Part shown: positions 1-44,595 of the stretch, one piece after another
Position numbering within the stretch: position 1 is the stretch's first letter
Layout of the letters: every line of letters starts with the position of its first letter
Assembly: GCA_025965875.1 (NCBI GenBank)
Contig: JAOPWD010000407.1
Location: 1 to 44,595, forward strand
Direction of reading: 5' to 3'
Source: Pseudonocardiales bacterium
GTDB taxonomy: Bacteria > Actinomycetota > Actinomycetes > Mycobacteriales > Jatrophihabitantaceae
Length of the DNA: 44,595 nucleotides
The notes under the pieces: generated by a model
The model's database searches: none
What the model was told of the DNA's origin: nothing
What the model saw: the letters and a program-made list of their open reading frames with translations, nothing else
Translations under genes and position numbers: made by a program

Positions 1-1345
1 CCGCACGGTGGCCCACGACCCGGTCCACGAATGCGCCGGCCGCGCCGAGGGCAGCGCGCGGGTCAAGGCATTCGGCGATCTGATCGGGCGTGAGGTGCTC
101 GGTCACCCGCGCATCGGCGAGCAGTGCGTGCTCCAGGCTGAGGCCGTGTTCCCGGCCGGCCAGGCTCGCCTCGTAGACGACCTGGTGGGCGACGTGCTTG
201 CCGACGTGCTGCGCCAGCGCCCGCATCACCGGCTCGGACAGCACGTACCCACCCATGGCCGCGACGTTCGCGCTCATCCGCTCGGCGTCGACCTCGAGGC
301 CATCGAGCAAGCGGCAGGCATACGTCAGAGCGGCGCCGGTGAACAGACAGATCTCGGGGAACACAGCCCATTCCGTCTTCCACGCCCGCCCGTCGCGTTC
401 GTGCTCGTGGATCATCGCCTCGACGCTGACGCTCGCGTCGGCCCGGACGACGCGAGCGAGGGTTACGAGGTGTTCGGACAGTTCGGGATTGCGCTTGTGC
501 GGCATGGTGATACTGCCGACCTGCCCCGGCGAGAACGGCTCGCGCAGCTCGCCGATCTCGGGGCGCTGCAGGTCATAGACCTCCTGGCCGATCTTGGCCA
601 GGGTGGACGTCACCATGGCCAGCAGGCCCATGAACTCCGCCACGCCATCGCGGGCGGTGATCCACGGAACCTCAGGCTCGACCAGCCCGACGCGGTCGGC
701 GAAGGCATCCAGCAACGGCAGTGCGGCGTCACCCCAGAACTCCATCGTGCCCAGCGCGCCCCCGAGTTGCGCGACCTCCCAGCGATGCCGCCCGTCGGCC
801 AACCGCTCGCAGTGCCGGCGCAGCTCGGCTGCCCACACCGCCGCCTTGAACCCGAACGTGATCGGCAGACCCGGCTGGCCGTGGGTGCGCCCGCACATGA
901 TCGTCTCGCGATGCTTCTCGGCGAGGGCGACGGCCGCCGACACCGCATGTTCCAGGTCGCGGTCGAGGATCACACCGACTTCGCGCATGACCAGCGAGGT
1001 CCAGGTGTCGGAGACATCCTGGACGGTGGCGCCGTAGTACACCCACTCCCGCGCCCGCTCCGGCAACACCTCCTGCAGGCATCGGATCAGGCCGAGGGTG
1101 GAATGGCCGGTGGCCCGAGTCTGCTCCGCGACCTTCTCCAGGTCGAGCAGGTTCACGTCGGCGTGGACGCGGATCTCCCGTGCTGCGTCCACCGGGATCA
1201 GGCCGACCTCGGCCTGGGCTTCGGCCAGCGCGGCCAGGATCTCCAGCCACGACTGGACGCGACCCTCGTCGTCGAGCAGGCGCTTGATCTCCGGCGTTCC
1301 CCACAAGTGCCCGTACAGGATCGAGTCAGCGAGGTGGGCACTCAT
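1..1345 (-). CDS. Aspartase/fumarase-superfamily lyase, C-terminus cut by window edge (candidate CoM biosynthesis XcbC1/XcbD1-like)
   Basis: The first 448 codons are visible; the gene runs off the left edge. Starting at ATG 1345 the protein begins MSAHLADSILYGHLWGTPEI. It has the superfamily landmarks: HSTLG near residue 81, YGATVQDVSDT near 104, GRTHGQPG near 152 (the conserved His) and the signature loop GSITMPHKRNPE at 277-288. These are typical of adenylosuccinate lyase and carboxymuconate cycloisomerase relatives. It lies 12 bp after the preceding gene in an operon led by phosphosulfolactate synthase. In Xanthobacter autotrophicus Py2, XcbC1 and XcbD1 of bacterial CoM synthesis are members of this superfamily, and XcbC1 eliminates phosphate from phosphosulfolactate to give sulfoacrylate. 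I therefore infer a CoM-pathway lyase. A purine-pathway purB or catabolic cycloisomerase role cannot be excluded from sequence alone. A GAGGCGGGG ribosome site precedes the start. Confidence 0.85.
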   Translation of the reverse strand, partial: MSAHLADSILYGHLWGTPEIKRLLDDEGRVQSWLEILAALAEAQAEVGLIPVDAAREIRVHADVNLLDLEKVAEQTRATGHSTLGLIRCLQEVLPERAREWVYYGATVQDVSDTWTSLVMREVGVILDRDLEHAVSAAVALAEKHRETIMCGRTHGQPGLPITFGFKAAVWAAELRRHCERLADGRHRWEVAQLGGALGTMEFWGDAALPLLDAFADRVGLVEPEVPWITARDGVAEFMGLLAMVTSTLAKIGQEVYDLQRPEIGELREPFSPGQVGSITMPHKRNPELSEHLVTLARVVRADASVSVEAMIHEHERDGRAWKTEWAVFPEICLFTGAALTYACRLLDGLEVDAERMSANVAAMGGYVLSEPVMRALAQHVGKHVAHQVVYEASLAGREHGLSLEHALLADARVTEHLTPDQIAECLDPRAALGAAGAFVDRVVGHRA

Positions 1346-1357
1346 CGCGGCCCCGCC

Positions 1358-2269
1358 TCAGCCAACCGCGGCTTCGGCGCGCCGGTCGACTCCGGTCAGC
1401 CAGCGCAACGCCTGCCTGATTTCGTCGAGGTTGGCGCCCCACGGGACTACTGCGGTGCCGTCGCCGAAGTCGGTGCCCCGTTCCAGCAGGCAGCACTTGG
1501 TGAGGGTCATCGTGGCCTGCGAATCCGCTGGCGCGGCGCGCCGCCGCGGGCAGATGTCTACCCGGGGCGGCTCGTCACCGTAGAAGTGCTGGTGGAACTG
1601 CAGCGACCGCTCGCAGCCGACCATCAGCCAGTCGCGTCTCTCCGGCGGCCGGGTGTCGAGGAACGAGACCTCGTCCCCGACGTCGACTCCCGCGCCGCGG
1701 CAAGGCAGCAGGTAGTGCCCCGCAGGGTTGTCGGCGGCCAGTTCGCGGATATCCACCGCGTCCAGGACGAGATCGATGGGCGGCAGGTCCTCGTCGAACG
1801 CGATCACCTGCTCGGCCATGGCGAACAGCTTGGGCGGCTGCGGCGGCACCACCTCGGTCACCCGGATGGTGATCGGGGCGGGCTCCCAGATGAAGTTCAC
1901 GTGCTCGTAGCGTCCCTGCACGGCGTAGGCACGGGTGCCCGCGCGACGGTAGGGCAGCGTCGCAAGGGCTAGCGCCGTGGCGTTGCTGACATCAGTCTCC
2001 GGTGCCGTCACGTAGACGACCTCGTCCGGCCCGGCCAGCACCCTGACCTCGACCACCGGGGAGAACAGCGGCTCGGTCGATGCCTTGCGGACGGCCACGA
2101 TCGCGCTCGCCGTGCCGTTGCGCAGCAGTAGGTAATCGGTGCGGCGATATACCTCGCGGCCGAGCAGGTACGGCACGAGATCCATTTCGGTGAGCGGGAC
2201 GTCGACCTCTTGAACCGACAGCCCGCGGTAGGGCCGGGTGATGGTGTTGGGCGCCGGATCTTCGATCAC
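1358..2269 (-). CDS. Conserved hypothetical protein with a Cys/His-rich C-terminal half, inside the CoM biosynthesis operon
   Basis: This is a 303-aa protein I do not recognise. The GTG start at 2269 sits 2 bp after the comA stop, so translation is probably coupled; the next gene follows 12 bp downstream. There is no signal peptide or membrane segment. All five cysteines lie between residues 190 and 260 (C190, C219, C240 and the pair C259-C260), with an FHQHFYG stretch at 225-231. This spacing would suit a metal or Fe-S site, or a thiol-transfer role, but matches no motif I can name. Because it sits between phosphosulfolactate synthase and an aspartase/fumarase lyase, a step or accessory function in CoM synthesis (sulfur insertion, decarboxylation, sulfonate handling) is a reasonable inference. 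It is not shown by the sequence. The four described Xanthobacter Xcb proteins include no family that I can equate with it. Confidence 0.85.
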   Translation of the reverse strand: MIEDPAPNTITRPYRGLSVQEVDVPLTEMDLVPYLLGREVYRRTDYLLLRNGTASAIVAVRKASTEPLFSPVVEVRVLAGPDEVVYVTAPETDVSNATALALATLPYRRAGTRAYAVQGRYEHVNFIWEPAPITIRVTEVVPPQPPKLFAMAEQVIAFDEDLPPIDLVLDAVDIRELAADNPAGHYLLPCRGAGVDVGDEVSFLDTRPPERRDWLMVGCERSLQFHQHFYGDEPPRVDICPRRRAAPADSQATMTLTKCCLLERGTDFGDGTAVVPWGANLDEIRQALRWLTGVDRRAEAAVG

Positions 2270-2271
2270 GG

Positions 2272-3039
2272 CTACACCCGCACGCCCGCCAGCGCAGTGT
2301 CGGCCCGCAGGCCCAGCCGGAGTGTCTCGAGCGCGAGGACCTCCTCTGGCGGCACGTTGCCCAGGTTGACGCCTGCCCCGAACCGCTTGACGAACCACGC
2401 CTGTTGGGACTTGCGTGGTGCCTCGAAGATGACCCGGTCGACCGGGATGCGCTCGGCGATCGCGTCGACCAGGTCGGCGCGCACGCTGCCGTCGCCGTGG
2501 TAGAGCCCGACCGTGCCGCTCTCGCGGCCCTCGGCAACGACCCAGGACGCGCCGGCGTCGAGGTCGGTCGCCATCTCGGCCAGCCATTCCTCCGTGACCA
2601 CCGGCGCGTGGTCGTCCTTGGCGCCCGTCTCGGCGAACACGGTGAGTCGGGCGGACAGTTGGCCCACCAGTTCGGTCTTGCGCTCGGACGTCATTGCCTC
2701 GAGCCCGTCGGACACCTCGACCGCGCCGATGCCGACGGAAGCGGCCCACTCGCACAGTTCGTCGACCCGGCCCTGGGCGACGCATATCTCGAGCAGCGTG
2801 CCGCCGAGCGTCACCAGGACGCCGGCCTCGCTGCACAACGCGACGCGGTGCTTGACCGTCGGGTCGATGTAGGCGATGCCCCACCCGATCTTGATCACGT
2901 CGATCAGGTGCCCCGCCTGGGCCAGCAGGGCTTCGAGGGCTGCTGTCGTCATTCCCTTGTCGAGAACATGGGTCAGGCCGCGGCTGCGCGGCTTCTGGTC
3001 ACGCTCGGGTAGCTCGAGGAAGTTCGGACAGTCCCACAC
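2272..3039 (-). CDS. comA: Phosphosulfolactate synthase (ComA/XcbB1 family)
   Basis: It is predicted to add sulfite to phosphoenolpyruvate, giving (R)-phosphosulfolactate, the first committed step of the PEP-dependent coenzyme M route in methanogens and in Xanthobacter (XcbB1). The 255-aa TIM-barrel protein carries the family's conserved blocks in order: RGLTHVLDKG, DVIKIGWGIAYI, LGGTLLEI, VEVSDG, VFAETGAKDD, VAEGRESG and IFEAPRKSQQAWFV, then VNLGNV. The length is normal for the family. The GTG start at 3039 is supported by a GGAGG site 9 nt upstream. It is the first gene of a minus-strand operon and diverges from the CoM-utilisation genes across a 188-bp promoter region. Some bacteria carry ComA homologues for other sulfonate products, but the downstream neighbours make CoM the best assignment. 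Confidence 0.9.
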   Translation of the reverse strand: MWDCPNFLELPERDQKPRSRGLTHVLDKGMTTAALEALLAQAGHLIDVIKIGWGIAYIDPTVKHRVALCSEAGVLVTLGGTLLEICVAQGRVDELCEWAASVGIGAVEVSDGLEAMTSERKTELVGQLSARLTVFAETGAKDDHAPVVTEEWLAEMATDLDAGASWVVAEGRESGTVGLYHGDGSVRADLVDAIAERIPVDRVIFEAPRKSQQAWFVKRFGAGVNLGNVPPEEVLALETLRLGLRADTALAGVRV

Positions 3040-3126
3040 CGCGCAACGCCTCCACTCATCGGTCCAGGTCCAGGACCTGCTTCAGACTCGGGCTCGAACG
3101 TATCTCCGCACCCCCGCGCCGTCAGT

Positions 3127-3171
3127 GGCCCGCGGGGACGAATGAATCGCCATCCTTCGTCCCGCCGGGCC
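3127..3171. promoter_or_regulatory. Imperfect palindrome in the divergent promoter region between comA and the CoM-utilisation genes
   Basis: Two 16-nt arms (3127-3142 and 3156-3171) pair at 14 of 16 positions around a 13-nt centre. The inner half-sites are GGGACGAA and TTCGTCCC. It is the most obvious symmetric element in the 188-bp gap between the two divergent operons, so it could be an operator for both. Being GC-rich, it could also be a chance hairpin. No binding protein is identified; the PucR-type regulator encoded at 12.2-13.8 kb is one candidate. Confidence 0.4.
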
Positions 3172-3227
3172 ATGGGGTCTCGCCGCATGCCAGACCTACC
3201 GTGAGCCACGAACGATGGGAGTGCCTC

Positions 3228-4622
3228 GTGCACCAGCGACTGGTTGTGGTCGGCGGCGGTGCGGCCGGGATGTCGGCCGCGTCCGCGGCGCGCCGGCTGG
3301 ATCCCGACCTCGACATCGTCGTGTTGGAGGCCGGTGGGTACGCCGCATACGGCATGTGCGGCCTGCCCTACTACCTCAGCGGCGTCGTGGCCGGGGCCGA
3401 GGCGTTGCTCGCCTACCCTCCGTCGTTCTTTCGGGAGCAACGCCGCGTGGATCTACGCCTGCACACCCCGGTCACCAGGCTCGACCCCGATCACCAGGTC
3501 GTGCATTTCCGCGAGAACGGCCGCGACGCCCGGCTGGAGTACCACCGGCTGATCGTCACGACGGGGGCGACGCCGGTCGTGCCGCCCTTGCGCGGCCTCG
3601 ACGACCCATACGTGTTCACCGTGCGGACGATGGAGGACGCGATCAGCCTGCGCAGCCTGATCGACGCCGGGCACATCGGCCGGGCGCTGATCGTCGGCGG
3701 CGGCTACATCGGTCTGGAGATGGCCGAGGCGATGGCCGCCCGCGGGGTGAAGGTGACGCTGGCCGAGGCGCTGCCCGCCTTGATGCCCAACCTGGACCCG
3801 CCGATCTCGGAGCTGGTCGAGGAGGAGGTGCGCCGACACGGCGTGGACCTGCGCCTGGGCATCAGCCTCGAGCAGGTGCGCCGCACGCCCGACGGGCTCA
3901 AGGCGATCCTGGGCGGCAAGTCCGTCCCAGTGGACGTCGTCGTGGTGGCCGTCGGCGTACGCGCCGGGGCGACGATCGCCGCCGAAGCCGGCGCCGCGAC
4001 CGGTCCGGGCGGCGCGTTGCTGGTCGACGACCAGATGCGTACGTCGCTGCCCGATGTCTACGCCGCGGGGGACTGCATCGCGCCCTTCCACCGCGTGCTT
4101 GGCCGGCCGGCGTTCGTGCCGTTGGGGCCGGCCGCCAACAAGACCGGTCGGGTCGCGGGCACGGTTGCCGCCGGCGGGCAGGCCCGGTTCACCGGCATCG
4201 TCGGCACCGCGGTCGTCAAGGTGTTCGACCTGGCTGTGGCCCGCACTGGTCTCACCCTGGGCGAGGCCATGGCCGAGGGACTGCCGGCAGTCGCCACCGA
4301 CACCGTCGGCAAGTCCCGGGCCAAGTACTACCCGGGCTCGGACCCGGTCCACGTCCGGCTCGTCCACGAGACCGGCGGCCGGCTGCTCGGGGCGCAGATG
4401 GTCGGCGGCGACGGGGTGGCCAAGCGCATCGACGTGGTCGCCGTGGCGTTGCAGGCCGGCTTCGATGTCGACGAACTGGCCGGCGCCGATCTCTCCTACG
4501 CGCCGCCGTATGCGCCGGTCTACGAACCGATCCTGCTCGCGGCCCAGGCCGCTCAGGCGAAATCCGCCCCGGACCGCCCGGCCGAAGCGCCAAGTCACGC
4601 CGCGGCCGGGTCGCGACGATGA
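3228..4622 (+). CDS. FAD-dependent pyridine nucleotide-disulfide oxidoreductase, CoA-disulfide reductase-like
   Basis: This 464-aa flavoprotein has an N-terminal dinucleotide fold (VVVGGGAAGMSAA), a central NAD(P)H fold (ALIVGGGYIGLEMAEAMAARG), the FAD-binding segment VYAAGDCIAPF and a C-terminal dimerisation domain. A single active-site cysteine lies in YGMCGLPYYLSG (C44), the arrangement of CoA-disulfide reductase and NADH oxidase, which use one Cys instead of a redox pair. It opens the operon of CoM-dependent enzymes, so reduction of CoM disulfide, mixed CoM disulfide or another low-molecular-weight disulfide is a sensible inference. CoA disulfide is the family default. The GTG at 3228 was chosen because GGGAG lies 6 nt upstream; an in-frame GTG at 3201 would add nine residues. 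The gene ends in an ATGA overlap with the next. Confidence 0.82.
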   Translation: MHQRLVVVGGGAAGMSAASAARRLDPDLDIVVLEAGGYAAYGMCGLPYYLSGVVAGAEALLAYPPSFFREQRRVDLRLHTPVTRLDPDHQVVHFRENGRDARLEYHRLIVTTGATPVVPPLRGLDDPYVFTVRTMEDAISLRSLIDAGHIGRALIVGGGYIGLEMAEAMAARGVKVTLAEALPALMPNLDPPISELVEEEVRRHGVDLRLGISLEQVRRTPDGLKAILGGKSVPVDVVVVAVGVRAGATIAAEAGAATGPGGALLVDDQMRTSLPDVYAAGDCIAPFHRVLGRPAFVPLGPAANKTGRVAGTVAAGGQARFTGIVGTAVVKVFDLAVARTGLTLGEAMAEGLPAVATDTVGKSRAKYYPGSDPVHVRLVHETGGRLLGAQMVGGDGVAKRIDVVAVALQAGFDVDELAGADLSYAPPYAPVYEPILLAAQAAQAKSAPDRPAEAPSHAAAGSRR

Positions 4623-5371
4623 CCGCCGAGCCGCACGACCCGGTGAGCAGCACCCCCCGGGTCGCCGTCGTGACCGGTGGCGCCTCGGGCATCGGCCGAT
4701 CCACCGCGACGCGGCTGAGCGCCGACGGCTGCCGGGTCGCCGTCCTCGACCTCGGCGACGCGGGGGGGACCGACGCTGAACTCACGCTGCGGACCGACGT
4801 GACCGACCCGGAGGAGGTCGAGACTGCGTTCAAAGAGGTCGTGGCCACGTTCGGCCGCATCGACGTCCTGGTCAACAACGCCGGCATCACCGGGTCGGCC
4901 GAGGCCACGCGCTGCCACGAGACGCCGATCGACGAGTGGGATCGGGTGCAGGCGGTCAATGTGCGCGGCCCCTTCCTCTGCACCCGCGCCGCGTTGCCGA
5001 CGATGCTGCGGCAGGGCTCGGGCCACATCATCACGGTGGCCTCGGTGGCCGGCCTGATCGCCTTTCCGGGACGGTGCGCCTACACGACGTCCAAGGGTGC
5101 GGCGGTGCAGTTCACCAAGTCTCTGGCCGTCGACTACGCCAGCGCCGGCATCCGCGCCAACGCCGTGTGTCCCGGCTTCGTCGAGACGCCGATGACGCAA
5201 TGGCGCCTCGACCAGCCGGAGCTGCGCGCGCAGGTCGAGACCAAGATCCCGCTCGGCCGTGTCGCGCAACCTGAGGACATCGCCGACGCCATCGCCCTGC
5301 TCGCCTCCGACCGGCTGGTTTACATGACGGGTCATTCGCTCGTGGTCGACGGCGGCTGGACCGCTTGGTAG
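4619..5371 (+). CDS. xecD: 2-(R)-hydroxypropyl-CoM dehydrogenase-like SDR
   Basis: This is a 250-aa classical SDR predicted to oxidise the R-hydroxyalkyl-CoM thioether to the ketoalkyl-CoM with NAD+. It has the cofactor motif TGGASGIG at 19-26, NNAG at 86-89 and the catalytic set Ser142, Tyr155, Lys159. The residues known in Xanthobacter R-HPCDH to hold the CoM sulfonate appear at the same numbers as I recall them: Arg152 in FPGRCAYTTSKG, and Arg196 and Arg203 in TQWRLDQPELR. That stretch is nearly identical to the Xanthobacter enzyme. Ordinary SDRs lack these arginines, so the assignment is specific. The start overlaps the upstream stop as ATGA. Substrate chain length cannot be read from the sequence. 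Confidence 0.88.
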   Translation: MTAEPHDPVSSTPRVAVVTGGASGIGRSTATRLSADGCRVAVLDLGDAGGTDAELTLRTDVTDPEEVETAFKEVVATFGRIDVLVNNAGITGSAEATRCHETPIDEWDRVQAVNVRGPFLCTRAALPTMLRQGSGHIITVASVAGLIAFPGRCAYTTSKGAAVQFTKSLAVDYASAGIRANAVCPGFVETPMTQWRLDQPELRAQVETKIPLGRVAQPEDIADAIALLASDRLVYMTGHSLVVDGGWTAW

Positions 5372-5405
5372 TCAAGGAAATTCCCATCGAGAAAGGACGG
5401 CGACT

Positions 5406-6179
5406 ATGACCGGACGATTGGCCGACCGGGTGGCATTGGTGACGGGTGGCGGCTCGGGGATCGGGCTGGCCGCGGCCAATCTGTTCGCGGCTGAAGGGGC
5501 GGCCGTGGCCGTCGTGGACGTCCGGGCCGAGGCAGCCGACGAGGCTGCGGGCAAGATCGTCGCCGAGGGTGGCCGGGCGATCGCCCTCGTCGCCAACGTG
5601 GCCGACGCCGCCGAGGTGGCGGCGGCAGTGGATCGAGCCGCCGCAGAGTTCGGCCGGATCGACGTCCTCTACAACAACGCCGGCGTGAACAGCGCGGGCT
5701 CGGTCGCCGACGCCGCCGAGGACGACTGGGACCGCTGCTTCGACGTCAACGTCAAGGGCACCTTCCTGTTCTCGCGTGCGGTCGTCCCGCACCTGCGCGC
5801 TGCCGGCGGCGGGGCGATCGTCAACCAGGGCTCGGTAGCCGGCCTCGTGGGGGTCCCGAACTTCGCCGCGTACTGCGCGGCCAAGGGCGCAGTGGTGGCG
5901 CTGACCCGGTCGATGGCGATCGACCTCGCCCCGGACGGGATCCGGGTCAACGCCATCTGCCCGGGCACCGTGTTCACCCCGCTCATGGAGCCCATGCTGC
6001 GTGCCCGCGGCGACGGTGACCTCGCGGCCGGGCTGGCCAAGACCGTCGTCAAGTACCCGATCGGCCGCCTCGGCAACCCGGAGGAGATCGCCCGAGTGGC
6101 CTTGTTCCTGGCCAGCGACGACGCCTCGTTCGTCACTGGATCCATCGTGACCGCCGACGGCGGGATGACCGCGCAGTAG
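5406..6179 (+). CDS. xecE: 2-(S)-hydroxypropyl-CoM dehydrogenase-like SDR
   Basis: This is a 257-aa SDR with TGGGSGIG at 13-20, NNAG at 90-93 and the catalytic set Ser143, Tyr156, Lys160. The segments SVAGLVGVPNFAAYCAAKGA, VKYPIGRLGNPEEIA and the C-terminal GGMTA closely resemble Xanthobacter S-hydroxypropyl-CoM dehydrogenase. The pairing with an R-specific partner gives the stereo-complementary set needed to use both epoxide enantiomers. In the Xanthobacter enzyme Arg211 and Lys214 bind the sulfonate. Here the Lys is kept (Lys216) but the Arg position appears to be Thr213, with Lys212 next to it, so the sulfonate pocket may be altered. AAAGGA precedes the ATG. Function in the S-branch is inferred from similarity and context. 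Confidence 0.8.
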   Translation: MTGRLADRVALVTGGGSGIGLAAANLFAAEGAAVAVVDVRAEAADEAAGKIVAEGGRAIALVANVADAAEVAAAVDRAAAEFGRIDVLYNNAGVNSAGSVADAAEDDWDRCFDVNVKGTFLFSRAVVPHLRAAGGGAIVNQGSVAGLVGVPNFAAYCAAKGAVVALTRSMAIDLAPDGIRVNAICPGTVFTPLMEPMLRARGDGDLAAGLAKTVVKYPIGRLGNPEEIARVALFLASDDASFVTGSIVTADGGMTAQ

Positions 6180-6205
6180 GTCGCGCAGGAGGTAAGGAGC
6201 AGGCA

Positions 6206-7126
6206 GTGGCGTTCCATCTCGATACCGACAAGCTCGTCGACCTCGACCGGGCCGTGCGCTCGATCGAGGACGGCGCGTTGGTGGCCCTCGGCGGCGGGCT
6301 GTCGGCCCGGCTGCCGATGGCACTGGTGCGTGAACTGATCCGCCAGGGCCGCAGCGGGTTGCATGTCGTCGGCTCCGCCCACAGCATCGACGTCGACGTG
6401 CTCATCGCGACCGGCACAGTCACGGTCTGCGAGGAGAGCTACGTCGGGTTCGAACAGGATCTCGGGCTGGCGCCCGCGTACCGGCGGGCGGCGGAGACGG
6501 GCACCATCGAGGTCCGCGAGAGCTGCTGCGTCACCATCCTCACCCAACTGCGGGCGGCCGAGTTCGGGCTGCCGTTCCTGCCGGTGCGGGGCGTCAAAGG
6601 CTCCGACATACGCCGGCTGCATCCCGAATACCGCGAGGTGGTCTGCCCGTTCACCGGCGAGACCTTGGTCGCGGTCCCGCCGTTGCGTCCGGATGTGGCG
6701 CTGATCCATGCCCCCCTCGGTGACCGGCGCGGGAACCTGCACCTCGATCAGCCCTACGTCCTCGACGAGCGCTTCGCGGCCGCCTCGCGCAACGTCATCG
6801 CCACGGTCGAGCGGGTCGGTTCGGCCGAGGAGGTGGCCGCGGCCGGCGTGACGATCCCGGCGCACCTGGTGAGCGCGGTGGCCGAGGTGCCCTACGGCGC
6901 GCACCCCGCGTCGTGTTACCCCGCGTACGCCTACGACCGCGCCCACCTGGGCGAGTACGTGCGAGCGGCCACCGCCGGTGGCTCCGAGCTGGCCGAATAC
7001 CTGGACCGTTACCTCACCGGTCAGCCGACCGAGGAGGCCTACCGAAAGCTGGTCGGAGCCGACCGGCTGGCGGCACTGGGCCAGTGGTCGGAGTCGATCG
7101 ACGCCTGGAAGGAGCTGTTCCGGTGA
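6206..7126 (+). CDS. CoA transferase subunit A (family I, glutaconate CoA-transferase alpha-like)
   Basis: This 306-aa protein has the family I alpha-subunit layout: GALVALGGGLSARLPMALVREL near residues 23-45, GSDIRRLHPEYREVVCPFTGE near 132-152, and the DVALIHAPLGDRRGNLHL block shared by glutaconate and 3-oxoacid CoA transferase alpha subunits. The GTG start follows an AGGAGGTAAGGAG purine stretch. It pairs with the beta subunit 49 bp downstream. In the CoM pathway the end product is a beta-keto acid such as acetoacetate, so transfer of CoA to that acid is the likely role. The actual donor and acceptor are unknown, and some members of this branch (IpdAB) act as hydrolases on ring-derived CoA thioesters. 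Confidence 0.8.
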   Translation: MAFHLDTDKLVDLDRAVRSIEDGALVALGGGLSARLPMALVRELIRQGRSGLHVVGSAHSIDVDVLIATGTVTVCEESYVGFEQDLGLAPAYRRAAETGTIEVRESCCVTILTQLRAAEFGLPFLPVRGVKGSDIRRLHPEYREVVCPFTGETLVAVPPLRPDVALIHAPLGDRRGNLHLDQPYVLDERFAAASRNVIATVERVGSAEEVAAAGVTIPAHLVSAVAEVPYGAHPASCYPAYAYDRAHLGEYVRAATAGGSELAEYLDRYLTGQPTEEAYRKLVGADRLAALGQWSESIDAWKELFR

Positions 7127-7175
7127 GTGAGCATCGTAGCGAGCCCCAGCGAGCGAGGAGCGGAGCGAACACACG

Positions 7176-8033
7176 ATGAGCGCTCGCGCGAAGAGCAATG
7201 AACAGTGCTTCTCGATCGACGAGTGGTTCGTGGTCGCGCTGGCCCGCACCATCCGTGACCGTGAGGTCGTCTTCCACGGCTTCGGCAGCCCGTGTGCGCA
7301 GGTGGCGATGCACGTGGCCCGGCACAGCCACGCGCGGGACATGATGCTGGTCGAGGGCGCCACGTACTCCATCAACCCCGAGCCGCCGTTCATCCCGCCG
7401 ACCGGAAATGATCTGGCCCTGGAGCAGGGCGCGTCCTACCGGATGCGGTTCGAGGAGTTCTTCGACGCTGCGATACGCGGTGACGTCGACCGGATGTTCC
7501 TCTCCGGCGGCCAGATCGACCGGTACGGCAACACTAATGTCACCGCCGTCGGCCCGCTCGAGCGTCCCAAGGTGAAGCTTGGCGGCGGGGGCGGTGGCTG
7601 CAACCTCGCGGCCACGATCGGCCACCTGTCGCTCTGGACGACGCGGCACCGCTCGGGCCGCACGCTGGTCGAGCACTGCGACTTCATCACCGACATGGGC
7701 CACCGCACGCCGGCTGGCAGCCGGGCCGAGCTGGGCTTCGCCGGGGGCGGGCCGGAGTGGTTGGTGACCGAACTCGGTGTCTTCGACTTCGACGACGGCG
7801 GGCAGGCCCGCCTCCGTCAGCTGTTCCCCGACGTCAGCGTCGACACGGTGCGGGCCGCGACGGGCTTCGAGGTGCAGGTGGCGTCGGATCTGCGCTCAGT
7901 GCCGTTGCCGAGCAGCGCGGAGATCGCCGCACTGCGGGCCGTGGACCCGTTGGGCGTGCGACGTTCTGAGTTCGCACCGGAGGAGCTGCGGCGCACGTTC
8001 AGCCACGGACAGAGCGTGGGATGCGCCTGCTGA
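7176..8033 (+). CDS. CoA transferase subunit B (family I, glutaconate CoA-transferase beta-like)
   Basis: This 285-aa partner of the preceding alpha subunit shows FLSGGQIDRYGNTN near residues 108-121, the GGGGGGCNLAA glycine run near 132-142 and a C-terminal ELGVFDFDDGGQARL block, all typical of beta subunits. A LVEGA segment near residue 58 may hold the catalytic glutamate that forms the glutamyl-CoA intermediate, but I could not align it rigorously. That residue decides whether this is a transferase or a hydrolase-type relative. GGAGCGAAC precedes the ATG. Its last 13 nt overlap the start of the acyl-CoA synthetase gene, so the two are probably co-translated. Confidence 0.78.
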   Translation: MSARAKSNEQCFSIDEWFVVALARTIRDREVVFHGFGSPCAQVAMHVARHSHARDMMLVEGATYSINPEPPFIPPTGNDLALEQGASYRMRFEEFFDAAIRGDVDRMFLSGGQIDRYGNTNVTAVGPLERPKVKLGGGGGGCNLAATIGHLSLWTTRHRSGRTLVEHCDFITDMGHRTPAGSRAELGFAGGGPEWLVTELGVFDFDDGGQARLRQLFPDVSVDTVRAATGFEVQVASDLRSVPLPSSAEIAALRAVDPLGVRRSEFAPEELRRTFSHGQSVGCAC

Positions 8034-10183
8034 GTGCGGCGCTGACCGCACTGTTCGAGCCGCGGCGAGTGGCTCTGGTCGGGGCGTCGGACCAGCCGGG
8101 CAAGACCGGCGAGCTGATCTGGCGCAACCTGTCCGGCTTTCCCGGCGAGGTCGTCCCGGTGACCCGGTCGGACTCGGTTGCCGGCTGCAAGGCCTACCCG
8201 ACGCTCTCGGCGGTCCCGGGCGACATCGACCTGGCCGTGGTCGTCGTGCCTGCCGCGGCTGTCGCCGACGTGGTGCGCGACGCGGGGGCCAAGGGCGTAC
8301 CCGTCGCGGTGATCATCAGCGGTGGCTTCGCCGAGGTGGGGCCGGGCGGCGCGCAACTGCAGCAGCAGGTGCTGGCCGCCGCAAGGGCTGGCGGCGTGCG
8401 GCTCGTCGGGCCGAACTGCTTCGGCGTGCAGAACTGCGACCTTCCCCTGAACGCCTCCCTGGCTGCCGGCACGCCGCGCGGCGGTGGCGGGATCAGCCTG
8501 GTCACCCAGTCCGGGGCGTACGGCATGGCAATTCACTCGCTCGGCGTCGACGAACGGGTCGGGTTCGCCAAGGTGTATGCCGCGGGTAACCAGGCCGACC
8601 TGAGCGCGGCCGAATTACTCGACTATTTGGGGGACGACCCGGCCAGCCGCACGTTGTGCTTCTTCCTTGAATCCCTGCCGGACGGCCGGGCCTTCTTCGA
8701 CTCGGCGTGCGTCGTGACGCCTCGGGTGCCGGTCATCGTGGCCAAGACCGGGCGCTCGGCGGCCGGCGCCCGCGCCGTCCAGTCACACACCGCCGGGCTG
8801 GCCGGCAGCGAACGGATCTGGCGGGCCGCCTTCGACCAGGCCGGCGTGATCCTGGCCCGATCGGGCCTGGAGATGATGGACGTGGCGCGGGCGCTGGACA
8901 CGCAACCACCGCCCCGTGGCCCCCGGGTCGGCATCATCACGAACTCAGGCGGGACGGGCGTCGAACTCGCAGACCTGCTCGCCGACGAAGGCGTGCACGT
9001 CCCCGAGCTGTCGGCTGCTCTGCAGGCGGAGTTGCGCGAGGTCTTGCCGCCGTTCGCCAGCGCCCGCAACCCGGTGGACATCACGCCGGTGTGGGACCGG
9101 TTCACCGAGCTGTATCCGCTGTTGGTTGAGCGGCTCGCCCGCTCCGGTGAGGTCGACGCCGTCGTGCCCATCCTGCTGCAGCGCTCCGCCGATGAGCGCG
9201 TCGCTCGCGCGGTGGCCGACGCGGCCGGCCGGCTGCGGACCGACGCGGTGCCGGTGCCCGTCTACGTGTGCTGGGTGGCGCCGCGCACGTCCCGAACCGG
9301 GGCCGACCTGCTCCAGACCGCCGGGGTGCCGTGCTTCGAATGGCCCGAACGCACGGCTCGGGCGGTCGGACACGCCGTCCGCTATGGGGTCGTGCGCTCG
9401 AACGTCCGGCCCCCGCAGGTTGCTCCGGCCAAGCCGGCTGACGTCATGACGTTGCCCAGCGGCTGGCTCGACCCGGATGCCGGCGCAGCCCTGCTCGCCG
9501 CGTCGGGAATCCCTACTGTGCTTGGACAAACGTGCGCAACCGCCGAGGCTGCAGTCGCTGCGGCCGAGGAGCTCGGCTACCCGGTGGTGGCCAAGGTGGT
9601 GCACCCCGACCTGCTGCACAAGAGTGCGGCGCAAGGCGTGCACCTGGGGCTGACCGATCGCCATACCGTCCACGCCGCGGCCACCAAACTGCTGGGGATG
9701 GGCGCCGGTGCATGCGTACCTGTCCAGCGTCAGGAGAGCGCCGGTCTCGAGGTCATCATTGGCGGCATCCGCGACCCGCAGTTCGGCCCGGTCGTGCTGG
9801 TCGGCCTGGGCGGAGTGTTCGTCGAGGCGATCGACGACGTTGCTGTCGGCCTAGCCCCACTGCGCCACGACCAAGCCCGGCGCCTGCTCGCGGACCTGCG
9901 CGGTCATCACGTGTTCGACGGAGCGCCCGGCAGCGAACCGGCCGACCTGGATGCATTGTGCGCGCTGATCTGTGCCGTGGGGGACGTGCTCGTGGCGGTG
10001 CCCGAGATCGCCGAACTGGACCTCAATCCGGTGCTCGTCAACGGGTCTGCCTGCACCGCGGTTGATTGGCGAATTCGCATCGATGACCTCGTGGGAAATG
10101 GCCAAAATCCGCCCGCCCAGGACGAGACTCTCGGCCAGGTTTCGCCCTCTGAGGGGGGAGAATCGCGCCCCGGATCTCCGTAG
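8021..10183 (+). CDS. ADP-forming acyl-CoA synthetase (acetate--CoA ligase family, fused alpha-beta)
   Basis: This 720-aa protein has an N-terminal CoA-binding Rossmann domain (VALVGASDQPGKTGELIW), succinyl-CoA-synthetase-like ligase domains with the phosphohistidine region QSHTAGLAGSERIW (His256), and a C-terminal ATP-grasp domain (YPVVAKVVHPDLLHKS, then VIIGGIRDPQFGPVVLVGLGGVFVE and ELDLNPVLV). It should interconvert an acid, ATP and CoA with acyl-CoA, ADP and phosphate. Its start overlaps the CoA transferase beta gene by 13 nt. Together the two provide alternative ways to activate the acid made by the CoM pathway. The acid preference cannot be predicted. The last 25 residues are Gly/Pro/Ser-rich and look like a loose tail. 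Confidence 0.87.
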   Translation: MRLLSAALTALFEPRRVALVGASDQPGKTGELIWRNLSGFPGEVVPVTRSDSVAGCKAYPTLSAVPGDIDLAVVVVPAAAVADVVRDAGAKGVPVAVIISGGFAEVGPGGAQLQQQVLAAARAGGVRLVGPNCFGVQNCDLPLNASLAAGTPRGGGGISLVTQSGAYGMAIHSLGVDERVGFAKVYAAGNQADLSAAELLDYLGDDPASRTLCFFLESLPDGRAFFDSACVVTPRVPVIVAKTGRSAAGARAVQSHTAGLAGSERIWRAAFDQAGVILARSGLEMMDVARALDTQPPPRGPRVGIITNSGGTGVELADLLADEGVHVPELSAALQAELREVLPPFASARNPVDITPVWDRFTELYPLLVERLARSGEVDAVVPILLQRSADERVARAVADAAGRLRTDAVPVPVYVCWVAPRTSRTGADLLQTAGVPCFEWPERTARAVGHAVRYGVVRSNVRPPQVAPAKPADVMTLPSGWLDPDAGAALLAASGIPTVLGQTCATAEAAVAAAEELGYPVVAKVVHPDLLHKSAAQGVHLGLTDRHTVHAAATKLLGMGAGACVPVQRQESAGLEVIIGGIRDPQFGPVVLVGLGGVFVEAIDDVAVGLAPLRHDQARRLLADLRGHHVFDGAPGSEPADLDALCALICAVGDVLVAVPEIAELDLNPVLVNGSACTAVDWRIRIDDLVGNGQNPPAQDETLGQVSPSEGGESRPGSP

Positions 10184-10243
10184 CGTGCACGAGGTCGGCA
10201 AACGCCGCGCGGGGGCTGCAACCTCCGATGAAAGGGGTATCCC

Positions 10244-11353
10244 ATGCGAATCGGTTCTCAGGACGTACTGCTCCCCACTGCGATGGTGGGCAACTACCCG
10301 AACCCGCGCTGGTACGACGGGCAGGCCTTCGCCACCTTGCCCAAGGGCGAGTTCATCTTCGACGCCATCAGCCGCGAGGCCTACGAGGACGCCGTCGGCG
10401 CCATCGTGCACGACCAGGAGGCGGCCGGCCTCGACATCATCAGCGACGGCAAGGTCTACGGCGGCGACTCCCCGTACGGCCAGATCCTCTACCACTACAT
10501 CGAGCGGATGACCGGCTACAAGCTGTCCGGCCCGCCGATCGGGCTGCCGATCTACTCCACGCTCTACGCGCCGACCTGTGTCGGCGAGGTACGCCGGGAG
10601 TACCCGTTCCACACGGCGGCACTGCGGGCGGTGCGCAAGGCGACCAGGAAGCCGGTCAAGATCTCCTACACCGGCATCCAGGTTCTCGCCGCGGCTACGA
10701 ACAACCAGTACTACAAGGAGACGAAGGAACTAGCGATGGCGATCGCGAAGGCCTTCAACGAGGACTTCAAGGAACTGGCCGACCTGGGCTGCGACATCAT
10801 CCAGGTCGACGAGTTCGTCTGGCCCTACGGCATGGGTGACTGGGAGGTCGAGGTTCTCAACGCGGCCATCGAGGGCGTCGGCTGCCAATTCTGGGTGCAC
10901 ACGTGTTGGGGCAACTACTCCGGCACGCCCGGCTACTTCCCGGACGATGAAGAGCGGGAGAATGGCGCCTGGGTGCTCGACCACCGGCCCGCGGCGGCGC
11001 CGGCGCCGGCGCGCGCGCAGGGCATCTTCCCCCAGGTGAAGGAAGCCAACATCGACGCCCTGAACTACGAGGTCGGCCGCACCGGCCCGGATGACCTCAA
11101 GCCGCTGCTCGATCACGAATGGCAGAAGAACTTCGTCGCCGGAATCATCGACGTCAAGAGCACGGTCACCGAGACGGCCGACGAGGTCGCCGAAGCGATT
11201 CGCCAGGTGCTCGAGTTCGTCCCGGCCGAACGGCTCGGCCTGAGCACCGACTGCGGGTTGATCAACCTGCCGCGGATGATTTCGGCGGGCAAGCTGCGGG
11301 CGCTGGCCGACGGCGCCGCCATCGTCCGGGCTGAGCTGGAGTCGAAGAAGTAG
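10244..11353 (+). CDS. xecA: Epoxyalkane:coenzyme M transferase-like, MetE-family zinc protein
   Basis: This 369-aa protein has the C-terminal methionine-synthase (MetE) fold that epoxyalkane:CoM transferase shares. The expected zinc ligands H-X-C...C are His219, Cys221 (VHTCWGN) and Cys337 (STDCGLINLPR). The acidic IIQVDEF segment at 185-191 is also conserved in the fold. EaCoMT activates the CoM thiol on zinc and opens the epoxide ring, which is the entry step to the hydroxyalkyl-CoM dehydrogenases encoded upstream. The length matches known EaCoMTs (about 370 aa) and is much shorter than full MetE (about 750 aa). A Pro/Ala-rich insertion at 248-260 is unusual. AAAGGGG lies upstream of the ATG. 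A core-type methionine synthase is the alternative; the CoM neighbours argue against it. Confidence 0.85.
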   Translation: MRIGSQDVLLPTAMVGNYPNPRWYDGQAFATLPKGEFIFDAISREAYEDAVGAIVHDQEAAGLDIISDGKVYGGDSPYGQILYHYIERMTGYKLSGPPIGLPIYSTLYAPTCVGEVRREYPFHTAALRAVRKATRKPVKISYTGIQVLAAATNNQYYKETKELAMAIAKAFNEDFKELADLGCDIIQVDEFVWPYGMGDWEVEVLNAAIEGVGCQFWVHTCWGNYSGTPGYFPDDEERENGAWVLDHRPAAAPAPARAQGIFPQVKEANIDALNYEVGRTGPDDLKPLLDHEWQKNFVAGIIDVKSTVTETADEVAEAIRQVLEFVPAERLGLSTDCGLINLPRMISAGKLRALADGAAIVRAELESKK

Positions 11354-11378
11354 CCCGACGCACAACTGCGTAGGTCAC

Positions 11379-11429
11379 GGCGCACCTGGTGGGTTCCAGT
11401 GGGTTCCAACGGAACCCGCCAGGTGCGCC
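11379..11429 (+). terminator. Long stem-loop after the EaCoMT-like gene
   Basis: A 19-nt stem (11379-11397 with 11411-11429) pairs at 18 of 19 positions around a 13-nt loop, starting 25 nt after the stop codon. It has no T-run, as usual in high-GC actinobacteria. It probably ends the CoM-utilisation operon or protects its 3' end. The loop repeats part of the arm (GTGGGTTCCA occurs twice in tandem), allowing an alternative slipped hairpin. Confidence 0.65.
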
Positions 11430-11532
11430 GGTTGCTGCCCCCGAAGGTTGAGCATTTCCGAGGAATTGGTACCGGCAGGTCTAGAAACCGCCCCACTCCA
11501 TTGCCTATTGTGGGTTCGTCACGAGAGGGGCC

Positions 11533-12150
11533 ATGCCGATGCTGCCCAGTTCCGTTGCCGTGGGAATTCCGGGCGTCGATCTCGCCCCCGGCGACCATGT
11601 GTGCGTGTTTTATCCGGGCTTGGCCGAGCGCAACGAGATCCTGATCCCGTACCTGCGTGCGGGCCTGCAAGCCGGCGACAAGTGCGTCTGCGTCGTCGAC
11701 GCCGACGAGCCGGACGACGTCGTTTCGGCGTTGGGGCCCGATGTCGACCTGGGCGGGCGACTGGGCCGCCAACAACTCGAGGTTCAACGCTCACAGGACA
11801 CCTACCTCAAGGGCGGCGCCTTCTCCACCGAAGCAATGCTGGAGTTCTGGGATCGCGAGGTCGGCGGCGCGGTGGAGGGCGGCTTCAGTTTCGCTCGGGC
11901 CGCCGGCGAGATGACGTGGGCGCTGCGCCAACTGCCTGGAGTGGATGAGCTGATCGGGTACGAATCGCGACTGAATCAGTTCCTGCCGCGCTACCCGCAG
12001 GTCATTCTATGCTTCTACGAACTCGACATGTTCAGCGGCGAACTGCTGGTCGACGTGCTCAAGACGCATCCCAAAGTGCTGCTGGGCGGCATGGTTCTCG
12101 ACAATCCGTACTACTTGGAGCCCGACGAGTTCCTGGCCTCACGGAACTGA
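11533..12150 (+). CDS. MEDS (DcmR sensory) domain protein
   Basis: This 205-aa protein consists almost wholly of a MEDS domain (methanogen/methylotroph, DcmR sensory). It shows the opening GDHVCVFYPGLAERNEILIPYLRAGLQAG-type pattern (residues about 20-48), CVCVVD, and the closing LPRYPQVILCFYELDMFSGELL followed by HPKVLLGG. Such domains sense small, often hydrocarbon-related ligands in DcmR-like regulators. There is no DNA-binding domain here. The stop lies 2 bp before the PucR-type regulator start, so sensor and regulator are probably made together and may interact. The position in the CoM island suggests it senses an alkene, epoxide, CoM thioether or similar; this is inference. Confidence 0.8.
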   Translation: MPMLPSSVAVGIPGVDLAPGDHVCVFYPGLAERNEILIPYLRAGLQAGDKCVCVVDADEPDDVVSALGPDVDLGGRLGRQQLEVQRSQDTYLKGGAFSTEAMLEFWDREVGGAVEGGFSFARAAGEMTWALRQLPGVDELIGYESRLNQFLPRYPQVILCFYELDMFSGELLVDVLKTHPKVLLGGMVLDNPYYLEPDEFLASRN

Positions 12151-12152
12151 GC

Positions 12153-13841
12153 GTGACGGTCACCGCACCGGAGGCCACCCGGGCAGACACGGAGCTGCGC
12201 AGCCAGCTCTCGGACCTGCAATGCCTGTTGATGCTGTCGATGCTGATGACCGAGAGCGGCGACGAGGGCAAGATCCTGCAGCTCGCCGCCACGTCGGTGC
12301 CATCGTTCGGTCACACCCATCTGATCGGCGTGCGCTTTACCGACGGCAACTGGTGGGGGCCGGGGCCTGCCGCGGCGACCGAGGGTCTGCGCGACGAGGT
12401 CCAGGCGCAGGTGGCGCTGCTCGATGCGAGCGGTGGCGCGATAGCGGTGGCCGGCCAGGGCTGGACCTGGGCGTTACCACTGCGGGTGTTCGCCGGTCAC
12501 CTCGGTTACTTCATCGTTGCGGCGGCGAAAGAGCCCGCTGCGTCAGAACAGTTCCTGTTGCGCGTTCTCGCGCAACAAACCGGTGTGGCGCTCGGAAACT
12601 CGCGCCTGCACACAAAGGAGCGGTCCTCGGCTGAGGAGTTGCGGGCCGCGAACGCCGCGCTGGCCGAGACCGTGCGTGCCTTGGAGCAGTCGACCCAGAT
12701 CCACGATCGGTTCACCCGGGTGGCCATGGCTGGCGAAGGGCAGGACGGTGTGGCCCGAGCTCTACATGAGCTGACCGGATACCCGGTGGCCGTGGAGGAT
12801 CGCTACGGCAACCTGCGGGCGTGGGCCGGACCTAACCGTCCCGACCCGTACCCGAAGGATCCGCAGGCGCGGCGCGAGCAGATGCTGCGGCGCGCGCTGC
12901 GCGAAGGTCGCCCGATCCGCGAGGGTGGCCGGCTGGTGGCGCTGGCCAGCCCGTCGGCCGAAGTGCTCGGGGTGCTCGCGCTGATCGACCCGGCCGGTGC
13001 GGTCGGCGACCGTGAGCAGATCGCCATCGAACATGGCGCCACCGTCCTGGCCATGGAGCTGGCCCGGCTGCGCAGCCTGGCCGAGGCGGAGTTGCGGCTG
13101 CGGCGCGATCTGGTCGAGGAGTTGCTGTCCGGCACCGAGGAGGAAGGCGCCGTGGCCCGGGCGCAGGCACTTGGTCATGACCTGGAGCAGCGCAACCGGG
13201 TCGTGGTGGCCGAGGGGCGCGGACGCGTCAAGAGTCAGGAGCCGTTCTTCCACGCCGTCCGCCGTGCTGCGCGCGACCTGCACGTCGGCTCGCTGCTCGT
13301 CGCCCGCGGTGACTCCGTCGTGCTGATCTCGGACGCCGACCTGCCGTGGGAGCGATTCCGGATGGCGATCCTGACCGAGCTGGGTGGCGGCCGGTGCAGC
13401 CTCGGAGTCGGTGGCTGGTGCAGCCATCCGCGCGACCTGCCGCGCTCCTACCGCGAGGGCCAGTTGGCGTTGCAGATGCAGGGCATCGCGCACGGCAAGG
13501 ACCGGGCCACCTGCTACGACGACCTGGGTGTGTACCGGATTCTGTGCGAGGTGCAGGACGGCTCGAGTGTCGAGCGCTTCGTGCGGCAGTGGCTGGGCAC
13601 GTTGCTGGAGTACGACGAGCGCAAGCACTCCGACCTGGTCACCACGTTGACCCAATACCTGGAGTGCGGCGGCAGTTACGACGCCACGGCGCTGGCGCTG
13701 TCGGTGCACCGCAGCACGCTGAAGTACCGGCTGCAGCGGATCCGCGAGATCTCCGGGCACAACCTCACCGATCCCGACACCAACTTCAACCTGCAACTGG
13801 CCACCCGCGCCTGGCGCACCCTCCAAACCCTGCAAGCGTAG
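12153..13841 (+). CDS. PucR/CdaR-type transcriptional regulator with GAF-like sensor
   Basis: This 562-aa protein starts at GTG 12153, 2 bp after the MEDS gene. The N-terminal part (about 15-150) looks like a GAF domain, ending in FLLRVLAQQTGVALGNSRL. A coiled segment rich in Ala/Glu follows, then a second sensor-like region (YPVAVEDRYGNLRAW to GVLALID). The C-terminus is the PucR helix-turn-helix: LVTTLTQYLECGGSYDATA, LSVHRSTLKYRLQRIREISG and the closing DPDTNFNLQLATRAW. Regulators of this family usually activate catabolic operons. With the MEDS partner it is the obvious candidate controller of the CoM genes on both sides. The ALDH gene converges on it with an 18-bp gap. Confidence 0.85.
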   Translation: MTVTAPEATRADTELRSQLSDLQCLLMLSMLMTESGDEGKILQLAATSVPSFGHTHLIGVRFTDGNWWGPGPAAATEGLRDEVQAQVALLDASGGAIAVAGQGWTWALPLRVFAGHLGYFIVAAAKEPAASEQFLLRVLAQQTGVALGNSRLHTKERSSAEELRAANAALAETVRALEQSTQIHDRFTRVAMAGEGQDGVARALHELTGYPVAVEDRYGNLRAWAGPNRPDPYPKDPQARREQMLRRALREGRPIREGGRLVALASPSAEVLGVLALIDPAGAVGDREQIAIEHGATVLAMELARLRSLAEAELRLRRDLVEELLSGTEEEGAVARAQALGHDLEQRNRVVVAEGRGRVKSQEPFFHAVRRAARDLHVGSLLVARGDSVVLISDADLPWERFRMAILTELGGGRCSLGVGGWCSHPRDLPRSYREGQLALQMQGIAHGKDRATCYDDLGVYRILCEVQDGSSVERFVRQWLGTLLEYDERKHSDLVTTLTQYLECGGSYDATALALSVHRSTLKYRLQRIREISGHNLTDPDTNFNLQLATRAWRTLQTLQA

Positions 13842-13859
13842 GACTCGGCGGCGGGTTGG

Positions 13860-15272
13860 TCAGCGGCCGTACTTTTGCCAGTAGGCGCCGAAGAGTTCCT
13901 CTTCGCTGACCGGGCTCGGGCTGATGGGCCGCGACACCCACGTGAGGTTGACGAAGTGCCGGGCGTTGACGTTCTCGGTGGTGATGTTGCCGCCCCAGGT
14001 GCCGCAGCTCAGGCTCAGCGTGAACGGCAGGCCGTTGCGTGGGCTGCCGGCGCCCTCGTTGAGGTTCTGGTTGACGAGGACGCGCGCGGTTTTCGTGCCG
14101 AACGCCAGCGCGTCAACGTGGTCGTCGCGACTGGTGTGGATGCCGCAGGTGTGCCCGATGCCCTGATAGCCGGTGATGGCATTCACCTGCTCGACCGCGT
14201 TCTCGATGCCGTCGGCATAGCGATACACGGCAAGCACCACGGAGAGTTTCTCGCCCGAGAAGGGATGTTCGGGGCCGACGCCGTCCTCTTCGACGATGAG
14301 GAAGCTGCGGTCGTCGATTGTGAACCCGGCCAGCTCGGCTATCGCCTGCGCTGACTTGGCGATGACGTCGGGCGTGGGCACCGGGCCCCCGTCGGGCCAC
14401 ATCCGTTTCTGCAGCAGGGCTTTCTCCTCCGCGTTGCACAGGTGTCCGCCGCGAGCGACGAGCCGGTCCAGCAGGTCCGAGTAGATCCCGGCCTCGGCCA
14501 CGACGGCGTTGTCGGCCAGACAGCTGGTGGCGTAGTCGAAGGTCTTCGCCATGACGATGGCCGCCGCCGCGTCGTCCAGGTCGGCGCTCTCGTCGACGAC
14601 ATGGACGGCGTTACCGACCCCTACTCCGTAGGCGGGCGTCCCGGAACTGTAGGCGGCCTTGACCATCCCCGCGCCGCCGGTGGCGACGACGAGATCAACC
14701 TGCTTCATCAACTGCTGGGTCTTGGCGATCGACGGGCTGGGCAGCATCTGCACGAGGTCGGCGGGCGCGCCGACCTCGGCGCAGGCCTCGCGCATGAAGT
14801 CCACCACGGCAGCCGTCGTGTCGGTGGTGCGTGGGTGTGGCGCCATGATGATCGCGTTGCGGCCCTTCAGCGCGAACAGCGCCTTGACCGGCGGGGTGGC
14901 GTCCGGGCCGGTGGTGGGGATCAGCGCGGCGACCACTCCGACCGGCTTGGCGATCTTGACCAGGCCCCGGTCGGGGTCCTCCTCGACGACGCCGACCGTG
15001 CGGACGGCGCGCATGTCCGACAGCACACCCAGGACGCGCTTATTGATCTTGGTGACCTTGTCTTCGTAGTTGCCGAAGCCGCCCTCGTCCACTGCCAACT
15101 TGGCCAGCGCCTCGGCCCGCTCGCTGCGCGCCACCGCCCACGCCACCGCGGTGCAAAGCTCGTCGACCTGGTCCTGCGTGTAGTCGGCGATGGCAGCCTG
15201 CGCGGTCCGAGCCCGGCCGACCACCTCCGCGACTTCCTGCTGCGCCGTGTCCTGCTGAGTCGTCTGGGTCAT
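13860..15272 (-). CDS. CoA-acylating aldehyde dehydrogenase (acetaldehyde/sulfoacetaldehyde dehydrogenase-like)
   Basis: This 470-aa aldehyde dehydrogenase is of the short acylating type. The catalytic cysteine is Cys251 in YATSCLADNAVV. IPTTGPDATPPVKALFALKGRNA at 118-140, VVATGGAGMVKAAYSSG at 195-211 and NQNLNEGAGSPRNGLPFTLSLSCGTWGGN near the end are typical of the EutE/AdhE/SauS branch. It would turn an aldehyde, NAD(P)+ and CoA into acyl-CoA. In this context sulfoacetaldehyde, a relative of CoM intermediates, or a short aldehyde from the substrate are both plausible; sequence alone does not decide. ATG 15272 was chosen; upstream in-frame extension lacks a ribosome site. It diverges from the 2-KPCC-like gene with 118 bp between starts. 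Confidence 0.82.
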   Translation of the reverse strand: MTQTTQQDTAQQEVAEVVGRARTAQAAIADYTQDQVDELCTAVAWAVARSERAEALAKLAVDEGGFGNYEDKVTKINKRVLGVLSDMRAVRTVGVVEEDPDRGLVKIAKPVGVVAALIPTTGPDATPPVKALFALKGRNAIIMAPHPRTTDTTAAVVDFMREACAEVGAPADLVQMLPSPSIAKTQQLMKQVDLVVATGGAGMVKAAYSSGTPAYGVGVGNAVHVVDESADLDDAAAAIVMAKTFDYATSCLADNAVVAEAGIYSDLLDRLVARGGHLCNAEEKALLQKRMWPDGGPVPTPDVIAKSAQAIAELAGFTIDDRSFLIVEEDGVGPEHPFSGEKLSVVLAVYRYADGIENAVEQVNAITGYQGIGHTCGIHTSRDDHVDALAFGTKTARVLVNQNLNEGAGSPRNGLPFTLSLSCGTWGGNITTENVNARHFVNLTWVSRPISPSPVSEEELFGAYWQKYGR

Positions 15273-15357
15273 GGGGAAACATTGCCGCGAACACGCCCGG
15301 AGACGGATCGACCCGGCAGGACGAACTTGGCTCAATGTGCCGTCCGGCTGGGACGTG

Positions 15358-15375
15358 TCGGACGCAGCGGTCCGA
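15358..15375. promoter_or_regulatory. Perfect inverted repeat in the ALDH / 2-KPCC divergent promoter
   Basis: TCGGAC and GTCCGA are separated by six bases, ending 15 bp before the ATG of the 2-KPCC-like gene. It lies within the 118-bp divergent promoter region and could be an operator. Six-base arms are short, so chance occurrence is possible. Confidence 0.3.
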
Positions 15376-15390
15376 ACGCATTGTTGCTGC

Positions 15391-16950
15391 ATGGACCTGC
15401 GAAACACCGTGCTGAGCATGGCTGAATGGGAAGACCTCATCCACCGCGCAGAGATCGGCGAGGTCGGCGAACCCCTCGTCAACGTCGACCACCTCGATTC
15501 CTCGCCCTACGACGCGATCTTCGTCGGCGGTGGCGCGGGCGGCCGCTTCGGATCCGCCTACCTGAAGGCGCGCGGCGGTCGGCAGCTGGTGATCGACAAG
15601 TGGCCGTTCCTCGGCGGTTCGTGCCCGCATCACGCCTGCGTGCCGCACCACCTCTTTTCCGAGGCGGCCCGGGAGATGGACTACCAGCGGTGGAACGCGG
15701 GAACGCTGTGGTTCCCGGAGTTCGACGACAAGCGGTGCTCGATCCTCGACCTGGTCGAACTGTTCAAGAACGGGCGCAACAACGCGCATGCGTTCATGAA
15801 TTGGCAGAGCAAGGAGCAGTTGGGGATGGAGTACATCCTCAACACCCCAGCCACGGTGATCGACGCCAACACCGTCGAGGTGGCCGGCGAGCGTTACAAC
15901 ACCCGCAACATCGTGCTCGGCACCGGCGCGAGCACCTACCTGCCCGACGTCCCCGGTATCGAAAAGCCGGGCGTCTTCGACTTCGTGAGCCTCATCGAGG
16001 AACTCGACTACGAGCCGTCGCGCTGCGTCATCATCGGCGGATCGAAGATCGCCCTCGAGTACGGCTCGTTCTACCAGGCCGCCGGCTGCCAGACGACGAT
16101 CGTCTCGCGCAGCCCGCTCATGCGCACCGCCAGCCTGCACCACGTCGACGAGGATCTGCGCACCTACGTCGTCGACGGGATGCGCAAGCGGGGCGTCGAG
16201 ATCCTTGAAGGCGCCCAGCCGATCGAGGTGCTCGGCAACGGCAAGGTCACCGGGGTGCGCGTCCAGTTGGCCGACGGAAGCGAGCGGACGATCGATACCG
16301 ACTTCGTCTTCATCGGGACGGGCGAGCGACCCAAATCGCAGCCCTATGTCGACGCCCTCGGCGTTGAGGTTGACGACCGGGGCAGCATCGTCGTCGATTC
16401 GCGGATGCGTACGTCGGTGCCGGGTGTGTACGCGATCGGTGACCTGATCGGCTCGCCGATGGAGATGTTCAAGGCGCGCAAGTGCGGCATGACGGCCGCG
16501 CGCAACATCATGGGCGAGCCGTACGAGTTCGACTTCTCCGAGTACCCGGACTTCCTGCACACGACGTACGAGGTGACGTGGGTCGGGCTGACGGAGGCCG
16601 AGGCGCGCGAGCGCTACGACGACGTCGTGGTCATCCAGATGCCGCCCAAGGGCCTGCGCAACGAGGAGCTCAGTCTGCCGATGGCGGAAGGTTCGATGCT
16701 CTACGGGTTTACCCGGCCCGAGCTCAGCGGTTTCCAGAAGGCGGTCTATGACGGTAAGACCCGGCTGCTGCTGGGCGCACACCACGTCGGGTTCGGCGCG
16801 AAGGACGCGTTCCAGTACCTCGATCACCTGATCCGCAAGGGCATCACGGTGGATGAGATGGGGGAGATGAACGAGCTGTTCCTCAACCCCGACCACTTCA
16901 TCCAGCTGTCCCGGTTGCGGGCGGGGCAGTTGGATCTCACCAGCCTGTGA
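15391..16950 (+). CDS. xecC: 2-ketopropyl-CoM oxidoreductase/carboxylase-like disulfide oxidoreductase
   Basis: This 519-aa FAD/NADPH disulfide oxidoreductase closely resembles Xanthobacter 2-KPCC (523 aa), which cleaves 2-ketopropyl-CoM and carboxylates the carbanion to acetoacetate and CoM. The redox pair is Cys78/Cys83 in GGSCPHHACVPHH. Where normal family members have a His-Glu dyad, this protein has Phe497 and His502 (NELFLNPDHFIQL), the substitution that makes 2-KPCC a carboxylase by excluding protons. The sulfonate-binding arginines of 2-KPCC correspond to Arg52 (GRFGSAYL) and Arg363 (MEMFKARK). NADP- and FAD-binding segments are IIGGSKIALEYGSF and VYAIGDLIGSPMEMF. ATG 15391 gives an N-terminus alignable with XecC; ATG 15418 is an alternative, and neither has a clear ribosome site. 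A related ketothioether could be the substrate. Confidence 0.93.
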   Translation: MDLRNTVLSMAEWEDLIHRAEIGEVGEPLVNVDHLDSSPYDAIFVGGGAGGRFGSAYLKARGGRQLVIDKWPFLGGSCPHHACVPHHLFSEAAREMDYQRWNAGTLWFPEFDDKRCSILDLVELFKNGRNNAHAFMNWQSKEQLGMEYILNTPATVIDANTVEVAGERYNTRNIVLGTGASTYLPDVPGIEKPGVFDFVSLIEELDYEPSRCVIIGGSKIALEYGSFYQAAGCQTTIVSRSPLMRTASLHHVDEDLRTYVVDGMRKRGVEILEGAQPIEVLGNGKVTGVRVQLADGSERTIDTDFVFIGTGERPKSQPYVDALGVEVDDRGSIVVDSRMRTSVPGVYAIGDLIGSPMEMFKARKCGMTAARNIMGEPYEFDFSEYPDFLHTTYEVTWVGLTEAEARERYDDVVVIQMPPKGLRNEELSLPMAEGSMLYGFTRPELSGFQKAVYDGKTRLLLGAHHVGFGAKDAFQYLDHLIRKGITVDEMGEMNELFLNPDHFIQLSRLRAGQLDLTSL

Positions 16951-16957
16951 GGCGAGC

Positions 16958-17893
16958 ATGCGCGTGGCAATGGGCATCGGCGGCGACGTCCTCGGTGCGC
17001 CCATCACGCCGCAGCAGGTAGTCGAGCAGGCTGAGCAGGCCGAACGGGACGGCTTCCCGTCGGCCTGGACAACGCATTTCGCGCGGGGCGTCGATGCGCT
17101 GAGCATGCTCGCGGTGGCCGGCACCAAGACCAGCCGAATCGAGTTGGGTGTCGGGGTCGTGCCAACCTACCCGCGCCATCCGCTCGCACTGGCCCAACAG
17201 GCGGCCACGACCCAGGCGTTCTGCGGCGGTCGGCTCACCCTGGGGGTCGGTGTCTCGCACCGACCGGTGATCGAAGACTTGCATGGCATCCCGTATGTGC
17301 GCCCGGCTGCGCACATGCGGGAGTACCTGTCGGTCCTGGTCCCGCTGCTCAACGAGGGCACGGTGAACTATGCCGGCGAGTTCTACCGGGTCAATGGCGG
17401 CTTCACGGTGCCGGGCACCAGCCCCGTTTCGGTGGTCGTCGCTGCCCTGTCGCCGAAGATGGTGCAGGTCGCCGGCGAATGTGCGGACGGCGTCGTGACC
17501 TGGTTGGCCGGGGTGCGCAGCCTGGAGGGGCACATTGTCGGGCCGCTGACCCAGGCTGCGGCAGCCGCCGGTCGTCCGCGCCCGAGGGTCGTCGTGGCCC
17601 TGCCGGTCGCCGTGTGCGACGACGCCGACCTCGGCCGGCAGAGTGCCGACACGGTGTTCGCGCGCTACGCCACGCTGCAGAACTACCAGCAGTTGTTCGA
17701 ACGCGAAGGCGTGCAGTCGCCGGGCGCCGCCGCCGTGGTCGGAACTGAAGCGGACGTGACCGACCAGTTGCGCCGGTTCGCAGACGCCGGCACCACCGAA
17801 TTGTGGCCAATCGTGTTCGGCGTGGGCGCAGACCCCCAGGCCAGCATCCGGCGCACCCAGCACTTGCTCGCCGAGCTGGCGAAAACCGGCTGA
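16958..17893 (+). CDS. LLM-class (luciferase-like) flavin-dependent oxidoreductase
   Basis: This 311-aa TIM-barrel protein is of the bacterial luciferase/F420-dependent reductase superfamily. Landmarks are RVAMGIGGD at the N-terminus, QAEQAERDGFPSAWTTHF, TSRIELGVGVVPTYPRHPLALAQQA, GRLTLGVGVSHRPV and a C-terminal glycine-rich VVGTEADVTDQLRRFADAGTTEL. It may use F420 or FMN; the sequence does not settle this. It starts 7 bp after the 2-KPCC-like gene, so the two are co-transcribed and it probably acts in the same pathway, perhaps on substrate or redox supply. Its reaction is unknown. Confidence 0.8.
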   Translation: MRVAMGIGGDVLGAPITPQQVVEQAEQAERDGFPSAWTTHFARGVDALSMLAVAGTKTSRIELGVGVVPTYPRHPLALAQQAATTQAFCGGRLTLGVGVSHRPVIEDLHGIPYVRPAAHMREYLSVLVPLLNEGTVNYAGEFYRVNGGFTVPGTSPVSVVVAALSPKMVQVAGECADGVVTWLAGVRSLEGHIVGPLTQAAAAAGRPRPRVVVALPVAVCDDADLGRQSADTVFARYATLQNYQQLFEREGVQSPGAAAVVGTEADVTDQLRRFADAGTTELWPIVFGVGADPQASIRRTQHLLAELAKTG

Positions 17894-17920
17894 ATTCGTC
17901 CGCAAAGCCCGACCCAGGTG

Positions 17921-17955
17921 TGGACCTGCGTCCTCGTGGGCGGGACGAACGGCCC
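17921..17955. promoter_or_regulatory. Two DosR/DevR-like boxes upstream of the first Acg nitroreductase
   Basis: TGGAC-CTGC-GTCCT at 17921-17934 matches the GGGAC-N4-GTCCC core at 8 of 10 bases. GGGAC-GAAC-GGCCC at 17942-17955 matches at 9 of 10. Their centres are 21 bp apart, two helical turns, as for paired DevR sites in mycobacteria. The downstream box is centred 42.5 bp before ATG 17991, which would fit a leaderless transcript. The downstream site also contains a GACGAA/TTCGTC inverted repeat resembling the element at 3127-3171. Confidence 0.6.
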
Positions 17956-17990
17956 TTTCGTCGCTCCTGCCGACGGTGTCAACTCAGTAC

Positions 17991-18986
17991 ATGACCACCA
18001 CCAGCGCATCGCGGTACCCAGCATTGCAGGCGGCAGTGGCTCGGGCGACGCTCGCCCCGTCGGTGCACAACACCCAGCCGTGGCGGTTCGTGCTGAGCTC
18101 GGGCGGCCTGGACTGCCGCGTCGACCCCAGCAGGCAGCTGGCCGTGCTCGACCCGACCGCTCGGCAGCTCTACCTCAGCGTCGGCAGCGCACTGTTCAAC
18201 GCGCGCGTGTCGCTCGCGGCATCGGGCTGCCCGAGCACGGTGAAGCGGTTCCCGCATCCCGAGCACCCCGACCTCGTCGCCCGGATCGAGGTCGACGGCG
18301 ATGCCGAGATCGATCCCGCCCTGGCCGCGCTGAACGCCGTCGTCGAGCTGCGCCAGACGAATCGTCGCCAGTTCGCCGCAGACGCGGTGCCCGCCGACCT
18401 GGTTGCGACCCTGGTCCGGGCCGCCGCGGCCGAGGGTGCGGTGCTGCACCCGGTCGTGAAGCGCGACGACCGGCAGACTTTGGCCCGACTCAGTCAGAAG
18501 GCCGACGCCGAGCAGATCGCCAGCCCCGCGTATCGGGCCGAACTGCGGGCCTGGACCAGCAACGACCCCAGCCGCCTCGACGGGGTACGCGCTGCCGCCG
18601 TCCCGCACGTCGACGGGACCTCGGGCGACGACGTGCCGATCCGCGACTTCGACAGCCAAGGTGCCGGCTGGCTGCCGGGCGACACGCACTCGTCCGTTAG
18701 CCAATGTCTGCTCGTCCTCGGCACCGATGCCGATACTCCGCAGGCGTGGCTTCGCGCGGGAGAGGCCCTCGAACGGGTCTGGCTGGAGATCACCCGCGCA
18801 GGTTTCGTCGCGAGCCTGTTCAGCCAGGTGATCGAAGTCGCCGCCATTCGCGTACAGCTACGTGATCAACTGCGTCTCGGCATGCTTCCGCACCTGGTAA
18901 TTCGGGTCGGCCGGGCGCCGGTCACTGCGGCGAGTATGCGGCGGCATGTCAGCGACGTACTCGACGATCGCACACGTATCGGGTGA
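17991..18986 (+). CDS. Acg-family FMN nitroreductase-like protein (first copy)
   Basis: This 331-aa protein is of the Acg/Rv2032-Rv3131 type, nitroreductase-like flavin-fold proteins found in DosR regulons. Landmarks are LAPSVHNTQPWRF near residue 21, ALFNARVSLAASG, ELRQTNRRQF near 119, PAYRAELRAWTSND, and VPIRDFDSQGAGWLP. Their physiological reaction is uncertain; some members have lost catalytic activity and may store flavin. ATG 17991 was chosen because it aligns with the start of the second copy at 19954; GTG 17976 would add five residues. It follows two DosR-like boxes, so hypoxic or NO induction is likely. It is clearly paralogous to the copy at 19954. Confidence 0.85.
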   Translation: MTTTSASRYPALQAAVARATLAPSVHNTQPWRFVLSSGGLDCRVDPSRQLAVLDPTARQLYLSVGSALFNARVSLAASGCPSTVKRFPHPEHPDLVARIEVDGDAEIDPALAALNAVVELRQTNRRQFAADAVPADLVATLVRAAAAEGAVLHPVVKRDDRQTLARLSQKADAEQIASPAYRAELRAWTSNDPSRLDGVRAAAVPHVDGTSGDDVPIRDFDSQGAGWLPGDTHSSVSQCLLVLGTDADTPQAWLRAGEALERVWLEITRAGFVASLFSQVIEVAAIRVQLRDQLRLGMLPHLVIRVGRAPVTAASMRRHVSDVLDDRTRIG

Positions 18987-19158
18987 TCGAGCCCGATCGA
19001 AACACGAGGGATTGGCGATCCGGTCGAACTATGACCGGATCGCTACTTTGATCGTTGGCGGCCCCGGCTTGGCACCTGGCTCACCCTCGCCGCGTAGCCA
19101 CGGCGGCTTCGCCGCTCGCCTTTCGCATCTGCTCTTGACCAGGGCGACCCAAACGCAA

Positions 19159-19172
19159 ATGACCTTGGTCCC
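19159..19172. promoter_or_regulatory. DosR/DevR-like box upstream of the DoxX-like gene
   Basis: ATGAC-CTTG-GTCCC matches the GGGAC-N4-GTCCC core at 8 of 10 bases. It lies 88 bp before the DoxX-like start, inside the 274-bp gap after the first Acg gene. Nothing else clear was seen in that gap apart from a good ribosome site before 19261. Confidence 0.4.
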
Positions 19173-19260
19173 TGCGAACGCGGGCTGTTCGGCTCCGGTG
19201 CCGGAGCCCGGAACGCGCGATGGTTGAAGAGTAAACAACAGCACTCGAGAAGGAGGAGCC

Positions 19261-19851
19261 ATGACGCTCCATCGTTCGGACTACGTCGAGACCACTCACC
19301 CGGAGATCGCGGAAGTCCGCGGTTCGATGATGACGTCCACGGCAGCGAAGACACTCGCCGTGCTGCGCGTGGCCACCGGGTTCGTGTTCCTCTGGGCGTT
19401 CCTCGACAAGACGTTCGGCCTGAACTACGCAACACCGTCAGCCAAGGCCTGGATCAACGGCGGTTCGCCGACCAACGGCTTCCTGTCCCACGTCGAAGTG
19501 GGACCGTTCCAGTCGTTCTTCCACTCCATCGCCGGCACCGGTTGGGCCAACGCGGCGTTCATGTTCGGCCTGCTCGGCATCGGTGTCGCTCTGACCGCGG
19601 GCGTCGCGGTGCGTATCGCGGCAGCGGCCGGAGTAGCGATGCTGGCGCTCATGTGGTTCGCAGAGTTCCCCATCGCTCAGCACACAAGCGCTGGTGCCCC
19701 GACCGGCTCGCCCAACCCGTTGACGGATTACCACTTCGTCTACGCACTGGTCCTCATCGTCCTGGCCGCCACCTACGCCGGAACGACCTGGGGTCTGGGT
19801 CGCCGGTGGGCTCGGCTGCCTATCGTGCAGAAGCACCGCTGGGCGCTCTGA
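19261..19851 (+). CDS. DoxX/DoxD-like membrane protein
   Basis: This 196-aa integral membrane protein has about four hydrophobic segments: TLAVLRVATGFVFLWAFLD near 34-53, AAFMFGLLGIGVALTAGVAVRIA near 98-120, AAGVAMLALMWFAEF near 121-136 and FVYALVLIVLAATYAGT near 160-177. The FLWAFLDKTFGLNYATPS and WINGGSPTNGFL stretches are typical of DoxX/DoxD-type proteins, whose founding member is a thiosulfate:quinone oxidoreductase subunit. In actinobacteria such proteins are often in redox-stress loci. AAGGAGGAG lies 5 nt upstream of the ATG. It sits between two Acg genes and is followed by a strong hairpin. Confidence 0.75.
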   Translation: MTLHRSDYVETTHPEIAEVRGSMMTSTAAKTLAVLRVATGFVFLWAFLDKTFGLNYATPSAKAWINGGSPTNGFLSHVEVGPFQSFFHSIAGTGWANAAFMFGLLGIGVALTAGVAVRIAAAAGVAMLALMWFAEFPIAQHTSAGAPTGSPNPLTDYHFVYALVLIVLAATYAGTTWGLGRRWARLPIVQKHRWAL

Positions 19852-19864
19852 ACACCAGCGGATC

Positions 19865-19900
19865 CGGTGGGCCGTGGCCAATGTCGGCCACGGCCCACCG
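19865..19900 (+). terminator. Perfect 15-bp stem-loop after the DoxX-like gene
   Basis: Arms 19865-19879 and 19886-19900 pair perfectly (CGGTGGGCCGTGGCC and its complement) around the 6-nt loop AATGTC, 13 nt after the stop codon. No T-run follows. It is probably a transcription terminator or 3' stabiliser. Confidence 0.7.
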
Positions 19901-19906
19901 CCGCAC

Positions 19907-19934
19907 CCGAACTGATCGACCCGAACTGATCGAC
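19907..19934 (+). repeat. Tandem 14-bp direct repeat
   Basis: CCGAACTGATCGAC occurs twice back to back, ending 19 bp before the second Acg gene. It may be replication slippage or a tandem regulator site in the leader of that gene. Confidence 0.6.
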
Positions 19935-19953
19935 AAAGAGCAGGTGACCCACA

Positions 19954-20946
19954 ATGACCACGGTGATCAATCCCCAGCTGACCACGGCACTGCGCCGGGC
20001 GGCAGTGCGCGCCACCCGCGCACCGTCAGTGCACAACACCCAGCCATGGCGTTTCGTGCTCACGCCCGACTCGCTGGAGATCCACGCCGACTGGCGCCGT
20101 CAGTTGCGGGTCCTCGATCCGCGCGGCCGGCAATTGCTGCTGAGCTGCGGTTGCGCGCTGTTCAACGCCCGCGTCGCCCTGGCCGCGTCCGGCTTCGACG
20201 CCGAGGTCGAGCGATTCGCCGATCATGCTCGGCCGGACCTGGTCGCGCGAATCGTCGTGGCTGGCCCGCCGATGGCTGACGTGGCCGAACTGGCGCGCCT
20301 CGATGCGGCGATCGATCAGCGGCACACCAACCGGCGGCAGTTCTCCGACGAGAACGTGCCGGTCGAGGTAGTGGCCGCACTGGTGGACGCGGCGAACATC
20401 GAAGGTGGCGACGTCTTCCCTATCGTCCGCCCGGAGCACCGGCTCGCTGCCGCGCGATTGAGCCAACGGGCCGATCAGATCGAGAACGTCGACCCTGCCT
20501 ACCGCGCCGAGTTGCGGGCCTGGACCACTGATGACCTGCGCCGCGCCGACGGTGTGCCGGCATCGGCCACGCCGCACGTGGACGGCGGGGCCGAGGACGA
20601 CCTGCCGATCCGCGATTTCGACACGCGTGGGATGGGCTGGCTACCCACCCGCACCCGCTCGAGCCTGCGCCAGTGCCTGCTGCTGCTCGGCTCGGTCGAG
20701 GACACCCCGATGGCATGGGTGCGCGCCGGCGAGGCCTTGGAACGCATGCTTCTGGAGGTCGCCCGCCTCGGCTACGCGGCCAGCCCGCTCACCCAGGTGA
20801 TCGAGGTGGCGAGCACGAACGAACAGCTGCGCAACGAGCTGCGGCTGTCGATGCATCCGCACGTTCTACTGCGCATCGGGCGCGCGCCGGCGATGCTGGC
20901 GACCCGCCGGCGGATGCTGGTGGACGTGATTACCGAGGCGGAATAG
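19954..20946 (+). CDS. Acg-family FMN nitroreductase-like protein (second copy)
   Basis: This 330-aa paralogue of the protein at 17991 is collinear over its whole length: RAPSVHNTQPWRF, ALFNARVALAASGF, DQRHTNRRQF, PAYRAELRAWTTDD, LPIRDFDTRGMGWLP and TQVIEVASTNEQLRNELRL all have close counterparts. It ends 24 bp before the sensor kinase gene, so kinase and regulator are likely co-transcribed with it. No DosR-like box was seen directly upstream. Whether it has enzymatic nitroreductase activity cannot be told. Confidence 0.85.
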   Translation: MTTVINPQLTTALRRAAVRATRAPSVHNTQPWRFVLTPDSLEIHADWRRQLRVLDPRGRQLLLSCGCALFNARVALAASGFDAEVERFADHARPDLVARIVVAGPPMADVAELARLDAAIDQRHTNRRQFSDENVPVEVVAALVDAANIEGGDVFPIVRPEHRLAAARLSQRADQIENVDPAYRAELRAWTTDDLRRADGVPASATPHVDGGAEDDLPIRDFDTRGMGWLPTRTRSSLRQCLLLLGSVEDTPMAWVRAGEALERMLLEVARLGYAASPLTQVIEVASTNEQLRNELRLSMHPHVLLRIGRAPAMLATRRRMLVDVITEAE

Positions 20947-23378
<2,432 letters not shown>

Positions 23379-23391
23379 GGCCGTAGCGGTC

Positions 23392-23405
23392 GGGACATCC
23401 GACCC
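23392..23405. promoter_or_regulatory. DosR/DevR-like box upstream of the first universal stress protein gene
   Basis: GGGAC-ATCC-GACCC matches the DosR core at 9 of 10 bases. It lies 60 bp before ATG 23465. A weaker 7-of-10 site (CGGAC-CTAA-GGCCG) begins 22 bp earlier, overlapping the end of devR. Confidence 0.55.
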
Positions 23406-23464
23406 TGCTGCCCTGCGCGACATGCGACGACCGTGGTCGGTGGGACCTGACCACGGGAGCAATC

Positions 23465-24226
23465 ATGACCACGCAGCGCATCATCGTCGGCGTCGACGGC
23501 TCGGTCGGGGCCCGCACCGCGCTGGAATGGGCTGTCGACGAATGCCGCCTGCGCGCCTGCACCCTGCTCGTCGTGCACGCCCGCGAGCGCGATCCGAATG
23601 CGGGCGGACCCGTCCTGCTTGGTTATGACGCCGCCGCCGAAAGCCTGCTCACCGAGCACGCCGCGGCCGCGTCGGCCCGGCGGTCCAGCGTGCCGGTGAC
23701 CACGCTGCTCAGCGGCGGGCTGCCTGCGGAAACCCTCATCGAGCTGAGCGTCGACGCCGAACTGGTGGTCGTCGGGACGCGGGGCAGCAACGGATTCACG
23801 AGCACCATGCTCGGTTCGGTCAGTAACCGCACCGCGGGTCATGCCCATTGTCCGGTCGCGGTCGTACCGCAGCGGCTACCTGCTCTGCGCGTCCCCGACG
23901 GCGAGCGCGATGTCGTGGTCGGGGTATCCGGCGGCCGCAGCGGCCGGCTGGCACTGGAGTTCGCGCGTCACGAGGCACAGCTGCGTGGTGCCCGACTGCA
24001 ATCCGTCGAGGGCGGTACCGAGCCCGTCGAGGCGCTGCTGCGGGCAGCCGAGGGCGCCCAGCTGCTCGTTCTGGGCTGCCACCACAGCGACGACCAGTGG
24101 GGCAGCCGACTCGGCCCGGTGCCCACGTCGATCCTGCACCGGTCCCCGTGCCCTGTCGTAGCGGTAAGCGAAGTGCCCGAAAGGCCCAATGAGCCCCTCC
24201 AATGGTCGGAGGCTGGACGGCGATGA
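23465..24226 (+). CDS. Universal stress protein, tandem USP domains
   Basis: This 253-aa UspA-family protein has a complete first domain (IIVGVDGSVGARTALEWAVDE; ATP-binding type loop GTRGSNGFTSTMLGSVS near 101-117) and a shorter second domain (VVVGVSGGRSGRLALEFA; LGCHHSDDQWGSRLGPVPTSILHRSPCPVVAVS). The second domain lacks part of the usual G-2X-G-9X-G(S/T) loop. Proteins of this type are abundant in DosR regulons. A DosR-like box is upstream and GGGAG precedes the ATG. Confidence 0.85.
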   Translation: MTTQRIIVGVDGSVGARTALEWAVDECRLRACTLLVVHARERDPNAGGPVLLGYDAAAESLLTEHAAAASARRSSVPVTTLLSGGLPAETLIELSVDAELVVVGTRGSNGFTSTMLGSVSNRTAGHAHCPVAVVPQRLPALRVPDGERDVVVGVSGGRSGRLALEFARHEAQLRGARLQSVEGGTEPVEALLRAAEGAQLLVLGCHHSDDQWGSRLGPVPTSILHRSPCPVVAVSEVPERPNEPLQWSEAGRR

Positions 24227-24287
24227 GTGCCGTCGGGTAGGTCTTTCGCCTCTGCCTGTGGGGCCTTCGCACCGGCAGGCTCGGGGC

Positions 24288-27044
24288 ATGACTGCACTGG
24301 CTTGTGATGGCAAGGGCGTCGACGCGGTATGCGCCGACGGCGGCCTGGTTCATATCCGAACCGCTGCCGCGAGCGATCTGGCGGGCTTGCGTGCGCTGTG
24401 CGCCAGCGCCGCCGAGCGTCCCGCCGAGCTCCAGGTCAACCTGCGCCAGTTGACCACGGCCGGCAACCTCGAGAGGTTGCTCGCGCCGAGCGACCGTGAT
24501 CATCATGCGGTGCTGGCCTGCGTCCGGGACAGGATCGTCGGCGTAGCCGCGTTCGAGCGGCTTGGTGACCCTTCGCCTGCCGACTCAGCCGAGCTCTCGC
24601 TCGTAGCTGACGACGGGCGCGACGACTGCGTCGCGACGTTGCTGATCGAGCACCTGGCCAGCGTCGCCCGGCATGCAGGGCTGCGGCGCTTCGTCGCCGA
24701 CGTCCCGCACCCGAACGACGCAATGGTCACCTTCGTACGCGACAGCGGTTTCGAGACGACGACGACATTCGACGACCAGGTGCTGCGGGTCGTCTTGGAT
24801 CTCAAGCCCGGCGAGCGCATGGTCGCTGCCATCGAGGAGCGCGAGCGCGCGGCTGATGCCGCGAGCCTCAGTCCGCTGCTGGAGCCGCGGTCGATCGCGG
24901 TCGTCGGCGCGAGTGATCGCGACGGCTCCGTGGGACACCAGGTGCTGTGCAACATCCTCGAGGGCGGCTTCACCGGGACGGTGCAGGCCGTCAATCCGCA
25001 CCGAGATTCGGTGTTGGGGGTGCCGTCGGTACCGTCGCCGGCCGACCTACCCGAAGCTCCGGACCTCGCGGTCATCGCCGTTCCCGCGTCGCAGGTCCTG
25101 GACGTGGTGCGCGCGTGCGGCGAGCGCGGCACGCGCTCGGTGCTGTTGCTCAGCTCGGGCTTCGGCGAGGTGGGCGAAGCGGGCAAGGAGCTACAGGACG
25201 ACGTACTTGCCGTCGCTCGCGAGTATGGAATGCGACTGGTCGGCCCGAACTGCGTCGGCCTGGTCAACACCGATCCCGACGTTCGCCTGGATGCCACGTT
25301 CGCGGTGCTGCCGATGCAGCCGGGGGAGCTCGGCCTGCTCTCGCAGTCGGGCGCATTCGGCATTGCCTTTCTCGTCGCCGCGGCCCGGTGCGGTCTGGGC
25401 GTCTCGCAGTTCGTGTCGGTCGGGAACAAGGCCGACGTCAGCGGCAACGACATGCTGCTGTGCTGGGAGGACGACCCGCGCACCCAGGTGATCGGCATGT
25501 ACCTCGAGTCGATAGGCGACCCGCGCACGTTCGTCCGGCTCGCGCGACGAGTATCGCGGCGCAAGCCCATCCTTGCTCTGAAGTCCGGTTCGTCCGCCGC
25601 CGGTCACCGCGCCGGCCGGTCGCACACGGCCGCTGCGGCATCGTCGGAGAATGCCGTGGATGCGCTATTCCGCGCGGCCGGAGTGCTCCGGATGTCGACC
25701 ATGCAGGAGATGGTCGACGCGTCGCGGGTGCTGACCGAGCAGCCGCTGCCCGCCGGCCCACGGGTCGCGATCATCGGCAACTCCGGGGGACCGGGCATGC
25801 TGGCTGCTGATGCCGCGGTGGCCGCGGGCCTGACGGTCGTGGAGCTGAACCAGTCGACGCAACGACAGCTGCGCTTGGCCGTCCCGACTGCGCCGTCGGT
25901 TCAGAATCCCGTCGACCTCGGTGCGGGGGTCGCCGCGGACGAGGTCGGCGCCGCGGTGCGGGCGCTGTTGGCAGCCGCCGAGGTCGACGCCCTGCTGACG
26001 GTGTTCACCGAGATCGCGATCACCGACGCGCACCAGGTCCGGCGCGTTCTCGGACACTGCGCGGCGACGTCGGACAAGCCGATAGTGGCCACTGAGGTCG
26101 GTGCGGCGGCCTGCACAGTCGCGATCCCCAAGTCGAAGCGATCGCTGCCGGTTTTCACGTTCCCGGAGCCTGCTGCGGCCGCCCTGGGCGTCGCCTACCG
26201 GTACGCCGAGATTCGCGCTGCGCACGACACGCCCGAACTGCTGTGCGAATCCGCCGACCCGACGCCGGCGCGCGACGTGGTCGAGGCGGCGATCGCGTCG
26301 GGCGCCGAGTGGCTCGGACCGCGCGACATCGCGCGTCTGCTGGAGCACTACGGCATCCCGACCTGCCCGCAACGGGTCGTGCACTCTCTCGACCAGGCCG
26401 TGCTGGCCGCCGCAGAGCTCGGCTACCCAGTGGCGGTGAAGCTGGCCCGCGGGGTACTCCACAAGTCCGATGTCGGCGGCGCCCGTCTGGGGGTGTCCGA
26501 TGAGCTGGAGCTGCGCCGGGTCGTTGCCGAGCTCGCTGCATTGAAGCCCGGTCCGGACCTCGAAGTGCTGGTGCAATCGATGGTCGGCCCCGGCACGGAG
26601 GTCATCGTCGGGGCGGTCCACGACGACCAGTTCGGGCCGCTCGTGATGCTTGGCGCGGGTGGGGTGCTGGCCGATCTCATGGACGATCGCGCCTTCCGGC
26701 TCGGCCCGCTGTCCGCGCATGATGCTGCCGGCATGGTCGACAGCCTGCGCCTGGCTCGGCTGCTCGACGGCTTCCGCGGCGCGCCGGTCGTGGACCGCGG
26801 GGCCGTGCAGGACGTTCTGATCCGGGTCGCGACTCTCGTCGACGAGCTTCCTGAGGTCCGCGAACTCGACCTCAATCCGCTGATCTGCCGCAGCGACGGC
26901 GTGTTCGTCGTCGACGCGCGGATCCGGGTTGCGAAGACGCGGCCCCTCCGCGATCCGCTGGCCAGGCAGCTGCGCGGGTCACACACCGCGGCCGGGCACA
27001 GTCCGGCTGGCACGCCATTTGGCGTTCGTCCGTGTTGTCGATGA
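24288..27044 (+). CDS. GNAT acetyltransferase fused to ADP-forming acyl-CoA synthetase
   Basis: This 918-aa fusion has an N-terminal GNAT-like domain (about 20-185: VHIRTAAASDLAGLRAL, HHAVLACVRDRIVGVAAFE, LLIEHLASVARHAGLRRF). An acyl-CoA synthetase follows: a CoA-binding fold (SIAVVGASDRDGSVGHQVL), a phosphohistidine loop (GRSHTAAAASSENAV) and a C-terminal ATP-grasp domain (YPVAVKLARGVLHKSDVGG, EVIVGAVHDDQFGPLVMLGAGGVLAD, ELDLNPLIC). Such fusions are linked to protein lysine acetylation or acyl-CoA/ATP interconversion. The ATG at 24288 was chosen; an upstream extension (to 24189) has no family similarity. The gene lies in the DosR-like island and ends 12 bp before the next USP. Both activities need testing; a Pat-like acetyltransferase is one possibility. 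Confidence 0.85.
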   Translation: MTALACDGKGVDAVCADGGLVHIRTAAASDLAGLRALCASAAERPAELQVNLRQLTTAGNLERLLAPSDRDHHAVLACVRDRIVGVAAFERLGDPSPADSAELSLVADDGRDDCVATLLIEHLASVARHAGLRRFVADVPHPNDAMVTFVRDSGFETTTTFDDQVLRVVLDLKPGERMVAAIEERERAADAASLSPLLEPRSIAVVGASDRDGSVGHQVLCNILEGGFTGTVQAVNPHRDSVLGVPSVPSPADLPEAPDLAVIAVPASQVLDVVRACGERGTRSVLLLSSGFGEVGEAGKELQDDVLAVAREYGMRLVGPNCVGLVNTDPDVRLDATFAVLPMQPGELGLLSQSGAFGIAFLVAAARCGLGVSQFVSVGNKADVSGNDMLLCWEDDPRTQVIGMYLESIGDPRTFVRLARRVSRRKPILALKSGSSAAGHRAGRSHTAAAASSENAVDALFRAAGVLRMSTMQEMVDASRVLTEQPLPAGPRVAIIGNSGGPGMLAADAAVAAGLTVVELNQSTQRQLRLAVPTAPSVQNPVDLGAGVAADEVGAAVRALLAAAEVDALLTVFTEIAITDAHQVRRVLGHCAATSDKPIVATEVGAAACTVAIPKSKRSLPVFTFPEPAAAALGVAYRYAEIRAAHDTPELLCESADPTPARDVVEAAIASGAEWLGPRDIARLLEHYGIPTCPQRVVHSLDQAVLAAAELGYPVAVKLARGVLHKSDVGGARLGVSDELELRRVVAELAALKPGPDLEVLVQSMVGPGTEVIVGAVHDDQFGPLVMLGAGGVLADLMDDRAFRLGPLSAHDAAGMVDSLRLARLLDGFRGAPVVDRGAVQDVLIRVATLVDELPEVRELDLNPLICRSDGVFVVDARIRVAKTRPLRDPLARQLRGSHTAAGHSPAGTPFGVRPCCR

Positions 27045-27056
27045 GTGGAGCGAGCT

Positions 27057-27986
27057 ATGACCATCCAGCACCCTCCTGTCGTCGTCGGGGTTGACGAGTC
27101 GGCCGGCGCAGACCAGGCCCTGAGCTGGGGCATCGACGAGGCTCGCTCGCGTGCGGTCGGACTGCGACTGGTGTGCGCCTACGGCTCGGCCATGACCTAC
27201 GGGGGCCTGGCCATGTACGGCAGCCTGCCGCCGGCTGATCCGACGCTCGCCCGCGACGTAACGGCGGAGCTGCTGACCAAGGCGGCCGCTCGCGCCCGGG
27301 ACTTGGCGCCCGACCTGCACATCACCGCGCACGTGGTCGACGACGAAGCGGCCCGTGTCCTGATCGATGAGTCGACACATGCGTCGCTGATCGTGCTCGG
27401 CTCGCGGCACCTGGCCAGCGTCGGATCCGTCCTGCTCGGTTCGGTGAGTGCTGCGGTGTCGGCGCGGGCCGCGTGCCCGGTCGTCGTGCTCCGCGGACCA
27501 GCCGGTTTGGCGGCTGAACACCCCGCCGTTGTCGTCGGCGTCGACGGGCACCCCAGCAGCGAGGGCGTCATCGAATTCGGTTTCGACTACGCCAGCAGAC
27601 GCTCGGTGCCGCTACGAGCGGTGCTGTGCTGGCATCCCGACCGACTCGCCGAGATGATGTGGCGCGCCGAGCCACCCGCCCCCGCGCAAGCGCAGGCGTG
27701 GCTGTCCGAGGCGCTGGCCGGCTGGCGGGAGAAGTATCCCGACGTCGTCGTGTACAGCGGCGTCATCCGCGACCATCCCGTCGCAGGACTGGTGACCGCG
27801 TCCGCGGCACAGGATCTGCTGGTCGTCGGCAGCCGCGGCCGGCATGCCTTGGCCGGCACCCTGCTCGGCTCGGTGAGCCAGGGCGTGCTGCACCACGCAA
27901 CCTGTCCCGTCGCCCTGGTGCCGTCGACGACGCACGCCTGGGCTGAGACCGGGGCACTGAAGGTCGTGCTCAGCCGCGAAGGCTGA
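27057..27986 (+). CDS. Universal stress protein, two USP domains (tandem copy 1)
   Basis: This 309-aa protein has two full USP domains, each with an ATP-type loop (LGSRHLASVGSVLLGSVS near 123-140; VGSRGRHALAGTLLGSVS near 260-277) and a start strand of VVVGVDES / VVVGVDGHPSS. GGAG lies 8 nt upstream of ATG 27057. It is a close tandem paralogue of the gene at 28031, sharing long collinear segments such as ARAACPVVVLRGPAGLAAEH / AQAACPVVVLRGPAGLAAEH. It sits 12 bp after the GNAT fusion and is probably in the same transcript. Confidence 0.87.
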   Translation: MTIQHPPVVVGVDESAGADQALSWGIDEARSRAVGLRLVCAYGSAMTYGGLAMYGSLPPADPTLARDVTAELLTKAAARARDLAPDLHITAHVVDDEAARVLIDESTHASLIVLGSRHLASVGSVLLGSVSAAVSARAACPVVVLRGPAGLAAEHPAVVVGVDGHPSSEGVIEFGFDYASRRSVPLRAVLCWHPDRLAEMMWRAEPPAPAQAQAWLSEALAGWREKYPDVVVYSGVIRDHPVAGLVTASAAQDLLVVGSRGRHALAGTLLGSVSQGVLHHATCPVALVPSTTHAWAETGALKVVLSREG

Positions 27987-28030
27987 CAAGCTGAGTGGCG
28001 TTCCTTCCGTCGTCGATAAATGGAGACGCC

Positions 28031-28918
28031 ATGACAGTCCACCGGATGCCCGTCGTTGTCGGAGTCGACGAGTCGGACGGCGCAGACCAGGCACTGACGT
28101 GGGCAGCCGAGGAAGCCCGGTCGCGGGGCGTCGGGCTGCGACTGGTCTGTGCGTACGGCGGGGAGTTCAGTTACGCCGGGCTCACGCTGTTCGGCAACTT
28201 TCCGGTGCCTGACCTCGCCGGGGCCGGCAAGGCCACCGCGGACCTGCTGGCCAAGGCCGCGGCTCGCGTGGCCGAGCGGACGCCCGAGGTCGAGGTCGTC
28301 ACGGAGGCGGTCGAAGACGACGCTGCGCAGGCCCTGATCGAAGAGTCTGCCAACGCATCGTTGATGGTGCTTGGTTCGCGGCATCGTGGCGGCACCGGAT
28401 CGGTGGTACTCGGTTCGGTGAGTTCAGCGGTGGCGGCCCAGGCGGCGTGCCCGGTCGTCGTGCTCCGGGGACCGGCGGGTCTGGCGGCCGAGCACGCCCA
28501 AGTGGTGGTCGGAGTGGACGGGCGGCCCAGTTCCGAGAAGGTCCTCGCGTTCGCCTTCGATTACGCCAGCCGACACGCCGCCCCGCTCCACGCCGTGCTG
28601 TGCTGGCATCCCGACCGGCTCGCGGAAATGAAGTGGCGCGCCCAACAACCTGCGCCGGCCGAGGCAGAAGCGTGGTTGTCCGAGGCGCTGGCCGGCTGGC
28701 GAGAGCGCTACCCCGACGTCACCGTGCACAGCGGGGTGGAGCGCCAGCACCCGGTTGACGCCTTGGTCGAGGCGTCGAACGGACAGGATCTGCTGGTGGT
28801 CGGCAGCCGTGGCAGGCATGGGCTGACCGGCGCCGTGCTCGGCTCGGTCAGCCAGGGTGTACTGCACCACGCGAACTGCCCCGTCGCGGTGCTGCACTCG
28901 GCGCCTGGTTCGGATTAA
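28031..28918 (+). CDS. Universal stress protein, two USP domains (tandem copy 2)
   Basis: This 295-aa paralogue of the preceding gene has LGSRHRGGTGSVVLGSVS and VGSRGRHGLTGAVLGSVS as its two nucleotide-binding loops. GGAG precedes ATG 28031 by 6 nt. Its stop codon overlaps the stop of the convergent acetate kinase gene (28915-28918). The two USP genes are evidently a local duplication. No box or terminator was seen in the 44-bp gap between the copies. Confidence 0.87.
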   Translation: MTVHRMPVVVGVDESDGADQALTWAAEEARSRGVGLRLVCAYGGEFSYAGLTLFGNFPVPDLAGAGKATADLLAKAAARVAERTPEVEVVTEAVEDDAAQALIEESANASLMVLGSRHRGGTGSVVLGSVSSAVAAQAACPVVVLRGPAGLAAEHAQVVVGVDGRPSSEKVLAFAFDYASRHAAPLHAVLCWHPDRLAEMKWRAQQPAPAEAEAWLSEALAGWRERYPDVTVHSGVERQHPVDALVEASNGQDLLVVGSRGRHGLTGAVLGSVSQGVLHHANCPVAVLHSAPGSD

Positions 28919-30012
28919 CCGCCGGCGATCAGCCGGCGCACCTCGCGGGCGATCTGCAGGTCTTCTCGTGCGGTGACCACGACGGTGCGCGCGGTTGCCC
29001 CGGCGGCGCTGATGTCGGCGTCCCCCTCGACCGCGCTGTTGCGGTCGGCGTCCACCGCGACGCCGAGGAAGTCCAGCCGCTCGGCCGCTCGTCCGCGCAC
29101 CAGCGGTGAGCGTTCGCCCACGCCCCCGGTGAACGCGAGCACGTCCAGGCCGCCGGCCGCGGCGGCCATCGTGGCGATCCCGCCGACGAGTCGGTGGAGG
29201 TAGACGTCGATGGCGAGCACTGCGTCGGGCGCACCGCGCTCGGCCGCCGCTTCGACGTCGCGCATGTCACCCGTGCCGGCCAGCGCCATGAGGCCGGAGC
29301 GCTGCTCCAACGCGGTGGCCACGTCGTGCGGAGTGAGGTGCTCGTGCTCCTCGAGCCAGAGCACGAGGCCGGGATCCACGGTGCCGGAGCGGGTGGCCAT
29401 CACCAGACCTTCGAGCGGCGTGAAGCCCATCGTGGTGTCGACGCTGCGGCCACCGAGCACTGCCGCCAGCGAGGCGCCTGCACCGAGGTGGCAGGTGACG
29501 ACCCGAAGCTCGGCCAGCGGCCGTCCGAGCAGGTCGGCGGCGCGCTGGGCGCAGTAGGCGTGGGACAGGCCGTGGAAGCCGTAGCGGCGGACCCCGTAAC
29601 GCTGCCGCCATTCGCGCGGTATGGCGTAGGTCGCGGCGGCGGGCGGGATGGTGGCGTGGAACGCGGTGTCGAAACTGGCGACCGCGTCGACCTCGGGCAG
29701 TTGGGCCGTGACCGCGTCGAGCGCGGCCAGTGACTTGGGTTGGTGCAGCGGGGCCAGGTCGGTCAGGTCCTCGAGCTGCTTGCGCACAGCGTCGTCGATA
29801 CGCGCCGGACCAGTGAACACGGTTCCGCCGTGCACGATGCGGTGTCCGACGACGTCTGGCCTGGGCCAGTCGAGCAGCATCTGGCCAAGCGCGGCGACGT
29901 CGAACCCGTCCGGCCCGGCGGGCAGGTCAGCGCTGCGCTCGACGCGGTCGTGCGCGTCGAGCAGGCGCAGCTTGAGGCTGGAGGACCCGGCATTGACGAC
30001 GAGCACCCGCAC
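28915..30012 (-). CDS. ackA: Acetate kinase
   Basis: This 365-aa enzyme interconverts acetyl phosphate and ADP with acetate and ATP. Motifs in order: VNAGSSSLKLRLL (1-20), GHRIVHGG, SFDTAFHATIP, YGFHGLSHAYCAQRA, CHLGAGASLAAV, TTMGFTPLEGLVMATRSGTVDPG and AFTGGVGERSPLVRGR. It is somewhat shorter than typical AckA (about 400). It follows phosphoketolase with a 3-bp gap, so the pair converts sugar phosphates via acetyl phosphate into acetate and ATP. The GTG at 30012 is the start. This is a frequent xfp-ackA operon and would give ATP under oxygen limitation, matching the adjacent DosR-type genes. Confidence 0.93.
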   Translation of the reverse strand: MRVLVVNAGSSSLKLRLLDAHDRVERSADLPAGPDGFDVAALGQMLLDWPRPDVVGHRIVHGGTVFTGPARIDDAVRKQLEDLTDLAPLHQPKSLAALDAVTAQLPEVDAVASFDTAFHATIPPAAATYAIPREWRQRYGVRRYGFHGLSHAYCAQRAADLLGRPLAELRVVTCHLGAGASLAAVLGGRSVDTTMGFTPLEGLVMATRSGTVDPGLVLWLEEHEHLTPHDVATALEQRSGLMALAGTGDMRDVEAAAERGAPDAVLAIDVYLHRLVGGIATMAAAAGGLDVLAFTGGVGERSPLVRGRAAERLDFLGVAVDADRNSAVEGDADISAAGATARTVVVTAREDLQIAREVRRLIAGG

Positions 30013-30015
30013 CGT

Positions 30016-32403
30016 TCAGTTACCTGCCTGCGCGCTCGGCCAGGTCCAGCCGGTGATCGCCGGGTCGTCCTCGCCGTTCTCGCGGGTGTACGCGCGGGCA
30101 GCGAACCGTGCGTCAGACATCTGCTGACGCAACTGCGCGGCGCGACTGCCCAACGTCGGTACGCGGTCGATCACGTCCATCACGAGGCGGAAGCGGTCGA
30201 GGTCGTTCATCATCACCATGTCGAACGGCGTGGTCGTGGTGCCCTCCTCCTTGTAGCCGCGCACATGGATGTTGTGGTGGTTGTTGCGCCGGTAGGTGAG
30301 CCGATGGATCAGCGACGCATAGCCGTGGAAGGCGAAGATCACCGGCTTGTCGGTCGTGAACAGCGCGTCGAAGTCACGGTCCGGCAGCCCGTGCGGGTGT
30401 TCGGTGTCCGGTTGCAACCTCATCAGATCGACCACATTGATGAAGCGGACCTTGACCTCGGGCAGGTGAGTGCGCATGAGGTCGGCGGCGGCCAGCACCT
30501 CGAGAGTCGGTGTGTCGCCGGCGCAGGCGAGCACCACATCTGGTTCGCCCCCGGTGTTGCTGGCCCACGGCCAGATCCCAAGCCCCCGCGTGCAGTGCGC
30601 GATCGCCTCGTCGATGGTCAGGTAGGTCAACGCCGGTTGCTTTCCCGCGACGATGACGTTGACATAGTTGCGGCTGCGCAGGCAGTGGTCGCCCACCGAG
30701 AGCAGGGTGTTGGTGTCCGGCGGGAGGTAGACCCGGACGATCTCGGCCTTCTTGTTGATCACGTGGTCGATGAAACCCGGGTCCTGGTGCGAGAAGCCGT
30801 TGTGGTCCTGCCGCCACACGTGCGAGGTAAGCAGGTAGTTCAGCGAGGCGATCGGGGCGCGCCACGGGATGTGCCGGGTGGTCTTGAGCCACTTGGCATG
30901 CTGGTTGAACATCGAGTCGATGATGTGGATGAACGCCTCGTAGCAGTTGAACAGGCCGTGCCGCCCGGTGAGCAGGTAACCCTCGAGCCAGCCCTGGCAC
31001 AGGTGTTCGGACAGCACCTCCATCACCCGTCCGTCCGGGGCGAGGTGGTCGTCACCGGGCAGCGTGATGGCATTCCAGGCGCGGTTGGTCGTTTCGAAGA
31101 CGGGCGTGAGGCGGTTGGATGCTGTCTCGTCCGGGCCCATGATGCGGAACCGGTCAGAGTTGCGGGCGGTGATGTCGCGCAGGAATTCGCCGAGCACGCG
31201 GGTGGCCTCGCTCGATTCCACGGCCGGGTTCTCGACCGGGACCGCGTAGTCACGGAAGTCCGGCATGGCGAGATCGCGCAGCAGTCGTCCACCGTTGGCG
31301 TGCGGGTTGGCGCTCATCCGCCGGTGGCCGTGCGGCGCGAGTGCCTGCAGTCCGGGGACCAGCCGGCCGGTGGCGTCGAACAGCTCCTCGGGCCGATAGC
31401 TGCGCAGCCACTGCTCCAGCAGTGCGCGGTGCTCGCTGTTCTTGCGAGTGTCGGCCAGCGGAACCTGGTGGCTGCGGAACGTGCCCTCGACGGGCAGACC
31501 GTCGACCTCCTTCGGACCCGTCCAGCCCTTCGGCGTGCGCAGCACGATCATCGGCCAGGTCGGGCGGGCGGTCGCGCCGGAGTTGCGCGCGTCGTGCTGG
31601 ATTTGCGCGATGTCGTCCAGCACCGCGTCGAGGGTGGCCGCGAGTTCTTGGTGCACCGCGGCCGGCTCCTCGCCGACGACGAAATGTGGTTCGTAGCCGT
31701 AGCCGCGCATCAGCGCTGTGAGCTCGTCGTCCGCGATGCGGGCCAGGATCGTCGGATTCGCGATCTTGTAGCCGTTGAGGTGCAGTACCGGCAGGACCGC
31801 GCCGTCAGTCACCGGGTTGAGGAACTTGTTCGAGTGCCAGCTGGCGGCGAGCGGTCCGGTCTCGGCCTCGCCGTCGCCCACGACGCACAGCGCCAGCAGG
31901 TCCGGGTTGTCGAACACTGCGCCGTAGGCGTGGACGAGGGCGTAGCCGAGTTCGCCGCCTTCGTGGATTGATCCAGGTGTTTCGGGTGCGACGTGGCTCG
32001 GGATGCCGCCGGGAAAGGAGAACTGCCGGAACAGTGCCCGCAACCCGTCCTCGTCCTGGCCGATCGAGGAGTACACCTCGCTGTAGGTGCCGTCGAGGTA
32101 GGCGTTGGCTACCAGTCCGGGGCCGCCGTGGCCGGGGCCGGTGACGTAGAGGGCGTTGAGGTCGCGTTCCTTGATGACGCGATTCATGTGGGCGTACAGC
32201 AGGTTCAGGCCCGGGGTGGTGCCCCAGTGGCCCAGCAGCCTTGGCTTGACGTGCGCGGCCTTCAGAGGTTCGCGCAACAGCGGGTTGTCGAGGAGATAGA
32301 TCTGCCCTACCGATAGGTAGTTCGCGGCTCGCCAGTACGCGTCGATCAGCTCTAGGTCCTGCTGGCTGTAGGTGCGGGTCTGGGGTGAGTCCGTACGTGG
32401 CAC
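30016..32403 (-). CDS. xfp: Xylulose-5-phosphate/fructose-6-phosphate phosphoketolase
   Basis: This 795-aa thiamine-diphosphate enzyme splits xylulose 5-phosphate or fructose 6-phosphate into acetyl phosphate plus glyceraldehyde 3-phosphate or erythrose 4-phosphate. Family landmarks include [89 protein letters not shown] (ThDP-binding), [19 protein letters not shown] and [15 protein letters not shown]. Length is normal. GTG 32403 was chosen because AAGGAG lies 7 nt upstream; a TTG at 32439 is an unlikely alternative. It is the first gene of the xfp-ackA operon. No clear DosR box was found in the upstream region. Confidence 0.95.
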
Positions 32404-32531
32404 AGCGAGGCTCCTTGTAAAGCGTGGGGTGGCTTTCAAAGCGTCGCATGCTGGCGACGGGTTCGGTACTGGCGTTGGTCCTGCGCGCGCACACGTAAAC
32501 CGTGGTTCATCGCGCCATTACGCAAGCCAAT

Positions 32532-32762
32532 TCAGTACCGTGAATCCTGAATGAAGAGCGCGCGCTTCGGACAGGCAGCCACCGCCGCGGTGGCCCGGTT
32601 GAGGTCGCGTTGATCCAATGCGCGCTCGGTGACAATCGGATAACCCCACGAATCAAAGCGCACCAGCTCGGCGGCCAAGTGCCCGCAGATGCCGACGCCG
32701 TCGCAGGCGACCGGGTTCACCCGAAGGCGACGGTTGAGCCCATGACGCGAATCGCGGGCCAC
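32532..32762 (-). CDS. Small 3Fe-4S-type ferredoxin
   Basis: This 76-aa protein has Cys20, Cys26 and Cys64 in CDGVGICGHLA and ACPKRAL, the C-x5-C...C-P pattern of 3Fe-4S (or incomplete 4Fe-4S) ferredoxins. The short acidic/basic scaffold and final ALFIQ strand fit the ferredoxin fold. The chosen GTG start at 32762 lies 1 nt after the stop of the NuoF-like gene, so expression is coupled; GTG 32720 is an alternative. It is the last gene of the electron-transfer operon and the natural acceptor or donor for the NuoF-like protein. Confidence 0.8.
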   Translation of the reverse strand: MARDSRHGLNRRLRVNPVACDGVGICGHLAAELVRFDSWGYPIVTERALDQRDLNRATAAVAACPKRALFIQDSRY

Positions 32763-32763
32763 G

Positions 32764-34089
32764 TCAGACCGGCTCGGGGATCGGGAACGATCGGGCTGAC
32801 CCTGGATGAAGACAGCTACCCCGTCTGCGGTGCGACTCGACGTCCGCCGCAAAGGTTGCCAACGCGCTCTCGATCATGCGCACGCTGCCGTCCGGATGAT
32901 TGCAGGCACCGCGTCCGACGGTCTGCGCCAGGAACAGCGACAGGCGTCGCGAGTCACGGCGGCTTGATTGTCCCCGCGCGAGCTCGGCTGTCCCGTCGGC
33001 GAGGGCGCGCAGGCCGAACAGGCAAGGCCCGCACTGGCGCGCGCTGCTCGCAGCGAGGAAGTCGGCGATCCGGGCGACGACGGCGATGCCGCAGGCGTCA
33101 TCCGGGACGGGCAGCAGTACTCCGGCTCCGAGGGAGATGCCTTGTGCCCGAAGGTAATTCTCGTCTGCGGGCAAGAGTGCTGCCGCATCCCACGTCAGCC
33201 AGGAGCCGCCGAAACCACCGATGAGTACAGCTTGCTCGCCACCTGCGAGGCGGTTCGCGCTGACCGCCTCGATGACCTCGCCGAGCGGTGTGGACGGGGC
33301 AACTTCGACGACCGTCCTGCCCGTCTCGTCGGCCACCGTCAGCAGGCTGGTGCCCTGGTGGTGCGCCGCCCCGGTCCGCGCAGCCAGTGCGGTGCGGGCC
33401 AGGGTTTCGACGTTGTGCAGCAGGGTCGGCATGCCGTGGACCCCGCTGACCGCGGCCGGTCGGGTGGTGAAGCCGGGCAGGGCGGGCCGGCCCGAGAGCG
33501 CGTTGACGATCGCGCTCGACTCCCCGCTCAGGTAGTGATCAGGCCCCACTGCCAGGCGGATCGCCGGATCCGGAAGTCTCGCCGCCCGGCGCTCGCCCAG
33601 CGCTCGCACCATCGACGATCGCGCCGCGTGGGCGCCGCCGTGCAGCCACAGGACGGCGTCGACCGCTCCGACGGCTTCGGCCGCGCACGCGAGGCCGTCG
33701 AGGATCAGGTGCGGGCGCAACTGCATCAGGGCGGTGTCCTTCGCGCTGGCCGGCTCGCTCTCGGCCCCGTTGGCGACGACGACGCCGCCGCCGCCCGCGG
33801 CGAGGTGCGCGCGCCACTTTGTCGCCGCGGGAAAGTGACTGCCCCCGCGTCCGCTGAGCCCGATCTCCTCGAGGGTGTCGACCAGTTCGGTTCCCGCACC
33901 CCCGGTGGCACGGGGACGGTCACCGAATCGCCGCACGTGCCCGGCCAGGTCATCCGCGGTGACTCGCGTGATCGCGGCAGTGCCGTCGACCGCGTACCGC
34001 ACGGCGTCACCGAGCAGTGGCGAGAAGTCCGACGCGACCTTGCCAGCTCCGTGGCCGGGCTGACGGACAAGTCGCAGCGAGGCGCTCAT
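32764..34089 (-). CDS. NuoF-like NADH/FMN/Fe-S oxidoreductase subunit
   Basis: This 441-aa protein resembles the NADH-binding 51-kDa (NuoF) subunit: GLSGRGGSHFPAATKW at 77-92 and VANGAESEPASAKD at 105-118 (FMN/NADH site), LYLSGESSAI-type region near 187-194, GVHGMPTLLHNVETLA at 216-231 and an SLBB-like stretch. The C-terminal cluster site has Cys353 and Cys356 (SARQCGPCLFG) and Cys396 (GACNHPDG). Canonical NuoF has four cysteines, the first being Ala here, so the Fe-S cluster is probably altered. The start overlaps the upstream stop as ATGA. It likely passes electrons from NADH to the ferredoxin encoded next or to the membrane cytochrome, direction unknown. Confidence 0.85.
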   Translation of the reverse strand: MSASLRLVRQPGHGAGKVASDFSPLLGDAVRYAVDGTAAITRVTADDLAGHVRRFGDRPRATGGAGTELVDTLEEIGLSGRGGSHFPAATKWRAHLAAGGGGVVVANGAESEPASAKDTALMQLRPHLILDGLACAAEAVGAVDAVLWLHGGAHAARSSMVRALGERRAARLPDPAIRLAVGPDHYLSGESSAIVNALSGRPALPGFTTRPAAVSGVHGMPTLLHNVETLARTALAARTGAAHHQGTSLLTVADETGRTVVEVAPSTPLGEVIEAVSANRLAGGEQAVLIGGFGGSWLTWDAAALLPADENYLRAQGISLGAGVLLPVPDDACGIAVVARIADFLAASSARQCGPCLFGLRALADGTAELARGQSSRRDSRRLSLFLAQTVGRGACNHPDGSVRMIESALATFAADVESHRRRGSCLHPGSARSFPIPEPV

Positions 34090-34772
34090 TGCCGCAGCTC
34101 CGCGAGTTGGTCGGCCGGTGTGCGCGCGGTGTAACGCGAGAATGCCGCTGCCGCGACGAGCAGGCCGGTCGAGAGGTAGAGCCAGCGCAGCGCATTGGTG
34201 TCGCCACCGGCGAGAACTCCGTGCAGCCAAACCAGGATGAGCGCGACGGCCGCGACCTTGTGGATCGGCCACCACACCCGTCCCGGCAGGTGCCCGGCGA
34301 GCGCAGCGGTGATTCCAGACAGGAGCCCTGACCACATCCCGACGACGCCGAGCGTCACCGCGACCGGACGGTAGCTGGCTCGCATCGGCAAGGCCGCGCC
34401 CCACCAACCGACCCCAGCGAATCGATCGGTGGCCAGGACCACGACGTGCAGCGCCGTAAAGACGAGGGTGAACACGGTCAGCGCGATGTGCAGCTGAATT
34501 CGGGCCGCAGGGCTGGGACGCGTCAGCCGGGTTCGCCACGGGTGCGACAGCACGAGCCCGAGCAACACCAGCGCGACGAGCAGTAAGTAGGAGGTGATCC
34601 CCGCAGCTCGCCCGATGATCCAGGGCGCCATCCGGTTGCCCGACACAGACCGGAATCCGCTGGCGATCAAGGCACCCGCCGCGCCGCCGCTCACCGTTAC
34701 GGCGGCGACGAGGCCGATGGCCCGCAGGCCGCCCACCGAGGCGTGCCGCGGCGGCGAAGGGCGCGCGGTCAC
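34086..34772 (-). CDS. Ferric reductase-like transmembrane di-heme protein
   Basis: This 228-aa integral membrane protein has about six hydrophobic segments, with histidines placed as in ferric-reductase/NOX-like b-type cytochromes: His95 and His109 in one segment pair, His171 and His184 in the other. No flavin or NAD domain is fused. It could move electrons across the membrane between the NuoF-like protein and an external flavoprotein or other acceptor. The start GTG 34772 overlaps the ApbE stop (GTGA), and the 3' end overlaps the NuoF-like gene. Heme ligation is inferred from spacing only. Confidence 0.8.
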   Translation of the reverse strand: MTARPSPPRHASVGGLRAIGLVAAVTVSGGAAGALIASGFRSVSGNRMAPWIIGRAAGITSYLLLVALVLLGLVLSHPWRTRLTRPSPAARIQLHIALTVFTLVFTALHVVVLATDRFAGVGWWGAALPMRASYRPVAVTLGVVGMWSGLLSGITAALAGHLPGRVWWPIHKVAAVALILVWLHGVLAGGDTNALRWLYLSTGLLVAAAAFSRYTARTPADQLAELRQ

Positions 34773-35728
34773 GACGCCTGCCAGATCACGGCAGGAGCGA
34801 TGTGCTCGCTCATCCCGATCGCGCCGTCGTCGGCAACCCACAGCGCGGCAAGACCGTGCGCCGATGCCTGGGCTGCGATGTCATCGCGGCCGCTGAGGAA
34901 CAGCACCTTGCTCCAGACCTCGTCCATCGCCGGGTCGGCCCCGACGACGGTGACCGCAAGCAGCCCAGGGCCACCGGGCGTACCGGTTCGGGGATCGATC
35001 AGGTGGTGCACCCGATGGCCCGCCACCGTCCAGTGCCGGAGCCGGATCGACGAGGTCGCGCACCCGGTCGAGCGGACGCTCAAGACCGCGATGGGCCGGG
35101 TGCCGCCGCGCGGATCCTCGACGGCTACCTGCCAACCAGCGCCTTGCGGCCCGTCGCCGGCGAGGTAGCAGTCTCCGCCGGCTTCGATCAGGTAGGAGTC
35201 GCAGGCGCGCGACATTTCCTCGGCTGCCCACCGGATGGCCAGACCCTTGGCGATACCACCGAGATCGACGGGGACCGGTCCGATCTGCACAGCGCCGCGC
35301 ACTGGGTCGAGCCTCAGTCGCCACTGTCCGCTCGCACGGCGTTGTGCGACCGGCAGGGCGTGACTTCGGATCTCGACGTCACCCGCACCGAAGGGCAGGG
35401 AACGGTCGTATCCCATCTCCAGGAGAGCGGTCAGCACACGCGGGTCGAAGGTCGCGTTGGTTGCCTCGTGGGCGCTCGCTGCCTCGGCGAGAGCGGCGAA
35501 GCAGTAGTGGGGGACCACGTGCCACGCATCGCCCGCCGCATTGGCTTGCATCAGCGGGCTCTGCGGGTCGAACCGGGTGCACTGCCGCTCGACTTCGGCG
35601 AAGACCCAGCGAACCCGTTCGATCGCGTCATCCGGCGATGGGGTGCCCGGCGCCAGCCGGATGGTCACAGCCGATGCCATCGCCGCGAACGAGACGGACA
35701 CGTCGGCGTCGGTCGTGACGTCAGTCAT
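34769..35728 (-). CDS. apbE: FAD:protein FMN transferase (ApbE family)
   Basis: This 319-aa enzyme attaches FMN covalently to Ser/Thr of partner proteins. Conserved blocks are the TRFDPQSPLMQANA segment near 51-64, NATFDPRVLTALLEMGY, VDLGGIAKGLAIRWA near 153-167, the YLIEAGGDCYLAG strand, HHLIDPRTGTPG near 245-256 and the closing AMDEVWSKVLFLSG-type metal-site segment. No lipobox or signal peptide is apparent, so it may act in the cytoplasm, which is unusual since many ApbE proteins are exported. Its target is not clear; no FMN_bind domain protein is in the operon. It overlaps the next gene by 4 nt. Confidence 0.88.
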   Translation of the reverse strand: MTDVTTDADVSVSFAAMASAVTIRLAPGTPSPDDAIERVRWVFAEVERQCTRFDPQSPLMQANAAGDAWHVVPHYCFAALAEAASAHEATNATFDPRVLTALLEMGYDRSLPFGAGDVEIRSHALPVAQRRASGQWRLRLDPVRGAVQIGPVPVDLGGIAKGLAIRWAAEEMSRACDSYLIEAGGDCYLAGDGPQGAGWQVAVEDPRGGTRPIAVLSVRSTGCATSSIRLRHWTVAGHRVHHLIDPRTGTPGGPGLLAVTVVGADPAMDEVWSKVLFLSGRDDIAAQASAHGLAALWVADDGAIGMSEHIAPAVIWQAS

Positions 35729-35749
35729 GATTGCGCCGTTGCCGATGGC

Positions 35750-36229
35750 TCAACCGGACGCACCGGTCGACGTTTGGACTGGCGGCGGGGGAGCCGATGA
35801 CGGGACCGGGGCCGGCGCGGATGGCGCCGGGGCGGAAGCCGGGGCGGCGGCTGCGGGCGTCTGCACGGGGGGGTTGGCAGGGCCCGCAGCCGTCGCGGGA
35901 TCACCGACGGCGCCGGAGGTGGCGCCAGGTGTAGTCCCGTGCGAGGAGGCATTGAGAGTCTTCAATTGCGCCCTCAACTCGGCCAACAAACGGGTGAGCC
36001 GAGTTACTTGCGCGGCGTTCGCCGCGGCTGATCGCTGCAGCGCAGGCACCGCCGCAGCGGGGTTTGTCGCCGCTGGAGCGTTCACGCTGCCGGTAGCCGG
36101 TGGCTTCACCTGCGTCGCCGGTGCGGTGTGCAAAGACCATGCCGTCGCGGCGCCGAACACCGCAGCCGCGCCAGGTGCGGCGAGCACGGTCAGTGCCCAG
36201 CGGGGGCGTCGCGCCATGCGGTCAGTCAC
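35750..36229 (-). CDS. Small exported Ala/Pro-rich protein of unknown function
   Basis: This 159-aa protein begins with a basic stretch and a hydrophobic segment (RWALTVLAAPGAAAVFGAATAW), i.e. a signal peptide or anchor. A helical, possibly coiled-coil section (AAANAAQVTRLTRLLAELRAQLKTL) and a low-complexity Pro/Ala tail follow. The start overlaps the stop of the upstream gene by 8 nt. The layout copies that of the upstream exported protein (TM, short helix, Pro-rich tail), so the two may be partners. No catalytic motif is seen. Confidence 0.7.
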   Translation of the reverse strand: MTDRMARRPRWALTVLAAPGAAAVFGAATAWSLHTAPATQVKPPATGSVNAPAATNPAAAVPALQRSAAANAAQVTRLTRLLAELRAQLKTLNASSHGTTPGATSGAVGDPATAAGPANPPVQTPAAAAPASAPAPSAPAPVPSSAPPPPVQTSTGASG

Positions 36230-36671
36230 CACCGCTCCCGTCGTCGTCGCTCGGCGACGGCCGTGGCGAGGTCGTGGGGTGGTCGGGTGGTGACGTCCGC
36301 GGGGACGGCGAGCGGCGCGATGTCGTGGGCACCGCGGTACTGATTGGCTGCGCCGTGCTCGGCCCGGCACCGGTCGACGTACCCGGTTGGCTGCCGAGGC
36401 GCTCGAGTCGCGCCTGCGCCTCGTCGACCTGGTGCTGCATGCGGGCAATCAGCGACCGGAGCAGCGCCGTGTCCTGGGCGGAGCCGGTGAGCTTGGCCCG
36501 CAGCGTGGCCAGTTCGGTGCTCGTTGTCGAGTATGCGGCGCTCACCGGTTTGCGGGTCACCGGCTGGCTGGCCGGCTGCGGCGTCGGCACGGCCGCGAAG
36601 GCAACACCAGCGCCCACGGCGAGCGCTGCCGACGCCCCCAGGGCGATGCGCACGCGATGACGTTGTTTCAC
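36222..36671 (-). CDS. Small exported protein with coiled coil and Ser/Pro-rich tail
   Basis: This 149-aa protein has a signal peptide (MKQRHRVRIALGASAALAVGAGVAFA), a predicted helix/coiled coil (STELATLRAKLTGSAQDTALLRSLIARMQHQVDEAQARLERLG, about 51-93) and a Ser/Thr/Pro/Asp-rich tail. A GGAG site lies 5 nt upstream of GTG 36671. It lies between the SARP-linked membrane protein and the ApbE-containing genes. Function is unknown; an extracytoplasmic structural or spacer role is possible. Confidence 0.75.
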   Translation of the reverse strand: MKQRHRVRIALGASAALAVGAGVAFAAVPTPQPASQPVTRKPVSAAYSTTSTELATLRAKLTGSAQDTALLRSLIARMQHQVDEAQARLERLGSQPGTSTGAGPSTAQPISTAVPTTSRRSPSPRTSPPDHPTTSPRPSPSDDDGSGGD

Positions 36672-36746
36672 CCGGTCTCCTTCGACGGCCGATCGCGATC
36701 CGCGGATGCTTACTCTCCGTGGTTATCGCCCGGCCCACCTTCCGGG

Positions 36747-37430
36747 TTACGTTCCAGTGTGTTCGGACGGTGAGTCCGAGCCGGGCGGCGTCGACTCGCC
36801 GGGCTCGATCACGTGCTGGTGCTCCGGGGCGTCGTGTCCGGAATCCTGGCCGCGTTCCGCGTCGCCCGAGCCAGGTTCGCGATCCTCGCTCGGCTCCGGA
36901 CCGCTCGCGTGGGTCGGCTGCGGAGTGGACTGCTGCGGCTTGGTGGGATGGCTTGGCTTGGTCGGCGTGATTGGCTGCGCCGGCATGATCCGTGGCACGG
37001 CCGGCACGGGGGCGGGCTTGTGCCGTGGCGGCTCCGGCATGCTCCGCGCCGGCTTCCGAGACGGTCCACCGAGCGGGTCACTCTGGGCTGGCGCCGCTTC
37101 GGGAGCGACGCGCGCATGGGCGTGATGGGCGGGACCAGGCGGTCGTTCTTGGGCCGCGGCCGCTCCGGACAGGCCTGCGCCGATCGAGCCCATGATGACC
37201 GCTCCGGCGATCGTCTTACCGTGCCGACGTCGCCGGCGTTGCGGTATCACCGGGTCCGCTGCGCCGTCGAGCATCGCCTCGAGTTCCGGCGACGGAACGG
37301 GTGGGGCACCCCCAGCGAGCGAGCGAAGTTCATTGAGGAAGGCGTCGAGACGGACTGAGGCAGGCTCGCCGATCGAGGACGCGGCGATTTCCTCGCCCGC
37401 ATCGTCGCGGCTGCCCCCGTCGCGTGTCAT
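36747..37430 (-). CDS. Single-TM Pro-rich membrane protein of unknown function
   Basis: This 227-aa protein has an N-terminal cytoplasmic region of about 70 aa, a basic RRRRRHGK stop-transfer-like run, one TM segment (TIAGAVIMGSIGAGLSGAAAA) and a long Pro/His/Glu/Ser-rich outer part. This anti-sigma-like topology is not enough to assign that function, since no sigma factor is adjacent. Its ATG overlaps the SARP stop (ATGA), so it is co-translated with the regulator. It may feed a signal to, or be controlled by, the SARP. Confidence 0.75.
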   Translation of the reverse strand: MTRDGGSRDDAGEEIAASSIGEPASVRLDAFLNELRSLAGGAPPVPSPELEAMLDGAADPVIPQRRRRRHGKTIAGAVIMGSIGAGLSGAAAAQERPPGPAHHAHARVAPEAAPAQSDPLGGPSRKPARSMPEPPRHKPAPVPAVPRIMPAQPITPTKPSHPTKPQQSTPQPTHASGPEPSEDREPGSGDAERGQDSGHDAPEHQHVIEPGESTPPGSDSPSEHTGT

Positions 37431-38167
37431 CTCGGCCTCTCTATCGTTTGCGGGTATCTGCGGGTTACGCCCGTGCCGGCGCTCGAGGTCACCGGCCCGC
37501 GGACTTCAGCCAGCACGGCACGGGTGGCCGGGCCTGGGCTGACGCCGAGCTCGGCGTGCAGCCGGTCGACGAATTCACGAGACGCCACCAGCGCCCCGGC
37601 GCGGTCACCGGCCGCGCTCAGTCGGCGCAGCAGCGCTCGATGGGCCGGCTCGTCGAACGGCGTCAGCGCGCAGCGCAGTCGCGACAGCCGTGCCGCCTCG
37701 GCGGGTTCGCCGGCCGCCTCGGCCCGCTCCGCCAGCCGGTCGAGCAGTGAGGTGTGCCGCTCGCGGTGCTCCCGGCGTGGTTCGCTGGCCCAGTCGTCGA
37801 GCACGCCGGGGAGCAGCTCACCCTGCGACAGTTCGGCGGCGCCGGCGAGGTCGCCCAGATCGGTCCGGGTCCGGATCTCGCGCACGTCGATCCACCAGGC
37901 CGGCTCGTGCAACCCGACTGCCGCCCGGGTGGCGTGGATCGCGTCCGCCCCGACGGCCTGGCGCAGGGACCACAGCGCGGTCCGCAGGTTGGCATGGGCA
38001 CTCGATTGCGCCGCGTCCGGCCAGAAGCGCGCGGACAGTGCGTCGCGACTGTGCAGGCCAGGGCAGAGCGCGAGAGATGCCAGAATCCGCCGGTTGGTCA
38101 CCGAGAGCGGCACTGGTATCCCGTCACTCTCGACGGCCAGTTCACCCACGAGCCGCAGGCTCAGCAC
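37427..38167 (-). CDS. SARP/AfsR-type transcriptional regulator with BTAD domain
   Basis: This regulator of about 246 aa has an N-terminal winged-helix DNA-binding domain (SLRLVGELAVESDGIPVPLSVTNRRILASLAL, then RFWPDAAQSSAHANLRTALWSLR) and a C-terminal bacterial transcriptional activation domain (LLDRLAERAEAAGEPAEAARLSRL to FVDRLHAELGVSPGPATRAVLAE). The GTG at 38167 was chosen to match family N-termini; GTG 38203 is possible. SARP proteins usually activate secondary-metabolite clusters. Here it heads an operon of exported and electron-transfer genes, which is unusual and suggests it activates that operon. Confidence 0.85.
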   Translation of the reverse strand: MLSLRLVGELAVESDGIPVPLSVTNRRILASLALCPGLHSRDALSARFWPDAAQSSAHANLRTALWSLRQAVGADAIHATRAAVGLHEPAWWIDVREIRTRTDLGDLAGAAELSQGELLPGVLDDWASEPRREHRERHTSLLDRLAERAEAAGEPAEAARLSRLRCALTPFDEPAHRALLRRLSAAGDRAGALVASREFVDRLHAELGVSPGPATRAVLAEVRGPVTSSAGTGVTRRYPQTIERPR

Positions 38168-38247
38168 GCACCGACCATAGCCCCGGTCACGGCGGGTGGA
38201 CACAGGTTGCGGTTGGGCATCGACCCACCCGACCGCCGGCCACCGGC

Positions 38248-39201
38248 TCAGGCTTGGTAGACCTCCTGCATGAGGTGATAGAGCAGCAGCAGTTGGGTCA
38301 TCGCGAGCGGTTCGCTGCGCTCGCCAGGACCCACTGAACCGAGTCCCTCGGGCATCTCCCGCTTGTCGGCCACGCCGGCCCAGATCTCCTTCTGGAGCAT
38401 CTGGATTTCGTCGTGGTTTGCGTGGCCATGCACGTGCAGGCAGTCCACCGGAGTGCCGTCGTTGTCACGGATGATCTTCAGGTGCATGGCCGTCCGGTGG
38501 TCGTCGGTGAGGATGTGGCTCAGCGGCGGGTGCTGGATGGTCGGCCGTAGCAGGAGTTCTGCCGACAACGGGGTGCCCGGCGGATCGTTGCGGCTGGGCA
38601 CCGGCGCGAACCTGACCACGATGTCGGCATGGCGACGCTGCGGGCGGATGAACTCAGCCGACTCCGGCTCGCGACGCTCCAGGTCGGCCTCGACCTGCGC
38701 GGCGGTGTACCCGCGCTTGCTCGTGTCACGTTTGATCTTCCATTGGCGCCGGATTTCCTCCGGCGGATCAAGGAACACGCTGATGTCGAAGCAGGCGCGC
38801 GACAGTTTGGTGAACAGCGGCAGCAACCCCTCGATGATGACGAACTGGCGCGGCTCGACGTACCGCGGGCGGGTGAAGGTGCCCGTGCTGTGGTCGTACA
38901 CCGGCTTCAAGATCGGCTGGCCGGTGGCCAGCATCTGCAGGTGCTGCTCCATGATGTCGACGTAGTTGCAGTCCGGATGCAGCGGGGTGAACGGCAGTTC
39001 CGTGCGCTCCGCCCGGTCGAAGCGGTGATAGTCGTCGACGCAGATCGCCGTGCAGCGGTCGGGCCCGATCGCATCGACGAGACCAGTGGCAAGCGTGGTC
39101 TTGCCCGACGCACTGTCCCCGCCGACGGCCAGCATCACGGGTCTCGGCCGGGCCGCATCGGGTAGGCGAGAGCGCGTCATCCTGATCTGCTTGTCAGGCA
39201 C
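38248..39201 (-). CDS. Phosphoribulokinase/uridine kinase-family protein
   Basis: This 317-aa P-loop kinase has Walker A GGDSASGKTT near 25-34, VDDYHRFDRAERTELPFTPLHPDCNYVDIMEQHL (about 54-87, matching the phosphoribulokinase signature), the PVYDHSTGTFTRPRYVEPRQFVIIEGLLPLF block and a C-terminal helical region. GTG 39201 was chosen because GGGAG lies 5 nt upstream; ATG 39180 is an alternative. It probably phosphorylates ribulose 5-phosphate or a related sugar. No RuBisCO gene is in the window, so a Calvin cycle role is not supported here. It diverges from the response-regulator gene at 39365. Confidence 0.85.
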   Translation of the reverse strand: MPDKQIRMTRSRLPDAARPRPVMLAVGGDSASGKTTLATGLVDAIGPDRCTAICVDDYHRFDRAERTELPFTPLHPDCNYVDIMEQHLQMLATGQPILKPVYDHSTGTFTRPRYVEPRQFVIIEGLLPLFTKLSRACFDISVFLDPPEEIRRQWKIKRDTSKRGYTAAQVEADLERREPESAEFIRPQRRHADIVVRFAPVPSRNDPPGTPLSAELLLRPTIQHPPLSHILTDDHRTAMHLKIIRDNDGTPVDCLHVHGHANHDEIQMLQKEIWAGVADKREMPEGLGSVGPGERSEPLAMTQLLLLYHLMQEVYQA

Positions 39202-39364
39202 TCGGGCTCCCTGCGGCTCGCTGAAGGTGGTGAAGTCCGAACCGCGCCGCTCCTCGACGGTAAGGACGCGGCTCCCATGACGTCTCACCCGCACGGGTGG
39301 TTGTCCGGGTGATCTCACTCTGTGTTCGGCTGATCAACTTGTTGCTAGCCATTAATGTGGGGCG

Positions 39365-40021
39365 ATGCGGGAGCCCATGCGCGTTCTGCTGGTCGATGAC
39401 CACGAGATGGTTCTGCAAGGTCTGCAGGCCATGCTTTCCCGCTTTGCCGACAAGGTCGAGGTCATCGGCACGGCTACCGAGGCGGCCGAGGCCGTGCGGG
39501 CGGTGAGCGCCGACCACCCCGACGTTGTGCTCTGCGATGTGCGCCTGCGACAAGGCAGTGGGCTGGACGTGTGCACCGCGATCCGCAAGATCGACCCGCA
39601 GGCGAAGGTCGTCTTCTTGACGGTCTATGACGACGAGCAGTACCTGTACCAGGCGTTGCGGGTCGGTGCGTCGGGCTACCTGCTCAAGCGCGTGGACGCC
39701 CACGAGTTGGTCCGCCATCTTGAGAACGTGTGCGAGGGCGAGATCGTCATCGACCCCATGCTGGCCGGCCGCGTCGCTGCATCGGCGGCACATCTGCAGA
39801 GCGGGGAGTTCTGGCCCGGTGCCCGGCTCGGGCTCACCCAACGCGAGAGCGAGGTGCTGGCGCTGCTGGTCGGCGGCATGTCGAACAAGGCGATCGCGGC
39901 GCGGCTGGTCGTCAGCGACGACACGGTCAAGACCCACCTGCGCGGGGTCTATCGCAAGCTCGACGTCAACGACCGGGGCGGCGCGGTCGCGACCGCGCTG
40001 CGTGAGGGCCTATTCCATTGA
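39365..40021 (+). CDS. NarL-family response regulator (second two-component pair)
   Basis: This 218-aa regulator has a receiver domain (VLLVDDHEMV; phospho-acceptor Asp58 in VLCDVRLRQGSG; Lys in SGYLLKR) and a LuxR-type helix-turn-helix (LTQRESEVLALLVGGMSNKAIA, then VSDDTVKTHLRGVYRKLDV). ATG 39377 is a second possible start. Its stop overlaps the start of the kinase gene (TTGA). It is divergent from the phosphoribulokinase-like gene across 163 bp. Confidence 0.9.
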   Translation: MREPMRVLLVDDHEMVLQGLQAMLSRFADKVEVIGTATEAAEAVRAVSADHPDVVLCDVRLRQGSGLDVCTAIRKIDPQAKVVFLTVYDDEQYLYQALRVGASGYLLKRVDAHELVRHLENVCEGEIVIDPMLAGRVAASAAHLQSGEFWPGARLGLTQRESEVLALLVGGMSNKAIAARLVVSDDTVKTHLRGVYRKLDVNDRGGAVATALREGLFH

Positions 40022-41214
40022 CCAGTAGGGACACCCTGTCCGACGAGCTGGCGCTGGTAGCCGCCGCCAGCCGGCTGATCGTTCGCGAACCGTCCCTTCC
40101 GGCGGTGCTGGCCGGCGCGGCACGGCTGCTCACCGAAGCGCTGTCGGCCGACGGCTGCCTGGCGTACCGGATCGAGGGCAACGGCGAGCTCGTCGTCGCG
40201 GCCACCTACCCGGAACGACTGGCACCGGCCGAACCATTGCGGCTGCCCAGCGGCTTCGGCGTCACCGGCCGGGTCGCCGCCGACCAGATACCCGCCGTCC
40301 TCGTCGACGACAACCCACGCAACGTGTTGCACCGCGAACTCCTGGGGCTCGTGCCCGGACAGCTCGTGTCGCGGCTGTGCGTCCCGGCGCGTCCGCCGGA
40401 GGGCGGCTGCACGGCCGTGCTCGCGGTGCACAGCTTCCAGCGCCGGGAATTCGCCTCGTGGGAGATCGACGCCGCCCAGCGCGTAGCCGATCTGGTCGGC
40501 CTCCGGGTCCAGTTGCAGCGTGAATCATCGGCGCTCGGTGCCTTCGAGGACAGATGGGAGCGGCTGGTCGCCGCGACGGTGACTGCGCAGGAGGACGAGC
40601 GGCGCCGGGTGGCCGGCGACCTGCACGACGGCGTCACGCAAGCGCTCGCCAGCCTGACCTTTCACCTGTCCGCGGCCGAGGTCGCCCTGGCCGACCGGGA
40701 CTACGACTTCGTGACCGATCAGGTGCGCGCGGCCCGCGCAGCGGCCGACCTCGCCTTCGCCGAGGCCCGTCACGCCATCTCCGGTCTGCACAGCCCGGTG
40801 CTCGACGATCTCGGCCTGGCCGCAGGACTGGTCAGCATGGCGCGGGCCATCCCCAACCTGCAGGTCGAGGTCGACGCACAGGACATCGACCTGCCCGAAC
40901 ACGTCGAAGCCGCGCTGTTCCGCATCGCGCAGGAGGCGGTGCAGAACGTGGTCAAACATGCCGATGCGACGCGCGCGTTCGTGAGCCTGGCCAAGCGCGG
41001 CCGCTCGGTCGTGCTGCGGGTCAGTGACGACGGCCGGGGTTTCGTTGCGCCCGGCCCGATATCCGGCGTCGTGCACGGCCGCAGCGCTGCGTCGCAATTC
41101 GGCCTGATGGGGATGTACGAGCGGGTCCAGCTGCTGGGCGGCCATCTGTCGGTCCGCTCCGAGGCCGGCGACGGCACAACGGTCGAGGCAGTCATCCCCG
41201 ACGCGGCGGGCTGA
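40018..41214 (+). CDS. GAF-domain sensor histidine kinase (HisKA_3/HATPase)
   Basis: This 398-aa kinase has a GAF domain (about 10-170: LAVLAGAARLLTEALSADGCLAYRI to VADLVGLRVQLQ), a HisKA_3 helix pair with phospho-acceptor His in AGDLHDGVTQALASLTF, and a HATPase domain (EAVQNVVKHADATRAFV; VSDDGRGF; GLMGMYERVQLLGGHLSV). The start is TTG 40018, overlapping the regulator stop, which is a common translational-coupling arrangement. There is one GAF rather than two, and no heme-His motif like that of the 20971 kinase, so its signal is unknown. Confidence 0.88.
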   Translation: MTSRDTLSDELALVAAASRLIVREPSLPAVLAGAARLLTEALSADGCLAYRIEGNGELVVAATYPERLAPAEPLRLPSGFGVTGRVAADQIPAVLVDDNPRNVLHRELLGLVPGQLVSRLCVPARPPEGGCTAVLAVHSFQRREFASWEIDAAQRVADLVGLRVQLQRESSALGAFEDRWERLVAATVTAQEDERRRVAGDLHDGVTQALASLTFHLSAAEVALADRDYDFVTDQVRAARAAADLAFAEARHAISGLHSPVLDDLGLAAGLVSMARAIPNLQVEVDAQDIDLPEHVEAALFRIAQEAVQNVVKHADATRAFVSLAKRGRSVVLRVSDDGRGFVAPGPISGVVHGRSAASQFGLMGMYERVQLLGGHLSVRSEAGDGTTVEAVIPDAAG

Positions 41215-41342
41215 CCGCACAGGTGGCCAAGTTATAGTCACCCCGGTTGGGTCTCCAGCTGGTCCAGAAGCGAATCACCTTCGGGGTGCCGCGAGCAGCT
41301 GCTCACACTGGACGCGTTCGGTGATCGGCGATCGCGACCACC

Positions 41343-42032
41343 ATGTACCCCTTGCCGCACACTTGCGATGCTGCCGCAGCGCTGGCGCTGCGCGCGGTAC
41401 CACGGTGGACGCTGATCCCGGCGGCTCTCGCGCCCATCTCTCTGGTTGGCGCCTGGCTGGTGGCCGGTCTGGCGCAGCCCGAGCATTACGACCCGATCCG
41501 GCAGACGATCAGCGTCCTTTCCGGACACGCGGCCTCGGACCGCTGGATCATGACTCTCGGGTTGTACGGGGTTTCGATCTGCCAGATCGTCACAGCAGCG
41601 GGCTTGTCCGTCGCCCGTCGGGCGCGGGTTCTCCTCGTGATGGGCGGCGTCGCCGGGCTGGGTGTGGCGATCTTCCCCCAACCGATGCACGGTTCCGGCG
41701 CCGCGCACATGGTGTTCGCCACTCTGAGCGTGACCTTCCTAGCGCTCTGGCCCGCGACGCTGGGCTCACGTGGATCGCCGCGGCCCCTGGTCCTGAGCAC
41801 GCGCGGATCCGTGATCGTGACCGTCGCGTTTCTCGGCCTGCTCGCTTGGGTGTTCGCCGCCGCGCACGGGGGTGGGGCCTTAGGGGTGGCCGAACGTGTC
41901 GACACCGCCATCTGCAATTCGTGGCCGCTGGTGGTGATTCTGACGATTCGGCGCAGTTCGAACTTGCCTGTTACTGCATTGCCGAATCTCGAGCGGGAAG
42001 ACGAGTCGATCTTCGCAACGCCAGGGCGATGA
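41343..42032 (+). CDS. DUF998-type membrane protein
   Basis: This 229-aa integral membrane protein has about six TM segments (WTLIPAALAPISLVGAWLVAGL; WIMTLGLYGVSICQIVTAAGL; LLVMGGVAGLGVAIFP; MVFATLSVTFLALWPATL; VIVTVAFLGLLAWVFAAAHG). QPEHYDPIRQTISVLSGHAASDRWIM is the characteristic family block. It is a paralogue of the convergent gene at 41971-42651. Its 3' end overlaps that gene by 62 bp. Function of the family is unknown. Confidence 0.75.
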   Translation: MYPLPHTCDAAAALALRAVPRWTLIPAALAPISLVGAWLVAGLAQPEHYDPIRQTISVLSGHAASDRWIMTLGLYGVSICQIVTAAGLSVARRARVLLVMGGVAGLGVAIFPQPMHGSGAAHMVFATLSVTFLALWPATLGSRGSPRPLVLSTRGSVIVTVAFLGLLAWVFAAAHGGGALGVAERVDTAICNSWPLVVILTIRRSSNLPVTALPNLEREDESIFATPGR

Positions 42033-42651
42033 CGAACGGCCAGCAGATCTGAATCGAGGAAGTCACCCGTTCGGCCAGGCCAAGGGCGGTGCCTCGAATC
42101 TCCAGGGCCATCCAGCAGAACAGGGCAATGGACACGGCACTGGCCACGATCGAGGCGCGCATACCCACTGCGCCGAGCGCGAGCGAGTCGCGGCGCGCGA
42201 CGAGCGCCGGCCAGATCGCGATCGTGATGGCACCGATCGAGGTACACACCACGTGCGGCTTGCTGGTGCCCTGCGCGGGCACGGGGAAGGACGCGACGCC
42301 GAACGCCGCCGCACCTGCCACGACCAGGCCGACGCGGGCCTGCACCCCCGCGCGGGTCAACCCATATGCCGTCGCGAAATAGCAGAGTCCAATGAGGTAC
42401 AAGGCCCCCGTCACGATCCATCGGTCCGTTCCGGCGTGGCCGGACATCACACTCACCGTTTGCCGGACCGGGCTGTAGGTGGCGGGCTGCCGCGCACCCG
42501 CGACCACCCATCCCGCGGTCAACAAGACCGGCAGCAGGGCGCTGCAGGCGAGCACCCATCGCTGAATCGGTCGATCCGCAGCAAATGTCCGCGACAGTGC
42601 CGCGGGCCTGGCCAGCAAACCGGCGAAGCTGCGGTGGGCGGCGGTCGTCAC
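41971..42651 (-). CDS. DUF998-type membrane protein (convergent paralogue)
   Basis: This 226-aa membrane protein has about six TM segments. RQPATYSPVRQTVSVMSGHAGTDRWIV is the direct counterpart of the block in the neighbouring copy. The start at GTG 42651 has AGGCGG upstream; longer upstream frames have no similarity. The 3' ends of the two genes overlap by 62 bp, so antisense interaction of the transcripts is possible. The 248-bp gap upstream (42652-42899) holds no gene that I can support, only promoter sequence. Confidence 0.72.
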   Translation of the reverse strand: MTTAAHRSFAGLLARPAALSRTFAADRPIQRWVLACSALLPVLLTAGWVVAGARQPATYSPVRQTVSVMSGHAGTDRWIVTGALYLIGLCYFATAYGLTRAGVQARVGLVVAGAAAFGVASFPVPAQGTSKPHVVCTSIGAITIAIWPALVARRDSLALGAVGMRASIVASAVSIALFCWMALEIRGTALGLAERVTSSIQICWPFVIALALRRSTRLPARDSAMQ

Positions 42652-42899
42652 GACGCCGCCTGAACTGCAGCACGTCGTCGCACGTCCCCCGAACGCGGCG
42701 CCACGGCAAGGCTCCTCGGTCTCAGCTGGGCGCAGTGCACGGTCGAACCGGTGAACCACCCCCGGCGGGGACCTGCTACCGATGATCGGCACTTCGCCGC
42801 GACCGTCGGAGCCTGTTTCGGCCCTCACCCACCTACCGGCCAGGGTAACCAAAATGCCGGCTTGTCGCACCGTGTTCGAACAGTGCATAGGCTGAGGGC

Positions 42900-43283
42900 G
42901 TGTGGCGCGCACTGGCTGATGGCATGGTCGGCATCCACTACGCCTACATGGCCTACATGCTGGTGGGTGGATTCATCGCCTGGCGGTGGCCCAAGACAAT
43001 CGTGTTGCACGTTCTCGCGGTCGTGTGGGCAGTCCTGATCGTCACGACCAAGGTGCCCTGCCCGCTGACCGCACTGCAGAACAACTTCCGAGAGCGGGCC
43101 GGCGACGAACCGCTCTCGAGCAGCTTCATCAACATCTACATTCGCGGAACGTTCTATCCGGAGGGCCAGCAGACCCTCGCGCGGGTGGCGGCGGGTGTCG
43201 TGATCCTCGCCTCCTGGGTCGGCTACTACTACCTACGGCGAGCGCACCGGCCTAGCTCGGCCACAGCACTGCCTCGACCGTGA
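42900..43283 (+). CDS. DUF2784-type membrane protein
   Basis: This 127-aa protein has TM segments (MVGIHYAYMAYMLVGGFIAWRW; TIVLHVLAVVWAVLIVTTKV; LARVAAGVVILASWVGYYYL) and the family's CPLTALQNNFRERAG block after the second TM. It starts at GTG 42900. Function is unknown; the family is widespread in bacteria. No operon partner is obvious; it converges on the PH-like gene with a 44-bp gap. Confidence 0.75.
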   Translation: MWRALADGMVGIHYAYMAYMLVGGFIAWRWPKTIVLHVLAVVWAVLIVTTKVPCPLTALQNNFRERAGDEPLSSSFINIYIRGTFYPEGQQTLARVAAGVVILASWVGYYYLRRAHRPSSATALPRP

Positions 43284-43327
43284 TCGCTACCTGAGGGCCG
43301 AGCGACGACGGCGTCGCCGCCCCGCGT

Positions 43328-43708
43328 TCAGCGGGTCACGGCGAATGCGGAAAGCACGCCCTGCACTTGGTAGATGTCGACAGAGGCGTTGAATTCCTTC
43401 TCGATCGGGTCCTTCATGCCGTCGACGTAGATCTTCATCCGGGCCTCGGCGAACAGGTGGCCTTCGGTCTGCACCGAGAAGAACAAGATGCTGCGGTACG
43501 GCACCGACAGATACTCGATCTTGCGGCCCGTGATGCCCTGCTTGTCGACCAGGATGAGTCGACCGTTGGTGAACAGCATTGCATCGCGCACGAAGTCGAA
43601 TGCCGCGTAGATCTGTTCGCCGTTGCTCAGCAGACGGCCGAACTCCGCGTGAGCGGCACCGGGGTCCACGGGTCCCGCATTGCCGGTGATGCCGCTGATG
43701 ATGCCCAT
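43328..43708 (-). CDS. PH-like domain protein
   Basis: This 126-aa soluble protein has a bacterial PH-like fold pattern (FDFVRDAMLFTNGRLILVDKQGITGRKIEYLSVPYRSILFFSV then AEARMKIYV, with a final helix). Bacterial proteins of this type have no assigned general role. The start is ATG 43708. Membrane segments are absent. Confidence 0.7.
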   Translation of the reverse strand: MGIISGITGNAGPVDPGAAHAEFGRLLSNGEQIYAAFDFVRDAMLFTNGRLILVDKQGITGRKIEYLSVPYRSILFFSVQTEGHLFAEARMKIYVDGMKDPIEKEFNASVDIYQVQGVLSAFAVTR

Positions 43709-44034
43709 TGCGATGCCCTCCGTCGGCGGCGATCGGTCGCGCCGCTCGGCATAGTAAACCCTGCCGGCGTCGCTGGCAGACTGTGCGGGTGCACCCTGGC
43801 CACTGGCGCTCGATCAACGCCGCGAACTGGGAATCGCGAGTACCGGTCCACCCCGGACCGGGCGGATACGATCTTGCGACGAGGCGCTTGACTCACGGGA
43901 CGCTGCGGGGCGAGAAGGTCGGGCCCCCGTCGTTTACCCTTCGCGACGCTGTCTGCCAGCGTCACTCAGTCACACATCCGCGGTTTCGTTCGTCAGAGTA
44001 ATAAGTTGAATGTCCGACGAGGGGATGCTGCATC
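43709..44034. other. 326-bp intergenic stretch with no gene identified
   Basis: This lies between the start of the minus-strand PH-like gene and the plus-strand hypothetical. I see no RNA gene, repeat or family-like reading frame. It should hold the two divergent promoters; TTGACT at about 43890 and a TAATAA near 43998 are candidate elements only. Confidence 0.5.
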
Positions 44035-44463
44035 ATGCTCGGACGCAAGGACTACACCCAGGGCGAGCTCGACCAGGCCAGGGCCGCGATCGATCGGCAG
44101 CTCGTGGCGTATCGGGAGCTTGCCGACGCCGTGAGCAATGTGTCCGATCCGGGAGTCACGCTGGCGCTCGCGGCCCTCGAGCCGGTGCTGTTCGACAACA
44201 TGGTGCTGGTCCTCGATCGGTACTTTGTCCATCGTCTGCGCACGATTACCGGTAAGGACGGCAACCCGCTCAACGAGGTCGAACTGCTCACCGATTCGCT
44301 GATGAACAACGACGGCTTGCTGCGCCTGGGCAACGTCGTGAAATACAAGCCGGAAGAGTCGGTGCTCGGGCTGACCGCCGGCGAGCGGATCAGCGTGACT
44401 GCCGATCAGTTCGAGCAGCTGGCCACGGCATTTTTCGCTGACCTGGAAGCGAAGTTCCTCTGA
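44035..44463 (+). CDS. Conserved hypothetical protein
   Basis: This 142-aa soluble, largely helical protein starts MLGRKDYTQGELDQARAAID, has VLFDNMVLVLDRYFVHRLRTITGKDGNPLNEVELLTDSL in the middle and ends VTADQFEQLATAFFADLEAKFL. It has no cysteine and no recognised motif. The strong coding bias and good length suggest a real gene. Function unknown. Confidence 0.7.
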   Translation: MLGRKDYTQGELDQARAAIDRQLVAYRELADAVSNVSDPGVTLALAALEPVLFDNMVLVLDRYFVHRLRTITGKDGNPLNEVELLTDSLMNNDGLLRLGNVVKYKPEESVLGLTAGERISVTADQFEQLATAFFADLEAKFL

Positions 44464-44491
44464 CCCCTCGGTACAGCAGGCCTATCTCGCG

Positions 44492-44595
44492 TTGCCTGAC
44501 TCGTTAACGCCTACGGCGGTTCGTGCGGTGATCGTGGGATCGGCCGCCGCCTACTTCTTGTGCTTCGCCTGGGCATCTGGCGGTACCGGCACGAC
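44492..44595 (+). CDS. Possible 5' fragment of a membrane protein gene cut by the window edge
   Basis: An open frame continues to the right edge and encodes a hydrophobic stretch (AVIVGSAAAYFLCFAWASGG). The TTG at 44492 or the GTG at 44528 could start it. There is too little to identify a family and the call is tentative. Confidence 0.2.
   Translation, partial: MPDSLTPTAVRAVIVGSAAAYFLCFAWASGGTGT

Follow-up and report, generated by a model that had tools for sequence, protein, structure and literature searches.

A coenzyme M synthesis and epoxide metabolism locus with no alkene monooxygenase alongside in a draft actinobacterial genome

Gene content of the locus

The window analysed here, 44,595 nucleotides long, is contig C130 in the draft genome of an uncultured actinobacterium and carries at positions 1-17,893 the genes of a coenzyme M (CoM) epoxide pathway (Table 1), and an ORF check of the window supports the named genes by GC3 at the positions given. 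A sequence-only reading of this DNA had placed CoM synthesis and CoM-dependent epoxide metabolism side by side, together with CoA-activating enzymes and regulators; the adjacency is borne out by profile, structure and synteny matches, and the activating enzymes and regulators by domain and family profile matches. The open reading frame 3215-5371, however, is not the single gene for which it had been taken but comprises the flavoprotein gene, which lies in another frame, and the SDR1 gene. The DUF7714/XcbA gene (about 1358-2257) is an addition to the earlier gene list.

Table 1. Features of the locus and the matches on which their assignment is based
Feature	Position	Strand	Basis
XcbD, 3-sulfopropionylcysteine synthase, aspartase/fumarase superfamily	2..1345	-	NF052536 730.7 bits, cut-off 600; C110 overlap
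XcbA family protein (DUF7714)	1358..2257	-	PF24830; NF052538 434.7 bits, cut-off 150; alignment
XcbB/ComA, phosphosulfolactate synthase	2272..3039	-	PF02679 272 bits; TIGR03849 232 bits, below cut-off 280
Candidate operator, CTTCGTCC-N5-GGACATGG-like sites, both strands	3123..3176	.	motif/repeat search
CoA-disulfide-reductase/NADH-oxidase-like flavoprotein	3201..4622	+	TIGR03385 388.7 bits, cut-off 578.8; 6RUZ, 4FX9
SDR1, R-HPCDH-like (XecD type)	4619..5371	+	2CFC top match; 57% to Xaut_4868
SDR2, S-HPCDH-like (XecE type)	5406..6179	+	4GH5/4ITU top match; 49% to Xaut_4869
CoA-transferase subunit A	6206..7126	+	PF01144; 73-79% to JS614/NBB4 pMYCCH.01
CoA-transferase subunit B	7176..8033	+	PF01144; 77% to JS614/NBB4 pMYCCH.01
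ADP-forming acyl-CoA ligase	8021..10183	+	PF13549, PF13607, PF13380; TIGR02717
EtnE, epoxyalkane:CoM transferase	10244..11353	+	zinc motif H219-x-C221, C337; identity, trees
Inverted repeat after etnE (probable terminator)	11378..11430	.	25-nt arms, 88% complementary, 3-nt loop
MEDS-domain sensor, EtnR2-like	11533..12150	+	PF14417 159 bits
PucR/CdaR-type regulator, EtnR1-like	12009..13841	+	PF13556, PF17853; 66% to JS614
SauS-like CoA-acylating aldehyde dehydrogenase	13860..15272	-	NF047625 559.5 bits, cut-off 600
2-KPCC homologue (start probably near 15391)	15271..16950	+	1MO9 589 bits; 87% JS614, 82.5% NBB4
F420-dependent LLM-class oxidoreductase, 2-KPCC companion	16958..17893	+	TIGR03564 311 bits, cut-off 234

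CoM is rare among bacteria, and here it would be made by the products of a leftward operon, XcbB-XcbA-XcbD-XcbE-XcbC. The ComA-type synthase and the aspartase/fumarase lyase recognised earlier are confirmed by their profiles as XcbB and XcbD, respectively. The xcbD gene runs past the left window edge and has its stop codon in contig C110, which joins C130 through an exact 127-bp overlap and continues the locus leftwards. Since C110 encodes XcbE and XcbC, the gene set for CoM synthesis is complete, with XcbA, XcbB, XcbC, XcbD and XcbE all found together. XcbA and XcbD exceed their curated cut-offs; XcbC (419 bits versus 575), XcbE (325 versus 450) and ComA (232 versus 280) score below those of NCBIfam, yet they are closest to these families and syntenic. 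XcbA has five invariant cysteines in the alignment and a confidently predicted structure (pLDDT 86.6), for which a comparison with the PDB returned no convincing match in fold (TM about 0.2 or less). The locus as a whole is probably complete and chromosomal.

Between the two divergent operons the candidate operator overlaps a 20-nt inverted repeat (3126-3145/3153-3172). The genes for the MEDS protein and the PucR/CdaR-type regulator lie beside the cluster as they do in the etn ethene/vinyl chloride clusters, whose genes are regulated by MEDS/CdaR proteins (PMC8784404), and the two EtnR2/EtnR1-like products may act on the candidate operator.

Predicted route from epoxide to CoA esters

The zinc CoM transferase proposed by the sequence-only reading is an EtnE, 86% identical to that of JS614, 73% to that of NBB4 and 49.5% to Xanthobacter XecA, with MetE-like proteins following at about 32%. 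H219, C221 and C337 of the zinc site are all kept in the alignment. Its grouping with MetE enzymes, which would have spoken against the assignment, was not found: trees place EtnE with actinobacterial EaCoMTs and apart from MetE-like proteins, the exact root being uncertain with its long outgroup branches. Nor do the two SDRs side with dehydrogenases unrelated to CoM, as CoM dehydrogenases are the closest solved structures for both, in keeping with the R- and S-HPCDH-like identities first suggested for them. SDR1 keeps R152 and R196, which we take to be the sulfonate-binding arginines of R-HPCDH, as well as S142, Y155 and K159, presumably the catalytic S-Y-K residues of SDR enzymes. In SDR2, K214 and Y215 of what we take to be the S-HPCDH sulfonate site (Arg211/Lys214 with Tyr215) are kept in the alignment whereas R211 is replaced by Thr; its top PDB match is S-HPCDH. 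For the 2-KPCC-like enzyme the next family is mercuric reductase, at 131 bits. It keeps C118/C123, H120, R92, R403, F537, H542 and Q545 and hence all diagnostic residues in the alignment, the marks of 2-KPCC presumably being C82/C87 as redox disulfide, Phe501/His506 replacing the His-Glu dyad, and Arg56/Arg365 as CoM site. The NBB4 2-KPCC has the same LLM-class neighbour. An apparent lack of 2-KPCC from some EtnE loci was dropped as a finding, as the flanks covered were 10 kb and later loci have 2-KPCC just upstream.

From these assignments EtnE, given its 86% identity to a known EaCoMT, would convert CoM and small, toxic epoxides, such as those arising from the gases ethene and propene, to 2-hydroxyalkyl-CoM, of which SDR1 and SDR2 would oxidise the R and S forms, respectively, to 2-oxoalkyl-CoM. 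For C3 units 2-KPCC, its active site fully kept, would reductively carboxylate 2-oxopropyl-CoM to acetoacetate, to be activated by the CoA-transferase/ligase. The CoM made by the xcb operon would serve the enzymes of both the divergent operon and the block around 2-KPCC. The conversion of epoxypropane to acetoacetate, as which the pathway had been read, holds for this branch but does not describe the whole: of the two modules distinguished in PMC6440738, the propene type and the ethene type, the cluster contains both, and its nearest characterised owners use ethene/vinyl chloride. With C2 units, 2-oxoethyl-CoM may be turned into a CoA ester by the SauS-like dehydrogenase, the ligase/transferase or both, and the flavoprotein, with its CoADR-like active-site Cys (YGMCGLPYY), may then cleave the thioether to acetyl-CoA and CoM. 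We offer this C2 chemistry as a hypothesis of low confidence; the literature instead proposes passage through malonate semialdehyde, and few steps of the still unproven route by which ethene/vinyl chloride degraders bring 2-hydroxyethyl-CoM into central metabolism have been experimentally confirmed (PMC11507031).

The MetE-like, SDR and disulfide-reductase genes each come from large superfamilies and might accordingly serve housekeeping or secondary metabolism with no tie to CoM. Such a reading is hardly credible in view of the 86-87% identity and common gene order with JS614/NBB4, the diagnostic residues of 2-KPCC and the scores of XcbD and XcbA above curated cut-offs. Judged from sequence, a CoM-dependent pathway of epoxide assimilation or detoxification is by far the most probable function of the locus as a whole.

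The source of the epoxide

Where, then, would the epoxide come from? The etnABCD alkene monooxygenase is absent from the window, with none adjacent to etnE, and the search for an EtnC-type enzyme in the organism's own draft genome found just a PrmA-like alpha subunit of 39% identity, on contig C99. The lack of etnABCD in this genome is weak evidence, because the draft is 89.7% complete and rpoB was not found in it either. The same incompleteness would allow for a conventional cluster for growth on ethene/propene, its dedicated alkene monooxygenase being absent from the assembly, the more so as JS614, NBB4 and N. pocheonensis do have such an enzyme. However, the etnE operon is intact here and monooxygenase-free, and of 19 further EtnE genomes searched for an EtnC-type enzyme only N. 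pocheonensis gave a match; the 18 without one include Amycolatopsis sp. 2-2, whose chromosome is complete. We therefore consider a dedicated monooxygenase missing from the draft rather unlikely.

An unlinked PrmA-type diiron monooxygenase, by comparison, is encoded in 11 of 20 EtnE genomes versus 7 of 394 (Fisher p = 3e-12), in an operon of the prmABCD type that also has genes for GroEL-like and Zn-ADH proteins; the remaining nine EtnE genomes are without it. From this co-occurrence we infer that the PrmABCD-type enzyme on contig C99 may co-oxidise ethene or propene to the epoxide. That co-oxidation by such an unlinked enzyme, not a linked alkene monooxygenase, is the epoxide source has in our estimate an even chance of being correct, and a common habitat could account for part of the co-occurrence. 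Two associations did not hold: the close PrmA subtype is not always accompanied by EtnE, occurring in two genomes without it (one only 63% complete), and the operator is not common to the unlinked monooxygenase, whose locus has no convincing copy of the motif.

An ethylene-induced EtnE cluster without alkene monooxygenase is known in a methanotroph, Methylohalobius crimeensis (PMC11507031). This precedent, the lack of a linked alkene monooxygenase and the co-occurrence with a propane-monooxygenase-type enzyme would all suit a narrower version of the proposed pathway, in which it chiefly detoxifies co-oxidation epoxides and does not support growth on alkenes, a role that has been proposed for M. 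crimeensis. Against this, 2-KPCC, CoA transferase and ligase make up full assimilation modules beyond the needs of detoxification, and we regard this version as possible but the less probable one. M. crimeensis also has CoA-activating genes, so that assimilation modules do not decide between growth and detoxification.

Relatives and distribution

By its sequence the cluster is of a known CoM epoxide kind, already found in a few alkene-degrading bacteria. The earlier suggestion that the arrangement might be undescribed in this lineage does not stand, as the same gene set, in almost unchanged order, occurs on plasmids of JS614 and NBB4 and has been published for mycobacteria and JS614 (PMC8727900). 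New here are the missing alkene monooxygenase in the vicinity, the PrmA-type co-occurrence, the second EaCoMT-like protein and the operator-like motif.

The CoM locus of plasmid pMYCCH.01 of M. chubuense NBB4 (MYCCH_RS26650-26725) has an identical order, XcbC-XcbE-XcbD-XcbA-ComA divergent from CoADR-SDR1-SDR2-CoATa-CoATb-ligase, and also an ALDH/2-KPCC/LLM block, with identities of 51% for XcbC and 66-79% for the other CoM-locus genes. It differs in being plasmid-borne with a linked group-4-like monooxygenase (56% to EtnC), in carrying the ALDH/2-KPCC/LLM block on the opposite side and in having no EtnE within the 45 kb covered, whereas in the window EtnE and MEDS/PucR follow right after the ligase. 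The ethene/vinyl chloride cluster on pNOCA01 of Nocardioides sp. JS614 has nearly all gene types in common (EtnE 86%, 2-KPCC 87%) but contains etnABCD immediately 3' of etnE and a single SDR in the operon. The xecACDE and xcb operons of Xanthobacter autotrophicus Py2 provide homologues for most steps at about 40-57% identity, in a different gene order and with the CoA-transferase/ligase set in a cluster of its own (Xaut_5065-5075). The epoxyethane cluster of M. crimeensis likewise combines EtnE and CoM synthesis without an alkene monooxygenase, but belongs to a gammaproteobacterial methanotroph with pMMO as epoxide source (PMC11507031).

About two dozen actinobacterial loci have the conserved gene set and the operator-like motif, and the alkene monooxygenase is repeatedly absent from them, which suggests that CoM epoxide handling in actinobacteria is wider than alkene-growth isolates imply. 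A second EaCoMT-like protein is encoded in 6 of 20 EtnE genomes and in the organism's own genome, versus 0 of 394 others, its gene sitting by those for thiamine-dependent E1 alpha/beta subunits. Together with the SauS-like dehydrogenase, the CoA-disulfide-reductase-like flavoprotein and XcbA it is a candidate for the missing steps. Tentatively, we suggest that these loci may make up a broader system, so far described only in part and not tied to alkene monooxygenases, with the unlinked PrmA-type subtype as partner, a shared CTTCGTCC-N5-GGACATGG operator and, in a subset that includes the present genome, the second EaCoMT-like transferase, and that it may handle epoxides beyond epoxyethane or co-oxidation products. 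One genome of the order sample carries a Thermocrispum-like EtnE, so that Pseudonocardiaceae probably belong to this order. The system was rightly called uncommon, EtnE occurring in 2 of the 399 genomes of that sample.

Gene content and continuation onto a second contig

That positions 1-17,893 carry genes for coenzyme M (CoM) synthesis together with genes for CoM-dependent epoxide conversion, as the sequence-only reading had it, is borne out by gene content, identity and order (see table; the numerous mirror ORFs of the window were told apart from true genes by codon-position GC). The epoxyalkane:CoM transferase (EaCoMT) EtnE shares 86% identity with that of Nocardioides JS614, 73% with that of M. 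chubuense NBB4, 49.5% with Xanthobacter XecA and about 32% with other MetE-like proteins, and groups in trees with actinobacterial EaCoMTs and not with MetE, the outgroup branches being long and the root unsure. 2-KPCC retains R56, C82, H84, C87, H137, R365, F501, H506 and Q509; SDR1, with 2CFC as first match, retains both R-HPCDH arginines, and SDR2, with S-HPCDH as first match, lacks one sulfonate residue. The roles of these residues we take to be those known from Xanthobacter. In XcbA five cysteines (C186, C215, C236, C255, C256) are invariant from Actinobacteria to Xanthobacter; its AlphaFold model is confident (pLDDT 86.6), and no convincing match of the predicted fold was found in the PDB. 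The SauS-like enzyme could acylate 2-oxoethyl-CoM, which likewise bears a sulfonate.

Features of positions 1-17,893
Feature	Position	Strand or operon	Remarks
XcbD	2-1345	leftward operon	730.7 bits (cut-off 600)
DUF7714 = XcbA family	about 1358-2257	minus, leftward operon	NCBIfam, 434.7 bits (cut-off 150)
ComA/XcbB	2272-3039	leftward operon	
CoA-disulfide-reductase-like flavoprotein (CoADR), SDR1, SDR2, CoA-transferase A and B, ADP-forming CoA ligase, EtnE		rightward operon	
Inverted repeat			25 nt, 3' of etnE
MEDS and PucR regulators			past the inverted repeat
SauS-like aldehyde dehydrogenase	13860-15272	minus	3' of regulators; scores 559.5 with the model for SauS, the acylating sulfoacetaldehyde dehydrogenase, whose cut-off is 600
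2-KPCC, then F420 oxidoreductase TIGR03564 (LLM)			end of block

XcbC- and XcbE-like genes lie at the end of another contig of the genome, C110, whose last 127 bases are identical to the first 127 of the window; the XcbD frame crosses this overlap and stops immediately before XcbE. We regard the contigs as adjacent because an overlap of k-mer size is what neighbouring contigs are expected to show. Since contig ends also arise at graph branches, the order XcbC-XcbE-XcbD-XcbA-ComA, common to NBB4 and JS614, was used as second support. The gene set for CoM synthesis is complete with these two. This part of C110 also carries a serA-like gene, which suggests a chromosomal site. The draft genome (5.0 Mb, 549 contigs, completeness 89.67%), of which the window is one entire contig, has gaps, as is indicated by a search for rpoB that did not find it there.

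Distribution and precedent

EtnE occurs at 25 further loci, actinobacterial or likely so (58-86% identity), in Mycobacterium, Nocardioides, Amycolatopsis, Thermocrispum, Pseudonocardia, Geodermatophilaceae, Streptosporangiaceae and further bins. It is uncommon, as had been proposed: 2 of 399 genomes in the order sample carry it, this one included, and it is absent from the listed members of the same genus and family, a pattern that would fit lateral acquisition.

The arrangement is not undescribed. The same gene set is present on plasmid pNOCA01 of JS614 and, in two versions, on NBB4 plasmids, and was published for mycobacteria and JS614 as the vinyl chloride/ethene cluster, with a conserved hypothetical 'xcbF1' (PMC8727900) whose position and length identify it as the DUF7714/XcbA gene. 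Ethene-type clusters have CoA-transferase/synthetase genes and etnE ahead of the monooxygenase, propene-type clusters two dehydrogenases and 2-KPCC (PMC6440738); the window contains both modules. A methanotroph EtnE cluster without alkene monooxygenase has also been published (PMC11507031). The earlier interpretation was thus right about the kind of system and overstated its novelty.

In Xanthobacter Py2 the XcbA gene neighbouring the xcb operon (Xaut_4872-4875) is apparently split by a frameshift in the record (L019:15934-16778); two intact copies, Xaut_5051 and Xaut_5070, lie elsewhere on the plasmid. Xaut_5065-5075 (L018:31515-43691) form a second set resembling the actinobacterial locus (CoADR-like, ligase, CoA-transferase, SDR, XcbA, ComA).

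Possible epoxide source and a second EaCoMT-like protein

Of 19 genomes with EtnE, a single one, that of N. pocheonensis, has an alkene monooxygenase of the EtnC type (93%). This genome and many others with EtnE encode a homologue at 37-41%, a PrmA/group-5-type diiron monooxygenase 76-77% identical to Rhodococcus plasmid copies, in a locus with reductase, beta subunit, amidohydrolase, Zn-alcohol dehydrogenase and GroEL-like genes. It is found in 11 of 20 EtnE genomes, in ten of these 11 at 88-95% identity, versus 7 of 394 in the class sample (Fisher p = 3e-12, which ignores relatedness and shared habitat); two of the twenty may be one Thermocrispum species, and two genomes have the close subtype without EtnE. 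The epoxide source of the locus, like its substrates and C2 branch chemistry, we infer.

Contig C358 of the genome (L008:986-2026, minus; L099) encodes an EaCoMT-like protein of 346 aa that is 32% identical to EtnE and retains the zinc motif; next to it lie genes resembling those for E1 alpha and beta of a thiamine-dependent dehydrogenase. Such a protein (further records L100, L101, L102, L103, L104, L105 and L025) is present in 6 of 20 EtnE genomes versus 0 of 394 others, in all six among other CoM-epoxide genes, and its best plasmid matches are EaCoMTs. It may be a transferase that acts on a different epoxide or CoM adduct.

Candidate operator and downstream block

Alignment of divergent intergenic regions gave the motif CTTCGTCC-N5-GGACATGG. 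With three mismatches allowed, sites of spacing 5 lie upstream of CoADR, EtnE, ComA, 2-KPCC or LLM genes at many loci; other matches are scattered. With a matrix built on 17 sites taken from other loci, 3155(+) ranked first in the window (23.1) and 3123(-) second (14.3), both inside the divergent promoter. Among 20 null sequences the highest score was 16.4, so that 3123(-) alone is not significant. As the window was part of the seed alignment and position guided the choice of the 17 sites, this evidence is suggestive rather than independent. The locus may be regulated through the motif.

Positions 17976-44595 resemble a dormancy/hypoxia regulon, with Acg-type nitroreductase-like genes, universal stress proteins, two-component systems, phosphoketolase, acetate kinase, a GNAT-acyl-CoA ligase fusion, a NuoF-like protein and a phosphoribulokinase-like gene (377 bits, cut-off 236).

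Follow-up and report, generated by a model that had tools for sequence, protein, structure and literature searches.

Bacterial synthesis of coenzyme M (CoM) reportedly proceeds, according to the abstract of Wu et al. (PNAS, 2022), through sulfite addition, phosphate elimination, decarboxylation, thiolation and reduction. In Xanthobacter autotrophicus Py2, the genes of this pathway lie on plasmid pXAUT01 as a single run in the order A-B-C-D-E: Xaut_5051, which encodes XcbA, is directly upstream of xcbB1 (Xaut_5052), and Xaut_5052–5055 are xcbB, xcbC, xcbD and xcbE. The Py2 A, C, D and E proteins each score above the cut-off of their own NCBIfam model (470 bits against NF052538 in the case of Xaut_5051), and Xaut_5052 passes the ComA model. 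The plasmid carries further XcbA copies, one of which is split into two frames; this third copy (L014, 85918–86783) consists of overlapping frames that cover profile positions 2–170 and 171–291, and is perhaps frameshifted.

In CoM synthesis, Py2 XcbA has been considered functionally analogous to sulfoacetaldehyde dehydrogenase, an oxidoreductase (PMC11507031). A mycobacterial orthologue was named 'xcbF1' in 2021 and presented as an uncharacterised 308-aa protein that is likely to act in CoM synthesis; the passages of that paper that deal with the gene place it in vinyl-chloride-degrading mycobacteria and Nocardioides JS614, and draw no link to Py2 XcbA (PMC8727900). For archaea, the CoM synthase ComF (methanogenesis marker 16, COG1900), which contains cysteines, has been proposed to catalyse the last step of CoM synthesis (PMC12068725).

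A 303-aa XcbA protein in a complete CoM operon

We analysed a stretch of 44,595 nucleotides from a Pseudonocardiales bacterium (hereafter, the window), whose features are collected in Table 1. Between the phosphosulfolactate synthase gene comA (xcbB) and an XcbD-type lyase gene lies an open frame of 303 codons that starts with GTG. It begins 2 bp past the comA stop and ends 12 bp ahead of xcbD, and the coordinates thereby bear out both gaps given in an earlier note on this DNA. The product matched a single NCBIfam model, NF052538 ('XcbA family protein'; 436 bits over residues 4–293, cut-off 150), and a single Pfam family, DUF7714 (PF24830; 311 bits over residues 8–292, gathering score 25), which is matched by all 73 XcbA homologues as well. 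Xaut_5051 of Py2 is 44% identical to the window protein over 94% of the query and has all five cysteines, H123 and H226 in common with it. Orthologues from Nocardioides JS614 and Mycolicibacterium chubuense are 66–75% identical, and the JS614 and mycobacterial genes occupy the same position as in the window, between comA and an XcbD-type lyase gene.

On sequence grounds, the 303-aa protein is XcbA, a member of a family that already has a name and whose mechanism is poorly understood, and 'xcbF1' and Py2 XcbA are one family. The earlier note had proposed a CoM-pathway protein beyond the four described Xcb proteins. Its placement in the CoM operon and outside XcbB–E stands, whereas the label of an unknown, undescribed protein has been overtaken by the NF052538 match, the Py2 synteny and the 'xcbF1' report. 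Identity with XcbB, XcbC, XcbD or XcbE was rejected, as the protein matches no ComA, aspartase/fumarase or PLP-enzyme family. A literature search returned no paper that mentions DUF7714.

Table 1 Features of the window around xcbA
Feature	Coordinates	Strand	Basis
xcbD, aspartase/fumarase-superfamily lyase, truncated by the window edge	1..1345	-	NF052536, 731 bits (cut-off 600)
xcbA, 303-aa XcbA-family / DUF7714 protein	1358..2269	-	Translation; PF24830 and NF052538 matches
Codons of residues 190-260 (C190, C219, H226, H228, C240, C259, C260)	1490..1702	-	73-homologue alignment
Codon of invariant H123	1901..1903	-	73-homologue alignment
comA / xcbB, encoding phosphosulfolactate synthase; the operon begins with this gene	2272..3039	-	PF02679, 272 bits; TIGR03849, 232 bits (short of the 280 required for the archaeal equivalog)
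FAD disulfide oxidoreductase (XecC / CoA-disulfide-reductase-like), divergent catabolic operon	3201..4622	+	Pfam, NCBIfam
Two short-chain dehydrogenases	4619..6179	+	Pfam
Two CoA-transferase subunits	6206..8033	+	Pfam
Acetate--CoA-ligase-like protein	8021..10183	+	Pfam, NCBIfam
Epoxyalkane:CoM transferase-like (MetE-family) protein, expected CoM user	10244..11353	+	PF01717

The rest of the operon could be followed onto a second contig of the same genome, C110, whose last 127 bases are the first 127 of the window. Beyond xcbD, C110 carries genes for an XcbE-like PLP enzyme and then an XcbC-like lyase, which scored 325 and 420 bits, short of their 'exception' cut-offs (450 and 575), and whose assignment draws on synteny as well as homology. 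The overlap and the C110 genes together give the operon order comA-xcbA-xcbD-xcbE-xcbC, the same as in Nocardioides JS614. Written by letter, the window order is B-A-D-E-C, in contrast to the A-B-C-D-E run of Py2. The catabolic operon on the opposite strand diverges from the CoM genes in a layout common to Nocardioides JS614 and M. chubuense NBB4. xcbA belongs to a complete bacterial CoM operon that serves a divergently transcribed epoxyalkane pathway.

Further along the window, beyond the transferase gene, are genes for a PucR/CdaR-type regulator (12009–13841, plus strand) and an aldehyde dehydrogenase (13860–15482, minus strand), as in other alkene clusters. The scanned parts of the window showed no gene for an alkene monooxygenase; diiron monooxygenase genes are present on another contig (C99) of the same genome.

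XcbA and XcbD form a near-constant pair

To place this locus among its relatives, we scanned 84,980 species, each represented by a single genome, and kept the best 80 of 152 relatives. comA or xcbD directly adjoins xcbA in 79 of these 80 loci, and in the 80th the contig ends 150 bp from the XcbA match. With members of a single homologous family adjoining comA or xcbD so regularly, xcbA is a real gene. An epoxyalkane:CoM transferase at least 60% identical to the enzyme of the window or of Py2 was found in 50 of the same 80 loci. Seven loci, mostly from Acidimicrobiia MAGs (L063, L064, L066, L069, L070, L071 and L072), have xcbA-xcbD-xcbE(-xcbC) clusters with no comA beside xcbA; most of these clusters come with an epoxyalkane:CoM transferase, and in L070 comA is ~10 kb away.

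Co-occurrence was also followed in 397 evenly sampled Actinomycetota genomes, of which 10 carry DUF7714/XcbA. A strong XcbD match was obtained in nine genomes, all of them among the ten with XcbA (Fisher p ~2e-17), and in the tenth tblastn located XcbD beside XcbA, so that XcbA and XcbD behave as an obligatory pair. ComA was found in 8 of the 10 XcbA-positive genomes versus 30 of the 387 XcbA-negative ones (p ~1e-7); ComA alone is more widespread than XcbA and has other uses. Five of the XcbA-positive genomes (G093, G125, G168, G190 and G254) contain XcbA, XcbD and XcbC, and a search of each whole genome for XcbE gave no match at E ≤ 1e-40. In these five, XcbE appears to be replaceable, or the end product to differ.

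The pattern that would have refuted the reading of the earlier note, namely homologues without comA and among unrelated neighbours, or with varying Cys/His residues, was looked for in the 80 loci, the 397-genome sample and the homologue alignment and did not occur. With xcb genes beside xcbA in 79 of the best 80 loci and in all ten XcbA-positive sample genomes, we rejected the reading that xcbA is an unrelated gene that merely sits inside the operon; nothing was found in its favour, and the present data refute it, leaving it a vanishingly small probability. We consider it very nearly certain that XcbA belongs to CoM biosynthesis and has a role in the pathway.

Near-perfect pairing and adjacency with XcbD would also be expected if XcbA were a non-catalytic, structural or regulatory partner of that enzyme. 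This seems highly improbable in view of the many invariant polar or charged residues (R, K, H, C and W), which, within a compact fold of about 300 residues, resemble an active site.

Invariant residues and a confidently predicted fold

As the earlier note had stated, and as the translation confirms, all five cysteines and an HQH pair fall within residues 190–260. In an alignment of 73 homologues, C190, C219, C240, C259 and C260 are each 100% conserved, as are H123 and H226. The HQH pair corresponds to H226 and H228, with H123 and H185 being the histidines outside it; since H228 (93%) is replaced in a minority of homologues, conservation does not extend to the HQH pair as a unit. The conserved set of candidate Cys/His ligands comprises C190, C219, C240, C259, C260, H123 and H226, and these five cysteines and two histidines are invariant across Actinomycetota, Chloroflexota and Pseudomonadota. 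The probability that all five cysteines fall on invariant columns by chance is ~2e-5 if columns are treated as equal, a value that overstates the case because cysteines are more conserved than average. The same alignment revealed conserved arginines, lysines and tryptophans that would suit the binding of a doubly charged sulfonate; R15, R43, K147, R191 and R221 are among the conserved residues. A metal site in XcbA is plausible from this pattern of conservation.

The AlphaFold model of XcbA, built with 68 sequences, has a mean pLDDT of 91.7 and a pTM of 0.87. A Foldseek search of the model against the PDB yielded no convincing relative, with query-normalised TM-scores of at most 0.2 and rmsd values above 11 Å among the 50 matches listed, and a PDB sequence search (phmmer and profile) gave no match. 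Viral protein structures likewise contained no match to the model, and viral contigs no XcbA relative. Given a confident model and no PDB or viral match, the XcbA fold looks uncharacterised as judged against the PDB and viral protein structures. An RsmE- or DJ-1-like fold was rejected, with TM-scores of no more than 0.2 on the query. Searches against Pfam, PDB sequences and PDB folds detected no known redox cofactor domain in XcbA.

Like archaeal ComF, XcbA is a Cys-containing protein, but COG1900 is not the family that it matches: Pfam gave no match to a COG1900-type family, and neither did the PDB, as far as profile and fold searches show. In Methanosarcina acetivorans, a DUF7714 match scores above the Pfam cut-off and below that of NF052538, which points to a distant XcbA relative in a CoM-making archaeon.

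A proposed late reductive step for XcbA

In the pathway that we propose, XcbB would add sulfite to PEP, XcbC would eliminate phosphate to give sulfoacrylate, and XcbD would add a sulfur-bearing co-substrate, probably cysteine, as the NCBIfam name of its model NF052536, '3-sulfopropionylcysteine synthase', suggests. XcbA would then act on a product downstream of XcbD. If XcbD forms a cysteine adduct and XcbE is a C-S-lyase-like PLP enzyme, a reductive or decarboxylating step is left for XcbA. An invariant set this rich in cysteine speaks for redox or metal chemistry, and the persistence of XcbA and XcbD where XcbE is missing favours a step near XcbD; that 5 of the 10 XcbA-positive genomes lack an XcbE match at E ≤ 1e-40 would be awkward for an enzyme that acts on the XcbE product only. 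The most likely step would be a late reductive one that gives free CoM, in which an anion pocket formed by R15, R43, K147, R191 and R221 would hold the sulfonate and the five invariant cysteines, together with H226 and H123, would form a redox or metal centre. The comparison of Py2 XcbA with an oxidoreductase (PMC11507031) and the reduction among the steps reported by Wu et al. speak for such a step, and the lack of any known redox cofactor domain in the Pfam, PDB sequence and fold searches speaks against it. We put forward this late, probably reductive step with a Cys/His redox or metal centre tentatively, at somewhat short of even confidence, and the step, the cofactor and the roles of the residues are all predictions.

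XcbA might instead be the decarboxylase of the pathway, acting on the XcbD adduct or on sulfoacrylate, after which XcbE would free CoM by PLP-dependent C-S cleavage. The conversion of C3 sulfoacrylate to C2 CoM chemically requires a decarboxylation, XcbD is the most constant neighbour of XcbA among the best 80 of 152 relatives, and the retention of XcbA and XcbD in genomes without XcbE may mean that XcbA acts beside XcbD and before XcbE, itself a protein that resembles C-S lyases (D-cysteate sulfo-lyase and D-cysteine desulfhydrase). However, XcbA matches no decarboxylase family, and decarboxylation has no obvious need for five invariant cysteines. A UbiD-like decarboxylase in particular was rejected, as only two of the 73 homologues hit UbiD_C, with an E-value of ~0.1 that amounts to noise, and no UbiD structure was among the listed fold matches. 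Overall, we regard a decarboxylase as possible and on the unlikely side.

The cysteines could also serve to handle sulfur, with a Cys persulfide or an Fe-S or Zn centre supplying or activating sulfur for thiolation and no C-C chemistry taking place on XcbA. An invariant C259–C260 pair, the position of C219 where a helix of the model begins and the relationship of XcbE to cysteine desulfhydrases are in keeping with such a role. It sits poorly with the name of the XcbD model, which implies that cysteine itself is the co-substrate, and with the half of the XcbA-positive sample genomes that gave no XcbE match, and we therefore judge it distinctly unlikely.

A candidate second pathway in non-alkene bacteria

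Eight of the ten XcbA-positive genomes in the Actinomycetota sample showed no match to an epoxyalkane:CoM transferase near the xcb operon (loci L117, L118, L119, L121, L122, L125, L126 and L127). The operons there are flanked by OsmC-like, FdrA-like, AllG and carbamate-kinase genes, and the sets differ in how complete they are, as some of the contigs are short. Also nearby in the loci examined are genes for the glycosyltransferase MSMEG_0565, the radical SAM protein MSMEG_0568 and the AIR-synthase-like sll0787 (the last matched below its cut-off), a set that we take to be the Nit1C cluster; one such locus additionally encodes a nitrile hydratase subunit. The radical SAM gene was present in all eight of these genomes, absent from the remaining two XcbA-positive ones and present in 19 of 387 XcbA-negative genomes (p ~6e-9), and in six of the eight it lies on the xcbA contig, within ~18 kb. 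A plasmid of Methylocystis iwaonis (L004) carries an xcb operon that likewise has no transferase match and is flanked by the same gene families. Whole-genome searches at E ≤ 1e-40 found no XcbE in five of the eight.

In a maximum-likelihood tree, the XcbA proteins of the Nit1C context group with those of Methylocystis iwaonis and Pseudonocardia alaniniphila on one branch (support 100/99), apart from all alkene-type XcbA proteins; two long branches meet inside this clade, which makes its inner order unsure. None of the papers searched connects Nit1C or FdrA with CoM synthesis. The genomic association suggests a non-alkene role that is so far undescribed. We give about an even chance to the full reading, in which there are two kinds of CoM-type operon, the alkene kind of the window and the Nit1C-linked kind, and the product of XcbB-C-D-A, be it CoM or a similar sulfonate thiol, serves a second pathway in non-alkene bacteria, with XcbA, apparently of a new fold, as its core.

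Discussion

The window contributes a new sequence to a known family, and the mechanism of that family is still worth testing. Its analysis settles the annotation by uniting under one family the mycobacterial 'xcbF1', the label 'hypothetical protein', DUF7714 and Py2 XcbA; this family occurs nearly one-to-one with XcbD. XcbA is the least understood protein of bacterial CoM synthesis, and it now comes with a testable residue set of five cysteines and two histidines and with a confident model that has no solved relative. Of broader interest are the fold, which looks uncharacterised, and the second type of operon. Should that second context prove real, coenzyme M would no longer be confined to methanogens and alkene degraders.

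Follow-up and report, generated by a model that had tools for sequence, protein, structure and literature searches.

Aerobic degradation of ethene and vinyl chloride beyond EtnE, the epoxyalkane:CoM transferase, is described in the available passages of PMC11507031 as a series of steps that are only partly confirmed. In a proposed route, a CoM reductase/carboxylase converts 2-ketoethyl-CoM into malonate semialdehyde, which goes on through malonate and malonyl-CoA to acetyl-CoA (excerpts of PMC8727900). This ethene-branch carboxylation stands as a proposal in the passages drawn on here (PMC11507031, PMC8727900, PMC6440738). Clusters with a CoA transferase and a synthetase mark ethylene users, not propylene users (an excerpt of PMC6440738), and the plasmid relatives, those of Nocardioides JS614 and Mycolicibacterium chubuense NBB4, come from ethene or vinyl-chloride degraders (excerpts of PMC8727900 and PMC6440738). 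The ethylene-detoxification cluster of Methylohalobius crimeensis holds EtnE, SDR, CoA transferase and CoM genes together with a SauS-like aldehyde dehydrogenase (ALDH) and a 2-KPCC-like E3, without an alkene monooxygenase; under ethylene 11 of its 13 proteins were up, including the sulfoacetaldehyde-dehydrogenase-like and E3-like ones (passages of PMC11507031).

The locus described here comes from a Pseudonocardiales bacterium. The window, by which we mean the whole stretch of DNA analysed, is 44,595 nucleotides long and is an entire contig. It carries EtnE, SDR, CoA transferase, ADP-forming ligase and CoM-biosynthesis genes together, the set of an ethene/vinyl-chloride-type cluster. Our main reading, to which we give a probability of roughly 0.6, is that 15391-16950 encodes a 2-KPCC family enzyme acting in an ethene/vinyl-chloride-type CoM epoxide pathway that would lead through malonate semialdehyde to malonyl-CoA. 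The enzyme family, the pathway type and the malonate semialdehyde proposal were known already (PMC8727900, in part). New here is a CoA-acylating ALDH gene that tracks the carboxylase gene, divergent from it and 118 bp apart.

Gene content and relatives of the cluster

The features are listed with their coordinates in the window and their strand.

14..1345, minus: adenylosuccinate-lyase-family CoM-biosynthesis gene, 66% to JS614
1358..2272, minus: DUF7714 protein; its Py2 homolog, Xaut_5051, belongs to the CoM genes of that strain
2272..3039, minus: ComA, phosphosulfolactate synthase (CoM biosynthesis)
3201..4622, plus: CoA-disulfide-reductase-like flavoprotein, single-Cys CGLPY type
4619..5371, plus: SDR1, R-HPCDH ortholog, Arg152 and Arg196 equivalents present
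5406..6179, plus: SDR2, S-HPCDH-like, Lys214 equivalent kept, Thr at the Arg211 equivalent
6206..7126, plus: CoA transferase subunit A
7176..8033, plus: CoA transferase subunit B
8021..10183, plus: ADP-forming acyl-CoA synthetase
10244..11353, plus: EtnE/epoxyalkane:CoM transferase, 369 aa, 85% to JS614, 49% to the Py2 homolog
11533..12150, plus: MEDS-domain regulator
12009..13841, plus: PucR/CdaR-type regulator
13860..15272, minus: CoA-acylating aldehyde dehydrogenase, SauS-like, divergent from the carboxylase
15273..15390, no strand: shared intergenic region of the divergent ALDH/carboxylase pair, 118 bp
15391..16950, plus: 2-KPCC ortholog (ketoalkyl-CoM oxidoreductase/carboxylase), 519 aa, from phmmer, residue alignment and AlphaFold2 model
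15391..16950, plus, marked residues of the 2-KPCC ortholog: C78/C83, H80, H133, M136, M359, R52/R363, F497/H502, Q505
16958..17893, plus: F420-dependent LLM oxidoreductase (TIGR03564), beginning 7 bases past the carboxylase stop

Two other gene models were rejected. One joined 3215-5371 into a 718-aa SDR fusion, whose first part belongs to another frame, that of the 473-aa flavoprotein; the other made DUF7714 a 508-aa protein, the real gene being 1358-2272. The true start of the PucR/CdaR-type regulator is probably downstream of 12009, since its open reading frame overlaps the MEDS gene. The flavoprotein at 3201..4622 is possibly a CoM disulfide reductase. The next two CoM genes in the JS614 order were found at the end of contig C110, which suggests that this contig may neighbour that of the window. 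The LLM oxidoreductase recurs close to the carboxylase in JS614, NBB4, Amycolatopsis and Acidimicrobiia loci.

The carboxylase is 86.9% identical to the copy on pNOCA01 (JS614) and 86.3% to that on pMYCCH.01 (NBB4), and both plasmid neighbourhoods carry a gene set that matches the window cluster, with nearly the same neighbours. In the tree it falls in a nine-row clade with the JS614, NBB4, Mycobacterium SM1 and JS60-type copies (support 100/100). No hit to etnABCD alkene monooxygenase genes was found in the window, whereas each of the two plasmids encodes such an enzyme next to EtnE or to a carboxylase copy. In NBB4, two plasmids together hold three 2-KPCC-like genes (L095:4702-6267, L088:16001-17557 and L089:12001-13563), one adjoining the ALDH and the others near alkene monooxygenase genes, which suggests a division of labour. 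The M. crimeensis cluster, which resembles the window in the genes named above and in having no alkene monooxygenase, is proteobacterial, unlike the window, and the 2-KPCC homologs of other methanotrophs often have Tyr at position 506 (Xanthobacter numbering).

One soluble diiron monooxygenase was found in the assembly, which is 89.67% complete. It lies on contig C99 with a GroEL gene downstream; its alpha-reductase-beta gene order is, we assume, that of propane monooxygenases, and its alpha subunit is 37% identical to the NBB4 alkene enzyme. The epoxide may arise by co-oxidation, as is proposed for methanotrophs (a passage of PMC11507031), or through an enzyme encoded in the tenth of the genome that the assembly lacks.

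The carboxylase and its active site

Translation of 15391-16950 (plus strand) gives 519 residues and then a stop. The frame has no stop upstream as far as 15271, and the start at 15391, proposed in an earlier sequence-only reading, is reasonable because homologs align from there. That reading had called the product 2-KPCC-like, and the searches bear it out. With phmmer against PDB the best match is 2-KPCC of Xanthobacter autotrophicus Py2 (1mo9; plasmid gene Xaut_5048) at E 7e-176 over residues 3-519, followed directly by the 2-KPCC variants 7mgo and 7mgn, whereas the best match outside this family is mercuric reductase at 4e-37; given this difference, the match is not due to chance. An AlphaFold2 model (48 aligned sequences, mean pLDDT 90.6), overlaid on 2-KPCC as the same reading had proposed, gave Z 46 with an rmsd of 1.8-1.9 Å over 509-513 residues (for 7mgn, 512 residues including the N-terminal part, 1.8 Å, Z 46.3); the best other fold, glutathione reductase, reached Z 35.4 with 442 residues aligned. 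Assignment as a glutathione or mercuric reductase was rejected, as NCBIfam scores are far under the cut-offs. The product is a 2-KPCC ortholog, a member of a known enzyme family, with full-length homology and 51-52% identity to the Py2 enzyme.

All residues that had been singled out before are present in the translation, namely Cys78 and Cys83 (Cys-X4-Cys), Phe497, His502, Arg52 and Arg363. In Xanthobacter numbering these align as C82, C87, F501, H506, R56 and R365, the numbering of F501 and H506 being backed by the PDB titles of 7mgo (F501H) and 7mgn (F501H/H506E). From work on the Xanthobacter enzyme we take R56 and R365 to be the ligands of the CoM sulfonate, and we assume for F497 and H502 the catalytic roles of F501 and H506. 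Active-site residues were tabulated for 79 full-length homologs (the window, 74 genome loci and 4 plasmid loci), without four partial loci (L053, L079, L081, L086) and the third NBB4 copy (L095). Thirteen of the 16 tabulated positions are invariant in all 79: R56, C82, H84, C87, H137, M140, M359, M361, F362, R365, F501, Q509 and L510. The window enzyme shares with that of Py2 all 13 of these, which include Arg56/Arg365, as well as the Phe501/His506 pair; it differs at residue 505, Asp here and Thr in Py2.

These residues differ in diagnostic value. The Cys pair had been counted among those that set the carboxylase apart from ordinary relatives, and there the claim fails, since the pair is a shared feature of the disulfide-reductase superfamily and occurs in paralogs of the same genome (L002, CPNIAC; L006, CLNVGC). 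The Phe/His pair and the arginines do discriminate: paralogs L002 and L005 have His...Glu where the carboxylase has Phe...His, and R52/R363 are kept in 79/79 homologs.

Position 506 is His in 62 homologs and Tyr in 17 (L057, L058, L062, L063, L066, L068-L077, L083, L085). The latter are all proteobacterial, methanotrophs by name except for the betaproteobacterial MAG L071, and fall in two places on the 2-KPCC tree. The 2-KPCC family may include members that do not carboxylate, and carboxylation may be altered in these Tyr506 homologs.

Substrate, divergent dehydrogenase and proposed route

Because the enzyme is a 2-KPCC ortholog, the reaction we would most readily ascribe to it is reduction with NADPH that cleaves the thioether of a ketoalkyl-CoM, coupled to CO2 capture; it probably carboxylates. 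Which ketoalkyl-CoM it uses cannot be told from residue conservation, because the catalytic positions are the same in both branches, and a residue pattern separating ethene from propene enzymes was rejected on this ground. The two SDRs fit hydroxyalkyl-CoM oxidation without deciding between ethene and propene. The best match of SDR1 is R-HPCDH (2cfc, E 1.6e-75; next 3.7e-50), and the equivalents of Arg152 and Arg196, which we take to be the R-HPCDH sulfonate residues, are kept in 51/51 relatives, these being matches of at least 43% identity that outscore SDR2 at the same location. For SDR2 the best match is S-HPCDH (4gh5, E 9.8e-60), with the next close behind (1.9e-57); SDR2 has the Lys214 equivalent and a Thr at the Arg211 equivalent, such that the presumed S-HPCDH sulfonate pair Arg211/Lys214 is incomplete. 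An R- and S-HPCDH-like pair could suit a chiral substrate, as in propene metabolism. Since the carboxylase gene lies in a near-copy of the JS614/NBB4 ethene/vinyl-chloride clusters, the substrate is likely 2-ketoethyl-CoM rather than 2-ketopropyl-CoM, giving malonate semialdehyde. The sequence-only reading had named 2-ketopropyl-CoM for an assay, and this is probably not the physiological substrate.

The divergent ALDH is CoA-acylating by homology and nearest to SauS, the acylating sulfoacetaldehyde dehydrogenase (NF047625). It matches the full length of the SauS profile with 559.4 bits, below the curated cut-off of 600 bits, and unlike SauS it belongs to a group of its own at 65-80% identity, the next homologs being at 53% or less. 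Among 394 genomes of the class, its own included, the carboxylase occurs in seven and the ALDH in six; with its own genome left out, all five ALDH genomes are among the six carboxylase genomes of 393 (hypergeometric 8e-11 with kinship ignored, four of the carriers being in one family). From the 81 other loci with a carboxylase gene, 50 records (49 genomes and the Py2 plasmid) were searched for the ALDH. Of the 49 carrier genomes, 34 have one with at least 65% identity and 15 have none at that level; the Py2 plasmid record holds no homolog. The ALDH lies inside the fetched flank of the carboxylase in 28 of 82 loci and is divergent from it in 10 of 82, with 118-227 bp between the two. A promoter scan of 15273-15390 returned 0 sigma-70-like sites, and comparison of the ten divergent intergenic regions by eye established no shared operator. 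A GGGAC-like stretch, seen by eye in several of them, is a possible candidate operator.

In the proposed pathway, EtnE would open the epoxide with CoM, and SDR1 would oxidise the hydroxyalkyl-CoM to ketoalkyl-CoM through its R-HPCDH-type sulfonate clamp. In the carboxylase, where Arg52/Arg363 would grip the CoM sulfonate, NADPH acting via FAD and Cys78/Cys83 would attack the thioether sulfur and release an enolate; CO2 would be added to it in a pocket that Phe497 keeps proton-free, while His502 steadies the enolate. With epoxyethane as the start the product would be malonate semialdehyde, which the divergent ALDH would convert to malonyl-CoA. With a carboxylate in place of the sulfonate, malonate semialdehyde corresponds to sulfoacetaldehyde, the SauS substrate, so a SauS-descended ALDH beside the carboxylase would be suited to making malonyl-CoA. 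The analysis shows the enzyme family, the catalytic residues, the gene content of the cluster and the joint occurrence of the two enzymes; the substrate, the addition of CO2 and which of the final two steps comes first we infer. That the carboxylase and the ALDH form a two-enzyme CO2-fixing module, taking 2-ketoethyl-CoM to malonyl-CoA with release of free CoM, is put forward tentatively and with odds somewhat against it; direct formation of malonyl-CoA by the ALDH would leave the CoA transferase and the ADP-forming ligase without an obvious task. If the module is real, ethene or vinyl chloride carbon would enter metabolism at the fatty-acid precursor malonyl-CoA, the pair would supply the middle steps that aerobic ethene degradation has been missing, and the SauS-like gene would move from CoM biosynthesis to catabolism. 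A carboxylase with a dedicated CoA-acylating dehydrogenase would make a specific, testable route with two marker genes for the pathway, and fixation of CO2 on an aldehyde enolate would broaden what is so far a very small group, the carboxylases of the disulfide-reductase type.

Other accounts of the locus give a different role to one or the other enzyme. That the 2-KPCC ortholog is a non-carboxylating disulfide reductase with a mere resemblance to 2-KPCC is barely credible: it has the general fold of glutathione reductase, but Phe/His replaces His/Glu, the sulfonate arginines and N-terminal part are conserved, identity to 2-KPCC is 51-52% and the Z gap is 11. A propene-type cluster, in which the enzyme acts mainly on 2-ketopropyl-CoM to form acetoacetate for activation by the CoA transferase, is unlikely, though every catalytic position is as in the Xanthobacter enzyme and the cluster holds one R-HPCDH with one S-HPCDH-like SDR and a 3-oxoacid-CoA-transferase-like subunit. 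Against it, the nearest carboxylase relatives sit on ethene/vinyl-chloride plasmids, SDR2 has Thr at the Arg211 equivalent, and the partner ALDH of the window is without a homolog on the Py2 plasmid. The window enzyme differs from that of Py2 also in lying with a CoA transferase and an ADP-forming ligase, and clusters with a CoA transferase and a synthetase are assigned to ethylene rather than propylene users (PMC6440738, in part).

We think it rather improbable that the ALDH serves CoM biosynthesis and not the carboxylase step, although it is assigned there as a functional analogue of XcbA (PMC11507031, from section 13) and sulfoacetaldehyde is a CoM precursor in archaea (a passage of PMC12068725). 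A DUF7714 gene is present in 22 of the 28 loci where the ALDH is near the carboxylase, and the role of XcbA analogue is doubtful because DUF7714 is the family of Xaut_5051. In Py2 Xaut_5051, presumably XcbA1, adjoins ComA. The Py2 route is moreover described as completely determined (PMC12068725, in the passage available), and the Py2 plasmid is without such an ALDH. A reversed order of the last steps, where the ALDH would make a CoM-acetyl-CoA thioester from 2-ketoethyl-CoM and the 2-KPCC homolog would then cleave it to acetyl-CoA by protonation or to malonyl-CoA by carboxylation, we rate as less probable again. In its favour, the ALDH is CoA-acylating and has a relative that acts on a sulfonate aldehyde, a class to which 2-ketoethyl-CoM also belongs, and the two genes are a divergent pair; yet with catalytic positions as in the small-ketone enzyme, a pocket that accommodates a CoA thioester is hardly to be expected.

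The remainder of the window includes a stress-like block at 20971-42912, with GAF histidine kinases, response regulators, universal stress proteins, a phosphoketolase, an acetate kinase, an acyl-CoA synthetase with a GNAT domain and a NuoF-like protein. Between the cluster and this block are two nitroreductase-family genes (17976-18986 and about 20023-20931), which are 57% identical to each other and which we take to merit the label Acg-like.

Follow-up and report, generated by a model that had tools for sequence, protein, structure and literature searches.

Conserved C-terminal tails as probable flavin acceptors of a putative actinobacterial electron-export operon

An operon of eight minus-strand genes (nt 32532–38167) in the window, the 44,595 nt stretch of DNA analysed here, probably encodes a trans-membrane electron export chain, in which the outer FMN would be carried on the C-terminal tail of an anchored protein, P4 (in many relatives also on P3), having been placed there by the ApbE-family transferase of the same cassette. 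The best reading of these tails is as natural flavin tags that hold a tethered flavin outside a di-heme cytochrome. While the related MsrQ-like systems have been catalogued before, the likely identity of the flavinylated partner, the P4 tail, is new.

Gene content and arrangement

All eight genes of the first-pass annotation were confirmed, and its description of most of them as overlapping or nearly abutting is borne out. Overlaps of a few bases are found at SARP/P2, P3/P4, ApbE/cytochrome and cytochrome/NuoF, the NuoF and ferredoxin genes nearly abut, and the gaps at P4/ApbE and P2/P3 are 21 bp and 75 bp. The ORFs are considered real because their homologues keep the same order in many genomes. 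An Rfam search gave no match within the window. The features are as follows.

37427–38167, minus strand: SARP-like regulator with a BTAD domain (Pfam BTAD, 5.2e-14), GTG start; outside the conserved cassette
36747–37430, minus strand: P2, a Pro-rich protein with one transmembrane (TM) segment
36222–36671, minus strand: P3, with an N-terminal TM segment, a helical segment, a Pro-rich linker and an acidic C-terminus
35750–36229, minus strand: P4, with an N-terminal TM segment, a helical segment, a Pro-rich linker and the C-terminus VQTSTGASG
35756–35776, minus strand: Q-T-S-T-G-A-S codons of P4, the proposed flavin-acceptor tail, its last Ser being the predicted FMN site (from sequence and conservation)
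34769–35728, minus strand: ApbE-family FMN transferase (Pfam ApbE, 2.4e-45; PDB alignments)
34086–34772, minus strand: di-heme transmembrane cytochrome of the ferric-reductase type (alignment and AlphaFold model)
32764–34089, minus strand: NuoF-like NAD(P)H dehydrogenase (Complex1_51K, 2e-29; NADH_4Fe-4S, PF10589, 8.1e-14)
32532–32762, minus strand: three-Cys ferredoxin (Pfam Fer4_15, 5e-7)

The operon had been called SARP-led, but this is a local feature only. No SARP gene was found in the loci of relatives, the window being the only place where one adjoins the cassette, and SARP was rejected as a member of the conserved set, as relatives have an ECF sigma factor and P2 homologues instead. 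Its N-terminal winged-helix DNA-binding domain gave only a weak response-regulator match (residues 9–81, E 0.0025). Since homologues of P2 adjoin the ECF sigma factor in three relatives (L036, L041, L058), P2 is probably an anti-sigma-like regulator rather than an electron carrier. P2, P3 and P4 have one hydrophobic segment each, and a Pfam search assigned none of them to a family.

A conserved redox cassette

Four of the genes, ApbE-Cyt-NuoF-Fd, make up a cassette whose gene order is conserved across Actinomycetota. Of 31 named loci (mostly class A cassettes, see below), 23 have it in full, and six more are interrupted by contig or locus ends. What recurs in other genomes is these four genes together with P4, and usually P3, but not all eight. 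Nor is the set unfamiliar, as had been thought, because an MsrQ-like cytochrome, apbE and a NuoF-like protein occur together in 31 reported clusters (PMC8238504). The same four genes are annotated by NCBI on a plasmid of Rhodococcus qingshengii. A phage or plasmid origin was considered and rejected: phage records gave only distant NuoF matches, and the plasmid matches (Rhodococcus and Streptomyces) reached 37–38%. The genome to which the window belongs carries a second copy without apbE, and the P3/P4 homologues of that copy have no tail. Rhodococcus qingshengii, Cellulomonas sp. SG140 and Actinotalea lenta are cultured carriers of the cassette, which makes the system approachable.

The assignment of the operon to trans-membrane electron transfer is supported. 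Although the cytochrome has no significant Pfam match, PF01794 included, its histidines H95/H109 and H171/H184 are invariant in an alignment of 14 homologues, and its AlphaFold model (pLDDT 84) aligns best to STEAP, NOX and b561 proteins. The R. qingshengii homologue is labelled ferric reductase-like by NCBI. In the NuoF-like protein the Fe-S ligands are altered, AxxCxxC standing for CxxCxxC in PDB alignments, and there are two extra invariant cysteines, C333 and C426, a Cys pattern that is kept in 55/55 sequences; C20, C26 and C64 of the ferredoxin are likewise invariant (52/52). The earlier statement that the set matches none of Rnf, Nqr and Nuo also stands. Rnf and Nqr were rejected as NqrB/RnfD (PF03116) is absent from both the operon and its own genome, which is about 90% complete.

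The cassette ApbE has no signal peptide. Its active-site Ser and His are retained in PDB alignments, while the metal-ligand Asp and Thr (Asp284/Thr288 type) are replaced by Glu and Lys. This pair is found in all 32 class A sequences, the window included, whereas class B has Asn and Thr at these positions (17/17). With the metal ligands replaced, the chemistry may differ. The missing signal peptide is at odds with a tail predicted to lie outside, but the same situation exists for an FMN_bind/ApbE pair on another contig (C341) of the same genome.

Search for the flavinylated partner

A covalently flavinylated partner had been proposed and described as not yet identified; the proposal is supported, but a probable partner, the P4 tail, lies within the operon itself. 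An FMN_bind partner close to the operon was rejected: a family search of the own genome and 42 relatives placed no such gene next to the cassette in the loci that were read. The only FMN_bind protein of the own genome is that on contig C341, where it is accompanied by its own ApbE and by an NAD-binding ferric reductase cytochrome. Among 30 relatives that carry the NuoF-like gene, half lack FMN_bind altogether. In four genomes that are 95–99% complete (G015, G017 and G359 with one ApbE each, G336 with two), every ApbE is in a cassette and there is no FMN_bind gene; in the key genomes, acceptors of the DUF2271 and Flavodoxin_4 types gave nothing above cut-off.

Directly upstream of apbE is P4, an apparently disordered protein whose charge bias predicts an N-in/C-out topology. 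It ends in an ApbE-acceptor-like motif, QTSTGASG, and relatives have VDASTGAS, VDATTGAS or ADASSGAS at the very C-terminus. The strict pattern [ST]GA[ST] was found within the last 9 residues of 15 of 31 TM ORFs directly before apbE (shuffled mean 0.25; 0 of 5000 shuffles reached 15), and a wider one, [ST][GKRH][AGSP]S, in 29 of the 31. Among 237 other called genes, taken as a control, these patterns occurred 0 and 3 times, respectively. A looser motif, [DHQN]xx[ST]x[AGS][ST], was fixed on the first set of loci and then applied to 11 obtained later, where it matched in 10 (shuffled mean 0.6; 0 of 20000 reached 10). The position three before [ST], Asp in the ApbE motif, is H, Q, N or D in 27/29 tails, although it played no part in anchoring them.

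The minimal requirement of ApbE is a 7-residue motif, and flavin tags perform best when placed at the end of a protein (PMC12052999). The full D-x-x-[ST]-G-A-S is present in relatives L043, L044, L094 and L112. The window tail, QTSTGAS, has Gln where the acceptor motif D-x-x-[ST]-G-A-[ST] has Asp, a position at which change to Ala had a minor effect (PMC12052999). Tails of the Cellulomonas group (TKAS/TRAS) have no motif Gly, which counts against a flavin tag, and SAGS is a further variant departing from the described motif. P3 is a second carrier: in relatives it has [HQ]xx[ST]GAS ahead of a D/E/H-rich tail ending in DD, 13–62 residues short of the C-terminus, which puts the motif hundreds of bases away from apbE and far from any start codon. 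The P3 motif of the window is degenerate (TSTGAG). A tail is present in 42 of 59 loci with apbE and in 0 of 11 without it (Fisher 1e-5), an association that is not phylogenetically independent because the loci without apbE come mostly from few lineages.

Proposed electron path and alternative explanations

Cytosolic NAD(P)H would be oxidised by the NuoF-like protein, and electrons would pass, possibly via the three-Cys ferredoxin, to the di-heme cytochrome and across the membrane. On the outside they would be accepted by FMN, attached covalently by the cassette ApbE to the tail Ser ([DHQN]xx[ST]GAS type) in P4 and, in many relatives, in P3 as well. P4 and P3 would be one-TM anchors, and as their Pro-rich linkers are long and flexible, the flavin would be pendant on a swinging tether, moving from the cytochrome to a surface acceptor that may be a metal, a quinone or oxygen. 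The flavin-attaching enzyme seems to act on short tails of floppy anchored proteins; known ApbE acceptors are folded domains (PMC11334425), a point against this reading.

Could the cassette simply be an ordinary MsrQ-like system, its ApbE acting on an FMN_bind protein encoded elsewhere, and P3 and P4 being structural or cell-wall proteins? ApbE is able to act in trans, MsrQ-like clusters typically hold an FMN_bind gene (PMC8238504), and the own genome does have one such protein. We consider this unlikely, however, as that protein adjoins an ApbE and a ferric reductase of its own, many relatives have no FMN_bind (some of them with every ApbE in the cassette), and the conserved tail would be left unexplained. 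It is also improbable that ApbE has changed function, to FAD pyrophosphatase or non-FMN transfer, with the tail as substrate of some other modification or as a docking peptide. Such a change would accord with the fixed replacement of the metal ligands, with the TKAS, TRAS and SAGS variants, and with the precedent of a Treponema ApbE homologue that is an FAD pyrophosphatase (PMC4767422). Against it, the catalytic Ser and His are retained, DASTGAS, DATTGAS and DASSGAS tails, which match the described motif exactly, are found in both ApbE classes, and the chain requires a carrier on the outer side to follow the cytochrome.

The stop codon of P4 and the start of apbE overlap in many loci, and the tail codons may there also serve translation initiation, G-rich Gly codons or AAG-G being possible ribosome-binding sites; Ser is encoded by TCN in 47/48. 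That the conserved residues are merely a by-product of such a DNA constraint is nevertheless very doubtful, and largely refuted by the P3 motif, distant from apbE, and by loci that keep the tail without an overlap (21 bp apart here, more in L042, L057, L061 and L064). The third positions of the Thr, Gly and Ala codons also vary, and the H/Q/N/D position is unaccounted for. Equally hard to credit is a chain running inward or sideways, as an NADH:ferredoxin (or quinone) oxidoreductase. The last two genes do encode a NuoF-like protein and a ferredoxin, and NuoF homologues are present in bifurcating enzymes (HydB, NfnB). Ferredoxin reduction, which the first-pass annotation had offered as an output, is disfavoured because the operon has neither an ion-translocating subunit nor a second flavoprotein of the bifurcating type, the cytochrome is of the ferric-reductase type, and the tails and anchors are predicted to point outward.

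A more general proposal is, on balance, slightly favoured: that Actinomycetota have a widespread family of ApbE acceptors without a flavin-binding domain. These would be disordered proteins anchored in the membrane, with a C-terminal tag that receives its flavin from an ApbE subfamily that has co-evolved with them and has altered metal ligands, and the bare FMN on its flexible tether would be the outer electron carrier for a di-heme cytochrome fed by NuoF. Genes for ApbE are common, and roughly half of the genomes that encode flavinylation machinery had no characterised system (PMC11334425). If flavin is indeed carried on such tails, searches based on the FMN_bind domain overlook an entire class of acceptors, and a pendant cofactor, comparable to the lipoyl or phosphopantetheine arms known from other enzymes, can serve as the outer carrier.

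Comparison with known systems

Among the closest known systems are the MsrQ-like flavinylation systems of Meheust et al. 2021, where NADH enters through a NuoF-like protein (PF10589) in 31 of 1797 clusters (PMC8238504). The operon shares with them its actinobacterial setting, apbE and a di-heme cytochrome of six TM segments, and its NuoF-like protein has PF10589, as in that subtype. It differs in that disordered tail proteins take the place of the typical FMN_bind gene, and in the lack of a PF01794 match for its cytochrome, though the bis-His pattern of this protein is invariant and its fold is nearest to STEAP/NOX/b561. Like Complex I NuoF, HydB, HoxF and formate dehydrogenase beta, the NuoF-like protein combines a Complex1_51K FMN/NADH domain with a C-terminal Fe-S domain, but the N3 ligands of Complex I (CxxCxxC...C) are not kept, the first Cys being replaced and two further Cys being invariant, and NuoE and NuoG are missing beside the gene.

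The flavin-based extracellular electron transfer of Gram-positive bacteria (Listeria Ndh2/EetAB/PplA/FmnB; PMC9973259) likewise has an NADH dehydrogenase, a membrane step, an ApbE-type enzyme and an anchored flavinylated surface protein (predicted in the present case). There the flavin sits in folded lipoprotein domains, the path is quinone-linked and FmnB is secreted, while here there are bare tails and a di-heme cytochrome. As with the acceptors FMN_bind, NqrB/RnfD, DUF2271, Flavodoxin_4 and FMN_red (PMC11334425), the last with its motif in a C-terminal extension, a gene adjoining apbE carries an ApbE acceptor-like motif. Those described acceptors are all folded domains, whereas no domain can be recognised in P4 and P3 beyond their TM anchor, helical segment and linker. 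The flavin tag of Tong et al. 2021 (described in PMC12052999 and PMC10722498) is a short DxxxGA[TS] peptide at a terminus, which ApbE flavinylates although no flavin domain is present; that tag is engineered, and the P4/P3 tails would be its natural counterpart.

Gene content and conservation of the operon

The eight closely spaced or overlapping minus-strand genes at nt 32532–38167 are all as described in the first-pass annotation, and encode the following:

SARP-like protein, minus strand, 246 aa, with a BTAD domain
P2, P3 and P4, minus strand, three Pro-rich proteins with one TM segment each
nt 34769–35728, minus strand, ApbE
cytochrome, minus strand, multi-helix
nt 32764–34089, minus strand, NuoF-like protein
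ferredoxin, minus strand, small protein

Matches to the NuoF-like protein were found in about 30 of 150 relatives searched and, at E ≤ 1e-50, in 114 of 394 genomes of the class. A scan of the collection with the cytochrome alignment recovered 31 named loci, from Pseudonocardiales, Jatrophihabitans, Kineosporiaceae, Nanopelagicales, Cellulomonas, Actinotalea and Acidimicrobiaceae. In 23 of these, apbE and the cytochrome, NuoF-like and ferredoxin genes are complete and in the same order; of the remaining eight, six are truncated where the contig or locus stops, L080 is rearranged and L081 has no cassette gene but that for the cytochrome. The rearranged locus reads cytochrome-NuoF-ferredoxin-ApbE, and a P3-like tail protein (TQAKTGASGG) still precedes its cytochrome gene. 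A more distant form of the cassette (class B, that of the window being class A) shares this gene order and was found in further genomes from the same order and class, among them an annotated plasmid of Rhodococcus qingshengii. The SARP gene is not conserved with this four-gene cassette. As P2 homologues in three loci (L036, L041, L058) adjoin an ECF sigma factor gene that points away from the cassette, P2 is more likely a membrane-bound regulator of the anti-sigma type than a redox protein.

Redox proteins

Cassette ApbE proteins retain the active-site Ser and His. Of the metal-ligand positions (taken from PMC5655446), Asp is replaced by Glu in class A (32/32) and by Asn in class B (17/17), while the Thr ligand is Lys in all of class A and kept in all of class B. 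That these replacements are fixed argues for an enzyme that still works, though in altered form, and that may transfer FMN. The window cytochrome has no significant Pfam match, but H95, H109, H171 and H184 are invariant in an alignment of 14 homologues and are spaced as in ferric reductase/NOX proteins, where such His pairs ligate the two bis-His hemes. Its AlphaFold model (pLDDT 84) aligned best with cytochrome b561, STEAP4, STEAP2, a bacterial NOX and NOX5; Z scores of 12–13 are only suggestive for helical bundles, yet these top-ranking matches to the model are all heme-carrying membrane proteins of the same kind. In the NuoF-like proteins the first N3 Cys of CxxCxxC is missing and two additional Cys (C333 and C426) are invariant, possibly indicating a different Fe-S cluster.

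A candidate flavin acceptor

ApbE requires an acceptor, and the annotation had supposed a flavinylated partner not yet identified, to be sought as an FMN_bind protein. The genome encodes just one, in a separate locus with its own ApbE:

contig C341 (locus L001, nt 13–2489), canonical system of NAD-binding ferric reductase, exported FMN_bind protein (DTVSGAS) and ApbE without signal peptide

FMN_bind is absent altogether from 15 of 30 relatives carrying the NuoF-like gene. In four genomes (G015, G017, G359 and G336; 95–99% complete) ApbE occurs only in cassettes, adjoining the NuoF-like gene, and searches found no FMN_bind and no match above cut-off to DUF2271 or Flavodoxin_4, nor, in G015 and G017, to NqrB/RnfD.

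Read locus by locus, the ORF directly before apbE (P4) encodes a TM-anchored, low-complexity protein with a shared terminal motif. P4 of the window ends in VQTSTGASG, and those of relatives in VQTTTGASGGGG, THTTTGASGVIK, AHTKTGAS, VDASTGAS, VDATTGAS, ADASSGAS, HTGSGAS, PQATSGGS or VHTTTKAS. The described acceptor motif is D-x-x-[ST]-G-A-[ST]; seven residues are enough, and flavin tags perform best at a protein terminus (PMC12052999). One acceptor that was tested tolerated Ala in place of the Asp almost without loss (PMC12052999); for V. cholerae ApbE the Asp was called essential (PMC10722498). Three residues before [ST], at a position unused in anchoring the alignment, 27/29 tails have a polar H, Q, N or D. 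P3 carries a second copy of the motif, followed by an acidic and in many cases His-rich C-terminus that finishes in DD; in eight loci (L043, L044, L061, L065, L067, L069, L079, L082) this C-terminus has a very high content of Asp, Glu and His and may bind metal at the cell surface. A candidate for the missing partner lies within the operon itself, the tail of P4 (and in relatives also that of P3), to which FMN attachment is predicted.

For the TM ORF adjoining apbE, the nine C-terminal residues were compared with shuffles, which treat species as independent samples although they are not (the linkers have widely diverged). Among 31 class A loci, counting L037 with its class B-type ApbE, the strict pattern [ST]GA[ST] occurred in 15 (shuffle mean 0.25) and the wide pattern [ST][GKRH][AGSP]S in 29 (mean 1.3); the relaxed [ST]G[AGS][ST] occurred in 6 of 13 class B loci (mean 0.7). 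The 237 other called genes used as control gave 0 strict, 1 relaxed and 3 wide matches. With the motif fixed beforehand, 10 of 11 loci fetched later fitted (mean 0.6). L037 (contig C145 of the same genome, nt 6050–7139) holds a third ApbE where the contig ends; the gene before it encodes a TM protein of 92 aa with the C-terminus PVGGSNGS.

The Ser codon of the tail is TCN in 47 of 48 cases, and where P4 and apbE overlap the codons of the tail may have a second role as a signal for starting translation. As the whole origin of the tail, such a signal is contradicted by loci with a gap between the two genes and by the P3 copies. Acceptor-like tails also follow the presence of apbE: by one fixed pattern they occur in 42 of 59 loci with the gene, the 17 misses including several near misses (e.g. 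AATTGASGAP, VATSGGS), versus none of 11 without it. The same genome has a second P3-P4-cytochrome-NuoF-ferredoxin copy (contig C163, L036, nt 7590–12017) without apbE, accompanied by a P2 homologue and an ECF sigma factor gene that are divergent from it, and its P3 and P4 homologues have no acceptor-like tail. Three genomes of other families (G309, G201, G330) have the cytochrome, NuoF-like and ferredoxin genes but neither an ApbE anywhere nor a tail protein, and the same three genes occur without apbE or tail protein in L114–L118 and L100 (a Streptomyces plasmid and genomes from other families within the class). Five genomes with such apbE-less loci were tested, and three have no ApbE at all. 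Judging by these gene contents, the cassette can exist without flavinylation.

Proposed electron path and genomic surroundings

Electrons would pass from NAD(P)H to the NuoF-like protein with its FMN and Fe-S centres, then, perhaps via ferredoxin, to the two hemes of the cytochrome, crossing the membrane, and finally through FMN on the tethered tails to an acceptor outside. The mean net charge flanking the TM of the tail proteins is +2.8 before and -0.1 after, and the tails are therefore predicted to lie on the outer side. Since cassette ApbE, like that of the C341 pair, has no signal peptide, flavinylation before export is implied. The acidic, His-rich ends of P3 suggest metal ions as a possible outside acceptor. 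Acetate kinase and phosphoketolase genes lie downstream of the operon (nt 28915–32403), a phosphoribulokinase-family gene upstream (nt 38248–39138), and GAF-domain histidine kinases with a LuxR-type response regulator at nt 20971–22725 and 39365–41214, recalling hypoxia-sensing DosS/DosR-like systems. As read in the window, the phosphoketolase, acetate kinase and GAF-type kinases would fit disposal of reducing power.

Comparison with known systems

This class of system is already known through genome mining (PMC8238504), and no biochemical characterisation was found in the literature searched. Domain-less, disordered tails, as predicted here, are a type of ApbE acceptor that we did not find described in the acceptor literature searched (PMC8238504, PMC12052999, PMC11334425). 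The described acceptors are, in contrast, folded domains, among which FMN_red bears the motif in a C-terminal extension.
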